Assembly (NCBI GenBank): GCA_963082975.1
Contig: OY720346.1
Span: forward strand, 42,633,296-42,697,295
Origin: Labia minor
Lineage: Eukaryota; Arthropoda; Insecta; Dermaptera; Spongiphoridae
Length of the DNA: 64,000 nucleotides
Direction: 5' to 3'
Numbering within the stretch: the first letter of the stretch is position 1; the number at the start of each line of letters is the position of its first letter. Of this stretch, positions 1 to 64,000 are shown one piece after another. A model generated the notes under the pieces. It was not told where the DNA came from, made no database searches, and saw only the letters and a list, made by a program, of their open reading frames with translations. The translations under genes and the position numbers were made by a program.

Positions 1-165
1 AGTTCAAGGCGGGACAAGTGATGATTCTCCATGCATTCAATGATATATCTTCTCTGGGCAGCAGTTTCTATATCTGGTCTCGATGTATGATCCTGACACT
101 GTCGTTCACTTAGAGATGATGTCTCTCTGCCCACTTCAACCCGAAGAATGATCTTACATTCATAT
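1..165 (-). repeat. Interspersed repeat, truncated by window edge, with coding-like frame
   Basis: Read on the minus strand, this GC-richer block matches 23120-23310 (+) and its duplicate at 41507-41697. Shared landmarks are TCATTCTTCGGGTT, then CGACAGTG, then AGAGAAGAT followed by ATATATCATTGAA (here) or GTATCATGGAA (there). Both copies stay open in the same frame through the matched part (RQC, then about 15 residues on RR, an I/C-rich stretch and a Glu). This suggests a fragment of an unidentified transposon protein. The element continues beyond the window start. I do not recognise the family. Confidence 0.5.
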
Positions 166-959
166 TTTCATTCAAAAGAATAACTCTTCTCCTTTCTTAG
201 TAGTCCTTGGATACCCTTCCAATAACTCAATTAATTTATCAGCCTAGGAAAGGCAGAATTAGCAATATGTCCCATTTATCAAATAATCCTATATCGATAA
301 ATATCAAAAAGAGCCTCTCCCGGATTGCTTAACAATTAAAAAATCTATCAAATGGTCAATTACTATAGTACGTTTACCTTATATATACTTATATAACTCT
401 TAATTTCCACAAACAAAGGACTTGCCTTTCAAAATTTTACATTCCATATTACGAAATATTCTTTAAAATTTATGAATTAAAAAAGCTTATTTTATTCTTT
501 TATTAACGAACCGTTGAAAGTATGAGTTTGGTTATGAAACTCAAGAAAAATTTTAAGTAAGTAAATTTCAAGTAAAATTTTATTTTATAACGTTTTTATC
601 AACTTCGTTTCATATATGTATGTCTGCTTGTCTATTCGCTCTTATGACAAATTGAATCAACTTTTAATAAACTTTAAATGAAGATAGACTTTTGAAAATT
701 TTTATAGATATTTCAATAGATCCCTAGAAGATATGGAAGAAATATAATTGAATTATAATTAATTAATTGTAATCTAATTAGAGATTAATTACTTTCATAT
801 TTAAATTTTCATTCACGCCGTCTGACGGATAAATATTGAGTTGGTTTTCATTTTGATAAAAATTCAAAATAATTTATAACATGAAAAGATAAATTTTTAA
901 TTAATAGTATAATTATACTCGTAAATATATTTTAAAAACATTACTTCAAGAATAACATT
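166..959. other. AT-rich sequence without recognisable genes
   Basis: Long A/T runs and short palindromic AT stretches only. I see no ORF, splice-flanked exon or repeat family that I can name. Confidence 0.5.
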
Positions 960-1115
960 TATCTATCTCTGTGGCTCTACGGAACTCGAAAGTTCTTGGC
1001 CGCAGCATCCACACCCCTCCAAGTATTCCTATTCGGAGCCACAACCCTCCAGTCTCTATCCTCTCCCATCTCTCTCACATCCTTTCCCACCTCGTCCTTG
1101 GTCTTCCAAGTGGAC
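960..1115 (-). mobile_element. 3' end of a LINE (ORF2 C-terminus plus GATA-type tail)
   Basis: On the minus strand the reading frame ends with a motif like WKTKDEVGKDVREMG, then W..V.....TWR...AAAKNFR. It is followed by a tail of GATA units, seen on the plus strand as ATCTATCTCTGTGGCTC. The same C-terminus and tail occur at 2755-3022 (+), 48990-49740 (-) and 56985-57295 (+). The pattern fits the extreme C-terminus of many arthropod non-LTR retrotransposon ORF2 proteins. This is a 5'-truncated dead copy. The family assignment beyond non-LTR is an inference. Confidence 0.65.
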
Positions 1116-2193
1116 AACAACAATAACATCATAACAACAATAACATAAAACATTATAATAATTACTTTACTTAATGTAATTATAATCATTTTTTTTTTGT
1201 TTTATTCTATTTGCAATTAACTTTGTTAAAGTAATTTTATTCTTTTTAGTCCATGAGAAAACAGTTATTTTATAAAAAAATTTTTATGTCTACATTTTTA
1301 AATTTTAGTTAAGAGGATTTTTGCTGTTAAGTATTAATTTATTTAAAATAAATTTTATTTACAAAATATGGAGTATATATTAATAATATAATAAATCCTT
1401 TTAAATTATATAGACTATATATAAAATATGATATTTAATATTTAATTATTGAATTAATTTAATACAAAATAACACTTTGAAAAATATTTTAATTTTTAAA
1501 CATTGAAAATTTTCCCAACTTCTGATAGAAAGCATTTTGGTAAAGGATCAAATATGTTACATTTGCGTAAAATGAAAAATAAATATAGATGAGATACAGT
1601 TATCTCCCGATTATCACACTACCAGTTTTACACAATTTCGCTTTTGAAATTTAAATTAAATAAAAATTATAATATTAATAAAATATGGATAGTAATTTTT
1701 TTAAAACATGTGTTTTAATTCATTTTATTTCTATTTTTATGTTCTTTGTATAAAATATATAACGTATTGTGTGTGTGTGTGTGATAAAAATATGGACTGT
1801 TGGTAAGTAGCCACCTTCTTGGTAAAATGAATAAAATATGTATGTACTTATATTAGCCACTTATATTTGTTATTTAATGAAGAAGTCTTACATTTCTCTT
1901 AAATAAATTACTGAATTAGGTATATTTTCGTGTGATTTTCATTTTATATAGTTTTATATAATAAAATCAAAGATTTACATGGTTTTGAGAAGAACCTATC
2001 TTCAGTGTAAATCGAGGGGGTATTCATACTAAGAGAAGTCATGCATTTGCATTTATTTATTTTTTATTTTTTTTTGTTTTTTATTTTAAATAAAGAATAA
2101 ATCCATTTTAAAATCTAATATTTTTTTTCCTTAAATTAATAGCATTATTATCTTTTCTGGCAAAGAATGAAGAAAATTTTTTTTTAAATATAT

Positions 2194-2231
<38 letters not shown>

Positions 2232-2754
2232 AAAAATATATTGGAATAAAAATAAATTTAAGATAATATTTAAAAGTTAATCGCCAAAAAAAATAAATTA
2301 TATTTATATACTATATTATAAGCATAAAAGAGAAAGAGATTGGAGAGGGGGACTTGCCAAGAGCCAACAGCAACATATCTAGGTCATTCCCTCAATAAAA
2401 TTTAACCACCATCAGCCCCGTCTGCCTGTCTGGTTACAAATATATTAAACATTATTATTATTATTTTATTTTTGACAACCCCCATCTCTCATCCTCCAAC
2501 CTCTCTCTGTCTCCATTTATTATTTTCAATTTATTGTTTTGTTTCACTTACTTGATAATATAAATAATACACAAACACACACAGAATTTAATCATCTTAA
2601 AAAAAAATATTAATTAATTATTTTAAGACATTTTAATAATTGATACATATCTTTAGTTTATTTTTTAAGTATAATTTAATGAATATAATTTAATTATAAT
2701 TAATAATTAATATATATTTAATTAACATAGTATAATAATTTAATTATGACGGAG
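1116..2754. other. AT-rich stretch with microsatellites
   Basis: No gene seen. It contains a short GT run near 1770-1782, a TA run near 2201-2226 and CT-rich patches near 2480-2515. Confidence 0.5.
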
Positions 2755-3022
2755 ACTCCATAACGAGAAATTGCATGACCTCTATGCACCCACAGACATA
2801 AAATCGTGGCTAGAATAGGAGAGGAAAGAATGTCGAAAATATATATGTGGGGAGACCGATTGGGAAAAATCGTCCTGTTGGAAGACCAAGGACACGGTGG
2901 ATGGACGTGAGAGAGATGGGAGAGAGTAGAAATTGGATGGTTGTGGCTCAGGATACTTGGAGAAATGTGGTTGCTGCGGCCAAGAACTTTAGAGCCACGC
3001 AGATAGATAGATAAATAGATAA
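2755..3022 (+). mobile_element. 5'-truncated LINE copy: ORF2 C-terminus with GATA tail
   Basis: Frame-broken translation on the plus strand gives NEKLHDLYAP, then VARIGEERMSK, then GRPRTRWMDVREMG and TWRNVVAAAKNFRA. This is the order expected for the C-terminal end of an arthropod LINE ORF2: an EELHDLY-like motif, a GHVARM-like motif, a GRPR.RW motif and a DR..WR..V..A end. At least two frameshifts separate the blocks. The copy ends in AGATAGATAGATAAATAGAT, a GATA-type 3' tail. It is the clearest C-terminal copy of the family in the window and cannot be functional. Confidence 0.75.
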
Positions 3023-3680
3023 TAATTTAATCAATTAAAAAATTTTACCAACTTTTTTATTTATATATGTAGATATATAATCATTGCTAAAAAATTAATT
3101 TTTAAATATTAATTAAGAACGTTCTTAAAAATAATTTAAATTTATTGCAAAAAAAAAAATTCAATTAAAAGAAGTGAAAATTGATCTTTATTAAATTCTT
3201 TTTTTTCATATTAAAAGTCACTTAATTCAATTATTATTAATTAGAGCCCCATAAAAAGAAGATGTAATTTAAGTTTACAAAACAAGATAATTTAATTACT
3301 ATTTATTTATTCTCAAAGGAATACAAATAGACAACCATTGCGACTGACTCTCGTTTTCTTCTAAATTCAGTTTCAATCAAATTTCATTTCTAATTTGTAT
3401 TTAATTAATTGAGTCAAGTAAAGAGACCATTCATAAATATATATTTATTATATTTTAATTGTATAACTAAATTATTTTCTTATTAATTAAAATAAGAGAA
3501 AGAGCATTATTCAAATATTGTATATATATAATTTATAATCTCAACTAACACATTAGAATATTTTATTATTGACTGTTTATATTTATTTTTTATTTTTATA
3601 AAATACATTGAATGTGTCCTATAATCTCACATTATAATAAAAATAATAATATTTAGTCATTGGGATATAATATATATGGT
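3023..3680. other. AT-rich sequence, nothing recognised
   Basis: A/T-rich with short TA repeats. No coding or repeat signature that I can support. Confidence 0.45.
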
Positions 3681-3884
3681 ATCTTATCTTATTATGCTAG
3701 CTAAAATTGTATATATCTATCTATCTATATATATTGGTTCTCAAAAACCGCTCTAACGATTTTTTTCAAATTTACACTAGATATCTTATCTTATTATGCT
3801 AGCTAAAATTGTATATATCTATCTATCTATATATATTGGTTCTCAAAAACCGCTCTAACGATTTTTTTCAAATTTACACTAGAT
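3681..3884. repeat. 102-bp tandem duplication
   Basis: Two adjacent, apparently identical units, 3681-3782 and 3783-3884. Each starts ATCTTATCTTATTATGCTAG, passes a TCTA microsatellite and TTCTCAAAAACCGCTCTAAC, and ends TTTACACTAGAT. The piece TTATTATGCTAGCTAAAATT recurs alone near 6009. A relative of the CAAAAACCGCTCT piece occurs inverted near 51490, so the unit derives from an interspersed repeat. Confidence 0.85.
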
Positions 3885-4014
3885 ATAGTATTTATAAAGA
3901 AAAATTAAGTTTTATTGATGATATCTCTTGAAACATTCAGCTTCATTATTAATTTCTTAATTGAAAATTATATATGGAAAACGTCAAAATTGGCCTCCAT
4001 TTTTATTTGTATTA

Positions 4015-4640
4015 ATATTTTTTTTTATTTAAAATATTTTAAAATTTATTATTTAATTTCGAAATAAAATTAAAAATATTTATTTTTAATAAAATATATA
4101 TAGATATTTATTAATCTCTCTCAAAAAAAAAAAAAATAAAATAAAAAACATCAAATCTGCCTGCTAAGACAGTAAAAAAATGACAATTTTTTATCTAAAC
4201 ATATATAGTACAGTGGCTAGAAAGATGTTTTATACGAGTGGATTTCGTCGGTTCGAAACTCGCCGGGTGAATCGTTATTTAAAAATGAAAATGAAAATAA
4301 TGAATTTGTTATTTTTTTTCTTTTTATCTATTGTTTACATTTTAATAAATTACTATTTTATATTTATTTATTCATTGTTCTTTTATTAAATTTAATATTT
4401 ATTAATATTATTTATTATTAATTTATATATTGATGACATCACAAATGACATTTATATTGAAATTTGACTCCCGCCTTTTTTTAAAGAATATTGTATTAAT
4501 ATTTTTTTTATATTTAAAATATTTTAAAATTTTTTATTTAATTTCGAAATAAAATTAAAAATATATATTTTTTTTATATTTAAAATATTTTAAAATTTTT
4601 TATTTAATTTCGAAATAAAATTAAAAATATATATTTTAAT
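4015..4640. repeat. AT-rich repeat: one solo copy and a 66-bp tandem pair
   Basis: The core TATTTAAAATATTTTAAAAT, followed by TTTAATTTCGAAATAAAATT, occurs near 4028-4075 and twice in tandem from about 4503 to 4634 with a 66-bp period. Between the solo copy and the pair lies a tRNA-like block (4208-4275). No protein is encoded. Confidence 0.7.
4205..4278 (+). repeat. tRNA-like sequence, possible decayed SINE head
   Basis: An A-box-like CAGTGGCTAGAAAGATG is followed about 30 nt later by GGTTCGAAACTC, close to the pol III B-box consensus GGTTCGANTCC. The cloverleaf is not convincing, so this is more likely a degenerate tRNA-derived SINE head than a working tRNA gene. Confidence 0.4.
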
Positions 4641-4699
4641 AATATTTTATAATTATAAATTACGATATATATTTATCAATAATAATGAATTTTTTTTTT

Positions 4700-4741
4700 T
4701 TAACTTAATTACAGAGCCGAGGCTCGGGGTCCCGGTATGAT
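4700..4741 (+). repeat. GC-rich hairpin repeat, type A
   Basis: In AT-rich surroundings sits GAGCCGAGGCTCGGGGTCCC. Here, arms GAGCC and GGCTC surround GA. The same block with the same upstream TAACTTAA recurs at 6215-6253, where longer arms CCGAGCC and GGCTCGG form. Both end in GGGGTCCCGGTA. Confidence 0.65.
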
Positions 4742-5238
4742 CTTAATATATTGTGAGAATTAGATAAATAATGTAGAGAGAAAAAAATATTTAAAAATAG
4801 ATATTTATTTAAATGAAATAAAATTATTTAATTTACAGAATGAAAATGTCTATAATAATGTCTAAACATTTTTTCTTTATAATTTTACATTATAATAATA
4901 CTAATTACAGTAGTTATAATATATGGGGAATTTTCAACTTTGACTGCCGATTTGACCATGTTCCCAAACGAATTTTAAAAAAACCAAGACCACTTTACAT
5001 TTACACATTTTAAGCTCTAATCGAATCCAAAATCAAAATTTAAAAAATCGAAAAACAAACTCACAGATATATAGATTTTATAAATGAACATTTATACAAT
5101 TTATTTTAATTAATTTGAAACATTTTAGGAAACAAATTTTGAATGGGTCATTTTTAGAAATCCCATTTAACAATTATAATAAATAATTAAAAAATTGTAA
5201 AATTTTTAAAGTATATAAAAATAAATTGTATAAATTGG

Positions 5239-5274
5239 TTAAAGGGTCGAGTGATAGTTCGGTGTCCCAGGTAT
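5239..5274 (+). repeat. GC-rich hairpin repeat, type B
   Basis: A block reading TTAAAGGGTCGAG and ending TCGGTGTCCCAGGTAT matches 6138-6173. It shares the CTCGG-GTCCC-GGTA ending with type A, so A and B look like two forms of one element end. Confidence 0.6.
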
Positions 5275-6136
5275 ATATTTTATATTAACACGCCTACTTT
5301 TCTGTATAATAAAGATATAAAGAATCATATTTTAATTTTTATATAACCAAGAAATCATTTTTTCACTTAAAATATAGTTGTAAAGCCCAAATCTCCGATC
5401 CATATAACATCATCGACTGGGCCGCTACCAAAAGGAGTCTTCTCTTGCTCTGACTAGGGCCACCGGTATTTGCCATTAGTCTCGAAAAAATAATATTAAA
5501 TTTTATATAAATTTATAAATTAGAATATTTGAATTTGTTTAAATTTTAACACATGTAATCAATCATATGCATAAAGAATAGAAAATTTTGAAAATCAACT
5601 TGGTATTAAATTCAGAAAAAAAAATACTCATATATAGAATATATAGACTATTCGAATATAATTGAAACTCTTTCTCTCCCTCTATTTTAAATTTGAAAAA
5701 ACGGAGTGTTAAGAAATTAAGATTCCTTATACAACATGGATGGTTAAATGAATTGGGCTCCCTACCTCCCTGAGAAATTCACATTAAAAATGTTTATAAT
5801 ATTTTAGTTTATTAAAACAAACTATTATTTTTTTATTTCAATATTTTTAATGTTAATACAATAATTTTTATTTTATAATCTATAAAATAATTTAAATATT
5901 TTTAAAAACAACGGTCTTCAATTACAATTTTTTTACTCTCTACTGACTGTTCATTTCATAACTGAAAATAGTGTCGAATAGAAATAGACGATATTACTTG
6001 GATTAATCTTATTATGCTAGCTAAAATTGTTTGTTTGTATTATTGAGGACCCCAGTTCAATTCATTTTAATCAGATTGATGCAATGATGCAACATTTAAT
6101 AATTGTAATAAATAATTAATTGTAGATTAATATTTT
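5275..6136. other. AT-rich stretch with one GC-richer island
   Basis: No gene identified. The block 5385-5485 has clearly higher GC (for example ATCATCGACTGGGCCGCTAC and TGACTAGGGCCACCGG). It may be a fragment of an unrecognised repeat. TTATTATGCTAGCTAAAATT near 6009 is a solo piece of the 3681-3884 unit. Confidence 0.4.
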
Positions 6137-6255
6137 TTAAAGGGTCGAGCGACAGCTCGGTGTCCCAGGTATTAATATTACCAGCCAAACCCAATAATAA
6201 TGAATCATTTTTTTTAACTTAAGTACCGAGCCGAGGCTCGGGGTCCCGGTACTAT
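6137..6255 (+). repeat. Type B then type A hairpin repeats in close pair
   Basis: Type B (6138-6173) lies about 40 bp before type A (6193-6253). The order is the reverse of 4700/5239. In B, arms CGAGC and GCTCG flank GACA. In A, arms CCGAGCC and GGCTCGG flank GA. Such hairpins are common at the ends of small non-autonomous transposons. Confidence 0.6.
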
Positions 6256-7099
6256 ATATTATGCTGATCTTATTGGTCTTAACATTATTATTATTAGTAT
6301 TATAAATATTATTGTTGAAAATAAATCCCATCAACTAGTCTCCATTTATCATAATAATAATCTCTATTTTCTGCCTGACATTAATCATTAATTTTTCTTT
6401 TGTTGCTAAAAACATTAAATAACACATAAATATAATATATATATATATATCCGTGCATATAAGAATAATATTTGTTTTCCAATATATCAATTTAAAGATT
6501 GATTTTCAATTGCAATTTTTATTGAAAATATTTATGAATAAATCAGGGATTCTTTCGCTAAGTAATCATATAATATGTATGAGTGGTTTGAAGTTAATGT
6601 GGTTTGATTGGTTCTCTCTTTAAGAGAGAGTGAGAGAGCTTTCGTTTAAATTGACATTCACGATTCTAAATATATATATATATAAGTATATAGTGTATAT
6701 TTATATAAGCTTCCTGCAGGCAATGTGTGAGGAAGGATGAGAAGAGGGAGCACGCGCTTTCACTGTGTATTTCCGTTGATGGATTCAAAGTCAAAGTAAA
6801 GTTTGATAATTTAATTAACAGGAAACCAAAACTGACCGAAGGGAAAGGTATTTGAACTCTCAAGAGGAAGATAGAAAGAGAGAGAGAGAGGGGGGGGGGT
6901 TATCCCATTTATAAGTAGTATATATTAAGAGTGAAAATTCCTGAGGTGCAAGGGCATTACATTACTTTCATTTATTTTTCTTTCCTTATAGATTTATTTA
7001 TTTCATAGTATCATTTTAATTAATTCTTATTTTTAATTAATTTTATAGATTTTACTTTAAATAGTTAATTTTAATATTATATATATATATATACATTAT
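6256..7099. other. AT-rich stretch with GA and G runs
   Basis: No gene seen. There is a TA run near 6671-6685, a GA run near 6877-6890 and a run of about ten G at 6889-6898. The short ORF across 6666-6863 is not supported by any coding signature. Confidence 0.4.
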
Positions 7100-7375
7100 T
7101 TATCACAATGAGAGTCTAGTGAGCAAAAGTATGCCTGTTATACTCTTAAACTCGAGTACGATCTTCGGGCCTAGCAGGAAATTCTTCTCTTTTTGGAGGG
7201 TGGTACAAGGTTCAGCCAGCCTATCGGATTAAAATTGAGAAGCTATTTAAAATAAAAAGTAGCGGCCTCCGATCAAGAAAATCAAGATAACATTTGAAAG
7301 GATCTGTTGTACAGAATCCTATACCTCTACCCGCTTAGACAACAATTCATTGTCATTTCATAAGAGGTTAAAAAA
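7100..7375 (+). mobile_element. Diverged tRNA-derived SINE
   Basis: The 3' half (AAAAAGTAGCGGCCTCCGATC, then AAGAAAATCAAG) matches the body of the SINE at 22511-22795 read on its minus strand, where AAAAAGTAGCGCCTCTGATC and AAGAAAATCAAGG occur in the same order. The 5' part keeps a weak B-box-like ACTCGAGTACGATC and a conserved GGAAATTCTTCT-like piece. The copy is clearly older than the others. Confidence 0.55.
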
Positions 7376-8520
7376 CAACTACTATGTTTAATTATTTAAA
7401 ATTACATTATAATAATAAATGTTTTTTTTTTAAAAAAAAATCGATATGTATATTGTCACTATTATTAATTTATTTAATAATTTTACAATGTTTGGACAAT
7501 AATGTTATAATTTGATTAAATGAATATAATTATAAAAGTGATTGAACATTTTAAATATTTATATTTCAATTAAATTTAAATATTTAATATTATATTAAAT
7601 ACAATTATTAATGTCGTTTGAATCAATCATAATCTAAATTTTAAATAATATTATAAATAAAGATTGATGATGAATATAATGAAAACATTTTCATAAGTTT
7701 TTAAAAAAAAAATCGTTCAATATAATTTCATGATCATTGTAATATTTAATCAAATGCAATAGGATTTTGATTTATTTTAGCAAAATCTGAAAAAAATAAA
7801 TATTTATTTAAATTTAACTATATGTATTTTTATTAAAATCTCAAATTAAAATTTTTATTTTTTTTATTTTTAATTATTATTTGTATTTATTGTTCTTTCA
7901 TTTTCATTGCATTTACCAAAACATTACTTTTCTATTTATTGTTTAACCTACACACATTTAAGAAAGTAATATAATATATGTAGGTATATTTTTAAAAAAA
8001 TCGAATTCAACAATGATTGATTATTGATAATAATATACAAGTTTTATTATCTTAATTGTTAAAATTATTTTGACATATAATTATAATTTTATCATCCACC
8101 TACGCAACGCATCTCTCTCTCTCTCTCTCTCTCTCACTTTCTCTTCTTCTTAAGTCGCTTAATCACTTTTGCCTAGTTACTAACTTGGAAGGAAGATGTC
8201 ACTTTGCAGCAATTTACAAAGTTACAAATCTTAATTAAAACTATTATGACATCCTATCAACACGTATTTATTTTATCTATACAAAGTTCTATCTTAACCG
8301 AATCTCACTACTTTTATATTTAATTTAATTAAGAAATTAAATTTATTTCATGAAAATAACACCAAGTAATACATACTTATGAAAAATCTCTTACTAATCT
8401 ACAAAACAAAGTACGATATATCATTTGATTGAAATTTAAGTAAAGTGGTTTTTTATTTTATTTAAAATGGGGGGATGTCATCTATGAAAAGTTTTATTAT
8501 AATAATTTTTTATAATTAAA
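7376..8520. other. AT-rich, CT microsatellite
   Basis: No gene recognised. A CT run lies near 8111-8134. The rest is A/T-rich. Confidence 0.45.
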
Positions 8521-8640
8521 AAAAATGTCTGCTAAAAGTTATTGCTTACTTGTAAAAGCTTACTGTGAACATGCTTTTTCTGATATTATATGTAAAAGGT
8601 GGTTCAGAAAATTTAAATAATATGAAAGACGGTTTTTATT
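8521..8640 (+). pseudogene. Mariner transposase N-terminal relic
   Basis: In one frame the plus strand reads SAKSYCLLVKAYCEHAF then SDIICKRWFRKFK. This matches the end of the N-terminal helix-turn-helix of mariner transposases, where a Y.E.A.S...C..WF.RF pattern is typical. Stops follow at once, and no DDD catalytic region can be joined to it. It is an old fragment. A chance match cannot be fully excluded, because only about 30 residues support it. Confidence 0.45.
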
Positions 8641-9494
8641 TTTAGACTACAGAAAACTTTGAAACAAAACTTTTATTTGCAAGATATACCCACGTCATTT
8701 AATAGGTTTTGTTTACTGAAAATGAACCAAAATGATCCAAATCAACTTGTGAAAAAATCAAGTATTGAATTGGTTGACAAATGAATGACGAGGACAGGAA
8801 ATTCGTAAATTTCCTAAAATATTGTCGAAAAATCTAGTTTCTGATGAAGTATACTTGGTAAATAATTAATCACTTTTATATCTATGTATTTGCTAAATAA
8901 ACATAGAATTTAAACAAAAAAAAAAAAAAAACAAAAAAAACGGAATTTATTTTTATATAAACTCAATCAACTTTACGTGATATACATACATTATATAAAT
9001 TATGAAATTATCACTAATAAATATATTATATAATCAATATGATAATACTATTTTAATAATATAAATAGATAGATGGATAGGCTTAAATGAATGAATGGTT
9101 GGCGTAATCGAGAGGGTCATAATTTAATGATTTAATCGTCGCCGTTTGTTAGGCGTCTGATAATACCCTTTAGATGACCGTAAAGAGGCACACATACAAA
9201 CTGGCAGAGAGAGAGAAAGGACATATAATAATAATAATAATAATAATGGTGATGATCAGGATGTAGTTGATGTCCAAGTGGGATGTGAAGTGCTTATAGA
9301 GAAGCGACCACTCAGGCAAACATCTCTCGATTGGCCAATTCAATTAAATTCACTCACCCTACCCGTAACCACTAAACAACCATAATCGGAAAACACTTCT
9401 AAGTAATATTTCTTTAATTGTGAATAAATTATTTGACAAAATTTGTAAATGTATTTTAAATTATATTCAATTAAAAAAAAAAATCAAAAAATCT
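8641..9494. other. AT-rich sequence, nothing recognised
   Basis: No supported gene. A TAA run sits near 9227-9246 and a poly-A rich patch near 8917-8940. The part just after 8641 may still belong to the mariner relic. Confidence 0.4.
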
Positions 9495-10031
9495 TTCTCC
9501 ACTCGACTATCTCGCAAATTTGAATTGGATTAATTAAGATATGTTATATTTATATTAAATTTAATTAATTATATGAATTTTAAAATTAATAAATAATATT
9601 TATTAAACCAGCACGTGTTTAGCTGGCGCGTGATGGCAGTCAACGTGTTAAAAAAAATAATTCCGGTACTTTCAGCGATTCTATTAAGCTGAAATTCTAT
9701 ATATAGCAGCTTTATTCAAATTTTAATCATGTGAAAAACTATCAAACATATATCTTTACTTTTACAGCCAGTTTAGAGAAAAAAAAATGAAAACGTGAAA
9801 GGTAATGACTCTCTTCCGGATGAGCTACATTTCTCAAAGGTTGATAGAAAACTATGCATTTTGAATAATTTCCTAGTACCAAATTTCATTATTCTAGCTC
9901 AAACTGTTATACTCACGGATACACAGAGACATTTTTCTCAACTTTATTAAAAATGACTCAGGGGCCTTCAAAACGTATAAAAACATCAAAATCTCGACAT
10001 CGAAAATTTTCGTGATCTCGCCAGAGATAAA
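9495..10031 (-). mobile_element. Unnamed long interspersed repeat, inverted solo copy
   Basis: The sequence is homologous, in opposite orientation, to the head-to-tail dimer at 59481-60613. Landmarks in order on the minus strand are TCTCTGGCGAGATCACGAAA, an interior with ATACGTTTTGAAGG, TTGAGAAAAATGTCTC, CAACCTTTGAGAAATGTAGC, a CACGCGCCAGC block and TCGCGAGATAGTCGAGTGG-type sequence at the end. No ORF runs through it. I do not recognise the family. Confidence 0.75.
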
Positions 10032-10320
10032 TATAATATATAAATATAAATATAATGTATGTTATATATATATATAAGATATCCTTATTGAAGTATTATA
10101 TTTTTAGAAAAATTATCAACAAGTTGTAAATAAAAAATATTTAATGGAATTAATCCATAAATCTAAAATAAAAAAAAAAAAATAAATAAATAAAACAAAC
10201 AACAAAAACATTCGAAATAAAATCTTGTTTTTCTGATACATACATCTATAAGTATATTGCAGATAGATTAAAATGAAATGTATATCTCTTCTTACTAATA
10301 ATAACCCTACATATAATGCC

Positions 10321-12523
10321 AAAAGGCATTTTCTATATTAAACACAGAACAGAAAAAAAAATTATATTTGATAGTGAACAGAGGGAGAATCAGTAATGGA
10401 ATATTTCATCTGTACCAGAGCATGACAAGCAACAGAAGCAGTTAATCTATCTTATCGAATATAATGGAAATAATTCGACATTATTTTTATTTTATTCTTT
10501 TTTTTGAGAGAAAAGGTATTAAGAAGATTGTGATATTGGGAATTCTCTAATATATATAATTGAGAGACATGGAGAATGTAGAGAATATATACCTACATAT
10601 ATATATATATATATATATATTTGTATACAATTAAAAAAAATGGATAATATTCACAAGTAAATAAGTTTAGAGTGATTTCGTTACAAAAACAATAGAGAAG
10701 GCTTTTGGAATTGTAAACATTTATGTGAACTGTTTATTTTTAAAGTGGCCTAACTCCGTTTTTCATTTTTTTTTTGCCGGTTATCATGGCTACTTGTACA
10801 ACTTCATATTATTTATCAGTAAATTATTTCAGGTTGTTTAAATTCCAAGTAAATACAATAAATTTTTAACACATAAGTTTTCAGAATTAATTCAATAACT
10901 AAACCGTGTAGTTTAAAAGTGGCTTAACATCCATAAGATTTTGGCGTGGTGGAAATGTCATTCAAAAAAATAATTTACTGTTCGTTCCCCAGGATTATTA
11001 AAAAGAGTCGGAAAGGTAATGATTTTATAAGTACAATAAATGAAAGTAGACAAGAAGATTTTGTATCGATAACATTATTAGAAAATTTTTAAACGGGCAA
11101 AGAATTCAGATGGAGAATGAATAAACTGGTTAAATAATGTTGGATGCGTTTTGTCAGCAAAGAACCATATAAAATTTTCTATAAGACATCAATGAATGAG
11201 AATGAAAATTTAAAGTCCTGAATTTATTATCATGTCTGGTTAGAGCAAGAAAATTAGAAACTTTTGTATTTACTATAGAAATCTCAGACTAATTACAACA
11301 CCACAAAATTCAATTTTATAACAACGGAACATCATGATTTCTTCAAATCAAGTAGGCGATTGGTCCAAAAAAGGTTGAGAAACACTACCCTAGATAAAAT
11401 ACAAGGTCGCTTTATTAAAAAAAAATTGTGGTTGGACGTAAATACGCCTAACTATATTTGGCGGATGAAGTGAGGGAGAGAGAGCGTTTGAATAGGAAAC
11501 TTAACTTATCATTATCTATGAAGAATATTCCAACTATCTTGTACGCAACTTCCTCAACGTCTATACGGAATTTTGACTGGCAATAAAGAATAACAATAAA
11601 ATACAATAGGCAACTCAGCTAATACAAATTTTGAAAAAGCGGGTGAAATGAAAAAAAATTGTAAAAATACTGATTAGGGGAGGTGACCCAAATAGGTTTA
11701 AAGCAAAGTATGTTGGAGAGGCTAATGATTCTTCAGTATCAAGAAATCCACAATATGTAGAGAAGAATAGATTCATAGACATACAATAAGAAATACAAAC
11801 TAATGAAAAGTGCCATAAGAATGAAAAGTTATTGAAAGAATGAAGGTGTGGAATGGTGAAAAAGAGTTAAATAGAGTCGAAAGAATAGCATGATGGGAGT
11901 GAATGTAGAATATGTGGATATGCAAGTAAAAATATAGAACTGAGTGTAAGATTTTGATGATGGAAATGAGTGCAAGTTTAATTGAATGAAGACATAAAAT
12001 GTAAATAAGTGTGATCGGATTAAAGTGTTGAATAGGTGGTTGAGTTTAGAGATGTGTTAATGGTGGAAAGTATGGAAAAGTCAAATAAGAATGATGGAAA
12101 AGAGAAGAAAACAGATTAAATAAATAGATACGTAATATGAATTGTAGTTAGTTAAAATTGATGTTTACTAAAGAATTTAAATGTACATATGTTGTACACC
12201 TAAACTCTAATAAGAGAAGAAAAGAATCAAACAAATAAATAATTAAAATAAATAAATATATAATAATATATCTATGACGTAATTGATATAATTATAATTA
12301 TAATCTTTGAGTTGATTATTGAGTAATATATATAAAAGAATATATATAATAAATAAAATGGGGATCATTTAAGAAGACATTAGAAAATCCAAAAAATGAC
12401 ACTCGTAGTATCGAAAATTGTTTGTTTTTAAAAAGCCTTATTACTCCCAAAATTGTTGTTAAAGTTTCATCTATTCATTGTCACTGTCGATTGGAAAAAA
12501 CAAACTTTTATTTATTTAGAAAA
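10321..12523. other. AT-rich and purine-rich sequence, no gene (also 28708-30910)
   Basis: A TA run lies near 10598-10620. A block near 11345-11390 contains GGTTGAGAAACACTA, which resembles a hAT-type end such as CAGTGGTTCTCAACC read inverted. Purine-rich DNA at 11690-12120 has no open frame that I can interpret. Nothing else is recognised. Confidence 0.4.
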
Positions 12524-12870
12524 ATGGAAACAAATGAGTTTTCTGCTGCTCTATTTAAAAGGTTTAACACCAAACATTCACTTCCTCTGAAATGATTGAC
12601 GAAATCCGCGATGTTGATGGTTTTTGAGTGTGTAAAATAGTTGAGGCCAGAGGTACATCACAAGGTTCTTGTTTTCAATTTTACACAAAAAAAATTGAAC
12701 AAAATGAGCTTGCTCTCAGTAAATAATAAACGCAATCATGTGATCGATTCAGAGGCTTGTTTAACATTTTCTGGGACAATACATAACAGCTGACAAGAGA
12801 TGGGTGCCCTACTACAATTTAGAAACGATTCACTTCAAACGAGGGGGTCATTGTCCAAACAGTTGTATAT
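12524..12870 (+). pseudogene. Decayed mariner transposase fragment, copy 1
   Basis: Two adjacent frames give mariner-like blocks. The first reads METNEFSAAL, then MIDEIRDVDGF, then KIVEARGTSQGSC. The second reads LLSVNNKRNHVIDSEACLTF. These match, in order, the N-terminus, the second helix-turn-helix and the linker (LTVDQKRNRV.DSEACL-like) of a mariner subgroup common in arthropods. The downstream WVPYYNLET in a third frame resembles the WIHYY.PET block after the first catalytic Asp. At least two frameshifts and several stops make it dead. No terminal repeats were identified. Confidence 0.7.
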
Positions 12871-15219
12871 TTTAAGGATCTTCCGAGAACAATGTAACAA
12901 GCTAAAAGGACACATAAAAACTAATTGACCCGAAAACGATTTGATTTTTGATCTTTTTATCTAAGTACTTCTTGAATATTGTAGAATAATGATTTTTTAA
13001 AATTTTAAAAATATAATTTTTTTTTTATAAATTTTTCTTTATTTATTTTATGATTCATATAAATATTCAATCGAGAAAAGAAATATTCTTCTGGAAGATG
13101 GTATTTGAATATTTAAAGACGACAACCAAACCCCACCTCCATCAACTCTTATTCAAAGAGAGAGAGAGAAAAAAAAACAATTTTTTTTTCTTTTGATAGC
13201 ATCAACATCTTCTGCTCTTATGGGCCTATCAAATAAAAAAACGGTTCGTTCATTGTTACGTTTTTAAATCAGTCTTAAAAACCTCCATCCATTCTCTTCA
13301 TCCACCCACTCCCAACTCCCAGCGTCATATATGAAGGGAGCGTATCGAAATTATTCCATCCCAGTTGAATAATTCTCTCGCTCTCTCCTTCTCCCGTTGT
13401 CATTTGCTTAAAAAGAAATCGTATGGCCCTTCTTTCCAGTTCCTCTTTCCCCCTTCTATCCAACTCTTTTCCTTCCCAGTCCATCTATTTCATTCACCGT
13501 CATTCCATCCTAGCAATTTGATTAGCGCAAACGTTACTTTATTTCTAGTCTAGTGAAAAAAGAAAAGAAAGAAGTGAGTGGGAAAAGGTCTTTTCTCTTT
13601 TCAAATCACCTTCAGCCCACCCGATCTCCCTACCTCCGTTCACCTATACACTTTTCCCTTACCATTCCCATCTTCTCTTGTCTTTTTTTTTTAACCATCA
13701 ATGCGGTTTAGAAAATTCGATTTTATGTAGTCAAAAGATTTTTCTTCTTTTTGTTTTTATTTGAGAAAAACGAATAAATAAATAAAAATGGGTTTACAAA
13801 AAAAAAAAAAAAAAAAACATTCATGAATATTTATTATTAATTTTTTTGACTTAGAATGTATTAATTAATAATGTTATTAAATAAAAATATTTTTTTTTTA
13901 ATAATAATTTGTGCAAAGTTTTTTTTCTGCCATATTTGTTTTGTTTAGTTATTTTTTTTAATTTGTAATATTTAGGCCCACATATTTTTATTCAATTTTG
14001 TTTATTTATTAAAATTTATTCATATATCATAGAGAAGTTATTCTTCATAAAAAAATTTCATTTATTTAAAAATGAATTATATATTATATCAATATTTATT
14101 TATTTGTTTGTATATTTTATTTTATTTATTTGTATATTTTACTTTCAATCAAATTTACAATACTAGGAAATATGAATTCAATCTAATTAAACTGAATATA
14201 ATAAGAAAAAATAAATGAAATGAAATTTCTAGTAAGCAACAATAAATTATATATATATTATATTATATTTTTAATCGCAATACATTATTCCATATATAAT
14301 ATGTATATAATTACATATTCAATATTAATTATAGATTATATATGATGATTGTTTAATATTAATAATATTCTCATCAATATATTTATAGGTATTATTTATA
14401 ATACATTAAAGAGGGTTGGAAAAAGACAGAAGAGTAATAGAGAATAAAAACAGGGAAAAAGTTGGAGGGGAGTGGGTGAGAAGGGATGGAAAAACTAAAG
14501 AATGAAACATTTTCACACAAGTGGAATTTTATTTTATATTATTATGATGTTTTTTTTAATATTCTTTCGTTTCCATTGCCTCCCAGAGGATTTGAAAAAT
14601 ATAAATCTTTTATAACTCCTCGTTATTCTTTACTTTTCTATATTTTCTTCTTTTTTATATTTTATATTTGGCCATTAAAATTTCGTTAAAAGTTATTTAT
14701 TCTTTTTCCATTACCGGTCAGTTATAGAAAGGACCAATTTAAGTAGTTATTTAATTTTCTAATCAATTAAATAGAATATTAAATCATTACAAGTTGAATG
14801 ACAATGTAATGGCACTACTACCATATATACATATAATGTCAAAAAATGGAATTAATAAAATAAAATAAAATCTTTAGCAACTGGACTATGTTGTAAAATA
14901 ATATACCGTGGCTATGAGAGAATTCTAGGTCCAGGTGTGGATGTGGTTTGGTCGACACCACGTTCTAATTCTTATGACTCGAAATCGATGGTTACTGGGG
15001 TGCCGTCTGAATTAAATCACGCCTGGGCGTAATTAGAAAATGAATATACAATAAAAATCTCTCGGTTTCCGTAGAGAGAAATTTTCTAAAATCGATATTA
15101 ATAAACTTTATTTGATTTGATTTATTTACAAAAATTTAAGTGCATATACTATAATATAAAGAAAGAACAATTATCTACAATATTTTGAGTCAATGATTTA
15201 CATATTCTATGGATGCGAT
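12871..15219. other. AT-rich DNA with pyrimidine-rich block (also 31258-33606)
   Basis: 13110-13720 is strongly pyrimidine-rich on the plus strand (CT, CCATTCC, TTCCC blocks). It gives short ORFs in both strands of the kind low-complexity DNA produces. 14916-15020 is a GC-richer island (TCCAGGTGTGGATGTGG, CACGCCTGGGCGTAATTAG) of unknown origin. A 20-A run is at 13798-13817. I do not support a gene. Confidence 0.4.
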
Positions 15220-15957
15220 CTTAAAACGGCCGTTTTCTAATAGATGCCAGAATGCGCGCATGATGCATCAGCCAATCTTACTTGACATTTGTTCTCATTG
15301 CTTTGACATTAGTCAATAGAAAATAAAAGGCAAAGGCACTAGTTTTCTTTGACCTCGGTAAATATATCGAATTTTGTACCAGATAAGGAGCATTTGCGGA
15401 TAGCACTTCTAATCCTCTTCAATTGGAAGAAATCTAACCTCGAAGAGTATAGAATTCTTGTTAAGGTCAATGGCGACAATGCTCTAATTGAAACTCGGTG
15501 CAGAGTGGGATTTCGGCAATTCAAAGACGATATTTTTAACGTCACCGACAAGGAGCGCAACAATCGTCCAAAAGTTTTGCAGGACATCGAATTCCAAAAA
15601 TTATTAGACGAAAACGACACCAAATCGCAGAAACAACTTGCCGCGCAGGTGAATGTTAGCCTTCAAGCAATTTCGAAATACCTTCATGCAATGGAAAAGA
15701 TGCAAAAGATTGAGAAGTGGGTGCCGCATCAATTGAACTACTGGAACGACGATAGAACACGTACGAAATCTTATTTGAACGGCACAACAGAAAATCATTT
15801 CTGCATAAAATCATCACTGGCAGTTAAGAATCTCAACATTGTCCGCTAAGTTAGATCGCATCCGGAAGAAGTCAATGCTGTGTGTTTAGTGAAACCAGAA
15901 GAGAATACTTCGAATAAAAAATTGTGTTTTCCTCAAAAAAAAACAACCGTTTTAAGG
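15220..15957 (+). mobile_element. Internally deleted mariner transposon, copy 1
   Basis: The block holds the N-terminal half of a mariner transposase. It is bracketed by inverted sequences: CTTAAAACGGCCGTTTT near 15220-15236, and on the right AAAACAACCGTTTTAAGG near 15941-15958, which read inverted gives CTTAAAACGGTTGTTTT. The interval is about 740 bp, against roughly 1.3 kb for a complete mariner, and the catalytic region is missing. The terminal-repeat call is moderate, since target TA duplications are not clear at either end. Confidence 0.6.
15352..15849 (+). pseudogene. Mariner transposase N-terminal half, frameshifted, copy 1
   Basis: The open frame covers both helix-turn-helix motifs of a mariner transposase. 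An FVPDKEHLRI start is followed by a DKERNNRP linker, then QKQLAAQVNVSLQAISKYLH and the WVPHQL motif at about residues 118-123. The natural ATG seems lost, as ATATCG stands just before the aligned region. Near 15797 a +1 frameshift moves to a frame reading FLHKIITGS then stop. In mariners this site is F..RI.TGDE, so the first catalytic Asp is replaced and the rest of the protein is absent. It may retain DNA-binding capacity in principle, but nothing suggests expression. Confidence 0.8.
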
Positions 15958-16360
15958 TTGTACACATGTTTGCAATACATTAAAAGAAATAAAATTTATT
16001 AATTAGTTTTTGAGGGAAAATATAACCAATGGATAGAGATTAGGTTATCTAACATAAGTATAACTTATATAAATTATTGTACTAGAAAGGTAAATTGGAA
16101 TAAGACTCTCACATGCTACTATTTCATCATGTTATATAATAATATAACAACACTATAATATACAGTCCCTGGCCAAATTATTAGACGCACTGCAAGATTT
16201 CATGTAAAATATTAATTACCGAGTGATATTGTACTTATAAATTGAATTGTTTTTTATTTTTATATTAATCAATGAAAATAAAATAAAATAGCATTAATTT
16301 AGAAAATTATATGTTTATTAAGTATTAAAGAAAAATGAAAATACATAATGTAAATAAAAG

Positions 16361-17498
16361 TCAATATTTAGTCGAGCCACCTTTAGCCCCTATCAAAGCT
16401 TCAACTCTGCCCGGTATGCTCTCAATGCAAGACTGTACTGTCTCCTGCATTTGAGGGTGATGATTCCACATATGAATAATTTTTTATAGGAGCTGGGTTT
16501 TGTTGGTGATCATATCTTTAGCCACTTCTCTTTTCACTAGCTCCCACACATTTCCAATTGGGTTCATATCGGGGCTATTACCCGGCCAATCCAACAGAGG
16601 GATATTTTCTTCTGCCAAAAAAGCTTTAACAGACCGAGCAGTGTGGCAGGGAGCTCCATCTTGCATGAAAGTGAATGGTTCCCCATTTAGAAACCATTCT
16701 TTGAGCTGCGGAATTAACCGATTTTGTAATACTTCTTTGTATTGGTGTTGCCTCATTATTCCATTTACGACGTATAGACGTCCAGCACCCTTGCCGCTGA
16801 TGACCGACCAAATCATCACTTTGGTTGGATGTTTCACCGTTGGAACGACACAGTCAAGATGAAACTTTTCTCCATGACGACGACGCACATACAGAGCTTT
16901 ATTCTGCAAAATTTCAAACGTGCTTTCGTCACTGAAGCAGACATGTCAAAAATAGACAAAATATATAAACTTCCATGTTTCTTTGCTTTATTTAACTGAA
17001 AATGATTATAATGTATCAATTTTTTATAAAATTACAAAATCTTACCGATCTCCAGAAGTCCACATCTTTGTCTTTCCATTGTTTGGCCCACTTCAGGCGC
17101 TTTGCTTTCATGGCAGCTGTTAACTTGAGCTTCCTGGCAGGGCGACAGGCCTTAAAATCTAACTCTTTTAATTTTCTTCGAACAGTGCGTTCATAAGCAT
17201 TTACGCTAGCATCCTGGAGTTGTGATTTTATCATCTTTGTAGTAGCAAATCTGTTTTCTAGACAAATTTTCTTCAAACATCTCTCTGACCGTGGCGTGAA
17301 AATTGGTTTTCTACCGCATCTTTTCTTTCTTTTTGAGCTTAATTCCTCCCCAGACTCAATTTTCTTTTTTATGCGGCGTACACTGGCTTCAGAAACCTTC
17401 AATCTTCGTGATATTTCCCGGTTTGTAAATGTATTTGTATTCACAAGGGCCTTCACTTCAGCTTTTTTACGTGGTGTATGATCGACTTTTCTACCCAT
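16361..17498 (-). pseudogene. Tc1-family DD34E transposase, broken, copy 1
   Basis: It would cut and reinsert its own element. Start chosen at 17498 (MGRKVDHTPRKK). A helix-turn-helix (EISRRLKVSEASVRRIKKK) and a basic KRKKRCGRKP patch precede the catalytic core. Lesions: (1) 103 bases (16943-17045) split FWRS from VCFSDESTF; removing exactly these restores the frame. (2) The third catalytic residue, Glu of NPIENVW, is Gly (NPIGNVW, GGA). The second Asp is in FMQDGAPCH, 34 residues earlier, as expected for DD34E. (3) An in-frame TAA just after KTQLL. Beyond it the frame stays open through GAKGGSTKY to TGA at 16361-16363. The product would be catalytically dead even if the 103 bases were spliced. 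Confidence 0.9.
16943..17045 (-). other. 103-bp interruption in Tc1 transposase, possible intron
   Basis: On the minus strand it begins GTAAG right after TGGAGATCG, a good 5' splice site. It ends ...TTTTTGACATG, then TCTGCTTCAGTGAC continues the protein. The nearest good acceptor, CTTCAG at 16932, would remove 11 coding bases and shift the frame. Frame-perfect removal needs a 3' end at TG, which is not canonical. It could be a degenerate intron or a small insertion. Confidence 0.5.
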
Positions 17499-17848
17499 AA
17501 TAAAAATAGTCCAAATATTTTTTTCAAACACTCTAAACAAAATAAAGTAATAATTGAGTAGTTAAACAAACAATGACAGTCCATAAAGCCACAGAAACAC
17601 GTACGTACCTGCCGCGATCTCGATCACGATTGATATAGGTTTGTACTTGTTTACGTTCATGTATCACTTTGTCAACACAGTGTTGCCATTTTTTTAAAAT
17701 AAATACAAATAGGTAGTCTACGACAAATCTTTTAAATAAAAATCAATAATATTGTAGTTTAAATATACAATGACTGTATAAAAACTCTTAAGAATCATAA
17801 AATTATTAAAAAAATACAGTGCGTCTAATAATTTGGCCAGGGACTGTA

Positions 17849-20213
17849 TAATAATAAACTCAATTTAAGGATACACCATTGGAATGTGTCGCTAGCAAAG
17901 TTGATCCGCAATCATTCAAGAATAATACTTGTTTTTTCTATCGACTTCATTGTTAAGATGTAACTGGACTGGAAGAAATAAAAAGTAAAAAACTAAGATA
18001 TTAAGAATTAAGAAAGCTGTCCCTGAATATGTTACAATTAGTTGATAACAAAAGCAGACTTTTTGGCAGTCACATGGAAGTAGCAGGTAAAGTTTAATGT
18101 ACCAAGTTTTGCTTCACATTTTAAACCGAAAATTTTCTAAAACAGTTCGCGAGCTGTTTTTCCTACACAATAAAAGGAAACTAAAACTAAAACCACAAAG
18201 TCAGCACAAGTAATGAAAGTCTGTGAATTGACAATACTAAGAAGAATTTTAAACAAATTAAGGATAGACAAATTAAAAATCAAAAATATACTGGAGATAT
18301 ACAATGTACTATAAATAAAGCAAGCACAGTGATTCAGAGGAAAATAATTGAGTAGAACATGAACATTAATAATTTTTTTTTATTTATTTAACTTCTACGA
18401 CCGCCTTATTTGAAGCATCAAAAGAATGTAAAACAAAAAACAACATGGTACATAAATTAAAAATAAAATAATTGGAAAATAATTCAAGGGGAATATTAGA
18501 GGAGGCTTTAGTAATGAAATTAGGTAAGAGAGATATTATGAAGGAGGATTAAGAGTAGAGGGAGCGAACATTAATAAAAAGGTGGTTAAAAAAGTTCAGG
18601 TCAACATTTCTTTTGGGATAACAAGTTGTCGTTCAAGAAAAAGGTGGAGCGTGTCTTTCTCTGTACTGAACAACACATTGGCCTAATAACAAAGAAGAAA
18701 AAGAAGAAGAAGAAGAGGAAGAAGAATGAAAGGATTCAAAACTTTTTCAAAATTTAATTAGTTTCAAGAATTTATACGAAAATCAATCATCATATGACCA
18801 GAATGGTTAGGATCGCAATCCTTTTTGGATTTAAATCCAAAAATCAGATCCAATCTAAGGATTTGGATTAATTATTTTGTTAATACATTTATAGTATAAA
18901 TTTTTCTTGATTTTCCTTGTTAATTTTGATAAAAAGTCTCTCAAAAAATAAAATTTCAAAACTTTAATAATACAAAATATTTATTTATTTAGAAAAGCTA
19001 CTTGATAATCATCTGGTTGATATTTGTAAATAATAAATATTCATTAAATATACACTATTTTCATTTTTATTTACAGCGTTTTTTTGGTAAATTTTAATTT
19101 TAAATATTTACTATTTGAAAAAGTAAAATATTATATAATTAATTTATTTCTCTCCCCACCTTCTCTCTCTCTAGAGATGAAATATTTCATTTGGTTTGCC
19201 CTCACAGTGTAATTACTGTTCAAATATTATATCGTCAGTCGTTTCAAACTCCTACTTCACCCTCTTTACCCCACTCTCCTACTTTCTTACTACTTATTCT
19301 ATTTTTATGTAATCTTATTTCTTATTAACTGTGAATAAATTAGAATCATTTAATTTTACTTGGCCCGTTTTCTTGACGTTTATTTTACGCGAGAGAAGAT
19401 GGAATAATTAATAATTTTCCAAAAAGACGAGGAACAATTTTCCTATTCTAATATTCATGCTAACAGGTTGTATAAAATAGATGACGTTTACCCTATCTAT
19501 AATCAATAATTTATATATTTTTCTCTCTTTCTAATAATATTAATACAAAATTATATAACTTTTAAATTACATTATAAATATATTCTTAAAATATTAAATA
19601 TGAATTAAAGATACTCTTAATAATAACAAATAATTAAATAAATAAAAGTAATTAAAATAATTATATTATATTCTTGATATATAATTTATATATATGTATA
19701 TATATATATTAATGAATTTTTGTTATGTTTGATTTTATTGTATTTTTTTAGATTTATTTTCTAAAATAATATAATTCGAATAGAAATTTATTTATCTAAA
19801 CTCAAATATAAAAACTAAAAAAAAGACAAAAACATAGAAGCTGGTACAATTTATCTAAATGTCATCATTTTTTTTCTGTTTTTCCATTTTAAAAGAAAAC
19901 AGGAGCAGAGAAAATACGGAATAAAGAGAGAACTTGGTTGAAGGCAAGATGAGTATAGATTTCTAATATTTTCTATCAGTGGATAAAAGAATGTAAAGAA
20001 AAAAAACTAAAATGAGAGAAATTTTATCTTTTCAATTTTATCATTTCTTTTTAAAATAATATTATTCTCTCATGCATTTTTATTGAAATTCGCATCTTAA
20101 AATTTAAAATTATAGCATTATTTCTCACTTTTCATATAAATTTTACTATTTTGGCAAAAATATATTATATTAAAACTATATTATCATTATTCGTAGTAAT
20201 AGTAGTAGTAATA
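17849..20213. other. AT-rich DNA with one long palindrome (also 36236-38600)
   Basis: No gene seen. A perfect 22-bp palindrome at 18822-18843 reads TTTTTGGATTT and its mirror complement. An AAG-rich run lies at 18689-18727. A short GC-richer patch at 18130-18160 includes TTCGCGAGCTG. Confidence 0.45.
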
Positions 20214-20560
20214 TTGGCGAGGAAGAGGACACGACGGAACATACATTGATCAAATGTTCGCGTTGGGCATACCACAGAAATATGCTAGGTTACGTTTTAA
20301 GAGTGACTCTAAGTAAAGAAATAGTGATCGGAATCATGCTGGAAAGCGAAGAACGTTGCAACCAAGTGAACACTCTCATTAGAGCGATCCTCACAGAAAT
20401 GAAACAACATGAAAGAGAACAAGAATGACAATATCTCCCTCACCCGTAGAAATACTCTGTAGTTCCGGGTGTACCATGAAACAAAGAAGGAGAGTTTAGT
20501 CAGTCCCTGAATCCTTTCAGCGATACGGGTCGTAGGGTGACCGAAAAAAGTAGTAGTAGT
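20214..20560 (+). mobile_element. 5'-truncated LINE tail with zinc-knuckle-like C-terminus, copy 1
   Basis: The frame reads GEEEDTTEHTLIKCSRWAYH. The pattern E..EDT.EH.L..C.RW, followed by a Glu/Arg-rich tail ending HEREQE and a stop at 20426-20428, is the C-terminal CCHC-like end of R1/I/Jockey-group LINE ORF2 proteins (the first Cys seems lost with the truncation). A 3' UTR to about 20545 (CAGTCCCTGAATCC, TACGGGTCGTAGGGTGACCG) leads into a TAG repeat. A TAG/TAA run also precedes the insertion (20196-20213). It is a dead 5'-truncated insertion. Confidence 0.75.
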
Positions 20561-22510
20561 GGTAGAGTAGAAGTAATAGTAGAAGTAGTAGTAGCAGGGC
20601 ATATTGATCATCCCATGTCCGGAACCGCCCACTATCAGATAAATTCAATCGTATCAACAATTTTCAATAACAATAAACAATAAATAAAAAATAACTAAAT
20701 GAATAACCTAAGAGACTGTAAAGGAGCCCCTGGTTTAAATCTACTTATTTACTTATTAAATGGCCTCCTCGTAACACAATCACACAATTTAAATATATTT
20801 TATTAAAATATTATAAAATTTATTATTTTGAACACATTTTATAAATGTAATATTTATATAATTATTATTTATTGATATTTAAATTGAAATTTAAAAGAGA
20901 AAGAGAGAAAGGAATATCGACACTAGAAACGTTTTAGTGGGGAAGGTTTTGTTATCATTCATCATCACAGAAGATAGAGATGTGTCTATGTATCTGTGTG
21001 TATATGTGAGTAGATAGCAGGTGGAGTATATTCCTCTCTGATCATGACATAAATTGAATTGAATTCAATAGAGAAGGGCATACAATCTATTTATTATCAA
21101 TACAAGAGAGAGAGAGAGAGGGAAGACATCATTATCATCAATCGATCTATCTATTTATTAATATTTAAGTTATTCAAGGAATAGATAGACATTTTGACAC
21201 TATCATTTGTATCTCAATCGGTAATAATACTCCTTTAACAATAGCAACAATCTATTATCTATTAATATGAATAAAAAAAAACAATTGTATATAATTTCAA
21301 ATATAAAATAATTAATTATAAATTAATATTCTACAATTCTATGTTTTAAAAAATAATTGGTAAATAATTATAATTATTTAGATATAAAACCTTATTATTA
21401 TTCAATGTATATAATTTTTAATTATATTTAATGATGATAATAAAATAATGATGGATTGAATGAACCATCATCATTTTTTATTTATTAAAATCAATTAATA
21501 TAATTACATCCCAATTATATAAAAAAAAGAAAGAATAATTTTTTAATCTGTGAAGATCATCTTGTTTTAAAACAACTTCTTACTTCTCCTTTCTCCTCTC
21601 CATCCTCCCCCTCCCCCCTCCATTTCTATATTCTCACAGGGATTTTTTCTGTATTAATTATTTTATGCTTTATATTTTCAATTTTTTCTCTTTAATATTT
21701 TTTGTAACATTATTATTTTTATTAGTATTATTATTATTTTTTATGTTAATAATCTCAAAAGCATAAGCGCATAATAAAAACAAGAAAAAAAGGTGGATAA
21801 GGTGGATAAGTTAGGGGGTGGGATAAAAAAAAGATATTAGGCGGATGATGACGTCATTCGCCACACCATCATCATAACAATAAAATAAAAGAAAAAAAAA
21901 GTAGGATTATTTGATTTAAATATTAATTCAAGAGCAGTTTTTTCCTTTCTGTTGTTTTGTTTTTTGAATTATTATTTATTTAAATGAATTAATAAACATG
22001 TTTTAATATTCGTTTGATATTATACATTTAAATGTACTATTATTATTATTATTATTATATATAGGTATATTTTTTCTCCCCTGTGGCTGTTTCTCAAACT
22101 CTCTCTTTTTCTCTCTCAAATATATTAATATTAATATTAGAATCATTGTGTTTATTCTTATTTAATCTCTACGAAAAATATTTATGTATTATTTATTTAT
22201 TCAATTTTAGAATTATTTTTTTTTATTATTATTCCTAATATAAAATTCAAAAAGATATTATGATTATATTATATATAAAATAAGTAATAAATTACCACAA
22301 GTCATCTCCTTTCACCTGCTCCCCCTCTCTTAATCCTTCTTCGTATCACTTTTCAATGTGTATAATAATTGATTAATTATTATTTAAAATTTTACAATAT
22401 CTAGTATATAGTATATATATACCTTAAAAAGTATTATTAATAATAATAAATGACCTTAAATAAATGAAATTAAATAATTCATTTTCAATATAAATTTATT
22501 TCGTTTAATA
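20561..22510. other. AT-rich DNA with microsatellites and a CRE-like palindrome (also 38948-40897)
   Basis: A TAG run at 20548-20596 follows the LINE tail. A GA run is near 21108-21121 and a C-rich patch at 21598-21620. TGACGTCA, the consensus CRE/bZIP site, is at 21849-21856 inside GATGATGACGTCATTCGCC (copy at 40236-40243). No gene or transcription start is evident. Confidence 0.4.
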
Positions 22511-22795
22511 AAAAAACCCTCTGACTTTTGTACGTCCTACACAAGGACAACGCCTATCAAGTCGGTTATATCAATTAGGTGTCCTATGATTAGTAGAACG
22601 GGTCCTATACCTTGATTTTCTTGATCAGAGGCGCTACTTTTTATCAAGTAGCTTCCCAATGCTATCCCGGAGGCTGGGTTGACTCTGTCCCAAATATTCT
22701 AGCTTGAGAAATTCCCTTGCCAGGCCCGGGACTTGAACCCGGGACTACGAGAATGTGAGCCAGTTGCACTAGCTTCCACCCCCTGTGGGGCCTCT
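22511..22795 (-). mobile_element. tRNA-derived SINE, copy 1
   Basis: On the minus strand it has a tRNA-like head (CACAGGGGGTGGAAGC, then TAGTGCAACTGG as A-box region) and a strong B-box, GGGTTCAAGTCC (22729-22740). The body contains AAGCTACTTGATAAAAAGTA and a 3' tail ending ACAAAAGTCAGAGGG plus a T run at 22511. Body pieces recur at 7100-7375 and the tail at about 51690-51745; the head recurs at 28570-28707. It would be transcribed by RNA polymerase III and mobilised by a partner LINE. The partner is not identified. Confidence 0.85.
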
Positions 22796-23119
22796 TTTCG
22801 TTACATATTATTTAAAAATTAAATAATATATATAAAATTGCCTTTTAATAGTAGAGTGTCAATAAGACACCATAAATAAATATCTAGAACAAATACTTAA
22901 AACCTCACAGTCAATCACATTGTAGAACAATTACCTAAATAGCTGATTGTGTAATTGAAATAGAATCACATCGTATAGGACATTGTGTCTTGTATTCGAC
23001 CATTTTCAAGGCTGATAAATTACATGAAATATGTTTCTTAAAATTAGAGAGATTTGACTATTGATAACCTGTGTGCAGGTAGGGGTGAGTTATTGGAAGA
23101 GTAGAGAGGGCCATGGAAT

Positions 23120-23310
23120 TAGAGTCATTCTGCTGGATGAAATGAAGAGTCATTCTTCGGGTTGGTGAGGACTAATACGACAGTGCCTGGACTTTAAATG
23201 GGGGCCAAACTTAGAAGTTACTGCCGAGAGAAGATGTATCATGGAAGAAACCCCAGAGATTCACGCCCGGAAAATCAACACTAGTCTCGCTTTGCAACAA
23301 TTAACAATGA
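23120..23310 (+). repeat. Interspersed repeat with coding-like frame, copy 1
   Basis: It matches the minus strand of 1-165. One frame is open for about 44 codons and reads RQCLDF near its start, ERRCIMEE in the middle and a terminal TMNC. At the window start the equivalent frame gives RQCQDH and QRRYIIEC. Matching residues at the same spacing in two diverged copies suggest a former protein-coding region, probably of a transposon. The family is not recognised. Confidence 0.5.
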
Positions 23311-24450
23311 ACTGCTAAGTGATCAACCCTTTATAATAATCAATTGCTAAACAAATATAAAATTTGATATATAAATTACATTAAAGTAAATGAACTTTAT
23401 AGTTGATTTATAAGAGAGTTATAATTTCCCATGATACTTATTATTATATTTTTTTTAATTTCTTTCATCATTAAATGTTAATTTTATTATAATTTATTAT
23501 TTTATTCTAATCTGAATGAATTCAAATTTACCTCTTTCCTAATTATTCTTCGATGGATTTACTTATTATTTTCTATTAATAATAAACAGAGTGTTACCAA
23601 CTAAATTAATGATCAATTTCATTAATTTTAAACCCAAACCATACTAAGCCTTCAATATACGACAATATATAATTTACAAAGAATTAATAAAATATCTAAA
23701 TTATATTATTGTATTTTCTACCTATACTATTATAATCACAATTAATATTATATTTATTAACACAATAAATAATTATAATTAACATTTATTAAGTTATTAT
23801 ATATATATATATATATAATCATTTAATTATAATTATTTTTTTATATTATTAAAGAGTATTATACAAAAAACAAACCACAAATGGATTAATTGTGTAGGTG
23901 GAAATGTTAGGAGGGAAAAGAGAAGAAAAATACTCTTTTAGGAATTTAATAAAAAATAAAAAAAAAAATTAATAAATGAAAAAAATCAAAAGAGGATTTT
24001 TTACTCTTCAAGTTAAATTGGATTTTCTATGTGTGTGTATTTGTTTGTGTGTGTGGATGGATGGATGGAGGGTTGTAAGATCTTACACATATCCTTTCTC
24101 CCTTTTTCTCTTTCTTTTTCTTCTAGTTCCCCTTCCCACATTTATCTCTCTCTCTCTCTCTCTGTATGTGTTTTTTCCATCATTCTGTAATCCTTTGTGA
24201 GATATGATACCATCTGAGTAGATAAAAACTCTTTAATCTGTCAGACAGGCTCAGAAACAAAAAAAATCACTCTTTTTTCAACTAACTATTTTCACCTAAA
24301 TAGATTTGTTATCAAGAATATAATAATATAATTATACTATATATTATATCACAATTATGGGTCATAATATATATGAAGAAATTCACTACACTACAAAATA
24401 TTTATTACATAGCCATCTTATCAAAAAATATAATAAATAAATAAACATAT
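23311..24450. other. AT-rich DNA with GT and CT microsatellites (also 41698-42837)
   Basis: A TA run is at 23800-23816, a GT-rich run at 24031-24053 leads into GGATGGATGG, and a CT run lies at 24147-24163. The ORF across 23976-24200 is low complexity and not supported. Confidence 0.45.
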
Positions 24451-25050
24451 TTATTAAGGAAATTTTTATTTAAAGACCACATAGTTTGTCTAAATTATTT
24501 ATTAAATTAAAATAACTGTACAACGTTTCGACTGCTTATTCTGCAGTCGTTATCAAGTACTGAACGCTTGCTCCGATTCCGCTTGAATTTAATAAATAAT
24601 TTATACAATCTATCTTCTTCTTCTTAGCCTTATTTCCCACGGGGTGTGGGGTCGGCTCTTCTCGTTAATTGGCGCAAACTAATTCTGTTGTTGGCGTCGT
24701 CTGTAGAGAGACCAGATGCCATTAGATCTCTCGTTATACGGCAGGACCAGCTGGTTTTAGGCCTCCCACGCGGTCTTTGGTTTTCGGTTCCTTAGAACTG
24801 CAGCAAGTTCTCTGCTGCGACCAGTTAGTGAACCCACATTTAAGGTGACAAAACGAAATCTTGTGGTACTCAACTTTCGATGACGTGATGATGGTGTTGA
24901 CGACTTTGATGTAGCTCTGGACGATTTGAGTGAGGTTGATGGCAATGATGCTGATGCTGACCGATGTGACGATGTTCGTGTCGGTGATGATATCCTTATG
25001 ATATCATTTATACAATCTATGTAGTCTTTAAATAAAAATTTCCTTAATAA
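24451..25050. mobile_element. Inverted-repeat (MITE-like) element split by a LINE, copy 1
   Basis: The left end (24451 onward: TTATTAAGGAAATTTTTATT, then TAAAGACCACATAG) is repeated inverted at the right end (25014-25050). The arms match over about 40 bp with two or three differences. Without the inserted LINE the element is about 190 bp. The left interior has CAACGTTTCGACTGC followed by CTGCAGTCGTTATCAAG, a motif pair often seen near the ends of several transposon groups. The superfamily is uncertain. Confidence 0.65.
24614..25005 (-). mobile_element. Internally deleted LINE: endonuclease start fused to ORF2 C-terminus, copy 1
   Basis: On the minus strand the frame opens with a Ser/Thr-rich leader, then TTRFRFVTLNVGSLTGRSRE and LAAVLR. 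This is the start of an AP-endonuclease domain (L...T.NVG.MTGR..EL..). About 20 codons later the neighbouring frame reads RPRGRPKTSW, GLSTDDANNRISLRQLTRRA and DPTPRGK then stop, the extreme C-terminus of an RTE/craft-like ORF2. The reverse transcriptase between is gone, so roughly 390 bp represents both ends. The 3' tail is AAG repeats. A 15-bp direct repeat, ATTTATACAATCTAT, flanks it (24599-24613 and 25006-25020), showing it inserted as this short unit. Confidence 0.8.
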
Positions 25051-26449
25051 TTATGAAAATAACCACAAAAGCTTTAATAAATAATCATATTAATATTTTT
25101 TTTTATTAAAAAAATAAAATAATTAATTACTAAATTAATAAAAATTATTTACTTCAATACTTTTTTAAAATGAATTCATATTTTATATTAAATAATAATA
25201 TAATAAATAATAATAAAGGTTACTTGACTTTTTTGTTGTTATTCAAATTCATTTATTATTATATTTAAATAATAATAGTTATATAATATATTTATATTTA
25301 TACTATATGATTTATATGATGAATATAGGTTTATAATATATATAGATATATTGATATATATATAATTGTTGTTGGAGGTGTTGACATTGTTGTGGGTTCA
25401 GAATTATTACTAATATTGATGGAAAATATATATATTAGTAATAAATAAATACACTTTGAAAAGTCAATTCAATTTTCATTTTCAATTTTATTATAATGTA
25501 TCGATGATGGTGAATGTAGAAAATGTAAAAAGAGATAGAGAGGGCGAGGGTGTGATAGTAGTGGCAGGTTTCAATCTCCTCAGCTTTTTTCTGGATAATG
25601 CTATCTCCATTCATGATTTTCAACATTATAGTGGATAGGATAGTGTGTGTATGTGTGTGTTTATAAAGGGTGGAATGGAGAAATGGTAGAATGTAAATAG
25701 GATATTGGTAGTGGAGAAAAAGAGATAGAAAATTGTAACCACAAAAGAGAGAGAGGGTAAAGGATGAAAATGATTTGTGTGTTTGAGAGTAAAGTGAAAA
25801 TATCAAGGAGAAAGAGAGAGAGAGAGAAGAGCGTTAATAAAGAATATAATATTTCAGAGTGGCAATTGACTCTTAATTAAGGAAACAACAACATTAGCAT
25901 CATTAAAATTATGAATTTAAATAGAAAAAATGTTAAAGAGAGAGAGAGAGAGACAGAAAGAAAGATAATAATTATAAAAATTTTATAAAATTAATATTTT
26001 AAAAGAGATAACATAACACTAGAAAAAATTAAATATAATTCCGGTTTTTTTTCAAGTATTTTTGTGAGATTTGAATTTCGGCGTTTTGGTCCACATTTTC
26101 AAGAGAATTTTGAAATTCTAAGTCTTATGTGTCTGATCAAAAATTATTACAATAATTTAATACTCTTGGTCCAAAACTTTGGTATTAAAATTTCACAAAA
26201 ATAAGAGAAATCAACTTTTCATAATTAAAAGTAATGTTTGCGCTATGAGGGCGCTGTTGTCGGGCAATCATACGATTGAGAAAGTCCATTTCATTGCCGG
26301 CTAAAAACGCCCTCCATGGCGATAATATTTTGTTTGTAATCACAATACTATTGTCTTTAAAAATGTTCTAAGTGTATTTATTTATAATTACCAAACATCA
26401 TTTTTGAACTTTTTTTAAACAATCTAGTGATAATCAAGAAAATCATAAT
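25051..26449. other. AT-rich DNA, GA microsatellites, small GC island (also 43438-44836)
   Basis: GA runs lie near 25811-25826 and 25938-25952. 26240-26325 is GC-richer (GGGCGCTGTTGTCGGG, CGCCCTCCATGGCG) without an interpretable frame. Short ORFs at 25435-25806 are low complexity. Confidence 0.4.
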
Positions 26450-26496
26450 TTTTCCAGCAATTTACTCATCGAATTATTTTTGTTTTTTGTTGCATA

Positions 26497-26935
26497 GAAG
26501 AGGAAGAAGTGGACACAATTCAAGGAAGAAATTCTATCACGAGAGGCACAATTAAGAGAGTAGTAGGGGAGTTCATTAAAAGAGCCAAGTTTTGCTTTCG
26601 GTTCTATATCGCCGCCACGACTGATGAGAAAAACGAAACGTATCCTCGACAATGCTCGTCTCCAGAAAAAGAGTCCTATCCAAAGAAAAATTGAAGGAAT
26701 TAGAACTTCTCTTATCCCTTAAAACTTGATTTTGCTTTAATACAAGGGTATATAAGGGTCCACTTAAGGAAGATTGCACAATTGGCAGGAAGACAACATC
26801 TACATCTACATGATATGTCCCTAAATCCTAAATTACGAGAGATTACGTTAAAAAATAAAACCATTAAAAAACACTTAATAAATTTGACCCAATCTAATTT
26901 ATTTTTTATTGATTTTTTAGGAATCAAAAACTTGT
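26497..26935 (+). pseudogene. Unidentified coding relic after a splice-acceptor-like site, copy 1
   Basis: TTTTGTTTTTTGTTGCATAG at 26477-26496 looks like a 3' splice site. One frame after it reads KRKKWTQFKEEILSREAQL, then two stops, then SPPRLMRKTKRILDN and QKKSPIQRKIEGIRTSLIP. After a shift, another frame stays open from ALIQGYIRVHLRKIAQLA to GIKNL then stop (26935). The charged, coiled-coil-like composition and locally raised GC suggest former coding sequence. I cannot name the protein. It could also be transposon-derived. Confidence 0.3.
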
Positions 26936-27771
26936 GATTTTTCTTTTTTGCGACTTTTGTGATATTATTTATTTATATTTTTATTTTAACTGTTTCAAGG
27001 GTGGTCTTCGATACAATTGGCAAATGGATTAATTAAGGATAGCACTGTTCTACAGTTGACAATTTTCAGTTAGGGATGCAAGTAGTACTATCAATCAATT
27101 ACTCTTTGGAATATAAAATCGCTCAACACTTATTTTATGAAATTTAGATTCTAAAATAATAAGGTTCACATGGAAATCAAGTCACAAGAACATACGTACT
27201 TCTCTATTCAACTAATTTTGAGATATTTGCAGTGAATTTTGTTTTTTTGTTGGATAAAATTTGTTTATTTGTTGTAGGGTACTTATTAAAAAAAACAAAT
27301 AAAATCAAAGGTAAAATGTACAAAAAAATTTTAAATTAAAATTTAATTTAATATTTATGAAATTAAATTGAATCGCATTAAACAACAAAAAATTATTATA
27401 AAATTTAAAAAAAAAATATAAAATTATAAGTATTTATTTTAATAAAAAATAATATATATATATATATATATTTAAAAGATGTATTATAAAATGTGAGTAT
27501 GGGTATGTGTGTGTGTCTGTATGTGTATTTAAATTTAGAAAAGGGGGATAAAGAGAGAGGGAAGAGATAAGTCGTGAGAGGAAAGGAGGAGGAAGGTAGT
27601 ATGTGGTGGAAAAGGAAGAAGAGGAGGGGTTGGAGATTTAGAGATTTAGACCTCAAATTAAGGGTGAATAATTACATCCCAAAGGGGCGTAAACTCCTTT
27701 TGGCTAATGTCCAGACGTTTATAATTCTCCTGAAGGGATTTCTTTCTTTCCATTTATTTTTTAATGCTCAA
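26936..27771. other. AT-rich DNA, purine-rich block (also 45323-46158)
   Basis: No gene supported. A TA run is at 27451-27470, a GT run near 27506-27516 and a strongly purine-rich block at 27537-27645, the source of the short ORFs there. Confidence 0.4.
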
Positions 27772-27893
27772 ATGAGGGGACACATTTCTAGAAATTTATT
27801 TTTATTAGATTACTTTTATCAATCAATGATTTATCTAATATCTAATATATATATGAACATTTCTCTACTAATCGGGAAATTGTGTCCCTCACA
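27772..27893. repeat. Short inverted-repeat element (about 120 bp), copy 1
   Basis: The left end ATGAGGGGACACATTTC is mirrored at the right end by GAAATTGTGTCCCTCACATT. Arms of about 17 bp with two mismatches enclose AT-rich DNA. This is MITE-like. No clear target-site duplication. Confidence 0.5.
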
Positions 27894-28060
27894 TTAATTT
27901 TACTGAAGAATTAAATAATTCTACTTAATCGTAGTAAAACTACAAAATATATTGTAACATATCTTATTAATAAAAAGTGATACACTACGATAAAGTTACT
28001 AGTAAAATATTATTTTTTATAAATATCGCTTTAAATAGGGAAAAAGTTAGTCCCCTGATG

Positions 28061-28376
28061 ACCAAGGGTAGGCAACCTTTTAAGACGGAAGAGCCAAAAG
28101 TTACAATTTACAAAATTTCCTAATTTTTTAACAGCCTTTAATATTTTTGTTTCATCATTATGACATTTAATTAGGATTTGATATATAGATTTGATTTTTG
28201 ATTTAAAATAAATAAATTGTTCCCAGTTGAGTGTTTTTATCTTGTTTGCATTATATATATTTTTATTGCAATCTAATATATTGAGATTTAAAAATAAAAT
28301 AATATAATTATTAATATAAGCGTATGGAACTGGAGAGCAACTTCTTGAGATCGGAAGAGCCATGGTCGATCACCAG
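28061..28376. mobile_element. Possible hAT-type non-autonomous relic, copy 1
   Basis: The left end CAAGGGTAGGCAACCTTTTA resembles the CAGGGGTAGGCAACC ends of hAT MITEs. The right end, GAGCCATGGTCGATCACCAG, resembles the degenerate mirror of it. AGAGCCA occurs just inside both ends. I see no matching 8-bp duplication, so the call is tentative. Confidence 0.4.
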
Positions 28377-28569
28377 AATAGTATAAATATCAAACAATTT
28401 AATCTATAAAATAGTTTTTTTTAAATTTCACTATTTCTGATAAAATTTCTTAGAAAAATAATAGTTATTTCCAAATTTTATGGGTTAATTTTTTTAATTT
28501 ATTATTATTGATAAAAAGAAATCTAAAGTTTATTTTGTAATTTTAAAGAGTCCTCTACTTCTACTTAAG

Positions 28570-28707
28570 AGGCGCCACAGGGTGAGAGACTAGCGTCGCT
28601 GTCTCACATTCTCGTGGTCCCAGGTTCAAGTCCCTGGCTTGGCAAGGGTATTTCTCTAGCTAGGCTCTTATACTTCTAAATGTTGTCCATTGTAGTTCAA
28701 GGCATGC
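28570..28707 (+). mobile_element. tRNA-derived SINE head, copy 1, at the duplication joint
   Basis: GGCGCCACAGGGTGAGAGAC, an A-box-like stretch, TCTCACATTCTCGTGGTCCC and the B-box GGTTCAAGTCC (28623-28633) are followed by GGCAAGGGTATTTCTCTAGC. All align with the head of the SINE at 22511-22795. The body beyond TCTAGCTAG differs from that SINE. The tandem-duplication joint (28707/28708) falls about 45 bp after the recognisable head. Confidence 0.8.
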
Positions 28708-30910
28708 AAAAGGCATTTTCTATATTAAACACAGAACAGAAAAAAAAATTATATTTGATAGTGAACAGAGGGAGAATCAGTAATGGAATATTTCATCTGT
28801 ACCAGAGCATGACAAGCAACAGAAGCAGTTAATCTATCTTATCGAATATAATGGAAATAATTCGACATTATTTTTATTTTATTCTTTTTTTTGAGAGAAA
28901 AGGTATTAAGAAGATTGTGATATTGGGAATTCTCTAATATATATAATTGAGAGACATGGAGAATGTAGAGAATATATACCTACATATATATATATATATA
29001 TATATATTTGTATACAATTAAAAAAAATGGATAATATTCACAAGTAAATAAGTTTAGAGTGATTTCGTTACAAAAACAATAGAGAAGGCTTTTGGAATTG
29101 TAAACATTTATGTGAACTGTTTATTTTTAAAGTGGCCTAACTCCGTTTTTCATTTTTTTTTTGCCGGTTATCATGGCTACTTGTACAACTTCATATTATT
29201 TATCAGTAAATTATTTCAGGTTGTTTAAATTCCAAGTAAATACAATAAATTTTTAACACATAAGTTTTCAGAATTAATTCAATAACTAAACCGTGTAGTT
29301 TAAAAGTGGCTTAACATCCATAAGATTTTGGCGTGGTGGAAATGTCATTCAAAAAAATAATTTACTGTTCGTTCCCCAGGATTATTAAAAAGAGTCGGAA
29401 AGGTAATGATTTTATAAGTACAATAAATGAAAGTAGACAAGAAGATTTTGTATCGATAACATTATTAGAAAATTTTTAAACGGGCAAAGAATTCAGATGG
29501 AGAATGAATAAACTGGTTAAATAATGTTGGATGCGTTTTGTCAGCAAAGAACCATATAAAATTTTCTATAAGACATCAATGAATGAGAATGAAAATTTAA
29601 AGTCCTGAATTTATTATCATGTCTGGTTAGAGCAAGAAAATTAGAAACTTTTGTATTTACTATAGAAATCTCAGACTAATTACAACACCACAAAATTCAA
29701 TTTTATAACAACGGAACATCATGATTTCTTCAAATCAAGTAGGCGATTGGTCCAAAAAAGGTTGAGAAACACTACCCTAGATAAAATACAAGGTCGCTTT
29801 ATTAAAAAAAAATTGTGGTTGGACGTAAATACGCCTAACTATATTTGGCGGATGAAGTGAGGGAGAGAGAGCGTTTGAATAGGAAACTTAACTTATCATT
29901 ATCTATGAAGAATATTCCAACTATCTTGTACGCAACTTCCTCAACGTCTATACGGAATTTTGACTGGCAATAAAGAATAACAATAAAATACAATAGGCAA
30001 CTCAGCTAATACAAATTTTGAAAAAGCGGGTGAAATGAAAAAAAATTGTAAAAATACTGATTAGGGGAGGTGACCCAAATAGGTTTAAAGCAAAGTATGT
30101 TGGAGAGGCTAATGATTCTTCAGTATCAAGAAATCCACAATATGTAGAGAAGAATAGATTCATAGACATACAATAAGAAATACAAACTAATGAAAAGTGC
30201 CATAAGAATGAAAAGTTATTGAAAGAATGAAGGTGTGGAATGGTGAAAAAGAGTTAAATAGAGTCGAAAGAATAGCATGATGGGAGTGAATGTAGAATAT
30301 GTGGATATGCAAGTAAAAATATAGAACTGAGTGTAAGATTTTGATGATGGAAATGAGTGCAAGTTTAATTGAATGAAGACATAAAATGTAAATAAGTGTG
30401 ATCGGATTAAAGTGTTGAATAGGTGGTTGAGTTTAGAGATGTGTTAATGGTGGAAAGTATGGAAAAGTCAAATAAGAATGATGGAAAAGAGAAGAAAACA
30501 GATTAAATAAATAGATACGTAATATGAATTGTAGTTAGTTAAAATTGATGTTTACTAAAGAATTTAAATGTACATATGTTGTACACCTAAACTCTAATAA
30601 GAGAAGAAAAGAATCAAACAAATAAATAATTAAAATAAATAAATATATAATAATATATCTATGACGTAATTGATATAATTATAATTATAATCTTTGAGTT
30701 GATTATTGAGTAATATATATAAAAGAATATATATAATAAATAAAATGGGGATCATTTAAGAAGACATTAGAAAATCCAAAAAATGACACTCGTAGTATCG
30801 AAAATTGTTTGTTTTTAAAAAGCCTTATTACTCCCAAAATTGTTGTTAAAGTTTCATCTATTCATTGTCACTGTCGATTGGAAAAAACAAACTTTTATTT
30901 ATTTAGAAAA

Positions 30911-31257
30911 ATGGAAACAAATGAGTTTTCTGCTGCTCTATTTAAAAGGTTTAACACCAAACATTCACTTCCTCTGAAATGATTGACGAAATCCGCGATG
31001 TTGATGGTTTTTGAGTGTGTAAAATAGTTGAGGCCAGAGGTACATCACAAGGTTCTTGTTTTCAATTTTACACAAAAAAAATTGAACAAAATGAGCTTGC
31101 TCTCAGTAAATAATAAACGCAATCATGTGATCGATTCAGAGGCTTGTTTAACATTTTCTGGGACAATACATAACAGCTGACAAGAGATGGGTGCCCTACT
31201 ACAATTTAGAAACGATTCACTTCAAACGAGGGGGTCATTGTCCAAACAGTTGTATAT
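30911..31257 (+). pseudogene. Decayed mariner transposase fragment, copy 2
   Basis: Identical to 12524-12870 because it lies in the second tandem unit. It has the same frameshifts and stops. Confidence 0.7.
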
Positions 31258-33606
31258 TTTAAGGATCTTCCGAGAACAATGTAACAAGCTAAAAGGACAC
31301 ATAAAAACTAATTGACCCGAAAACGATTTGATTTTTGATCTTTTTATCTAAGTACTTCTTGAATATTGTAGAATAATGATTTTTTAAAATTTTAAAAATA
31401 TAATTTTTTTTTTATAAATTTTTCTTTATTTATTTTATGATTCATATAAATATTCAATCGAGAAAAGAAATATTCTTCTGGAAGATGGTATTTGAATATT
31501 TAAAGACGACAACCAAACCCCACCTCCATCAACTCTTATTCAAAGAGAGAGAGAGAAAAAAAAACAATTTTTTTTTCTTTTGATAGCATCAACATCTTCT
31601 GCTCTTATGGGCCTATCAAATAAAAAAACGGTTCGTTCATTGTTACGTTTTTAAATCAGTCTTAAAAACCTCCATCCATTCTCTTCATCCACCCACTCCC
31701 AACTCCCAGCGTCATATATGAAGGGAGCGTATCGAAATTATTCCATCCCAGTTGAATAATTCTCTCGCTCTCTCCTTCTCCCGTTGTCATTTGCTTAAAA
31801 AGAAATCGTATGGCCCTTCTTTCCAGTTCCTCTTTCCCCCTTCTATCCAACTCTTTTCCTTCCCAGTCCATCTATTTCATTCACCGTCATTCCATCCTAG
31901 CAATTTGATTAGCGCAAACGTTACTTTATTTCTAGTCTAGTGAAAAAAGAAAAGAAAGAAGTGAGTGGGAAAAGGTCTTTTCTCTTTTCAAATCACCTTC
32001 AGCCCACCCGATCTCCCTACCTCCGTTCACCTATACACTTTTCCCTTACCATTCCCATCTTCTCTTGTCTTTTTTTTTTAACCATCAATGCGGTTTAGAA
32101 AATTCGATTTTATGTAGTCAAAAGATTTTTCTTCTTTTTGTTTTTATTTGAGAAAAACGAATAAATAAATAAAAATGGGTTTACAAAAAAAAAAAAAAAA
32201 AAAACATTCATGAATATTTATTATTAATTTTTTTGACTTAGAATGTATTAATTAATAATGTTATTAAATAAAAATATTTTTTTTTTAATAATAATTTGTG
32301 CAAAGTTTTTTTTCTGCCATATTTGTTTTGTTTAGTTATTTTTTTTAATTTGTAATATTTAGGCCCACATATTTTTATTCAATTTTGTTTATTTATTAAA
32401 ATTTATTCATATATCATAGAGAAGTTATTCTTCATAAAAAAATTTCATTTATTTAAAAATGAATTATATATTATATCAATATTTATTTATTTGTTTGTAT
32501 ATTTTATTTTATTTATTTGTATATTTTACTTTCAATCAAATTTACAATACTAGGAAATATGAATTCAATCTAATTAAACTGAATATAATAAGAAAAAATA
32601 AATGAAATGAAATTTCTAGTAAGCAACAATAAATTATATATATATTATATTATATTTTTAATCGCAATACATTATTCCATATATAATATGTATATAATTA
32701 CATATTCAATATTAATTATAGATTATATATGATGATTGTTTAATATTAATAATATTCTCATCAATATATTTATAGGTATTATTTATAATACATTAAAGAG
32801 GGTTGGAAAAAGACAGAAGAGTAATAGAGAATAAAAACAGGGAAAAAGTTGGAGGGGAGTGGGTGAGAAGGGATGGAAAAACTAAAGAATGAAACATTTT
32901 CACACAAGTGGAATTTTATTTTATATTATTATGATGTTTTTTTTAATATTCTTTCGTTTCCATTGCCTCCCAGAGGATTTGAAAAATATAAATCTTTTAT
33001 AACTCCTCGTTATTCTTTACTTTTCTATATTTTCTTCTTTTTTATATTTTATATTTGGCCATTAAAATTTCGTTAAAAGTTATTTATTCTTTTTCCATTA
33101 CCGGTCAGTTATAGAAAGGACCAATTTAAGTAGTTATTTAATTTTCTAATCAATTAAATAGAATATTAAATCATTACAAGTTGAATGACAATGTAATGGC
33201 ACTACTACCATATATACATATAATGTCAAAAAATGGAATTAATAAAATAAAATAAAATCTTTAGCAACTGGACTATGTTGTAAAATAATATACCGTGGCT
33301 ATGAGAGAATTCTAGGTCCAGGTGTGGATGTGGTTTGGTCGACACCACGTTCTAATTCTTATGACTCGAAATCGATGGTTACTGGGGTGCCGTCTGAATT
33401 AAATCACGCCTGGGCGTAATTAGAAAATGAATATACAATAAAAATCTCTCGGTTTCCGTAGAGAGAAATTTTCTAAAATCGATATTAATAAACTTTATTT
33501 GATTTGATTTATTTACAAAAATTTAAGTGCATATACTATAATATAAAGAAAGAACAATTATCTACAATATTTTGAGTCAATGATTTACATATTCTATGGA
33601 TGCGAT

Positions 33607-34344
33607 CTTAAAACGGCCGTTTTCTAATAGATGCCAGAATGCGCGCATGATGCATCAGCCAATCTTACTTGACATTTGTTCTCATTGCTTTGACATTAGT
33701 CAATAGAAAATAAAAGGCAAAGGCACTAGTTTTCTTTGACCTCGGTAAATATATCGAATTTTGTACCAGATAAGGAGCATTTGCGGATAGCACTTCTAAT
33801 CCTCTTCAATTGGAAGAAATCTAACCTCGAAGAGTATAGAATTCTTGTTAAGGTCAATGGCGACAATGCTCTAATTGAAACTCGGTGCAGAGTGGGATTT
33901 CGGCAATTCAAAGACGATATTTTTAACGTCACCGACAAGGAGCGCAACAATCGTCCAAAAGTTTTGCAGGACATCGAATTCCAAAAATTATTAGACGAAA
34001 ACGACACCAAATCGCAGAAACAACTTGCCGCGCAGGTGAATGTTAGCCTTCAAGCAATTTCGAAATACCTTCATGCAATGGAAAAGATGCAAAAGATTGA
34101 GAAGTGGGTGCCGCATCAATTGAACTACTGGAACGACGATAGAACACGTACGAAATCTTATTTGAACGGCACAACAGAAAATCATTTCTGCATAAAATCA
34201 TCACTGGCAGTTAAGAATCTCAACATTGTCCGCTAAGTTAGATCGCATCCGGAAGAAGTCAATGCTGTGTGTTTAGTGAAACCAGAAGAGAATACTTCGA
34301 ATAAAAAATTGTGTTTTCCTCAAAAAAAAACAACCGTTTTAAGG
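33607..34344 (+). mobile_element. Internally deleted mariner transposon, copy 2
   Basis: Tandem-unit duplicate of 15220-15957, with the same terminal sequences and the same deletion. Confidence 0.6.
33739..34236 (+). pseudogene. Mariner transposase N-terminal half, copy 2
   Basis: Translation is identical to 15352-15849, with the same missing start and the same +1 frameshift before the catalytic region. Confidence 0.8.
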
Positions 34345-34549
34345 TTGTACACATGTTTGCAATACATTAAAAGAAATAAAATTTATTAATTAGTTTTTGA
34401 GGGAAAATATAACCAATGGATAGAGATTAGGTTATCTAACATAAGTATAACTTATATAAATTATTGTACTAGAAAGGTAAATTGGAATAAGACTCTCACA
34501 TGCTACTATTTCATCATGTTATATAATAATATAACAACACTATAATATA

Positions 34550-36233
34550 CAGTCCCTGGCCAAATTATTAGACGCACTGCAAGATTTCATGTAAAATATT
34601 AATTACCGAGTGATATTGTACTTATAAATTGAATTGTTTTTTATTTTTATATTAATCAATGAAAATAAAATAAAATAGCATTAATTTAGAAAATTATATG
34701 TTTATTAAGTATTAAAGAAAAATGAAAATACATAATGTAAATAAAAGTCAATATTTAGTCGAGCCACCTTTAGCCCCTATCAAAGCTTCAACTCTGCCCG
34801 GTATGCTCTCAATGCAAGACTGTACTGTCTCCTGCATTTGAGGGTGATGATTCCACATATGAATAATTTTTTATAGGAGCTGGGTTTTGTTGGTGATCAT
34901 ATCTTTAGCCACTTCTCTTTTCACTAGCTCCCACACATTTCCAATTGGGTTCATATCGGGGCTATTACCCGGCCAATCCAACAGAGGGATATTTTCTTCT
35001 GCCAAAAAAGCTTTAACAGACCGAGCAGTGTGGCAGGGAGCTCCATCTTGCATGAAAGTGAATGGTTCCCCATTTAGAAACCATTCTTTGAGCTGCGGAA
35101 TTAACCGATTTTGTAATACTTCTTTGTATTGGTGTTGCCTCATTATTCCATTTACGACGTATAGACGTCCAGCACCCTTGCCGCTGATGACCGACCAAAT
35201 CATCACTTTGGTTGGATGTTTCACCGTTGGAACGACACAGTCAAGATGAAACTTTTCTCCATGACGACGACGCACATACAGAGCTTTATTCTGCAAAATT
35301 TCAAACGTGCTTTCGTCACTGAAGCAGACATGTCAAAAATAGACAAAATATATAAACTTCCATGTTTCTTTGCTTTATTTAACTGAAAATGATTATAATG
35401 TATCAATTTTTTATAAAATTACAAAATCTTACCGATCTCCAGAAGTCCACATCTTTGTCTTTCCATTGTTTGGCCCACTTCAGGCGCTTTGCTTTCATGG
35501 CAGCTGTTAACTTGAGCTTCCTGGCAGGGCGACAGGCCTTAAAATCTAACTCTTTTAATTTTCTTCGAACAGTGCGTTCATAAGCATTTACGCTAGCATC
35601 CTGGAGTTGTGATTTTATCATCTTTGTAGTAGCAAATCTGTTTTCTAGACAAATTTTCTTCAAACATCTCTCTGACCGTGGCGTGAAAATTGGTTTTCTA
35701 CCGCATCTTTTCTTTCTTTTTGAGCTTAATTCCTCCCCAGACTCAATTTTCTTTTTTATGCGGCGTACACTGGCTTCAGAAACCTTCAATCTTCGTGATA
35801 TTTCCCGGTTTGTAAATGTATTTGTATTCACAAGGGCCTTCACTTCAGCTTTTTTACGTGGTGTATGATCGACTTTTCTACCCATAATAAAAATAGTCCA
35901 AATATTTTTTTCAAACACTCTAAACAAAATAAAGTAATAATTGAGTAGTTAAACAAACAATGACAGTCCATAAAGCCACAGAAACACGTACGTACCTGCC
36001 GCGATCTCGATCACGATTGATATAGGTTTGTACTTGTTTACGTTCATGTATCACTTTGTCAACACAGTGTTGCCATTTTTTTAAAATAAATACAAATAGG
36101 TAGTCTACGACAAATCTTTTAAATAAAAATCAATAATATTGTAGTTTAAATATACAATGACTGTATAAAAACTCTTAAGAATCATAAAATTATTAAAAAA
36201 ATACAGTGCGTCTAATAATTTGGCCAGGGACTG
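34550..36233 (-). mobile_element. Full-length Tc1-type transposon, copy 2
   Basis: Identical to 16163-17846, with the same perfect terminal repeats and flanking TA. It is present because the whole region is duplicated, not through a second transposition: the flanks are the same too. Confidence 0.95.
34748..35885 (-). pseudogene. Tc1-family transposase, broken, copy 2
   Basis: Same three lesions as at 16361-17498: the 103-bp interruption at 35330-35432, Gly in place of the third catalytic Glu, and a premature TAA. The identical lesions show that duplication came after the decay. Confidence 0.9.
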
Positions 36234-38600
36234 TATAATAATAAACTCAATTTAAGGATACACCATTGGAATGTGTCGCTAGCAAAGTTGATCCGCAATC
36301 ATTCAAGAATAATACTTGTTTTTTCTATCGACTTCATTGTTAAGATGTAACTGGACTGGAAGAAATAAAAAGTAAAAAACTAAGATATTAAGAATTAAGA
36401 AAGCTGTCCCTGAATATGTTACAATTAGTTGATAACAAAAGCAGACTTTTTGGCAGTCACATGGAAGTAGCAGGTAAAGTTTAATGTACCAAGTTTTGCT
36501 TCACATTTTAAACCGAAAATTTTCTAAAACAGTTCGCGAGCTGTTTTTCCTACACAATAAAAGGAAACTAAAACTAAAACCACAAAGTCAGCACAAGTAA
36601 TGAAAGTCTGTGAATTGACAATACTAAGAAGAATTTTAAACAAATTAAGGATAGACAAATTAAAAATCAAAAATATACTGGAGATATACAATGTACTATA
36701 AATAAAGCAAGCACAGTGATTCAGAGGAAAATAATTGAGTAGAACATGAACATTAATAATTTTTTTTTATTTATTTAACTTCTACGACCGCCTTATTTGA
36801 AGCATCAAAAGAATGTAAAACAAAAAACAACATGGTACATAAATTAAAAATAAAATAATTGGAAAATAATTCAAGGGGAATATTAGAGGAGGCTTTAGTA
36901 ATGAAATTAGGTAAGAGAGATATTATGAAGGAGGATTAAGAGTAGAGGGAGCGAACATTAATAAAAAGGTGGTTAAAAAAGTTCAGGTCAACATTTCTTT
37001 TGGGATAACAAGTTGTCGTTCAAGAAAAAGGTGGAGCGTGTCTTTCTCTGTACTGAACAACACATTGGCCTAATAACAAAGAAGAAAAAGAAGAAGAAGA
37101 AGAGGAAGAAGAATGAAAGGATTCAAAACTTTTTCAAAATTTAATTAGTTTCAAGAATTTATACGAAAATCAATCATCATATGACCAGAATGGTTAGGAT
37201 CGCAATCCTTTTTGGATTTAAATCCAAAAATCAGATCCAATCTAAGGATTTGGATTAATTATTTTGTTAATACATTTATAGTATAAATTTTTCTTGATTT
37301 TCCTTGTTAATTTTGATAAAAAGTCTCTCAAAAAATAAAATTTCAAAACTTTAATAATACAAAATATTTATTTATTTAGAAAAGCTACTTGATAATCATC
37401 TGGTTGATATTTGTAAATAATAAATATTCATTAAATATACACTATTTTCATTTTTATTTACAGCGTTTTTTTGGTAAATTTTAATTTTAAATATTTACTA
37501 TTTGAAAAAGTAAAATATTATATAATTAATTTATTTCTCTCCCCACCTTCTCTCTCTCTAGAGATGAAATATTTCATTTGGTTTGCCCTCACAGTGTAAT
37601 TACTGTTCAAATATTATATCGTCAGTCGTTTCAAACTCCTACTTCACCCTCTTTACCCCACTCTCCTACTTTCTTACTACTTATTCTATTTTTATGTAAT
37701 CTTATTTCTTATTAACTGTGAATAAATTAGAATCATTTAATTTTACTTGGCCCGTTTTCTTGACGTTTATTTTACGCGAGAGAAGATGGAATAATTAATA
37801 ATTTTCCAAAAAGACGAGGAACAATTTTCCTATTCTAATATTCATGCTAACAGGTTGTATAAAATAGATGACGTTTACCCTATCTATAATCAATAATTTA
37901 TATATTTTTCTCTCTTTCTAATAATATTAATACAAAATTATATAACTTTTAAATTACATTATAAATATATTCTTAAAATATTAAATATGAATTAAAGATA
38001 CTCTTAATAATAACAAATAATTAAATAAATAAAAGTAATTAAAATAATTATATTATATTCTTGATATATAATTTATATATATGTATATATATATATTAAT
38101 GAATTTTTGTTATGTTTGATTTTATTGTATTTTTTTAGATTTATTTTCTAAAATAATATAATTCGAATAGAAATTTATTTATCTAAACTCAAATATAAAA
38201 ACTAAAAAAAAGACAAAAACATAGAAGCTGGTACAATTTATCTAAATGTCATCATTTTTTTTCTGTTTTTCCATTTTAAAAGAAAACAGGAGCAGAGAAA
38301 ATACGGAATAAAGAGAGAACTTGGTTGAAGGCAAGATGAGTATAGATTTCTAATATTTTCTATCAGTGGATAAAAGAATGTAAAGAAAAAAAACTAAAAT
38401 GAGAGAAATTTTATCTTTTCAATTTTATCATTTCTTTTTAAAATAATATTATTCTCTCATGCATTTTTATTGAAATTCGCATCTTAAAATTTAAAATTAT
38501 AGCATTATTTCTCACTTTTCATATAAATTTTACTATTTTGGCAAAAATATATTATATTAAAACTATATTATCATTATTCGTAGTAATAGTAGTAGTAATA

Positions 38601-38947
38601 TTGGCGAGGAAGAGGACACGACGGAACATACATTGATCAAATGTTCGCGTTGGGCATACCACAGAAATATGCTAGGTTACGTTTTAAGAGTGACTCTAAG
38701 TAAAGAAATAGTGATCGGAATCATGCTGGAAAGCGAAGAACGTTGCAACCAAGTGAACACTCTCATTAGAGCGATCCTCACAGAAATGAAACAACATGAA
38801 AGAGAACAAGAATGACAATATCTCCCTCACCCGTAGAAATACTCTGTAGTTCCGGGTGTACCATGAAACAAAGAAGGAGAGTTTAGTCAGTCCCTGAATC
38901 CTTTCAGCGATACGGGTCGTAGGGTGACCGAAAAAAGTAGTAGTAGT
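38601..38947 (+). mobile_element. 5'-truncated LINE tail, copy 2
   Basis: Duplicate of 20214-20560 within the second tandem unit, with the same frame and the same stop. Confidence 0.75.
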
Positions 38948-40897
38948 GGTAGAGTAGAAGTAATAGTAGAAGTAGTAGTAGCAGGGCATATTGATCATCC
39001 CATGTCCGGAACCGCCCACTATCAGATAAATTCAATCGTATCAACAATTTTCAATAACAATAAACAATAAATAAAAAATAACTAAATGAATAACCTAAGA
39101 GACTGTAAAGGAGCCCCTGGTTTAAATCTACTTATTTACTTATTAAATGGCCTCCTCGTAACACAATCACACAATTTAAATATATTTTATTAAAATATTA
39201 TAAAATTTATTATTTTGAACACATTTTATAAATGTAATATTTATATAATTATTATTTATTGATATTTAAATTGAAATTTAAAAGAGAAAGAGAGAAAGGA
39301 ATATCGACACTAGAAACGTTTTAGTGGGGAAGGTTTTGTTATCATTCATCATCACAGAAGATAGAGATGTGTCTATGTATCTGTGTGTATATGTGAGTAG
39401 ATAGCAGGTGGAGTATATTCCTCTCTGATCATGACATAAATTGAATTGAATTCAATAGAGAAGGGCATACAATCTATTTATTATCAATACAAGAGAGAGA
39501 GAGAGAGGGAAGACATCATTATCATCAATCGATCTATCTATTTATTAATATTTAAGTTATTCAAGGAATAGATAGACATTTTGACACTATCATTTGTATC
39601 TCAATCGGTAATAATACTCCTTTAACAATAGCAACAATCTATTATCTATTAATATGAATAAAAAAAAACAATTGTATATAATTTCAAATATAAAATAATT
39701 AATTATAAATTAATATTCTACAATTCTATGTTTTAAAAAATAATTGGTAAATAATTATAATTATTTAGATATAAAACCTTATTATTATTCAATGTATATA
39801 ATTTTTAATTATATTTAATGATGATAATAAAATAATGATGGATTGAATGAACCATCATCATTTTTTATTTATTAAAATCAATTAATATAATTACATCCCA
39901 ATTATATAAAAAAAAGAAAGAATAATTTTTTAATCTGTGAAGATCATCTTGTTTTAAAACAACTTCTTACTTCTCCTTTCTCCTCTCCATCCTCCCCCTC
40001 CCCCCTCCATTTCTATATTCTCACAGGGATTTTTTCTGTATTAATTATTTTATGCTTTATATTTTCAATTTTTTCTCTTTAATATTTTTTGTAACATTAT
40101 TATTTTTATTAGTATTATTATTATTTTTTATGTTAATAATCTCAAAAGCATAAGCGCATAATAAAAACAAGAAAAAAAGGTGGATAAGGTGGATAAGTTA
40201 GGGGGTGGGATAAAAAAAAGATATTAGGCGGATGATGACGTCATTCGCCACACCATCATCATAACAATAAAATAAAAGAAAAAAAAAGTAGGATTATTTG
40301 ATTTAAATATTAATTCAAGAGCAGTTTTTTCCTTTCTGTTGTTTTGTTTTTTGAATTATTATTTATTTAAATGAATTAATAAACATGTTTTAATATTCGT
40401 TTGATATTATACATTTAAATGTACTATTATTATTATTATTATTATATATAGGTATATTTTTTCTCCCCTGTGGCTGTTTCTCAAACTCTCTCTTTTTCTC
40501 TCTCAAATATATTAATATTAATATTAGAATCATTGTGTTTATTCTTATTTAATCTCTACGAAAAATATTTATGTATTATTTATTTATTCAATTTTAGAAT
40601 TATTTTTTTTTATTATTATTCCTAATATAAAATTCAAAAAGATATTATGATTATATTATATATAAAATAAGTAATAAATTACCACAAGTCATCTCCTTTC
40701 ACCTGCTCCCCCTCTCTTAATCCTTCTTCGTATCACTTTTCAATGTGTATAATAATTGATTAATTATTATTTAAAATTTTACAATATCTAGTATATAGTA
40801 TATATATACCTTAAAAAGTATTATTAATAATAATAAATGACCTTAAATAAATGAAATTAAATAATTCATTTTCAATATAAATTTATTTCGTTTAATA

Positions 40898-41182
40898 AAA
40901 AAACCCTCTGACTTTTGTACGTCCTACACAAGGACAACGCCTATCAAGTCGGTTATATCAATTAGGTGTCCTATGATTAGTAGAACGGGTCCTATACCTT
41001 GATTTTCTTGATCAGAGGCGCTACTTTTTATCAAGTAGCTTCCCAATGCTATCCCGGAGGCTGGGTTGACTCTGTCCCAAATATTCTAGCTTGAGAAATT
41101 CCCTTGCCAGGCCCGGGACTTGAACCCGGGACTACGAGAATGTGAGCCAGTTGCACTAGCTTCCACCCCCTGTGGGGCCTCT
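40898..41182 (-). mobile_element. tRNA-derived SINE, copy 2
   Basis: Duplicate of 22511-22795 in the second tandem unit. B-box at 41116-41127. Confidence 0.85.
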
Positions 41183-41506
41183 TTTCGTTACATATTATTT
41201 AAAAATTAAATAATATATATAAAATTGCCTTTTAATAGTAGAGTGTCAATAAGACACCATAAATAAATATCTAGAACAAATACTTAAAACCTCACAGTCA
41301 ATCACATTGTAGAACAATTACCTAAATAGCTGATTGTGTAATTGAAATAGAATCACATCGTATAGGACATTGTGTCTTGTATTCGACCATTTTCAAGGCT
41401 GATAAATTACATGAAATATGTTTCTTAAAATTAGAGAGATTTGACTATTGATAACCTGTGTGCAGGTAGGGGTGAGTTATTGGAAGAGTAGAGAGGGCCA
41501 TGGAAT

Positions 41507-41697
41507 TAGAGTCATTCTGCTGGATGAAATGAAGAGTCATTCTTCGGGTTGGTGAGGACTAATACGACAGTGCCTGGACTTTAAATGGGGGCCAAACTTA
41601 GAAGTTACTGCCGAGAGAAGATGTATCATGGAAGAAACCCCAGAGATTCACGCCCGGAAAATCAACACTAGTCTCGCTTTGCAACAATTAACAATGA
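41507..41697 (+). repeat. Interspersed repeat with coding-like frame, copy 2
   Basis: Duplicate of 23120-23310 in the second tandem unit. Confidence 0.5.
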
Positions 41698-42837
41698 ACT
41701 GCTAAGTGATCAACCCTTTATAATAATCAATTGCTAAACAAATATAAAATTTGATATATAAATTACATTAAAGTAAATGAACTTTATAGTTGATTTATAA
41801 GAGAGTTATAATTTCCCATGATACTTATTATTATATTTTTTTTAATTTCTTTCATCATTAAATGTTAATTTTATTATAATTTATTATTTTATTCTAATCT
41901 GAATGAATTCAAATTTACCTCTTTCCTAATTATTCTTCGATGGATTTACTTATTATTTTCTATTAATAATAAACAGAGTGTTACCAACTAAATTAATGAT
42001 CAATTTCATTAATTTTAAACCCAAACCATACTAAGCCTTCAATATACGACAATATATAATTTACAAAGAATTAATAAAATATCTAAATTATATTATTGTA
42101 TTTTCTACCTATACTATTATAATCACAATTAATATTATATTTATTAACACAATAAATAATTATAATTAACATTTATTAAGTTATTATATATATATATATA
42201 TATAATCATTTAATTATAATTATTTTTTTATATTATTAAAGAGTATTATACAAAAAACAAACCACAAATGGATTAATTGTGTAGGTGGAAATGTTAGGAG
42301 GGAAAAGAGAAGAAAAATACTCTTTTAGGAATTTAATAAAAAATAAAAAAAAAAATTAATAAATGAAAAAAATCAAAAGAGGATTTTTTACTCTTCAAGT
42401 TAAATTGGATTTTCTATGTGTGTGTATTTGTTTGTGTGTGTGGATGGATGGATGGAGGGTTGTAAGATCTTACACATATCCTTTCTCCCTTTTTCTCTTT
42501 CTTTTTCTTCTAGTTCCCCTTCCCACATTTATCTCTCTCTCTCTCTCTCTGTATGTGTTTTTTCCATCATTCTGTAATCCTTTGTGAGATATGATACCAT
42601 CTGAGTAGATAAAAACTCTTTAATCTGTCAGACAGGCTCAGAAACAAAAAAAATCACTCTTTTTTCAACTAACTATTTTCACCTAAATAGATTTGTTATC
42701 AAGAATATAATAATATAATTATACTATATATTATATCACAATTATGGGTCATAATATATATGAAGAAATTCACTACACTACAAAATATTTATTACATAGC
42801 CATCTTATCAAAAAATATAATAAATAAATAAACATAT

Positions 42838-43437
42838 TTATTAAGGAAATTTTTATTTAAAGACCACATAGTTTGTCTAAATTATTTATTAAATTAAAAT
42901 AACTGTACAACGTTTCGACTGCTTATTCTGCAGTCGTTATCAAGTACTGAACGCTTGCTCCGATTCCGCTTGAATTTAATAAATAATTTATACAATCTAT
43001 CTTCTTCTTCTTAGCCTTATTTCCCACGGGGTGTGGGGTCGGCTCTTCTCGTTAATTGGCGCAAACTAATTCTGTTGTTGGCGTCGTCTGTAGAGAGACC
43101 AGATGCCATTAGATCTCTCGTTATACGGCAGGACCAGCTGGTTTTAGGCCTCCCACGCGGTCTTTGGTTTTCGGTTCCTTAGAACTGCAGCAAGTTCTCT
43201 GCTGCGACCAGTTAGTGAACCCACATTTAAGGTGACAAAACGAAATCTTGTGGTACTCAACTTTCGATGACGTGATGATGGTGTTGACGACTTTGATGTA
43301 GCTCTGGACGATTTGAGTGAGGTTGATGGCAATGATGCTGATGCTGACCGATGTGACGATGTTCGTGTCGGTGATGATATCCTTATGATATCATTTATAC
43401 AATCTATGTAGTCTTTAAATAAAAATTTCCTTAATAA
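42838..43437. mobile_element. Inverted-repeat element split by a LINE, copy 2
   Basis: Duplicate of 24451-25050 in the second tandem unit. Confidence 0.65.
43001..43392 (-). mobile_element. Internally deleted LINE, copy 2
   Basis: Duplicate of 24614-25005, with the same 15-bp flanking repeats at 42986-43000 and 43393-43407. Confidence 0.8.
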
Positions 43438-44883
43438 TTATGAAAATAACCACAAAAGCTTTAATAAATAATCATATTAATATTTTTTTTTATTAAAAAA
43501 ATAAAATAATTAATTACTAAATTAATAAAAATTATTTACTTCAATACTTTTTTAAAATGAATTCATATTTTATATTAAATAATAATATAATAAATAATAA
43601 TAAAGGTTACTTGACTTTTTTGTTGTTATTCAAATTCATTTATTATTATATTTAAATAATAATAGTTATATAATATATTTATATTTATACTATATGATTT
43701 ATATGATGAATATAGGTTTATAATATATATAGATATATTGATATATATATAATTGTTGTTGGAGGTGTTGACATTGTTGTGGGTTCAGAATTATTACTAA
43801 TATTGATGGAAAATATATATATTAGTAATAAATAAATACACTTTGAAAAGTCAATTCAATTTTCATTTTCAATTTTATTATAATGTATCGATGATGGTGA
43901 ATGTAGAAAATGTAAAAAGAGATAGAGAGGGCGAGGGTGTGATAGTAGTGGCAGGTTTCAATCTCCTCAGCTTTTTTCTGGATAATGCTATCTCCATTCA
44001 TGATTTTCAACATTATAGTGGATAGGATAGTGTGTGTATGTGTGTGTTTATAAAGGGTGGAATGGAGAAATGGTAGAATGTAAATAGGATATTGGTAGTG
44101 GAGAAAAAGAGATAGAAAATTGTAACCACAAAAGAGAGAGAGGGTAAAGGATGAAAATGATTTGTGTGTTTGAGAGTAAAGTGAAAATATCAAGGAGAAA
44201 GAGAGAGAGAGAGAAGAGCGTTAATAAAGAATATAATATTTCAGAGTGGCAATTGACTCTTAATTAAGGAAACAACAACATTAGCATCATTAAAATTATG
44301 AATTTAAATAGAAAAAATGTTAAAGAGAGAGAGAGAGAGACAGAAAGAAAGATAATAATTATAAAAATTTTATAAAATTAATATTTTAAAAGAGATAACA
44401 TAACACTAGAAAAAATTAAATATAATTCCGGTTTTTTTTCAAGTATTTTTGTGAGATTTGAATTTCGGCGTTTTGGTCCACATTTTCAAGAGAATTTTGA
44501 AATTCTAAGTCTTATGTGTCTGATCAAAAATTATTACAATAATTTAATACTCTTGGTCCAAAACTTTGGTATTAAAATTTCACAAAAATAAGAGAAATCA
44601 ACTTTTCATAATTAAAAGTAATGTTTGCGCTATGAGGGCGCTGTTGTCGGGCAATCATACGATTGAGAAAGTCCATTTCATTGCCGGCTAAAAACGCCCT
44701 CCATGGCGATAATATTTTGTTTGTAATCACAATACTATTGTCTTTAAAAATGTTCTAAGTGTATTTATTTATAATTACCAAACATCATTTTTGAACTTTT
44801 TTTAAACAATCTAGTGATAATCAAGAAAATCATAATTTTTCCAGCAATTTACTCATCGAATTATTTTTGTTTTTTGTTGCATA

Positions 44884-45322
44884 GAAGAGGAAGAAGTGGA
44901 CACAATTCAAGGAAGAAATTCTATCACGAGAGGCACAATTAAGAGAGTAGTAGGGGAGTTCATTAAAAGAGCCAAGTTTTGCTTTCGGTTCTATATCGCC
45001 GCCACGACTGATGAGAAAAACGAAACGTATCCTCGACAATGCTCGTCTCCAGAAAAAGAGTCCTATCCAAAGAAAAATTGAAGGAATTAGAACTTCTCTT
45101 ATCCCTTAAAACTTGATTTTGCTTTAATACAAGGGTATATAAGGGTCCACTTAAGGAAGATTGCACAATTGGCAGGAAGACAACATCTACATCTACATGA
45201 TATGTCCCTAAATCCTAAATTACGAGAGATTACGTTAAAAAATAAAACCATTAAAAAACACTTAATAAATTTGACCCAATCTAATTTATTTTTTATTGAT
45301 TTTTTAGGAATCAAAAACTTGT
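44884..45322 (+). pseudogene. Unidentified coding relic, copy 2
   Basis: Duplicate of 26497-26935 in the second tandem unit, with identical frames and stops. Confidence 0.3.
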
Positions 45323-46158
45323 GATTTTTCTTTTTTGCGACTTTTGTGATATTATTTATTTATATTTTTATTTTAACTGTTTCAAGGGTGGTCTTCGATA
45401 CAATTGGCAAATGGATTAATTAAGGATAGCACTGTTCTACAGTTGACAATTTTCAGTTAGGGATGCAAGTAGTACTATCAATCAATTACTCTTTGGAATA
45501 TAAAATCGCTCAACACTTATTTTATGAAATTTAGATTCTAAAATAATAAGGTTCACATGGAAATCAAGTCACAAGAACATACGTACTTCTCTATTCAACT
45601 AATTTTGAGATATTTGCAGTGAATTTTGTTTTTTTGTTGGATAAAATTTGTTTATTTGTTGTAGGGTACTTATTAAAAAAAACAAATAAAATCAAAGGTA
45701 AAATGTACAAAAAAATTTTAAATTAAAATTTAATTTAATATTTATGAAATTAAATTGAATCGCATTAAACAACAAAAAATTATTATAAAATTTAAAAAAA
45801 AAATATAAAATTATAAGTATTTATTTTAATAAAAAATAATATATATATATATATATATTTAAAAGATGTATTATAAAATGTGAGTATGGGTATGTGTGTG
45901 TGTCTGTATGTGTATTTAAATTTAGAAAAGGGGGATAAAGAGAGAGGGAAGAGATAAGTCGTGAGAGGAAAGGAGGAGGAAGGTAGTATGTGGTGGAAAA
46001 GGAAGAAGAGGAGGGGTTGGAGATTTAGAGATTTAGACCTCAAATTAAGGGTGAATAATTACATCCCAAAGGGGCGTAAACTCCTTTTGGCTAATGTCCA
46101 GACGTTTATAATTCTCCTGAAGGGATTTCTTTCTTTCCATTTATTTTTTAATGCTCAA

Positions 46159-46280
46159 ATGAGGGGACACATTTCTAGAAATTTATTTTTATTAGATTAC
46201 TTTTATCAATCAATGATTTATCTAATATCTAATATATATATGAACATTTCTCTACTAATCGGGAAATTGTGTCCCTCACA
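46159..46280. repeat. Short inverted-repeat element, copy 2
   Basis: Duplicate of 27772-27893 in the second tandem unit. Confidence 0.5.
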
Positions 46281-46447
46281 TTAATTTTACTGAAGAATTA
46301 AATAATTCTACTTAATCGTAGTAAAACTACAAAATATATTGTAACATATCTTATTAATAAAAAGTGATACACTACGATAAAGTTACTAGTAAAATATTAT
46401 TTTTTATAAATATCGCTTTAAATAGGGAAAAAGTTAGTCCCCTGATG

Positions 46448-46763
46448 ACCAAGGGTAGGCAACCTTTTAAGACGGAAGAGCCAAAAGTTACAATTTACAA
46501 AATTTCCTAATTTTTTAACAGCCTTTAATATTTTTGTTTCATCATTATGACATTTAATTAGGATTTGATATATAGATTTGATTTTTGATTTAAAATAAAT
46601 AAATTGTTCCCAGTTGAGTGTTTTTATCTTGTTTGCATTATATATATTTTTATTGCAATCTAATATATTGAGATTTAAAAATAAAATAATATAATTATTA
46701 ATATAAGCGTATGGAACTGGAGAGCAACTTCTTGAGATCGGAAGAGCCATGGTCGATCACCAG
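46448..46763. mobile_element. Possible hAT-type relic, copy 2
   Basis: Duplicate of 28061-28376 in the second tandem unit. Confidence 0.4.
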
Positions 46764-46956
46764 AATAGTATAAATATCAAACAATTTAATCTATAAAATA
46801 GTTTTTTTTAAATTTCACTATTTCTGATAAAATTTCTTAGAAAAATAATAGTTATTTCCAAATTTTATGGGTTAATTTTTTTAATTTATTATTATTGATA
46901 AAAAGAAATCTAAAGTTTATTTTGTAATTTTAAAGAGTCCTCTACTTCTACTTAAG

Positions 46957-47094
46957 AGGCGCCACAGGGTGAGAGACTAGCGTCGCTGTCTCACATTCTC
47001 GTGGTCCCAGGTTCAAGTCCCTGGCTTGGCAAGGGTATTTCTCTAGCTAGGCTCTTATACTTCTAAATGTTGTCCATTGTAGTTCAAGGCATGC
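46957..47094 (+). mobile_element. tRNA-derived SINE head, copy 2
   Basis: Same sequence as 28570-28707, B-box at 47010-47020. Here the sequence runs on into single-copy DNA (AGTTCGGTGG...), which is probably the original continuation. Confidence 0.8.
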
Positions 47095-48759
47095 AGTTCG
47101 GTGGTTCCACATAGAAAATAATGTATTTAATGTGAAGTTAGTTTATATAAATCTGGGTACTATTAATAGTTTAGTTTTACAGCAGTACTAATCACGGAAA
47201 CTAGAACCACTAGAACTGACAGTCCCTTGGTTAGTAAAATAAATAGTTTTTTATATAAAAATAAATTATACAATTTTTTTATTTAAATAACAATCAAATA
47301 TCCTTGCACTAAAAAATGTCAAATCTTGGCATTTTTTAATTACATCGAATTTAATAGTGCTCATACCCTGTATCAAAATTTGAACAGTCCCCTGTCTCTT
47401 TTAATAGCAGGGAAGTGTTCCTTAGTGACATATTTGTATATAAAGCAATATATTTCTTCATTTATATTTTTATAATGCAATACACATATCGGTATTTTTT
47501 TAATTGAAAATAATTAATGAAACTGATTTATATAATAGAACGACACTATTTATTTTACACAATAACAGTGCGTCTGCCTACTTATTACCTCTCCAACCCA
47601 AATTTACGAGCCCTTTGCTGCATACACGCAGTGAATTTTATAAGCATTAAAAAAATCTTTTTATATGAATTAAGTAAAAAGAAATGCGACATTTTAGCGG
47701 TGATAGTAATCCCGTTAGTGTAAAAAGATCCATTACCTAACCTAATTTAAAATATAATATTAATTCATTTATTATTTAATTTTATTTATAATAATTAAAA
47801 CGAGTAAATAAAAAAAAATTAAATTGTGGATACTTATATTTATTTATCCATTTCAAAATATTAAAACAAAAAAAAAAATATTAAAACAAAAAACGAAAAA
47901 AATATTTTGAAAAAAATAGGTTATATATTTATTATATAATCATAAAATATATTTTAATAAAATTAAAAGTAAGTTCCAACAATTATTCAATGAATTATTC
48001 AAAATAAGATGGACGGACTCGAAGGACCAAAAGTTAAACTTATAATTGTGAGTGTATGTGTGTCTGTATGAATGAATGAATGAGAGGGGGAAGAGAAAGA
48101 GGGATGTGTATAAGTATTTATGAGGGAGGTGTTAGTCCCCAGATAAAAGGAGAACTCAAAAACTTGGTCCATTTCCACAGATACTCTCCTCAAGAGACTC
48201 GACCACAAGATTAGGGATAAGAAAGAGTAAAAGATGAGCTCGATAACGATCCCAAGATACTATCGTTATTTTTTTAAACCTCACCCTCACCCTCACCACC
48301 AATCCTCCTCCACTTCCCTCTCTCATCTATTCCCCTACACACATACATCCCCTTTATTTTACTCTTTTTCGGTTTCTCTCTCTTGTTCTTTCAGCCAGTG
48401 CATTTTTTCTATTCTTTTTCTTTTGATCCTCTTTTCTTTTTTTTGTCATGTTGGCAAACTTGGGTTTTCCTTTAAGAGTGCTTAGTTAGTTAGTCAAGGA
48501 GCAAACCAACATGATCGTTTGCATCTGATTAGAATTTATAATTGAGTTAATAAAACAAAGAAGTAGAAGAAGGAAGACAGATCTACACTTTAACAAAATA
48601 TATTCTATATATATATATATATTTAAGACCAAAGAAATAGAAATAAAAATAAAAGACTCAAAAAAATAATCCAGAAATGAATAAGAATTATTTTTTATTA
48701 TGGTTAAAAAAAAGAAAATATTTGGAACATATCTTTAATCAATGTATTTTATTTATTTA
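47095..48759. other. AT-rich and pyrimidine-rich DNA, no gene supported
   Basis: Short ORFs at 47517-47723, 47999-48208 and 48234-48485 lack domains. The last two are low complexity (CT- and CA-rich). 48165-48280 is somewhat GC-richer and includes CGATAACGAT and ATCGTTATTT as a small inverted repeat. It could be promoter-like, but nothing confirms this. Confidence 0.4.
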
Positions 48760-50210
48760 CTAGCTGCTCAGAGCTCCTTCGTCGCTCTTCACACCTAGAC
48801 GGGGGCTCCGCCCTCTGTACCCCCGAGTGGTACATAGTATTTGGTTGAAAGTAGTAAAAGGTTTACATCCATTTTGTTTCAATCAGTGTATAACATAAAA
48901 CATTCATTTCTTATTGTGTGATTATTTAAAATATATTTTAATTTAATCAGTAAATTAATTATATATATTATTATTGAATATGTTATATCTATCTATCTAT
49001 GTGGCTCAACAGTACTCGAAAGTTCTTGGCAGCTACAACCAGATTTCTCCAAGTGTCCTTATCCTGAGCCTCTGTTCCATCTCTCTTATGTCATTCCTTG
49101 GTGTCCTCATCTTTCTTTGGCCCATAAATGCTGGGAAGAATCCTATTCTCAAATACTCTAAATCCACTCTTAACTCCTAAGATCAAAGACCATGTTTCAC
49201 ACCCATATAATACAACAGACAAAATAATTGTTTTATATATTTTAATTTTGATTCCCTTTTATAATAATTTTGATGAGATAACCCTCTTTATTGCATGATA
49301 ACAGGCGTTTCCCGATTGCAACCTCGATTTAAATTCTTCTCAAATATTATTATCCTTCGTGATTACATTCAATTTTTCTACATATTCAAATTCTACATTT
49401 TGTATGTTAATAGTGCTCCTGTTTGTTTCTAAATATTTTTATTTATCATTATTAATTTCAAACCTCATCTCTTTTCCTACCTTGATTAATCTTTCCTAGC
49501 TATCTGTAATTGCAATTGCCGAATCTTCTATTATATTTAAGTCGTCTGGGTCACCTAATATTTTACAATTGATTTCCGCATCTTATTCTTTTTTTACTAT
49601 CTTCAAGAGAAATTTGAAGATCAAAATTTGAAAAAGTTTATCCGGATCTATTGAGTCATGCGTAGGTTTTACTAAAGTCTACAAATAATTAGTGAACACA
49701 AATATTGAATTCGCGGTTTTTTTTCGAATATCTATCATAATGAAAATATCTTAATTAATGATGATCTATTTGGCCTGAACCCGCATGATATCTTCTAATA
49801 TTTCCTCCGCCTATGGTTCGTAAGTATTGTATATGTTATAATAGAGATATAATAGTATATTTCTTGATCATTTCATTTTGATATTTCAATTTAATTGAAT
49901 GAACAACACGGAGAACTATATAAACTTCAAAAAATTAAATTCTGTGGTTATTGATTAGATATTAATAAAATTTAAAGACTATGTTACCATAGAGGTATAT
50001 AAGAATATTGTGATGTAATTTCATAGAAATCGTTTCAGCTAATTTTGAGTCTATAACATCCTTAATTTCCGGACAGACAGACATGAAAAATTCTAAAGTC
50101 ACTCTTGGATTCTAGAGGTCATGAAACGCGAAGATATGCAAAAAATTTTAAATTCTGAGCAATGTGCAGACAATAACCTTTTTTTATATAATAATAATAA
50201 TATATAGATT
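48760..50210 (+). mobile_element. GC-hairpin / TATATAGAT element with LINE inserted
   Basis: The 5' end is GC-rich: CTAGCTGCTCAGAGCTCC, then GACGGGGGCTCCGCCCTC and TGTACCCCCGAG. It runs into TTTGTTTCAATCAGTGTATA. The 3' end (about 49900-50210) contains GATGTAATTTCATAGAAATC, TCCGGACAGACAGACATG, GCAATGTGCAGACA and an AT-rich terminus ending TATATAGATT. The 3' end recurs at 52583-52872, and both ends recur inverted at 55499-55792. The middle is replaced by the LINE fragment 48990-49740. The family resembles small elements widespread in arthropods; the class (Helitron-like or other) is not settled. Confidence 0.65.
48990..49740 (-). pseudogene. LINE ORF2 fragment: reverse transcriptase end to C-terminus
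   Basis: Read on the minus strand with frameshifts, blocks appear in the order expected for a non-LTR reverse transcriptase. A GDPDDLNIIEDSAIAITDS-like palm motif (the DD pair of the catalytic YADD box) comes first, then the EKLN region, then IKIYKTIILSVVLYGCETWS (thumb), RVFENRILPSIYGPKKDED, and finally TWRNLVVAAKNFR with the GATA tail (seen as ATCTATCTATCTATGTGGC near 48985). Several stops and shifts make it dead. It is the longest copy of the LINE also seen at 960, 2755 and 56985. Confidence 0.8.
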
Positions 50211-50290
50211 TATATATTAATCTAAAATTTATCTTATTAGTCTTGTAAACGTTGTAAGTATAAATCTTTCTGTCTTTCTATCTTGAAAAT

Positions 50291-50506
50291 GTTCAATTTG
50301 TTTATAGTTTTAAATTACCAATTGTCGGTTAAGTGAGAATTTTTTTTTTTGATGTTCAATTGTTTTTGTTTATAATTCTAAATTATCAAGTGTCGGTTAA
50401 GTAGGAAATTTCTTTTTTGTTTGTTTCTATGACAGCAAAAAAGTAAACAAATTACACATACACATACATACATACATACAAACACTCTCCTTTATATATA
50501 TAGATT
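50291..50506. repeat. Diverged tandem pair of about 60 bp plus TATATAGATT end
   Basis: GTTCAATTTGTTTATAGTTTTAAATTACCA... ending TGTCGGTTAAGT is repeated once, diverged, by 50412. This is followed by a CATA run and CTCCTTTATATATATAGATT, which resembles the 3' end of the 48760 family. Confidence 0.5.
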
Positions 50507-51189
50507 TATAAATTCCTACTTTCTACTTTTGCTACTTTTAAACTATACTTTTTAAGTATTAAAATAAATAAAATAATAATAAAACTCCTATAACTATTAT
50601 ACAATTAAATTCAAAATTAATAACAAAAAAAATCAAATATTTTTCATATCATAAAATAAAATTAAATAAAATTTCAGATCATGAAATTTAATAAATTATG
50701 TTGAATCGCAAATAAAGAAATAATAAATTATTAAAATTTGAAATTATAATAAATAAAAAACCAAATAAATAAATTATAATATATTTTTCTTTCTTTTCAT
50801 AAATTTATTTTTTTTTTTTAAAAAATATTAATAAATATTTGTATTAATTTATTGAATAAATAGAAATTGTGATTATTCTCAAATTTTCTAAAATTTTAAA
50901 CTAAATTAATTCATCATGAAAGAACAGAAAAATTTTGTACAAATATCATTATTTTATTTGATATTATTATTATATTATTTTATAAGAAATATTTTTAATA
51001 TTAATCAGCTATTTATAAGAACTGCTGAATGACCGGTTAATAATATAAAATATTTAAAATTTTCAAATTATTTTTTAGAATAAAATCAGGTGAGATCATC
51101 AGACAACTTTCCCTTACTTTGTTTTTATAATTTTGTTGAAATTTGATGTTGATGTTCGATTTCTTAATTTTTTTTTATTTTTATTAGCA
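50507..51189. other. AT-rich DNA, nothing recognised
   Basis: Very AT-rich. No gene, exon or named repeat. Confidence 0.45.
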
Positions 51190-51381
51190 ATATGAGAACG
51201 TTACTTTCAAAAATAAAAAAAAATTGATGATAGGTCAGAAGTACAGCATTTAGATTATACAGTAAACATTTATGAATGTTTAATATTAAAAACTATGCAT
51301 ATATTTATTATGTGGGAAAATTTTAAATTTTTAATGGGGGGCATGGTATAAAAAAGGTTTGACAACACTGTTTTAAAGTAA
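51190..51381 (-). mobile_element. hAT-like terminal sequence
   Basis: Read on the minus strand from 51381 it starts CAGTGTTGTCAAACCTTTTT, then TATACCATGCCCCCC and an A/T-rich stretch. This matches the usual look of hAT MITE ends (CAGTGxTT.C.AACCTTTTT). The opposite end is not found, so the left limit is approximate. Confidence 0.45.
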
Positions 51382-51689
51382 TCCATTTTGAAAATTCATA
51401 ATTTAATAGTACTTCAAAGTGAATACAACTTTCGGATATTCAAAATAATTTTGTTTCATATTATTAGAGAATTTAATCAAAATTGAGAGAGCGGTTTTTG
51501 AGAAAACTTCAAAAAATAATAAAATGTAAAGTTAGATTTTAGTTAAATAGTTCCAATCAAACACTTTGTTTTTGAGTTACTCTAACCACATACACACAGA
51601 CTTAGTCCCACTCATATCATTTTGCATAACTAATTTTTTTTTTAAATTAGGGGGACCTTAAAACCGAATTTGAATTTTTGACCATCCTA

Positions 51690-51746
51690 GGCGGCAACTG
51701 ACTAGATAGGCGCTGTTAAAATATACAAAAGTCAGAGTTTTTTTTT
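51690..51746 (+). repeat. SINE 3' tail fragment
   Basis: ACTAGATAGGCGCTGTTAAA, then ATACAAAAGTCAGAG and a T run, match the 3' tail of the SINE at 22511-22795 on its minus strand (ACTTGATAGGCGTTGTCC... ACAAAAGTCAGAGGG plus T run). Confidence 0.6.
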
Positions 51747-52582
51747 AAGTAAGTAATAAATAAAATGAAGAATGAATTGTAAAAAAAAACATAAAAATTG
51801 AAGATACAATATAATAGATAAGAGATAAATATGAAATATAATTCTAATTCAAAAATCTAAAATATCTAAATATATTGCCAAGATAAAAAAATTGTCCATA
51901 TTGCGTTTAGATTTGCTTCTCTTGATAATCTTTCTCATATCATAATAAAAGAACGAAGAAGAAGAAGAAGAAGTAGAAAAAAAAAACAAAAAGCATTTGC
52001 TATTTGCTATTTATATGGAAATCTATCAAAATAGAAAAAAATGGGTGGGAATTTTTATTTTTCTCTTAAAAAAAAAATTGTTTGTTCTTTTTCTTCAAAG
52101 GAGAAATGAAAGAAAAAGTCTTTTGGTCACTCGATTCTCAAATAGCCTTAACGCCTTTTTTGCATTCCAATTTCTTTTTTTTTTTTACCGGGCTAAAAGA
52201 AAAAGGAGACGACGAATACGTGGGTGAGTAGAGGGTGGGGTTTCTCTTATTTTTATATTTCCTTCTATCCGATAAGAGATATTCGAATATCAGAAAAAGA
52301 AATTTACTACCGCAGTAGAGGAATTTATACACTCAACCACTTCTGCAAACACACATACCATACATTTAATGGAGATTCTATTAGAGTACCTACTTGAATT
52401 TGAATTTTACCAAAGTCCGGTCTCAGATAAATTATTACTTGACCAACCTTTAGGGATCTTGCGTTTATATAGTAGGAATGTATATATACATACTCCATGT
52501 TCGATATTTTATAGAAGTTATTTTATTTTCTCTATTCTTTTTATAATTTTATTCTTCTTCTTTGCGCTGCTGAATGACAACA
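51747..52582. other. AT-rich DNA with AAG run, no gene supported
   Basis: GAAGAAGAAGAAG is near 51956-51973. ORFs at 51997-52227, 52138-52332 and 52369-52629 have no domain or repeat signature; the last overlaps a transposon end. Confidence 0.4.
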
Positions 52583-52872
52583 TGTACATATCCAATTTTA
52601 AAAAATTAATTTCTGTGGTTATTGTTTAGATATTAATTAATAAAATTTATAGCCTATGAACAAATAGAGGTATGTAAGAATATTGTGATGTAATTTCATC
52701 GAAATCGGTTCAGTCAATTTTGAGTCTATAAAGTGAGAATTTCCGGACAGGCAGACATGAAAAATTCTAAAGTCACTTTTGGATTCTGGAAATCATGAAA
52801 TGTGAAGATATGCAAAAATTATTAAATTCTGAGCAATGTGCAGACAAAAAACTTTTTATATATATATAGATT
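52583..52872 (+). mobile_element. 3' end of the GC-hairpin / TATATAGAT element
   Basis: Closely matches 49925-50210: TTAATTTCTGTGGTTATTG, TGTGATGTAATTTCATCGAA, TCCGGACAGGCAGACATG, AGTCACTTTTGGATTCTGG, GCAATGTGCAGACA and a TATATATATAGATT terminus at 52872. The 5' part is absent. Confidence 0.7.
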
Positions 52873-53375
52873 ATTGTAATATTATATATTATATTATTTT
52901 ATTATTTTTATTATTATATTTATGTATATATAGATGATAATAATTAATATTATAGACATATTCAGAGACAATGAATTATTATTTACCGAGTATACAAAAA
53001 TTGATATACAAGACAAAAAAATTTAATTATTTAAAAATAAAAAAAAAATAATAAAATGTATGTTATTTGTTGTATATTTATTTTAATATAATATTTTATA
53101 TATTAAATAAAAATAATAATATAATATTAATTTAATATCATTTTTAGAATTTTTTTTATTAACTTAAATTTTTATAACTAATGATTATGAATTTTATAAT
53201 TTTTTTCGAGTTTAAATAATATAATAATAAATGATATATGTAATAGAGATATTGATATAAAGAATCAGGAGAGGGGATGCTATTGTAATTATTATATCCA
53301 ATGAATCAAAGCAATGAATGCTACTGAAATAAACTTTCATTATATATTTTATATAAATTTAATAATAATTCTTCT

Positions 53376-53409
<34 letters not shown>

Positions 53410-54885
53410 TATATGAAATAATAATAGAGTTATTTATTAGTGAAATTTTGCCAATGACACATGACATAATATATCAATTAACTATATTTAATATTTTTAT
53501 TCAAATTATTTATTTATTTAAAATAATGAGATGCTAATTTCCCATGTCATTATTCGCCTATACGAAATAATATAATACACAATGCAATCATATTATTACT
53601 AAAAATATTATTTGTCAGTATTATGATATACATTTTTATTATATCTACCTATATATTTATGTCCAAATAGTTCTCTAAAAAAAACATCAAAATGATGTTA
53701 TTATTAATTGGTGAATAATAATAATTTAGATTTATTTACAGTATAAATCATACACGAGATTTTTTTATTTATTATATAAGTATACTTTCATTTAAAATTT
53801 AAATCACCTTTTAAAAAATAATGAATATATATATATACTTATATATATATGAAAATAAAAATATGTATATGTAATATTTACTATTAAATATTATTATATA
53901 TTTTTATACATTTAAATATTGATAATTTAATAACATTTATTTTTTGAATATTATAATAAATAAAATAAACATTGGTTTGTTTGTTTTTTTTTAAATTTTT
54001 TATTATTCTGAATGATTAAAGAACCCAAAATTTTCATTGAGAATAGATTTTAACAAAATCTTTTATTAAAAATTATAAATTGCATGAGAGTAAATATATT
54101 TTAATAATAAAATGAAAGAAACTTTCTTTTACTTTCCGTTAAGAAAAGAGAAAATGAAAAGTCGATTGGATTGGTGGGTATTTTAGACAAAAAGTGAGTA
54201 GAGCGAGGGAGAGAGGAAGAGATAGGTTAGAAAGCAGAAAAGAAGAAGAAGGGTGAAAAGTTTGTTCAAATATGTGCTGAATCTTTTACTCTTGGGAAGG
54301 AAGAAGCAGAGAGAAGTTTAATGTGTGCTGTAATTTGGGAGGATAGGCTTCGTAAAACGTCAAAAATATATTTCTTTAACCTCTTCCTCCTCTCTCTCTT
54401 TATATATATATATAGGATTAAATGTAAAATCCATGAAAATGAGAAAAAATACTCTAATATGATATTAAGATAGAATTTTAAAATATCATTAAAATATCTT
54501 TATTAAAAATCTGTTCTTAAAAAAAAAATACACAATTGAAAATATTTTATTCTTCCCTCAATCTCTTTTTCCCTTGAGTCCCACCATCCATGTATTTGCT
54601 AAGTAAAACATACCCTAATATTATATACATTTTCTTATGTTATCCATTTAAAATTGTTACGATTATTTGAAACTTACTCATTGATTGATATTGAGACAAA
54701 CTGTGTACAATCTTATAAGTTTATAAAATGCTATCCTTAACATGTCATCAAGGTAAGATACATTCATGCTTCATTTTAAAATACTAGTGATCCTGAATCA
54801 CGCTTAAGATTTTAGAAACTTACAATTAAATTATGTATCAATATTTTAAAAAATACATTTCTCATAACAAGTGATGAGGGACATA
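52873..54885. other. Very AT-rich DNA, nothing recognised
   Basis: Dominated by TA runs (for example 53377-53402 and 53827-53850) and A/T tracts. No coding region or named repeat. Purine-rich at 54120-54320. Confidence 0.45.
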
Positions 54886-54950
54886 TAGAGTGGCTATGCG
54901 AGCCACATACGGCCCGCGAGCCATAAATTGAGTATATTTGTTCTAATATA
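54886..54950. repeat. hAT-end-like GC-rich fragment
   Basis: GAGTGGCTATGCGAGCCACA, followed by TACGGCCCGCGAGCC, resembles the ends of hAT-type non-autonomous elements (GGCC...GCGGCCCGC patterns). It is only about 50 bp and isolated. Confidence 0.35.
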
Positions 54951-54979
54951 TAGAAATTTAGAATATTTGTTTTGAGAGA

Positions 54980-55489
54980 TTGGTAATTATATTGAATGGT
55001 CATCTAGTCAAGGAATGGGATAAAACTGTACCAGTGGGTTCCTTTTTTAATTCCAAATAAATTTTTCTTATTCAATTTTTGTGGGTCGGTTCTAATTTAC
55101 TAGATAAAAAGGACTAAAGTTTTCCAGATTAGCTTATTATGAACCTTGAAATATGATGTCATTAAGTAATGTTTTATTCACTAATTCACTAATTATTCAC
55201 TATTTGTAATTTTCGGTTTTTTGGGTTCGGTTTGGATATAGAGAAATTATTTAATTAATTAATTTTTTAATTTTTCTATATCTAATCCGAACTGAAAAAA
55301 CATCCCCAGAAATTTGTGGTGCCCTCTGATGGTCAAATTAATAAAACATAGTAGCTAAATAGAATATCTCGTAAACTAGAAGTGACCCGCAAAAATTGCA
55401 TAAAAAAATTTATTTGAAATTAAAAAAGGAACCCGCTGGTAAAGTTTTATCCAAATCCATGACTGGATGACCATTCAATATAATTGCCG
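54980..55489. mobile_element. Foldback element with nested inverted repeats (about 510 bp)
   Basis: The outer arms are 54980-55107 and 55365-55489. Both read TAATTATATTGAATGGTCAT at the end and GGGTTCCTTTTTTAATT inside when oriented alike; similarity extends over roughly 125 bp with scattered differences. An inner pair (about 55211-55258 and 55261-55305) has GGTTCGGTTTGGATATAG opposite CTATATCTAATCCGAACTG. A single strand could fold into one long hairpin. No ORF and no clear target duplication. Confidence 0.75.
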
Positions 55490-55498
55490 AGAGATTTA

Positions 55499-55792
55499 TC
55501 TATATATATATATATATAAAGGTTTTTGTCTGCACATTGCTCAGAATTTAAAATTATTTGCATATCTTCGAGTAACGTAGAGCCAGAGCCCAGAGATAGA
55601 TAAATAGAACATATACAAGAACACAAAAAAATGATTGTTTTATGTAATATACTGATTGAAACAAAATGGATGAAAACCTTTTAAATACAGACTTTCAACC
55701 TACGATGTATCACTCGGGGGTACAGAGGGCGGAGCCCCCGTCTAGATGTAAAGAGCGCCAAAGGCGCTCTGTGCAGCAAGTTATTTATATAA
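55499..55792 (-). mobile_element. GC-hairpin / TATATAGAT element, compact inverted copy
   Basis: On the minus strand it starts AACTTGCTGCACAGAGCGCC. The palindrome GAGCGCC TTT GGCGCTC is perfect here. It continues with GACGGGGGCTCCGCCCTC, TGTACCCCCGAGTG and TTTTGTTTCAATCAG, then after a short piece joins GAAGATATGCAAATAATT, GCAATGTGCAGACA and ends TATATATAGAT. Both family ends are joined within about 290 bp. The middle keeps roughly 25 bp of the LINE 3' end (TAGAGCCAGAGCCCAGAGAT on the plus strand). Confidence 0.75.
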
Positions 55793-56157
55793 TTGGAATT
55801 ATTTTAACATTTAAAATTCCTGTTTAAGCAAAAACTATCTAAGTTTCTATCATTTATCTACATTCTAACTAGTTTCTACTCTTTTGTATTTTAAAGATGA
55901 TGCAGCGTAGTCTTTAATGTTATTGAATCGGCAACAAACTCTTCAAATTGTGTCAGAAGATACTATTGGTAATTTTTACTTTAATATAAACTTCTAACAA
56001 TTTCCAACATCCCACCAATACCAGTGTTCTTCCGAATTTTCAAATACTGAGAGAAATATATAAATAATTATAATATATCTTGTAATTTTTATTTTCTTCG
56101 AATAGATAAATAGAGATTAATTGGAGTGAAGAAGATGGAAATAAATATTTAACTTAC
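55793..56157. other. AT-rich DNA, nothing recognised
   Basis: No gene or repeat recognised before the candidate microexon. Confidence 0.4.
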
Positions 56158-56203
56158 CAATTGTGAAGCATAAAAGATGACACGCAGGACGAAGCGCCAC
56201 TAC
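56158..56203 (-). other. Candidate 46-nt microexon
   Basis: On the minus strand an upstream TATAATTTTGATTTCAG is a good 3' splice site and GTAAGTT directly after CACAATTG is a good 5' splice site. The 46 nt between them are about 50 percent GC in a roughly 25 percent GC setting, and two of three frames are open. One frame reads VVALRPACHLLCFTI and another SGASSCVSSFMLHN. Too short to identify. Splice-like flanks can arise by chance. Confidence 0.35.
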
Positions 56204-56984
56204 CTGAAATCAAAATTATATAATAAATTATTTATATTTATTTATTCAATTTATAGGGTTTAAGATAACATAAATCCAATTCAGATAACATGAATATCTG
56301 TGTATGTATAATAATATACCTTCCGTATGTTGATTTCTATTAATTTAATTCATTCTCAAGAGGAATGTAAAACAAGATTAATAAATATTATTTTAACATT
56401 TGTTATGAATATATCTGATGGACAATACTACAGGACTTTTAGATAAAGGAATAGTAGAACAATGTTGATTTTATTAAAGGTTTCACCATTTGATTGCTGT
56501 TATCCCTTCAAGGGAATTATATCATATTTATAATGAAAAATAAATATTTTAAATTTCAAGTTATTTTGATAATATAATATATATAATATGTAAATAATCT
56601 AAATCAAATATATTTTACAGTTGTATGAATAATAACTTATATATATAGATATTGTATCTTTATGGAAAGAATTTCAAAATTTTTCCCCCACCGTCACTTG
56701 AGAAGGGGTTATACGAATAAGAGATTAACATATCTTCACTCTTCCTCTTCTAAAATAATATCAATTAATATGATATATCATCTACATATTTTTAAAATAA
56801 AGAATCTGGTATTACCACAACTAAAAAATAAATTTAAAAAATTTTATTTAAAAAAATTATAATATATGAATATATGAATATCTTCTTCAATTGAATCAAT
56901 AATACTATATAATCTCTCCCTAACAAGACGTTAACTCTAAATCTTCATTCTTATATATATATAATGTTTCTTTGTAGCACATTT
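56204..56984. other. AT-rich DNA, nothing recognised
   Basis: The short ORF at 56662-56862 has no domain or supporting context. Confidence 0.4.
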
Positions 56985-57295
56985 ATGGACTGACAAAGAA
57001 GAATTCACTGGGGATTGGCGGAGATTGCAAACCTAGTGCAACCATAGTAGTAGTCATAAAATCAAGGAGTTTGGGACTCGTGGCTAGAATAAGTGAGAAA
57101 ATATAAATTAAAAACTTGCTGTAGGGGATCATTTCGAAAATGACCGGTTGGTAGTGCAAGGAGGCGGCGGGGAGAGGGACGTGAGGGAGTTAGGAAAGAA
57201 TAGAAGTTGGCTGTAGGTGGCTCAGGATAGGAACGGTTGAAGAAATTTGGTTGATGAGGCTATTTCAAGTTTCATAGCACCACATAGGTTGATAA
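56985..57295 (+). mobile_element. Decayed LINE 3' end
   Basis: Broken frames on the plus strand give TDKEEFTGDWRRLQT, then IKSRSLGLVARISE, then VRELGKNRSW and VAQDRN. The order equals the LINE C-terminus at 2755-3022 (TG.W..L, IKSR..G.VARM, VREMG..R.W, VAQD). Stops and shifts are numerous. The expected GATA tail is weak. Confidence 0.65.
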
Positions 57296-59480
57296 TAAAT
57301 AAATGAATATGAATTTTGAATTTAAAAATAAAGAATAAAAATCAAATAGTATATAATTAATGTTTTTTATGTGCGAGTGTGAGTAAGTCTAGATGAATTT
57401 CCCTTTAACTGGCTCTATTCCTCTTCTTTCCTCAACCCTATTTGATAGCCCTACGTGTGTGTGTGTGTGTGTGTGATAAAATGGACAATTTGTTCTCGGG
57501 CTCGAATCCCTCTATGAAAACCGAAATGTCATCTGAATGAAATATAGAGACCAAGTTCTCTTGATGTCGCAAATCGAGGTAGGGGTGAGTTGAAGGGGGG
57601 GGGGGGGGTAGGAGGAGGATAACACCTCCATTGGGAGTCTTCCATGGCGTTGGAAGCGGGCGGATGATAAACGTACACTTTTATTCCCTTACTAGGCATG
57701 AGGATGGGTAGAAGGGGATTCGCTTTACTGGATTTTAGCGTAAAAGGAAGCCTCCTAAATGTTTTGGCAGTTGAAAACAGAAGCACAAAAATAATAGAAT
57801 CAAACAAACAAACAAAAAAAAAACATAAAAATTGAATTTTAGTTTTTAAACTATAAATTTAATGCATTCATTTCTATAAATATTATCAAATAAATAAATA
57901 AATATAATATATAAATTAATAAATGAAAAAACGAGTGATCATTATTATTAGATCTTATTAATATAACAATCACAAAATCATCGTAGATAATAATTTACAA
58001 ATTGTTATAATTTATATGAATCATATTTCATAATATTTATATAATATCCTAATTTAAATAAGAAAAACTTTGAATTGTATTTAATATTTAAAAATAGAAC
58101 TTTGTTTTAGACCTGAATTTTATAATTCAATTGCTAATAAATTAATTAATTCATAAATCAATCAAGAGTATGATTAGTTTTAAATAAATTTATGTATTTT
58201 ACTTTATGCGCATTTGAAAATCAGAATATGGTAATTTATAAAAAGAAGAAATTAGTCAAACTTATAAAAAATAATAATAATAAAAATAATAATGATATTT
58301 TTATTTATTTAGAATTTTAAAGTTAATATCATAATCATAATAATGCATTTTTGTTGTTTGTTGTTGTTTGTTTTTTATTTTTCTAAATCCTTTGGGGGTT
58401 GCATTTTTCAATTCACCTCTTCTACTAACCCTCTCCCATCCCTCCACCCACCACTCTTAAATTTATTTTGCCTGCGGCCGAAACTTTGATAGGATATTCT
58501 CTCTTTTTCTCTCACACTCTCTGTTGTTTTGATGAAAAATTAAACGAATGATTTGATTGAATGACAATTTCATATATATATATATATATATGTACTATAT
58601 ACAGCCACTGACGAAATAAGTATATATATATATAAATATAGCACACACATTCAACTATACTATACTAGCATTACCGATTTTTTAAATTATTTTAGAAAAA
58701 TAAAAAAATAAAAATATTGTAAAATAATATCTAACTTTAAGACCATACCTACATAAATATATAAAAAACAAACAACAGGTAACAGAAATCCCCATAAAAA
58801 AATCATTCTTTTTTAAATAAAAAAGAATTTTAAATAAATAAATCCACTTGATTCTTATTCAAAAAACATACTTCACTCATACCATTCATCCGCCCCCAAT
58901 TTATCCAACCAGACATTAAAAAAAAATAAATCTCAATCAAAATTGATTTTATTTTTAAATTCTCTGTCAAAAAAAAATAATAAATAACAACAAAATGTGA
59001 ATATTATGTATATGTATATGAAAAAAATATATATCAAAATAATAAATATAAAAATTCATATACATTATTATTATATTATTATTATTATTATCTGATTTGT
59101 TATAATTACTCAGGTGGTAAACTTTGACCTACCCTTGATCTTTTTAAATGTTTAAGCTCAAATGATGCGGAAAGGGAATTCACCTTGGTCCGCATTTCAT
59201 TTCTGGATATTCTATTAAATAAGAAACTTGCAATTTATGTTGAAGCTTTGAAGAAGTTCTTATCAACTCTAATTGAATTCTTGGTGGTTCTGGTAACTTT
59301 TTTGGATACTACCCTTTCCACTGTGCTTCTAGATTTTTTTTAATTGAAATTGAGTCCATCATATTTCCTCTTTTTTCAATTTCACTCTTCTTAATGTTTT
59401 TGTTAAGGGGAACTCGTAAAATTGGCATTGCTTTTGTTGCTTATTGTTATTATTATTATTATTATATAGATTCATCATTT
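57296..59480. other. AT-rich DNA with GT and G runs
   Basis: GT run near 57455-57473, a run of about 13 G near 57596-57608, TA run at 58574-58591. GGGCTCGAATCCC near 57498 resembles a B-box but has no A-box partner. 59110-59340 is slightly GC-richer, and its minus strand holds an interrupted frame; I cannot identify it. The ORF at 57529-57807 crosses the G run and is not supported. Confidence 0.4.
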
Positions 59481-60146
59481 ATTTTTACTATCTCGCCAGA
59501 GATAGTATTGCGATCACGAAAATTTTCGATGTTGAGATTTTGATGTTTTTATACGTTTTGAAGGTTCCTGAATCATTTTCACTAAGGTTGAGAAAAATGT
59601 CTGTGTGTGTATGTGTGTGTGTGTGTGTGTGTATGTGTGTGTGTGTGTGTGTGTATGTGTGTGTGTGTGTGTGTGTATGTGTGTGTGTGTATGTATGTAG
59701 ACAAGATTACGCAAAAACGGTTTGAGCTAGAATGATGAAATTTGGTACATGGACATTATTCAAAATTCATAGTTTTCTATCAACTTTTGAGAAATGTAGC
59801 TCAACCGGAAGAGGGTCATTACCTACAACGTTTTGATTTTTTTTCCTCTAAAGTGACCGTAAAAATAAAAATATATGTTTTTCACATGATTAATAATTGT
59901 ATAAAACTGCTATATATAGAATTTCAGCTTGATTGAATTGCTGAAAGTACCAGAATTAATTTTTTAACACTGCAAATCTCACGCGCCAACACGTGCCATG
60001 GTGCCATCAATAAAAAGACAAACATGCGCTGGTTTAATATTTATTATTTATAATTTATAATTAATTAAATTTAATTTAAATATAATATATTATGTTATTT
60101 AATCCAATTCAAATTGCGAGTTTGTCGAGTGGAGACACTCCAGCTT
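59481..60146 (+). mobile_element. Unnamed long repeat, first unit of head-to-tail dimer
   Basis: It starts TTTTTACTATCTCGCCAGAG, passes TATTGCGATCACGAAAATTT, ATACGTTTTGAAGG and TTGAGAAAAATGTC, then a GT microsatellite (59599-59698). TAGCTCAACCGGAAGAGGGT, CACGCGCCAACACGTGCC and GTCGAGTGGAGACACTCCAG (the end) follow. GAGTGGAGACACTC contains a small palindrome. It matches 9495-10031 inverted and 60147-60613 directly. Confidence 0.8.
59599..59698 (+). repeat. GT microsatellite, about 100 bp
   Basis: GT units interrupted by single GTAT steps. It sits at the same internal point where the second unit has only a short GT run (60269-60280), so it expanded within the element. Confidence 0.9.
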
Positions 60147-60613
60147 ATTTTACTATGTCGCCAGATATAGTATTGCGATCACGCAAATTTTCGATGTCAA
60201 GTTTTTGATGTTTTTATACGTTTTGAAGGTCCCTGAGTCATTTTCACTAGGGTTGAGAAAAATTTCTGTGTGTGTGTGTGCCTACCACGTTTTAATTTAT
60301 TCCTCTAAAGTAACCGAAAAAATAAAGATATATGTTTGATAGTTTTTCACATGATAAAAAATTGCATAAAACTGCTATATATATATGGTTGAATCGCTAA
60401 AAGTAACGGAATTAATTTTTTAACACGTTGACTGCCAATCACGCGCCAGGACGCCATCAACAAAGACCCACAAACGCGCTCGTTAATAAATATTTTTTTA
60501 TTAATTTTAATTTATAATTTAATTTTAATTAAATTTAATTTATAAATATAATATATGTTAATTAATTCAATTCAAATTTGCGAGATATTCGAGTGGAGAC
60601 ACTCCAGATTTTT
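60147..60613 (+). mobile_element. Unnamed long repeat, second unit of head-to-tail dimer
   Basis: It starts ATTTTACTATGTCGCCAGAT directly after the end of the first unit and ends with the same TCGAGTGGAGACACTCCAG. It has lost the segment between the GT run and CTACCACGTTTTAATT, so it is about 200 bp shorter. CACGCGCCAGG is retained. No ORF. Confidence 0.8.
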
Positions 60614-60779
60614 TTTTTTACTTTTTATCTTTCTCTTCTTTATTGTTTTCTCTTTTTTTTCAAACTTATTTTATCCCACTTTGTACCTAATTTCTTATTA
60701 TCAATTTCTGATATTATATTCCATTCATAGATTTTTTTATCTTTATTGGATGTTGTGTGTTAATAATTTTGAACTTGAG

Positions 60780-61020
60780 ACAAACTCTCCGATCATGGGT
60801 GAATTAGATACCACATGTTTTAGTGCTATTATTTCTTCCACAAAACAAGGTTTTGATTGGTGTGCAACTACGAAGCTGTCTTGATTTAACGATATGGTAT
60901 ATTAGACAGTCTGGGTAGGTGAGGGGTCCTTTGCCTTTAAATCTAATTAAATTAATTAGTTCAAAGATGTTGTACACAATCTGCATGACGGACGTGCTAA
61001 CCACTTCTCTACCATCCTCT
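60780..61020 (-). repeat. Possible decayed tRNA-derived SINE
   Basis: On the minus strand AGTGGTTAGCACGTCCGTCA has the look of a tRNA A-box. A clear B-box is missing. It is weakly supported and may be chance. Confidence 0.25.
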
Positions 61021-62476
61021 CTTAATTATTATATTCATATTTTGAAATATTATGAATCAATTGTATTTATGTATGTGGATAAATATTTCGAGTAAATTAT
61101 CAATGCTCAATGAATTTATATATAATATCAAATTTAAAGGATAGTGGTTTATCGAAGAATTATATTTAAAAGAATTTGGATTTTAAAGAATTTTTTTCTT
61201 CTTTTTTTTGTTTTTACAAACAACTTGAATGGTTTATTATTTGTAAATTGTTCAATAAATTTCAATCGTAGGTGTTTGTGTTCGTCTGTATGTTGTAAGT
61301 AAAACACATAAATAACATTTCTTTTTCTACTCTTTCTCTTTCCCTCTCCAGCTGCTTCTACTAGTCATACTTTCACTCTTTTGCACTTGTATATGGAAAT
61401 TGAGTGCAAAAGAGACAGAGAGTTTAGAGAAATGGATAAAAGGGTGGCTGGAAAGAATAGGGAGGAGAGGAAGAGAAAGAGGAAGTAGTGAGGGGGTAGG
61501 AAAAAAATTTCAGAACGTTTGCGTTTTTTTTTTTTTGTTTTTCTCTCTCTCTCTCTCTCTCTATCAGACTGTCTGTTTGTTTCCTGACCTCTCAGTTATC
61601 AAGTGGATTGGAATTCTATTTAATTCAATTCATTAAGTGATAACAAAGTGGAGAGTGTAATTGAAAATAGATGGGAAATGGCCCTCTAGAGAGTTGAAAA
61701 AAAAGAAAGAAAAAATATTTATTATAAAAAAAATTTACATGGATTTATTTTTCAATTAATTCATAAAATAAAAATAATAATAATAAGTCAATATTTAAAA
61801 TATATATATAATATGTTTTTACTTGACAGCAAAAAATAACTAACGCACCTGCTTTATGAAGTATTCACATGATATCAGAAGAGTTTTTTTTTTAAAGATC
61901 CAAATATAAAAAAAAAAATATATTCAGATGTAAAAATTATAATTATTTAAAGATTAATGTAAGGTTCAGAACGAAAAAAAAATTATTAAAAAAACAATAA
62001 CGAGAAAGCTATGAAATGTAGGAGTAGTTGACAATGAAAAAAAAAACAAAGGAACAAATAACTTATTTTTTAAATGGAATCCTCTTTATAGGAGATTTTA
62101 AAACCGTCTTGGCACACTCCTAATGAGGTCTAACACTTTATAATCAAGAATTATGTTTCATTCTTTATTCTTCTAACTTTTGAAGGTTTTCATGTCATCT
62201 TTAATGAATTTGTTTTCTAATAAATTTTCTAGTTGGTCAGTTGACATATTCATCAAAGAAATCCGAAAATATAGATATATTAGCATTTATTAATGGTTTA
62301 AGGTTTGTGTTCACACCAACCTTCAATTTAAATTTGATTTTTATTATTATACATGATTTCTATATTTGATTTCTAATTTCAAATATACACCACATATCGC
62401 TCTTGAGATTTTCCTCTAATTTTCATAACTTAATCTTAGCAGTATAAACAAAAATAAGCTAACACAAATTATTATA
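61021..62476. other. AT-rich DNA with a purine/pyrimidine block
   Basis: 61320-61560 holds purine-rich then CT-rich low-complexity DNA (CT run at 61543-61562), which explains the ORF at 61400-61636. No gene supported. Confidence 0.4.
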
Positions 62477-62740
62477 TTGGGTTGTCACATAAGTTCGTTC
62501 GGTTGAGGTTAATTTGTTTGCCTACTTTAAAGGAGAAATATTTTTTGATTTTATTTAAACATGCTATTTCTATAAAAGTTATCAATTAAATATTTATTGT
62601 ATATTTAACAAATTAATTGTTTTGTATCTCACGTAGTGTCAAGTGTGGATTTTCGTCAACCTCAGACAATATTGTGGCCTTGTCAGTGGTTACAGGCCGT
62701 CCAGAGCGCTCGCAATCATTAAGACTAAATTATATATATA
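62477..62740 (-). mobile_element. Mariner derivative: one end plus transposase fragment
   Basis: TTGGGTTGTCACATAAGTTC at 62477, preceded by TA, is a typical mariner terminal repeat. About 140 bp further, the minus strand encodes FSLNDCERSGRPVTTDKATI and then LSEVDENPHLTLREIQN (about 62734-62610). This corresponds to the ED..RSGRP linker and start of the second helix-turn-helix of mariner transposases. The catalytic part, between this and the terminal repeat, is deleted. The other terminus was not found. Confidence 0.75.
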
Positions 62741-62800
62741 TTGATAATAATATTAACATTAGGTTAAGAAGGAAGTAGAGTTTTTATTAGTTTTTTTCAG

Positions 62801-63007
62801 ATCCGACGTGGTGGGTTATGTATTCATCGCTTATCAAAATGCTTGCTTTATCGTCCAATATATTCTATTGCTGATGGGTTTCCTAGTGGAATGTTCTTTA
62901 GCAGTCCGAGTATACACAATCATTTTCACCAGTCGATCAAATGCTAAAACTGACCCTCACAACAACAAAAAAACCCTTTCCCCAGTTTTAATTATCTCTA
63001 AACACAG
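62801..63007 (+). CDS. Candidate 207-nt exon of a membrane-protein gene
   Basis: TTTTTATTAGTTTTTTTCAG at 62781-62800 is a strong 3' splice site and CACAG followed by GTAAGTTATG a strong 5' site. The 207 nt between them are open in one frame, entered with one leading base and left with two, so the exon keeps the frame when skipped or joined. The product (68 full codons) begins SDVVGYVFIAYQNACF, continues through a strongly hydrophobic stretch (IVQYILLLMGFLVECSLAV, likely one membrane span) to VRVYTIIFTSRSN and a polar, Asn/Lys-rich end. GC is well above its surroundings. I do not recognise the family, and neighbouring exons are not visible. Confidence 0.5.
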
Positions 63008-63100
63008 GTAAGTTATGTAGTCCGGAAGTTGAAGACTTTCTTTTTTACACTACAGATCAATTTTGTTTACCTAAAGATACATTCCTTCTATTGCTTAAAA

Positions 63101-63262
63101 CAGTGGTTCTCAACCTTTTTTTACCGCGGCACACAAAGAAAAAGATAAGTATAAAAAGATATATTGGAAAAAAGTGGTCTCAAAACGGTTTACCTTTTTT
63201 TTAGAACCAAATTGAACAAATTTAGATAAAAAAGTTGGAAGTCATAATCTCGCGGCACACTG
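63101..63262. mobile_element. hAT-type MITE with perfect 8-bp target duplication
   Basis: The left end CAGTGGTTCTCAACCTTTTT and right end GCGGCACACTG are flanked on both sides by GCTTAAAA (63093-63100 and 63263-63270). An exact 8-bp direct repeat is the hAT insertion signature. ACCGCGGCACACA also lies inside the left end, so the termini share CGCGGCACAC. At 162 bp it is non-autonomous. Confidence 0.85.
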
Positions 63263-63373
63263 GCTTAAAACGTAACGTAAAATAATGTAATATAAGGTAT
63301 TTGAAATAATCTTATAATAAAAAGATTTATTAAACAAGAAAAAAGAAATATTAAACAAGATTATATAAACATA

Positions 63374-63450
63374 CAGTGGCGTACCTAGGGGGGTGCGATG
63401 GGTGTGGTCCGCATCGGGCGGCACTTATCTTGGGGCGGCATTTTTTAAAT
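63374..63450 (+). mobile_element. Terminal fragment of a DNA transposon
   Basis: CAGTGGCGTACCTAGGGGGG, then GCATCGGGCGGCAC and TTGGGGCGGCATTTTTT, have the form of a widespread DNA-transposon end in invertebrates that starts CAGTGGCGTA. The matching other end is not visible in the window. Confidence 0.6.
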
Positions 63451-64000
63451 TTACTTATAGTTGTAAAAAGCAACCATTTCATATTTATTTTTTTTCTTTC
63501 CTGAATAATAAATGATTATTATTATTATTATAAGTTTACTATTTGATTTATATAAATTATGATTAACTATATGATTTCGAATATTATTCCTCGGTGTATA
63601 TAAATGCATTTTAGTGTAAATTTTGAATTCTAATTCCAAGAACAGGATAATTATTTTATTTTATTGTATTCATTAAAATTCGTTGAATTCGTAAACGCAT
63701 CTTTACGATTTTGTTCGGCAATTTTTCCTAACCAAAATTTTTTCATATCAGTTTATAAATGTCATTTCTTTTGAAAAGTTTATATGATTAGATGATTACT
63801 TTGAAGTGATATACCAATATTTTTTTAAATCATCTATTTTTCTTTTGAAAAGCAGGGCCGGGGGAAAAATATAAATATAAATTTTGAGAGCATTATACAC
63901 GATTTTTCTAGTATGAAAGCTAGAAGAGTAAATATTATATAAATATGTTTACGAGTGCAAAAAATATGTGAAAAAATTTACTATATGTGTATTAATTAAT
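63451..64000. other. AT-rich DNA to window end, nothing recognised
   Basis: It may include the remainder of the element starting at 63374. CAGGGCCGGGGG near 63853 is an isolated GC-rich patch. No gene. Confidence 0.4.

Follow-up and report, generated by a model that had tools for sequence, protein, structure and literature searches.

The window, a 64,000-nucleotide stretch of contig OY720346.1 from Labia minor, contains two head-to-tail copies of one unit, with a single novel joint (Table 1). We compared the window with itself base by base at an offset of 18,387 and found that positions 10320-28708 equal positions 28707-47095 over 18,389 bp, with 0 mismatches and 0 indels. The identity forms one continuous run, and at this offset no other run of at least 20 bp occurs in the window. 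An exact match this long has a log10 P of about -9,500 under the base composition, which excludes chance. Unit 1 contains 17 homopolymers of at least 9 bases, the longest being A20 at 13798, and 20 microsatellites with at least 5 copies of 2-4-base periods; unit 2 contains the same. The N count is 0 across the window, the inner joint included. G+C content is 27% for the window, 28% for the unit, 24% for the left flank and 26% for the right flank, and 20-mers of the unit recur in the flanks, on either strand, at 24 of 18,368 positions.

An earlier, sequence-only reading had set the outer limits at 10320 and 47095 and the unit length at 18,387 bp, and the offset comparison and the identical unit strings show both to be exact. 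The base-by-base alignment of the halves that it had proposed as a check gave 0 differences, and the letters it had read beside all three joints are correct. It had also pointed to matching, fast-changing microsatellites; these do match, as they would equally well after a recent duplication or in a duplicated consensus. With these results, the observation of two identical units is confirmed and correct to the base.

Table 1. Features of the duplicated stretch, in positions of the window.
Feature	Position	Strand	Remarks
Unit 1 of head-to-tail duplication	10320..28706		18,387 bp, letter for letter equal to 28707-47093
Unit 2	28707..47093		18,387 bp, same string as unit 1
Inner joint, unit end / unit start	28705..28708		CA overlap at 28707-28708
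CA, 2 bp common to both outer breakpoints	47094..47095		CA also at the start of each unit
Tc1-type DNA transposon, unit 1	16156..17853	-	37-nt terminal inverted repeats, 97% complementary
Tc1-type transposon, second copy	34543-36240		Placed by offset
ORF with mariner-type transposase N-terminal remnant, unit 1	15343..15849	+	Second copy 33730-34236
tRNA-like SINE fragment	28572..28663	+	B-box-like GGTTCAAGTCC; second copy ~46959-47050

The transposase of the Tc1-type element is present as pieces in two reading frames, which matched the Pfam families HTH_Tnp_Tc3_2 (5.6e-14) and DDE_3 (2.2e-16), and the DDE piece resembles the Sleeping Beauty transposase 5cr4 (4.5e-25). The ORF with the mariner-type remnant matched HTH_24 above the cut-off (3.7e-05) and HTH_48, of the Mos1 type, below it (1e-04); when the whole frame was searched, both matches fell below their cut-offs. 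The tRNA-like fragment near the right end of the unit is probably a SINE with a B-box-like core. The part that aligns with its relative stops 43 bp before the inner joint and, in the second copy, 45 bp before the right breakpoint; that relative, with 75% identity, is found in inverted orientation at 22699-22847. The fragment was unrecognised by Rfam and ARAGORN: Rfam found nothing in the whole window at the gathering score, nor in 46700-47500 at E up to 1, and the ARAGORN tRNA scan found nothing. ORF pieces at 24757-25050 and 20174-20428 look like LINE fragments, with no Pfam support.

A Pfam search of six frames of 10320-29103 at E up to 0.01 returned the Tc1 and mariner-type matches only. 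A search of ten single ORFs at the looser limit of 0.1 again found the transposase matches, along with weak ones below cut-offs, including a TPR family (0.048) in the ORF at 28031-28369. In the flanks Pfam found nothing in the left flank, where five of six frames were searched (two to 10320, three to ~8700), in six frames of the right flank at 47001-57000, or in 57001-64000 searched through one ORF. Searches of this kind would miss genes not represented in Pfam, as well as short exons separated by introns; at that resolution the unit holds remnants of transposons but no gene that is recognised, and it appears to be gene-poor. Comparisons with plasmid and virus collections say little here: the Tc1 DNA had no relatives among plasmids, the Tc1 region had none among phages and the SINE core had none among viral contigs, with which the Tc1 DDE piece gave one unconfirmed pattern match.

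Other repeats lie in the flanks. A 102-bp stretch is exactly duplicated in tandem at 3680-3886 in the left flank, with 3 further matching bases, and 25 bp of its unit recur ~2.2-2.3 kb further on. Less than 1 kb from it, a 66-bp exact tandem duplication occupies 4499-4637, with 7 further matching bases, and 31 bp of it are also found at 4049. These small left-flank duplications show that the process occurs but are too short to serve as a sign of youth. The GC-rich 24-mer GAGCCGAGGCTCGGGGTCCCGGTA stands in an AT-rich setting at 4714-4737 and has an exact second copy 1,514 bp downstream. At 59598-59699, a TG microsatellite is built of 22-bp periods, each interrupted by TA, with 96% matches between periods. 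A dispersed repeat family is represented at 9469-10077 and ~59450-60623, with 77-85% identity and in opposite directions on either side of the duplication.

The outer edges of the duplication share little homology. We measured 2 bp in common (CA), within the 1-2 bp that had been read from the sequence. When 100,000 breakpoint pairs were drawn at random with the unit's spacing, 22% shared at least 2 bp. The overlap is therefore at chance level and the joint is without mechanistic signature, a point that we count against a real event. The 400-bp stretches around both outer edges have no common direct word of at least 11 bp and no common inverted word of at least 12 bp, and a simple scan for perfect hairpins with arms of at least 8 and loops no longer than 60 found none at a distance of 80 bp or less from an edge. 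In the one-unit model GCATGC has a single site, at the right breakpoint; it contains CATG, which has 94 sites. A ligation chimera between cut ends of the library is not supported, since the nearest GCATGC and CATG sites are more than 12 bp away from the left breakpoint; six motifs were tried in this check, which makes the one coincidence at the breakpoint weak.

Such an arrangement could in principle arise by unequal crossing-over between repeats in the flanks, or through the movement of an 18-kb unit as a virus or mobile element, and the unit does contain a transposon and a SINE-like piece. In a self-BLAST of the one-unit model (window position equals collapsed position plus 18,387), the dispersed repeat at 9469-10077 stops 243 bp short of the unit on its left side, and a weak AT-rich direct match joins 10072-10273 to 47752-47968 (63%, 221 columns). 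However, the better copies of the dispersed repeat (77-85%) are inverted and lie more than 12 kb past the right edge, away from it. The AT-rich match comes near the edges without touching them, its spacing in the one-unit model is 19,293 rather than the unit length, and matches as weak as this one are frequent across the AT-rich window. The long direct repeat at the breakpoints that recombination between flanking repeats needs is absent, with 2 bp in common, and viral families were absent from the Pfam matches to the unit (E up to 0.01). We consider exchange or movement of this kind to be scarcely credible, and the earlier judgement that recombination between flanking repeats is unlikely holds. 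The edges argue against repeat-mediated exchange; a real microhomology joint and an arbitrary joint look the same there, and from the edges we cannot tell them apart.

Two kinds of explanation had been offered from the sequence, a recent non-homologous duplication and an assembly error, and we keep both. Among assembly errors, a heterotype false duplication would place the two haplotypes of a diploid one behind the other. According to the abstract of PMC9516828, false duplications arise mainly in this way; in Table 1 of that paper, an older hummingbird assembly has 27.2 Mbp of the homotype and 13.7 Mbp of the heterotype. Against a heterotype origin, the probability of zero differences is 1e-4 at 0.05% heterozygosity and 1e-8 at 0.1%. 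We found 0 haplotype-specific differences in 18,387 bp between the copies, a result that two heterozygous haplotypes in series would be very unlikely to give. The arrangement would require a haploid individual or a locally homozygous region, so this part of the sequence-only reading becomes very unlikely, and its interpretation is supported in part. Its other proposal, one read overlap written twice, stays in play as a form of homotype artefact, in which a single locus is written twice, for example through an untrimmed 18,387-bp contig or graph overlap or a gap filler that reinserts a stretch. Such an artefact predicts perfect identity, homopolymers included, and arbitrary ends with chance-level homology; the absence of haplotype-specific letters in either copy is what it would lead one to expect. 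The 18.4-kb unit length is in the range of long reads and long-read overlaps, which we count in favour of an artefact, and correct assembly of an exact repeat of this size takes reads that are longer still. An overlap left untrimmed is one mechanism of assembly error; a limited literature search found no published description of it. Homotype false duplications accounted for 0.4%, 2.5% and 2.7% of three older assemblies in PMC9516828, where wrong gap filling had sometimes joined false copies gaplessly. The present case resembles the homotype of that paper in having no haplotype-specific differences and both copies on one sequence. However, most false duplications described there had a gap between the copies, and a gap or depth break is usual for the homotype, whereas the joint here has no N run; moreover, homotype false duplications amounted to 0.1% or less in three VGP long-read assemblies (PMC9516828). 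We give a locus written twice somewhat less than an even chance.

We lean, at slightly better than even, to a real and very young tandem duplication of the 18.4-kb stretch, made by end joining or microhomology-mediated template switching. The exact identity and the simple CA joint are in its favour, and what tips us towards it is the absence of any N at the joint, together with how common undiverged tandem duplications are in Drosophila. One survey of Drosophila counted 1,920 tandem duplications, of which 1,560 were without divergence, assuming that most are not false positives (PMC6380325). Segregating tandem duplications numbered 1,415 among 20 lines of D. yakuba and 975 among 20 of D. simulans, as called by a method that reached 96% validation with PacBio reads (PMC4503668). 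The Drosophila duplications are also head-to-tail with mostly undiverged copies; they were called from reads in population samples, whereas the 18.4-kb unit here was seen in an assembled sequence (PMC4503668, PMC6380325). On the other side, among duplications with divergent sites just 5.3% exceeded 1 kb (PMC6380325), by which measure 18 kb is large, and real duplications as young as this would be rare. A young duplication and a locus written twice give identical letters, and both readings survive; the weight we put on each is a judgement that draws on base rates in other species.

If the duplication is real, it may have begun with a double-strand break or a replication-fork switch at the stretch. 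The right edge of the stretch and, on the sister strand, its left edge would then have been connected by end joining or microhomology-mediated template switching, in an event so recent that mutations have yet to accumulate. We placed bounds on its age with assumed mutation rates of 3e-9 per base and 1e-5 per simple-repeat locus: 0 differences in 18,387 bp give an age of at most ~27,000 generations, and the 37 unchanged simple-repeat loci one of at most ~4,000 generations. We tentatively suggest a real duplication that is at most a few thousand generations old and perhaps still segregating, whose copies have 37 simple-repeat loci each, although we rate this at somewhat below even. The duplication is probably without function.

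The finding is of an ordinary kind, and neither reading changes a biological idea. If the duplication is false, it is a clean assembly error with no gap or mismatch, which filters for gaps or haplotype differences would miss. If it is real, another very young segmental duplication has been caught before its copies diverged, and these identical young copies would offer a natural clock for repeat mutation and for gene conversion between tandem copies.
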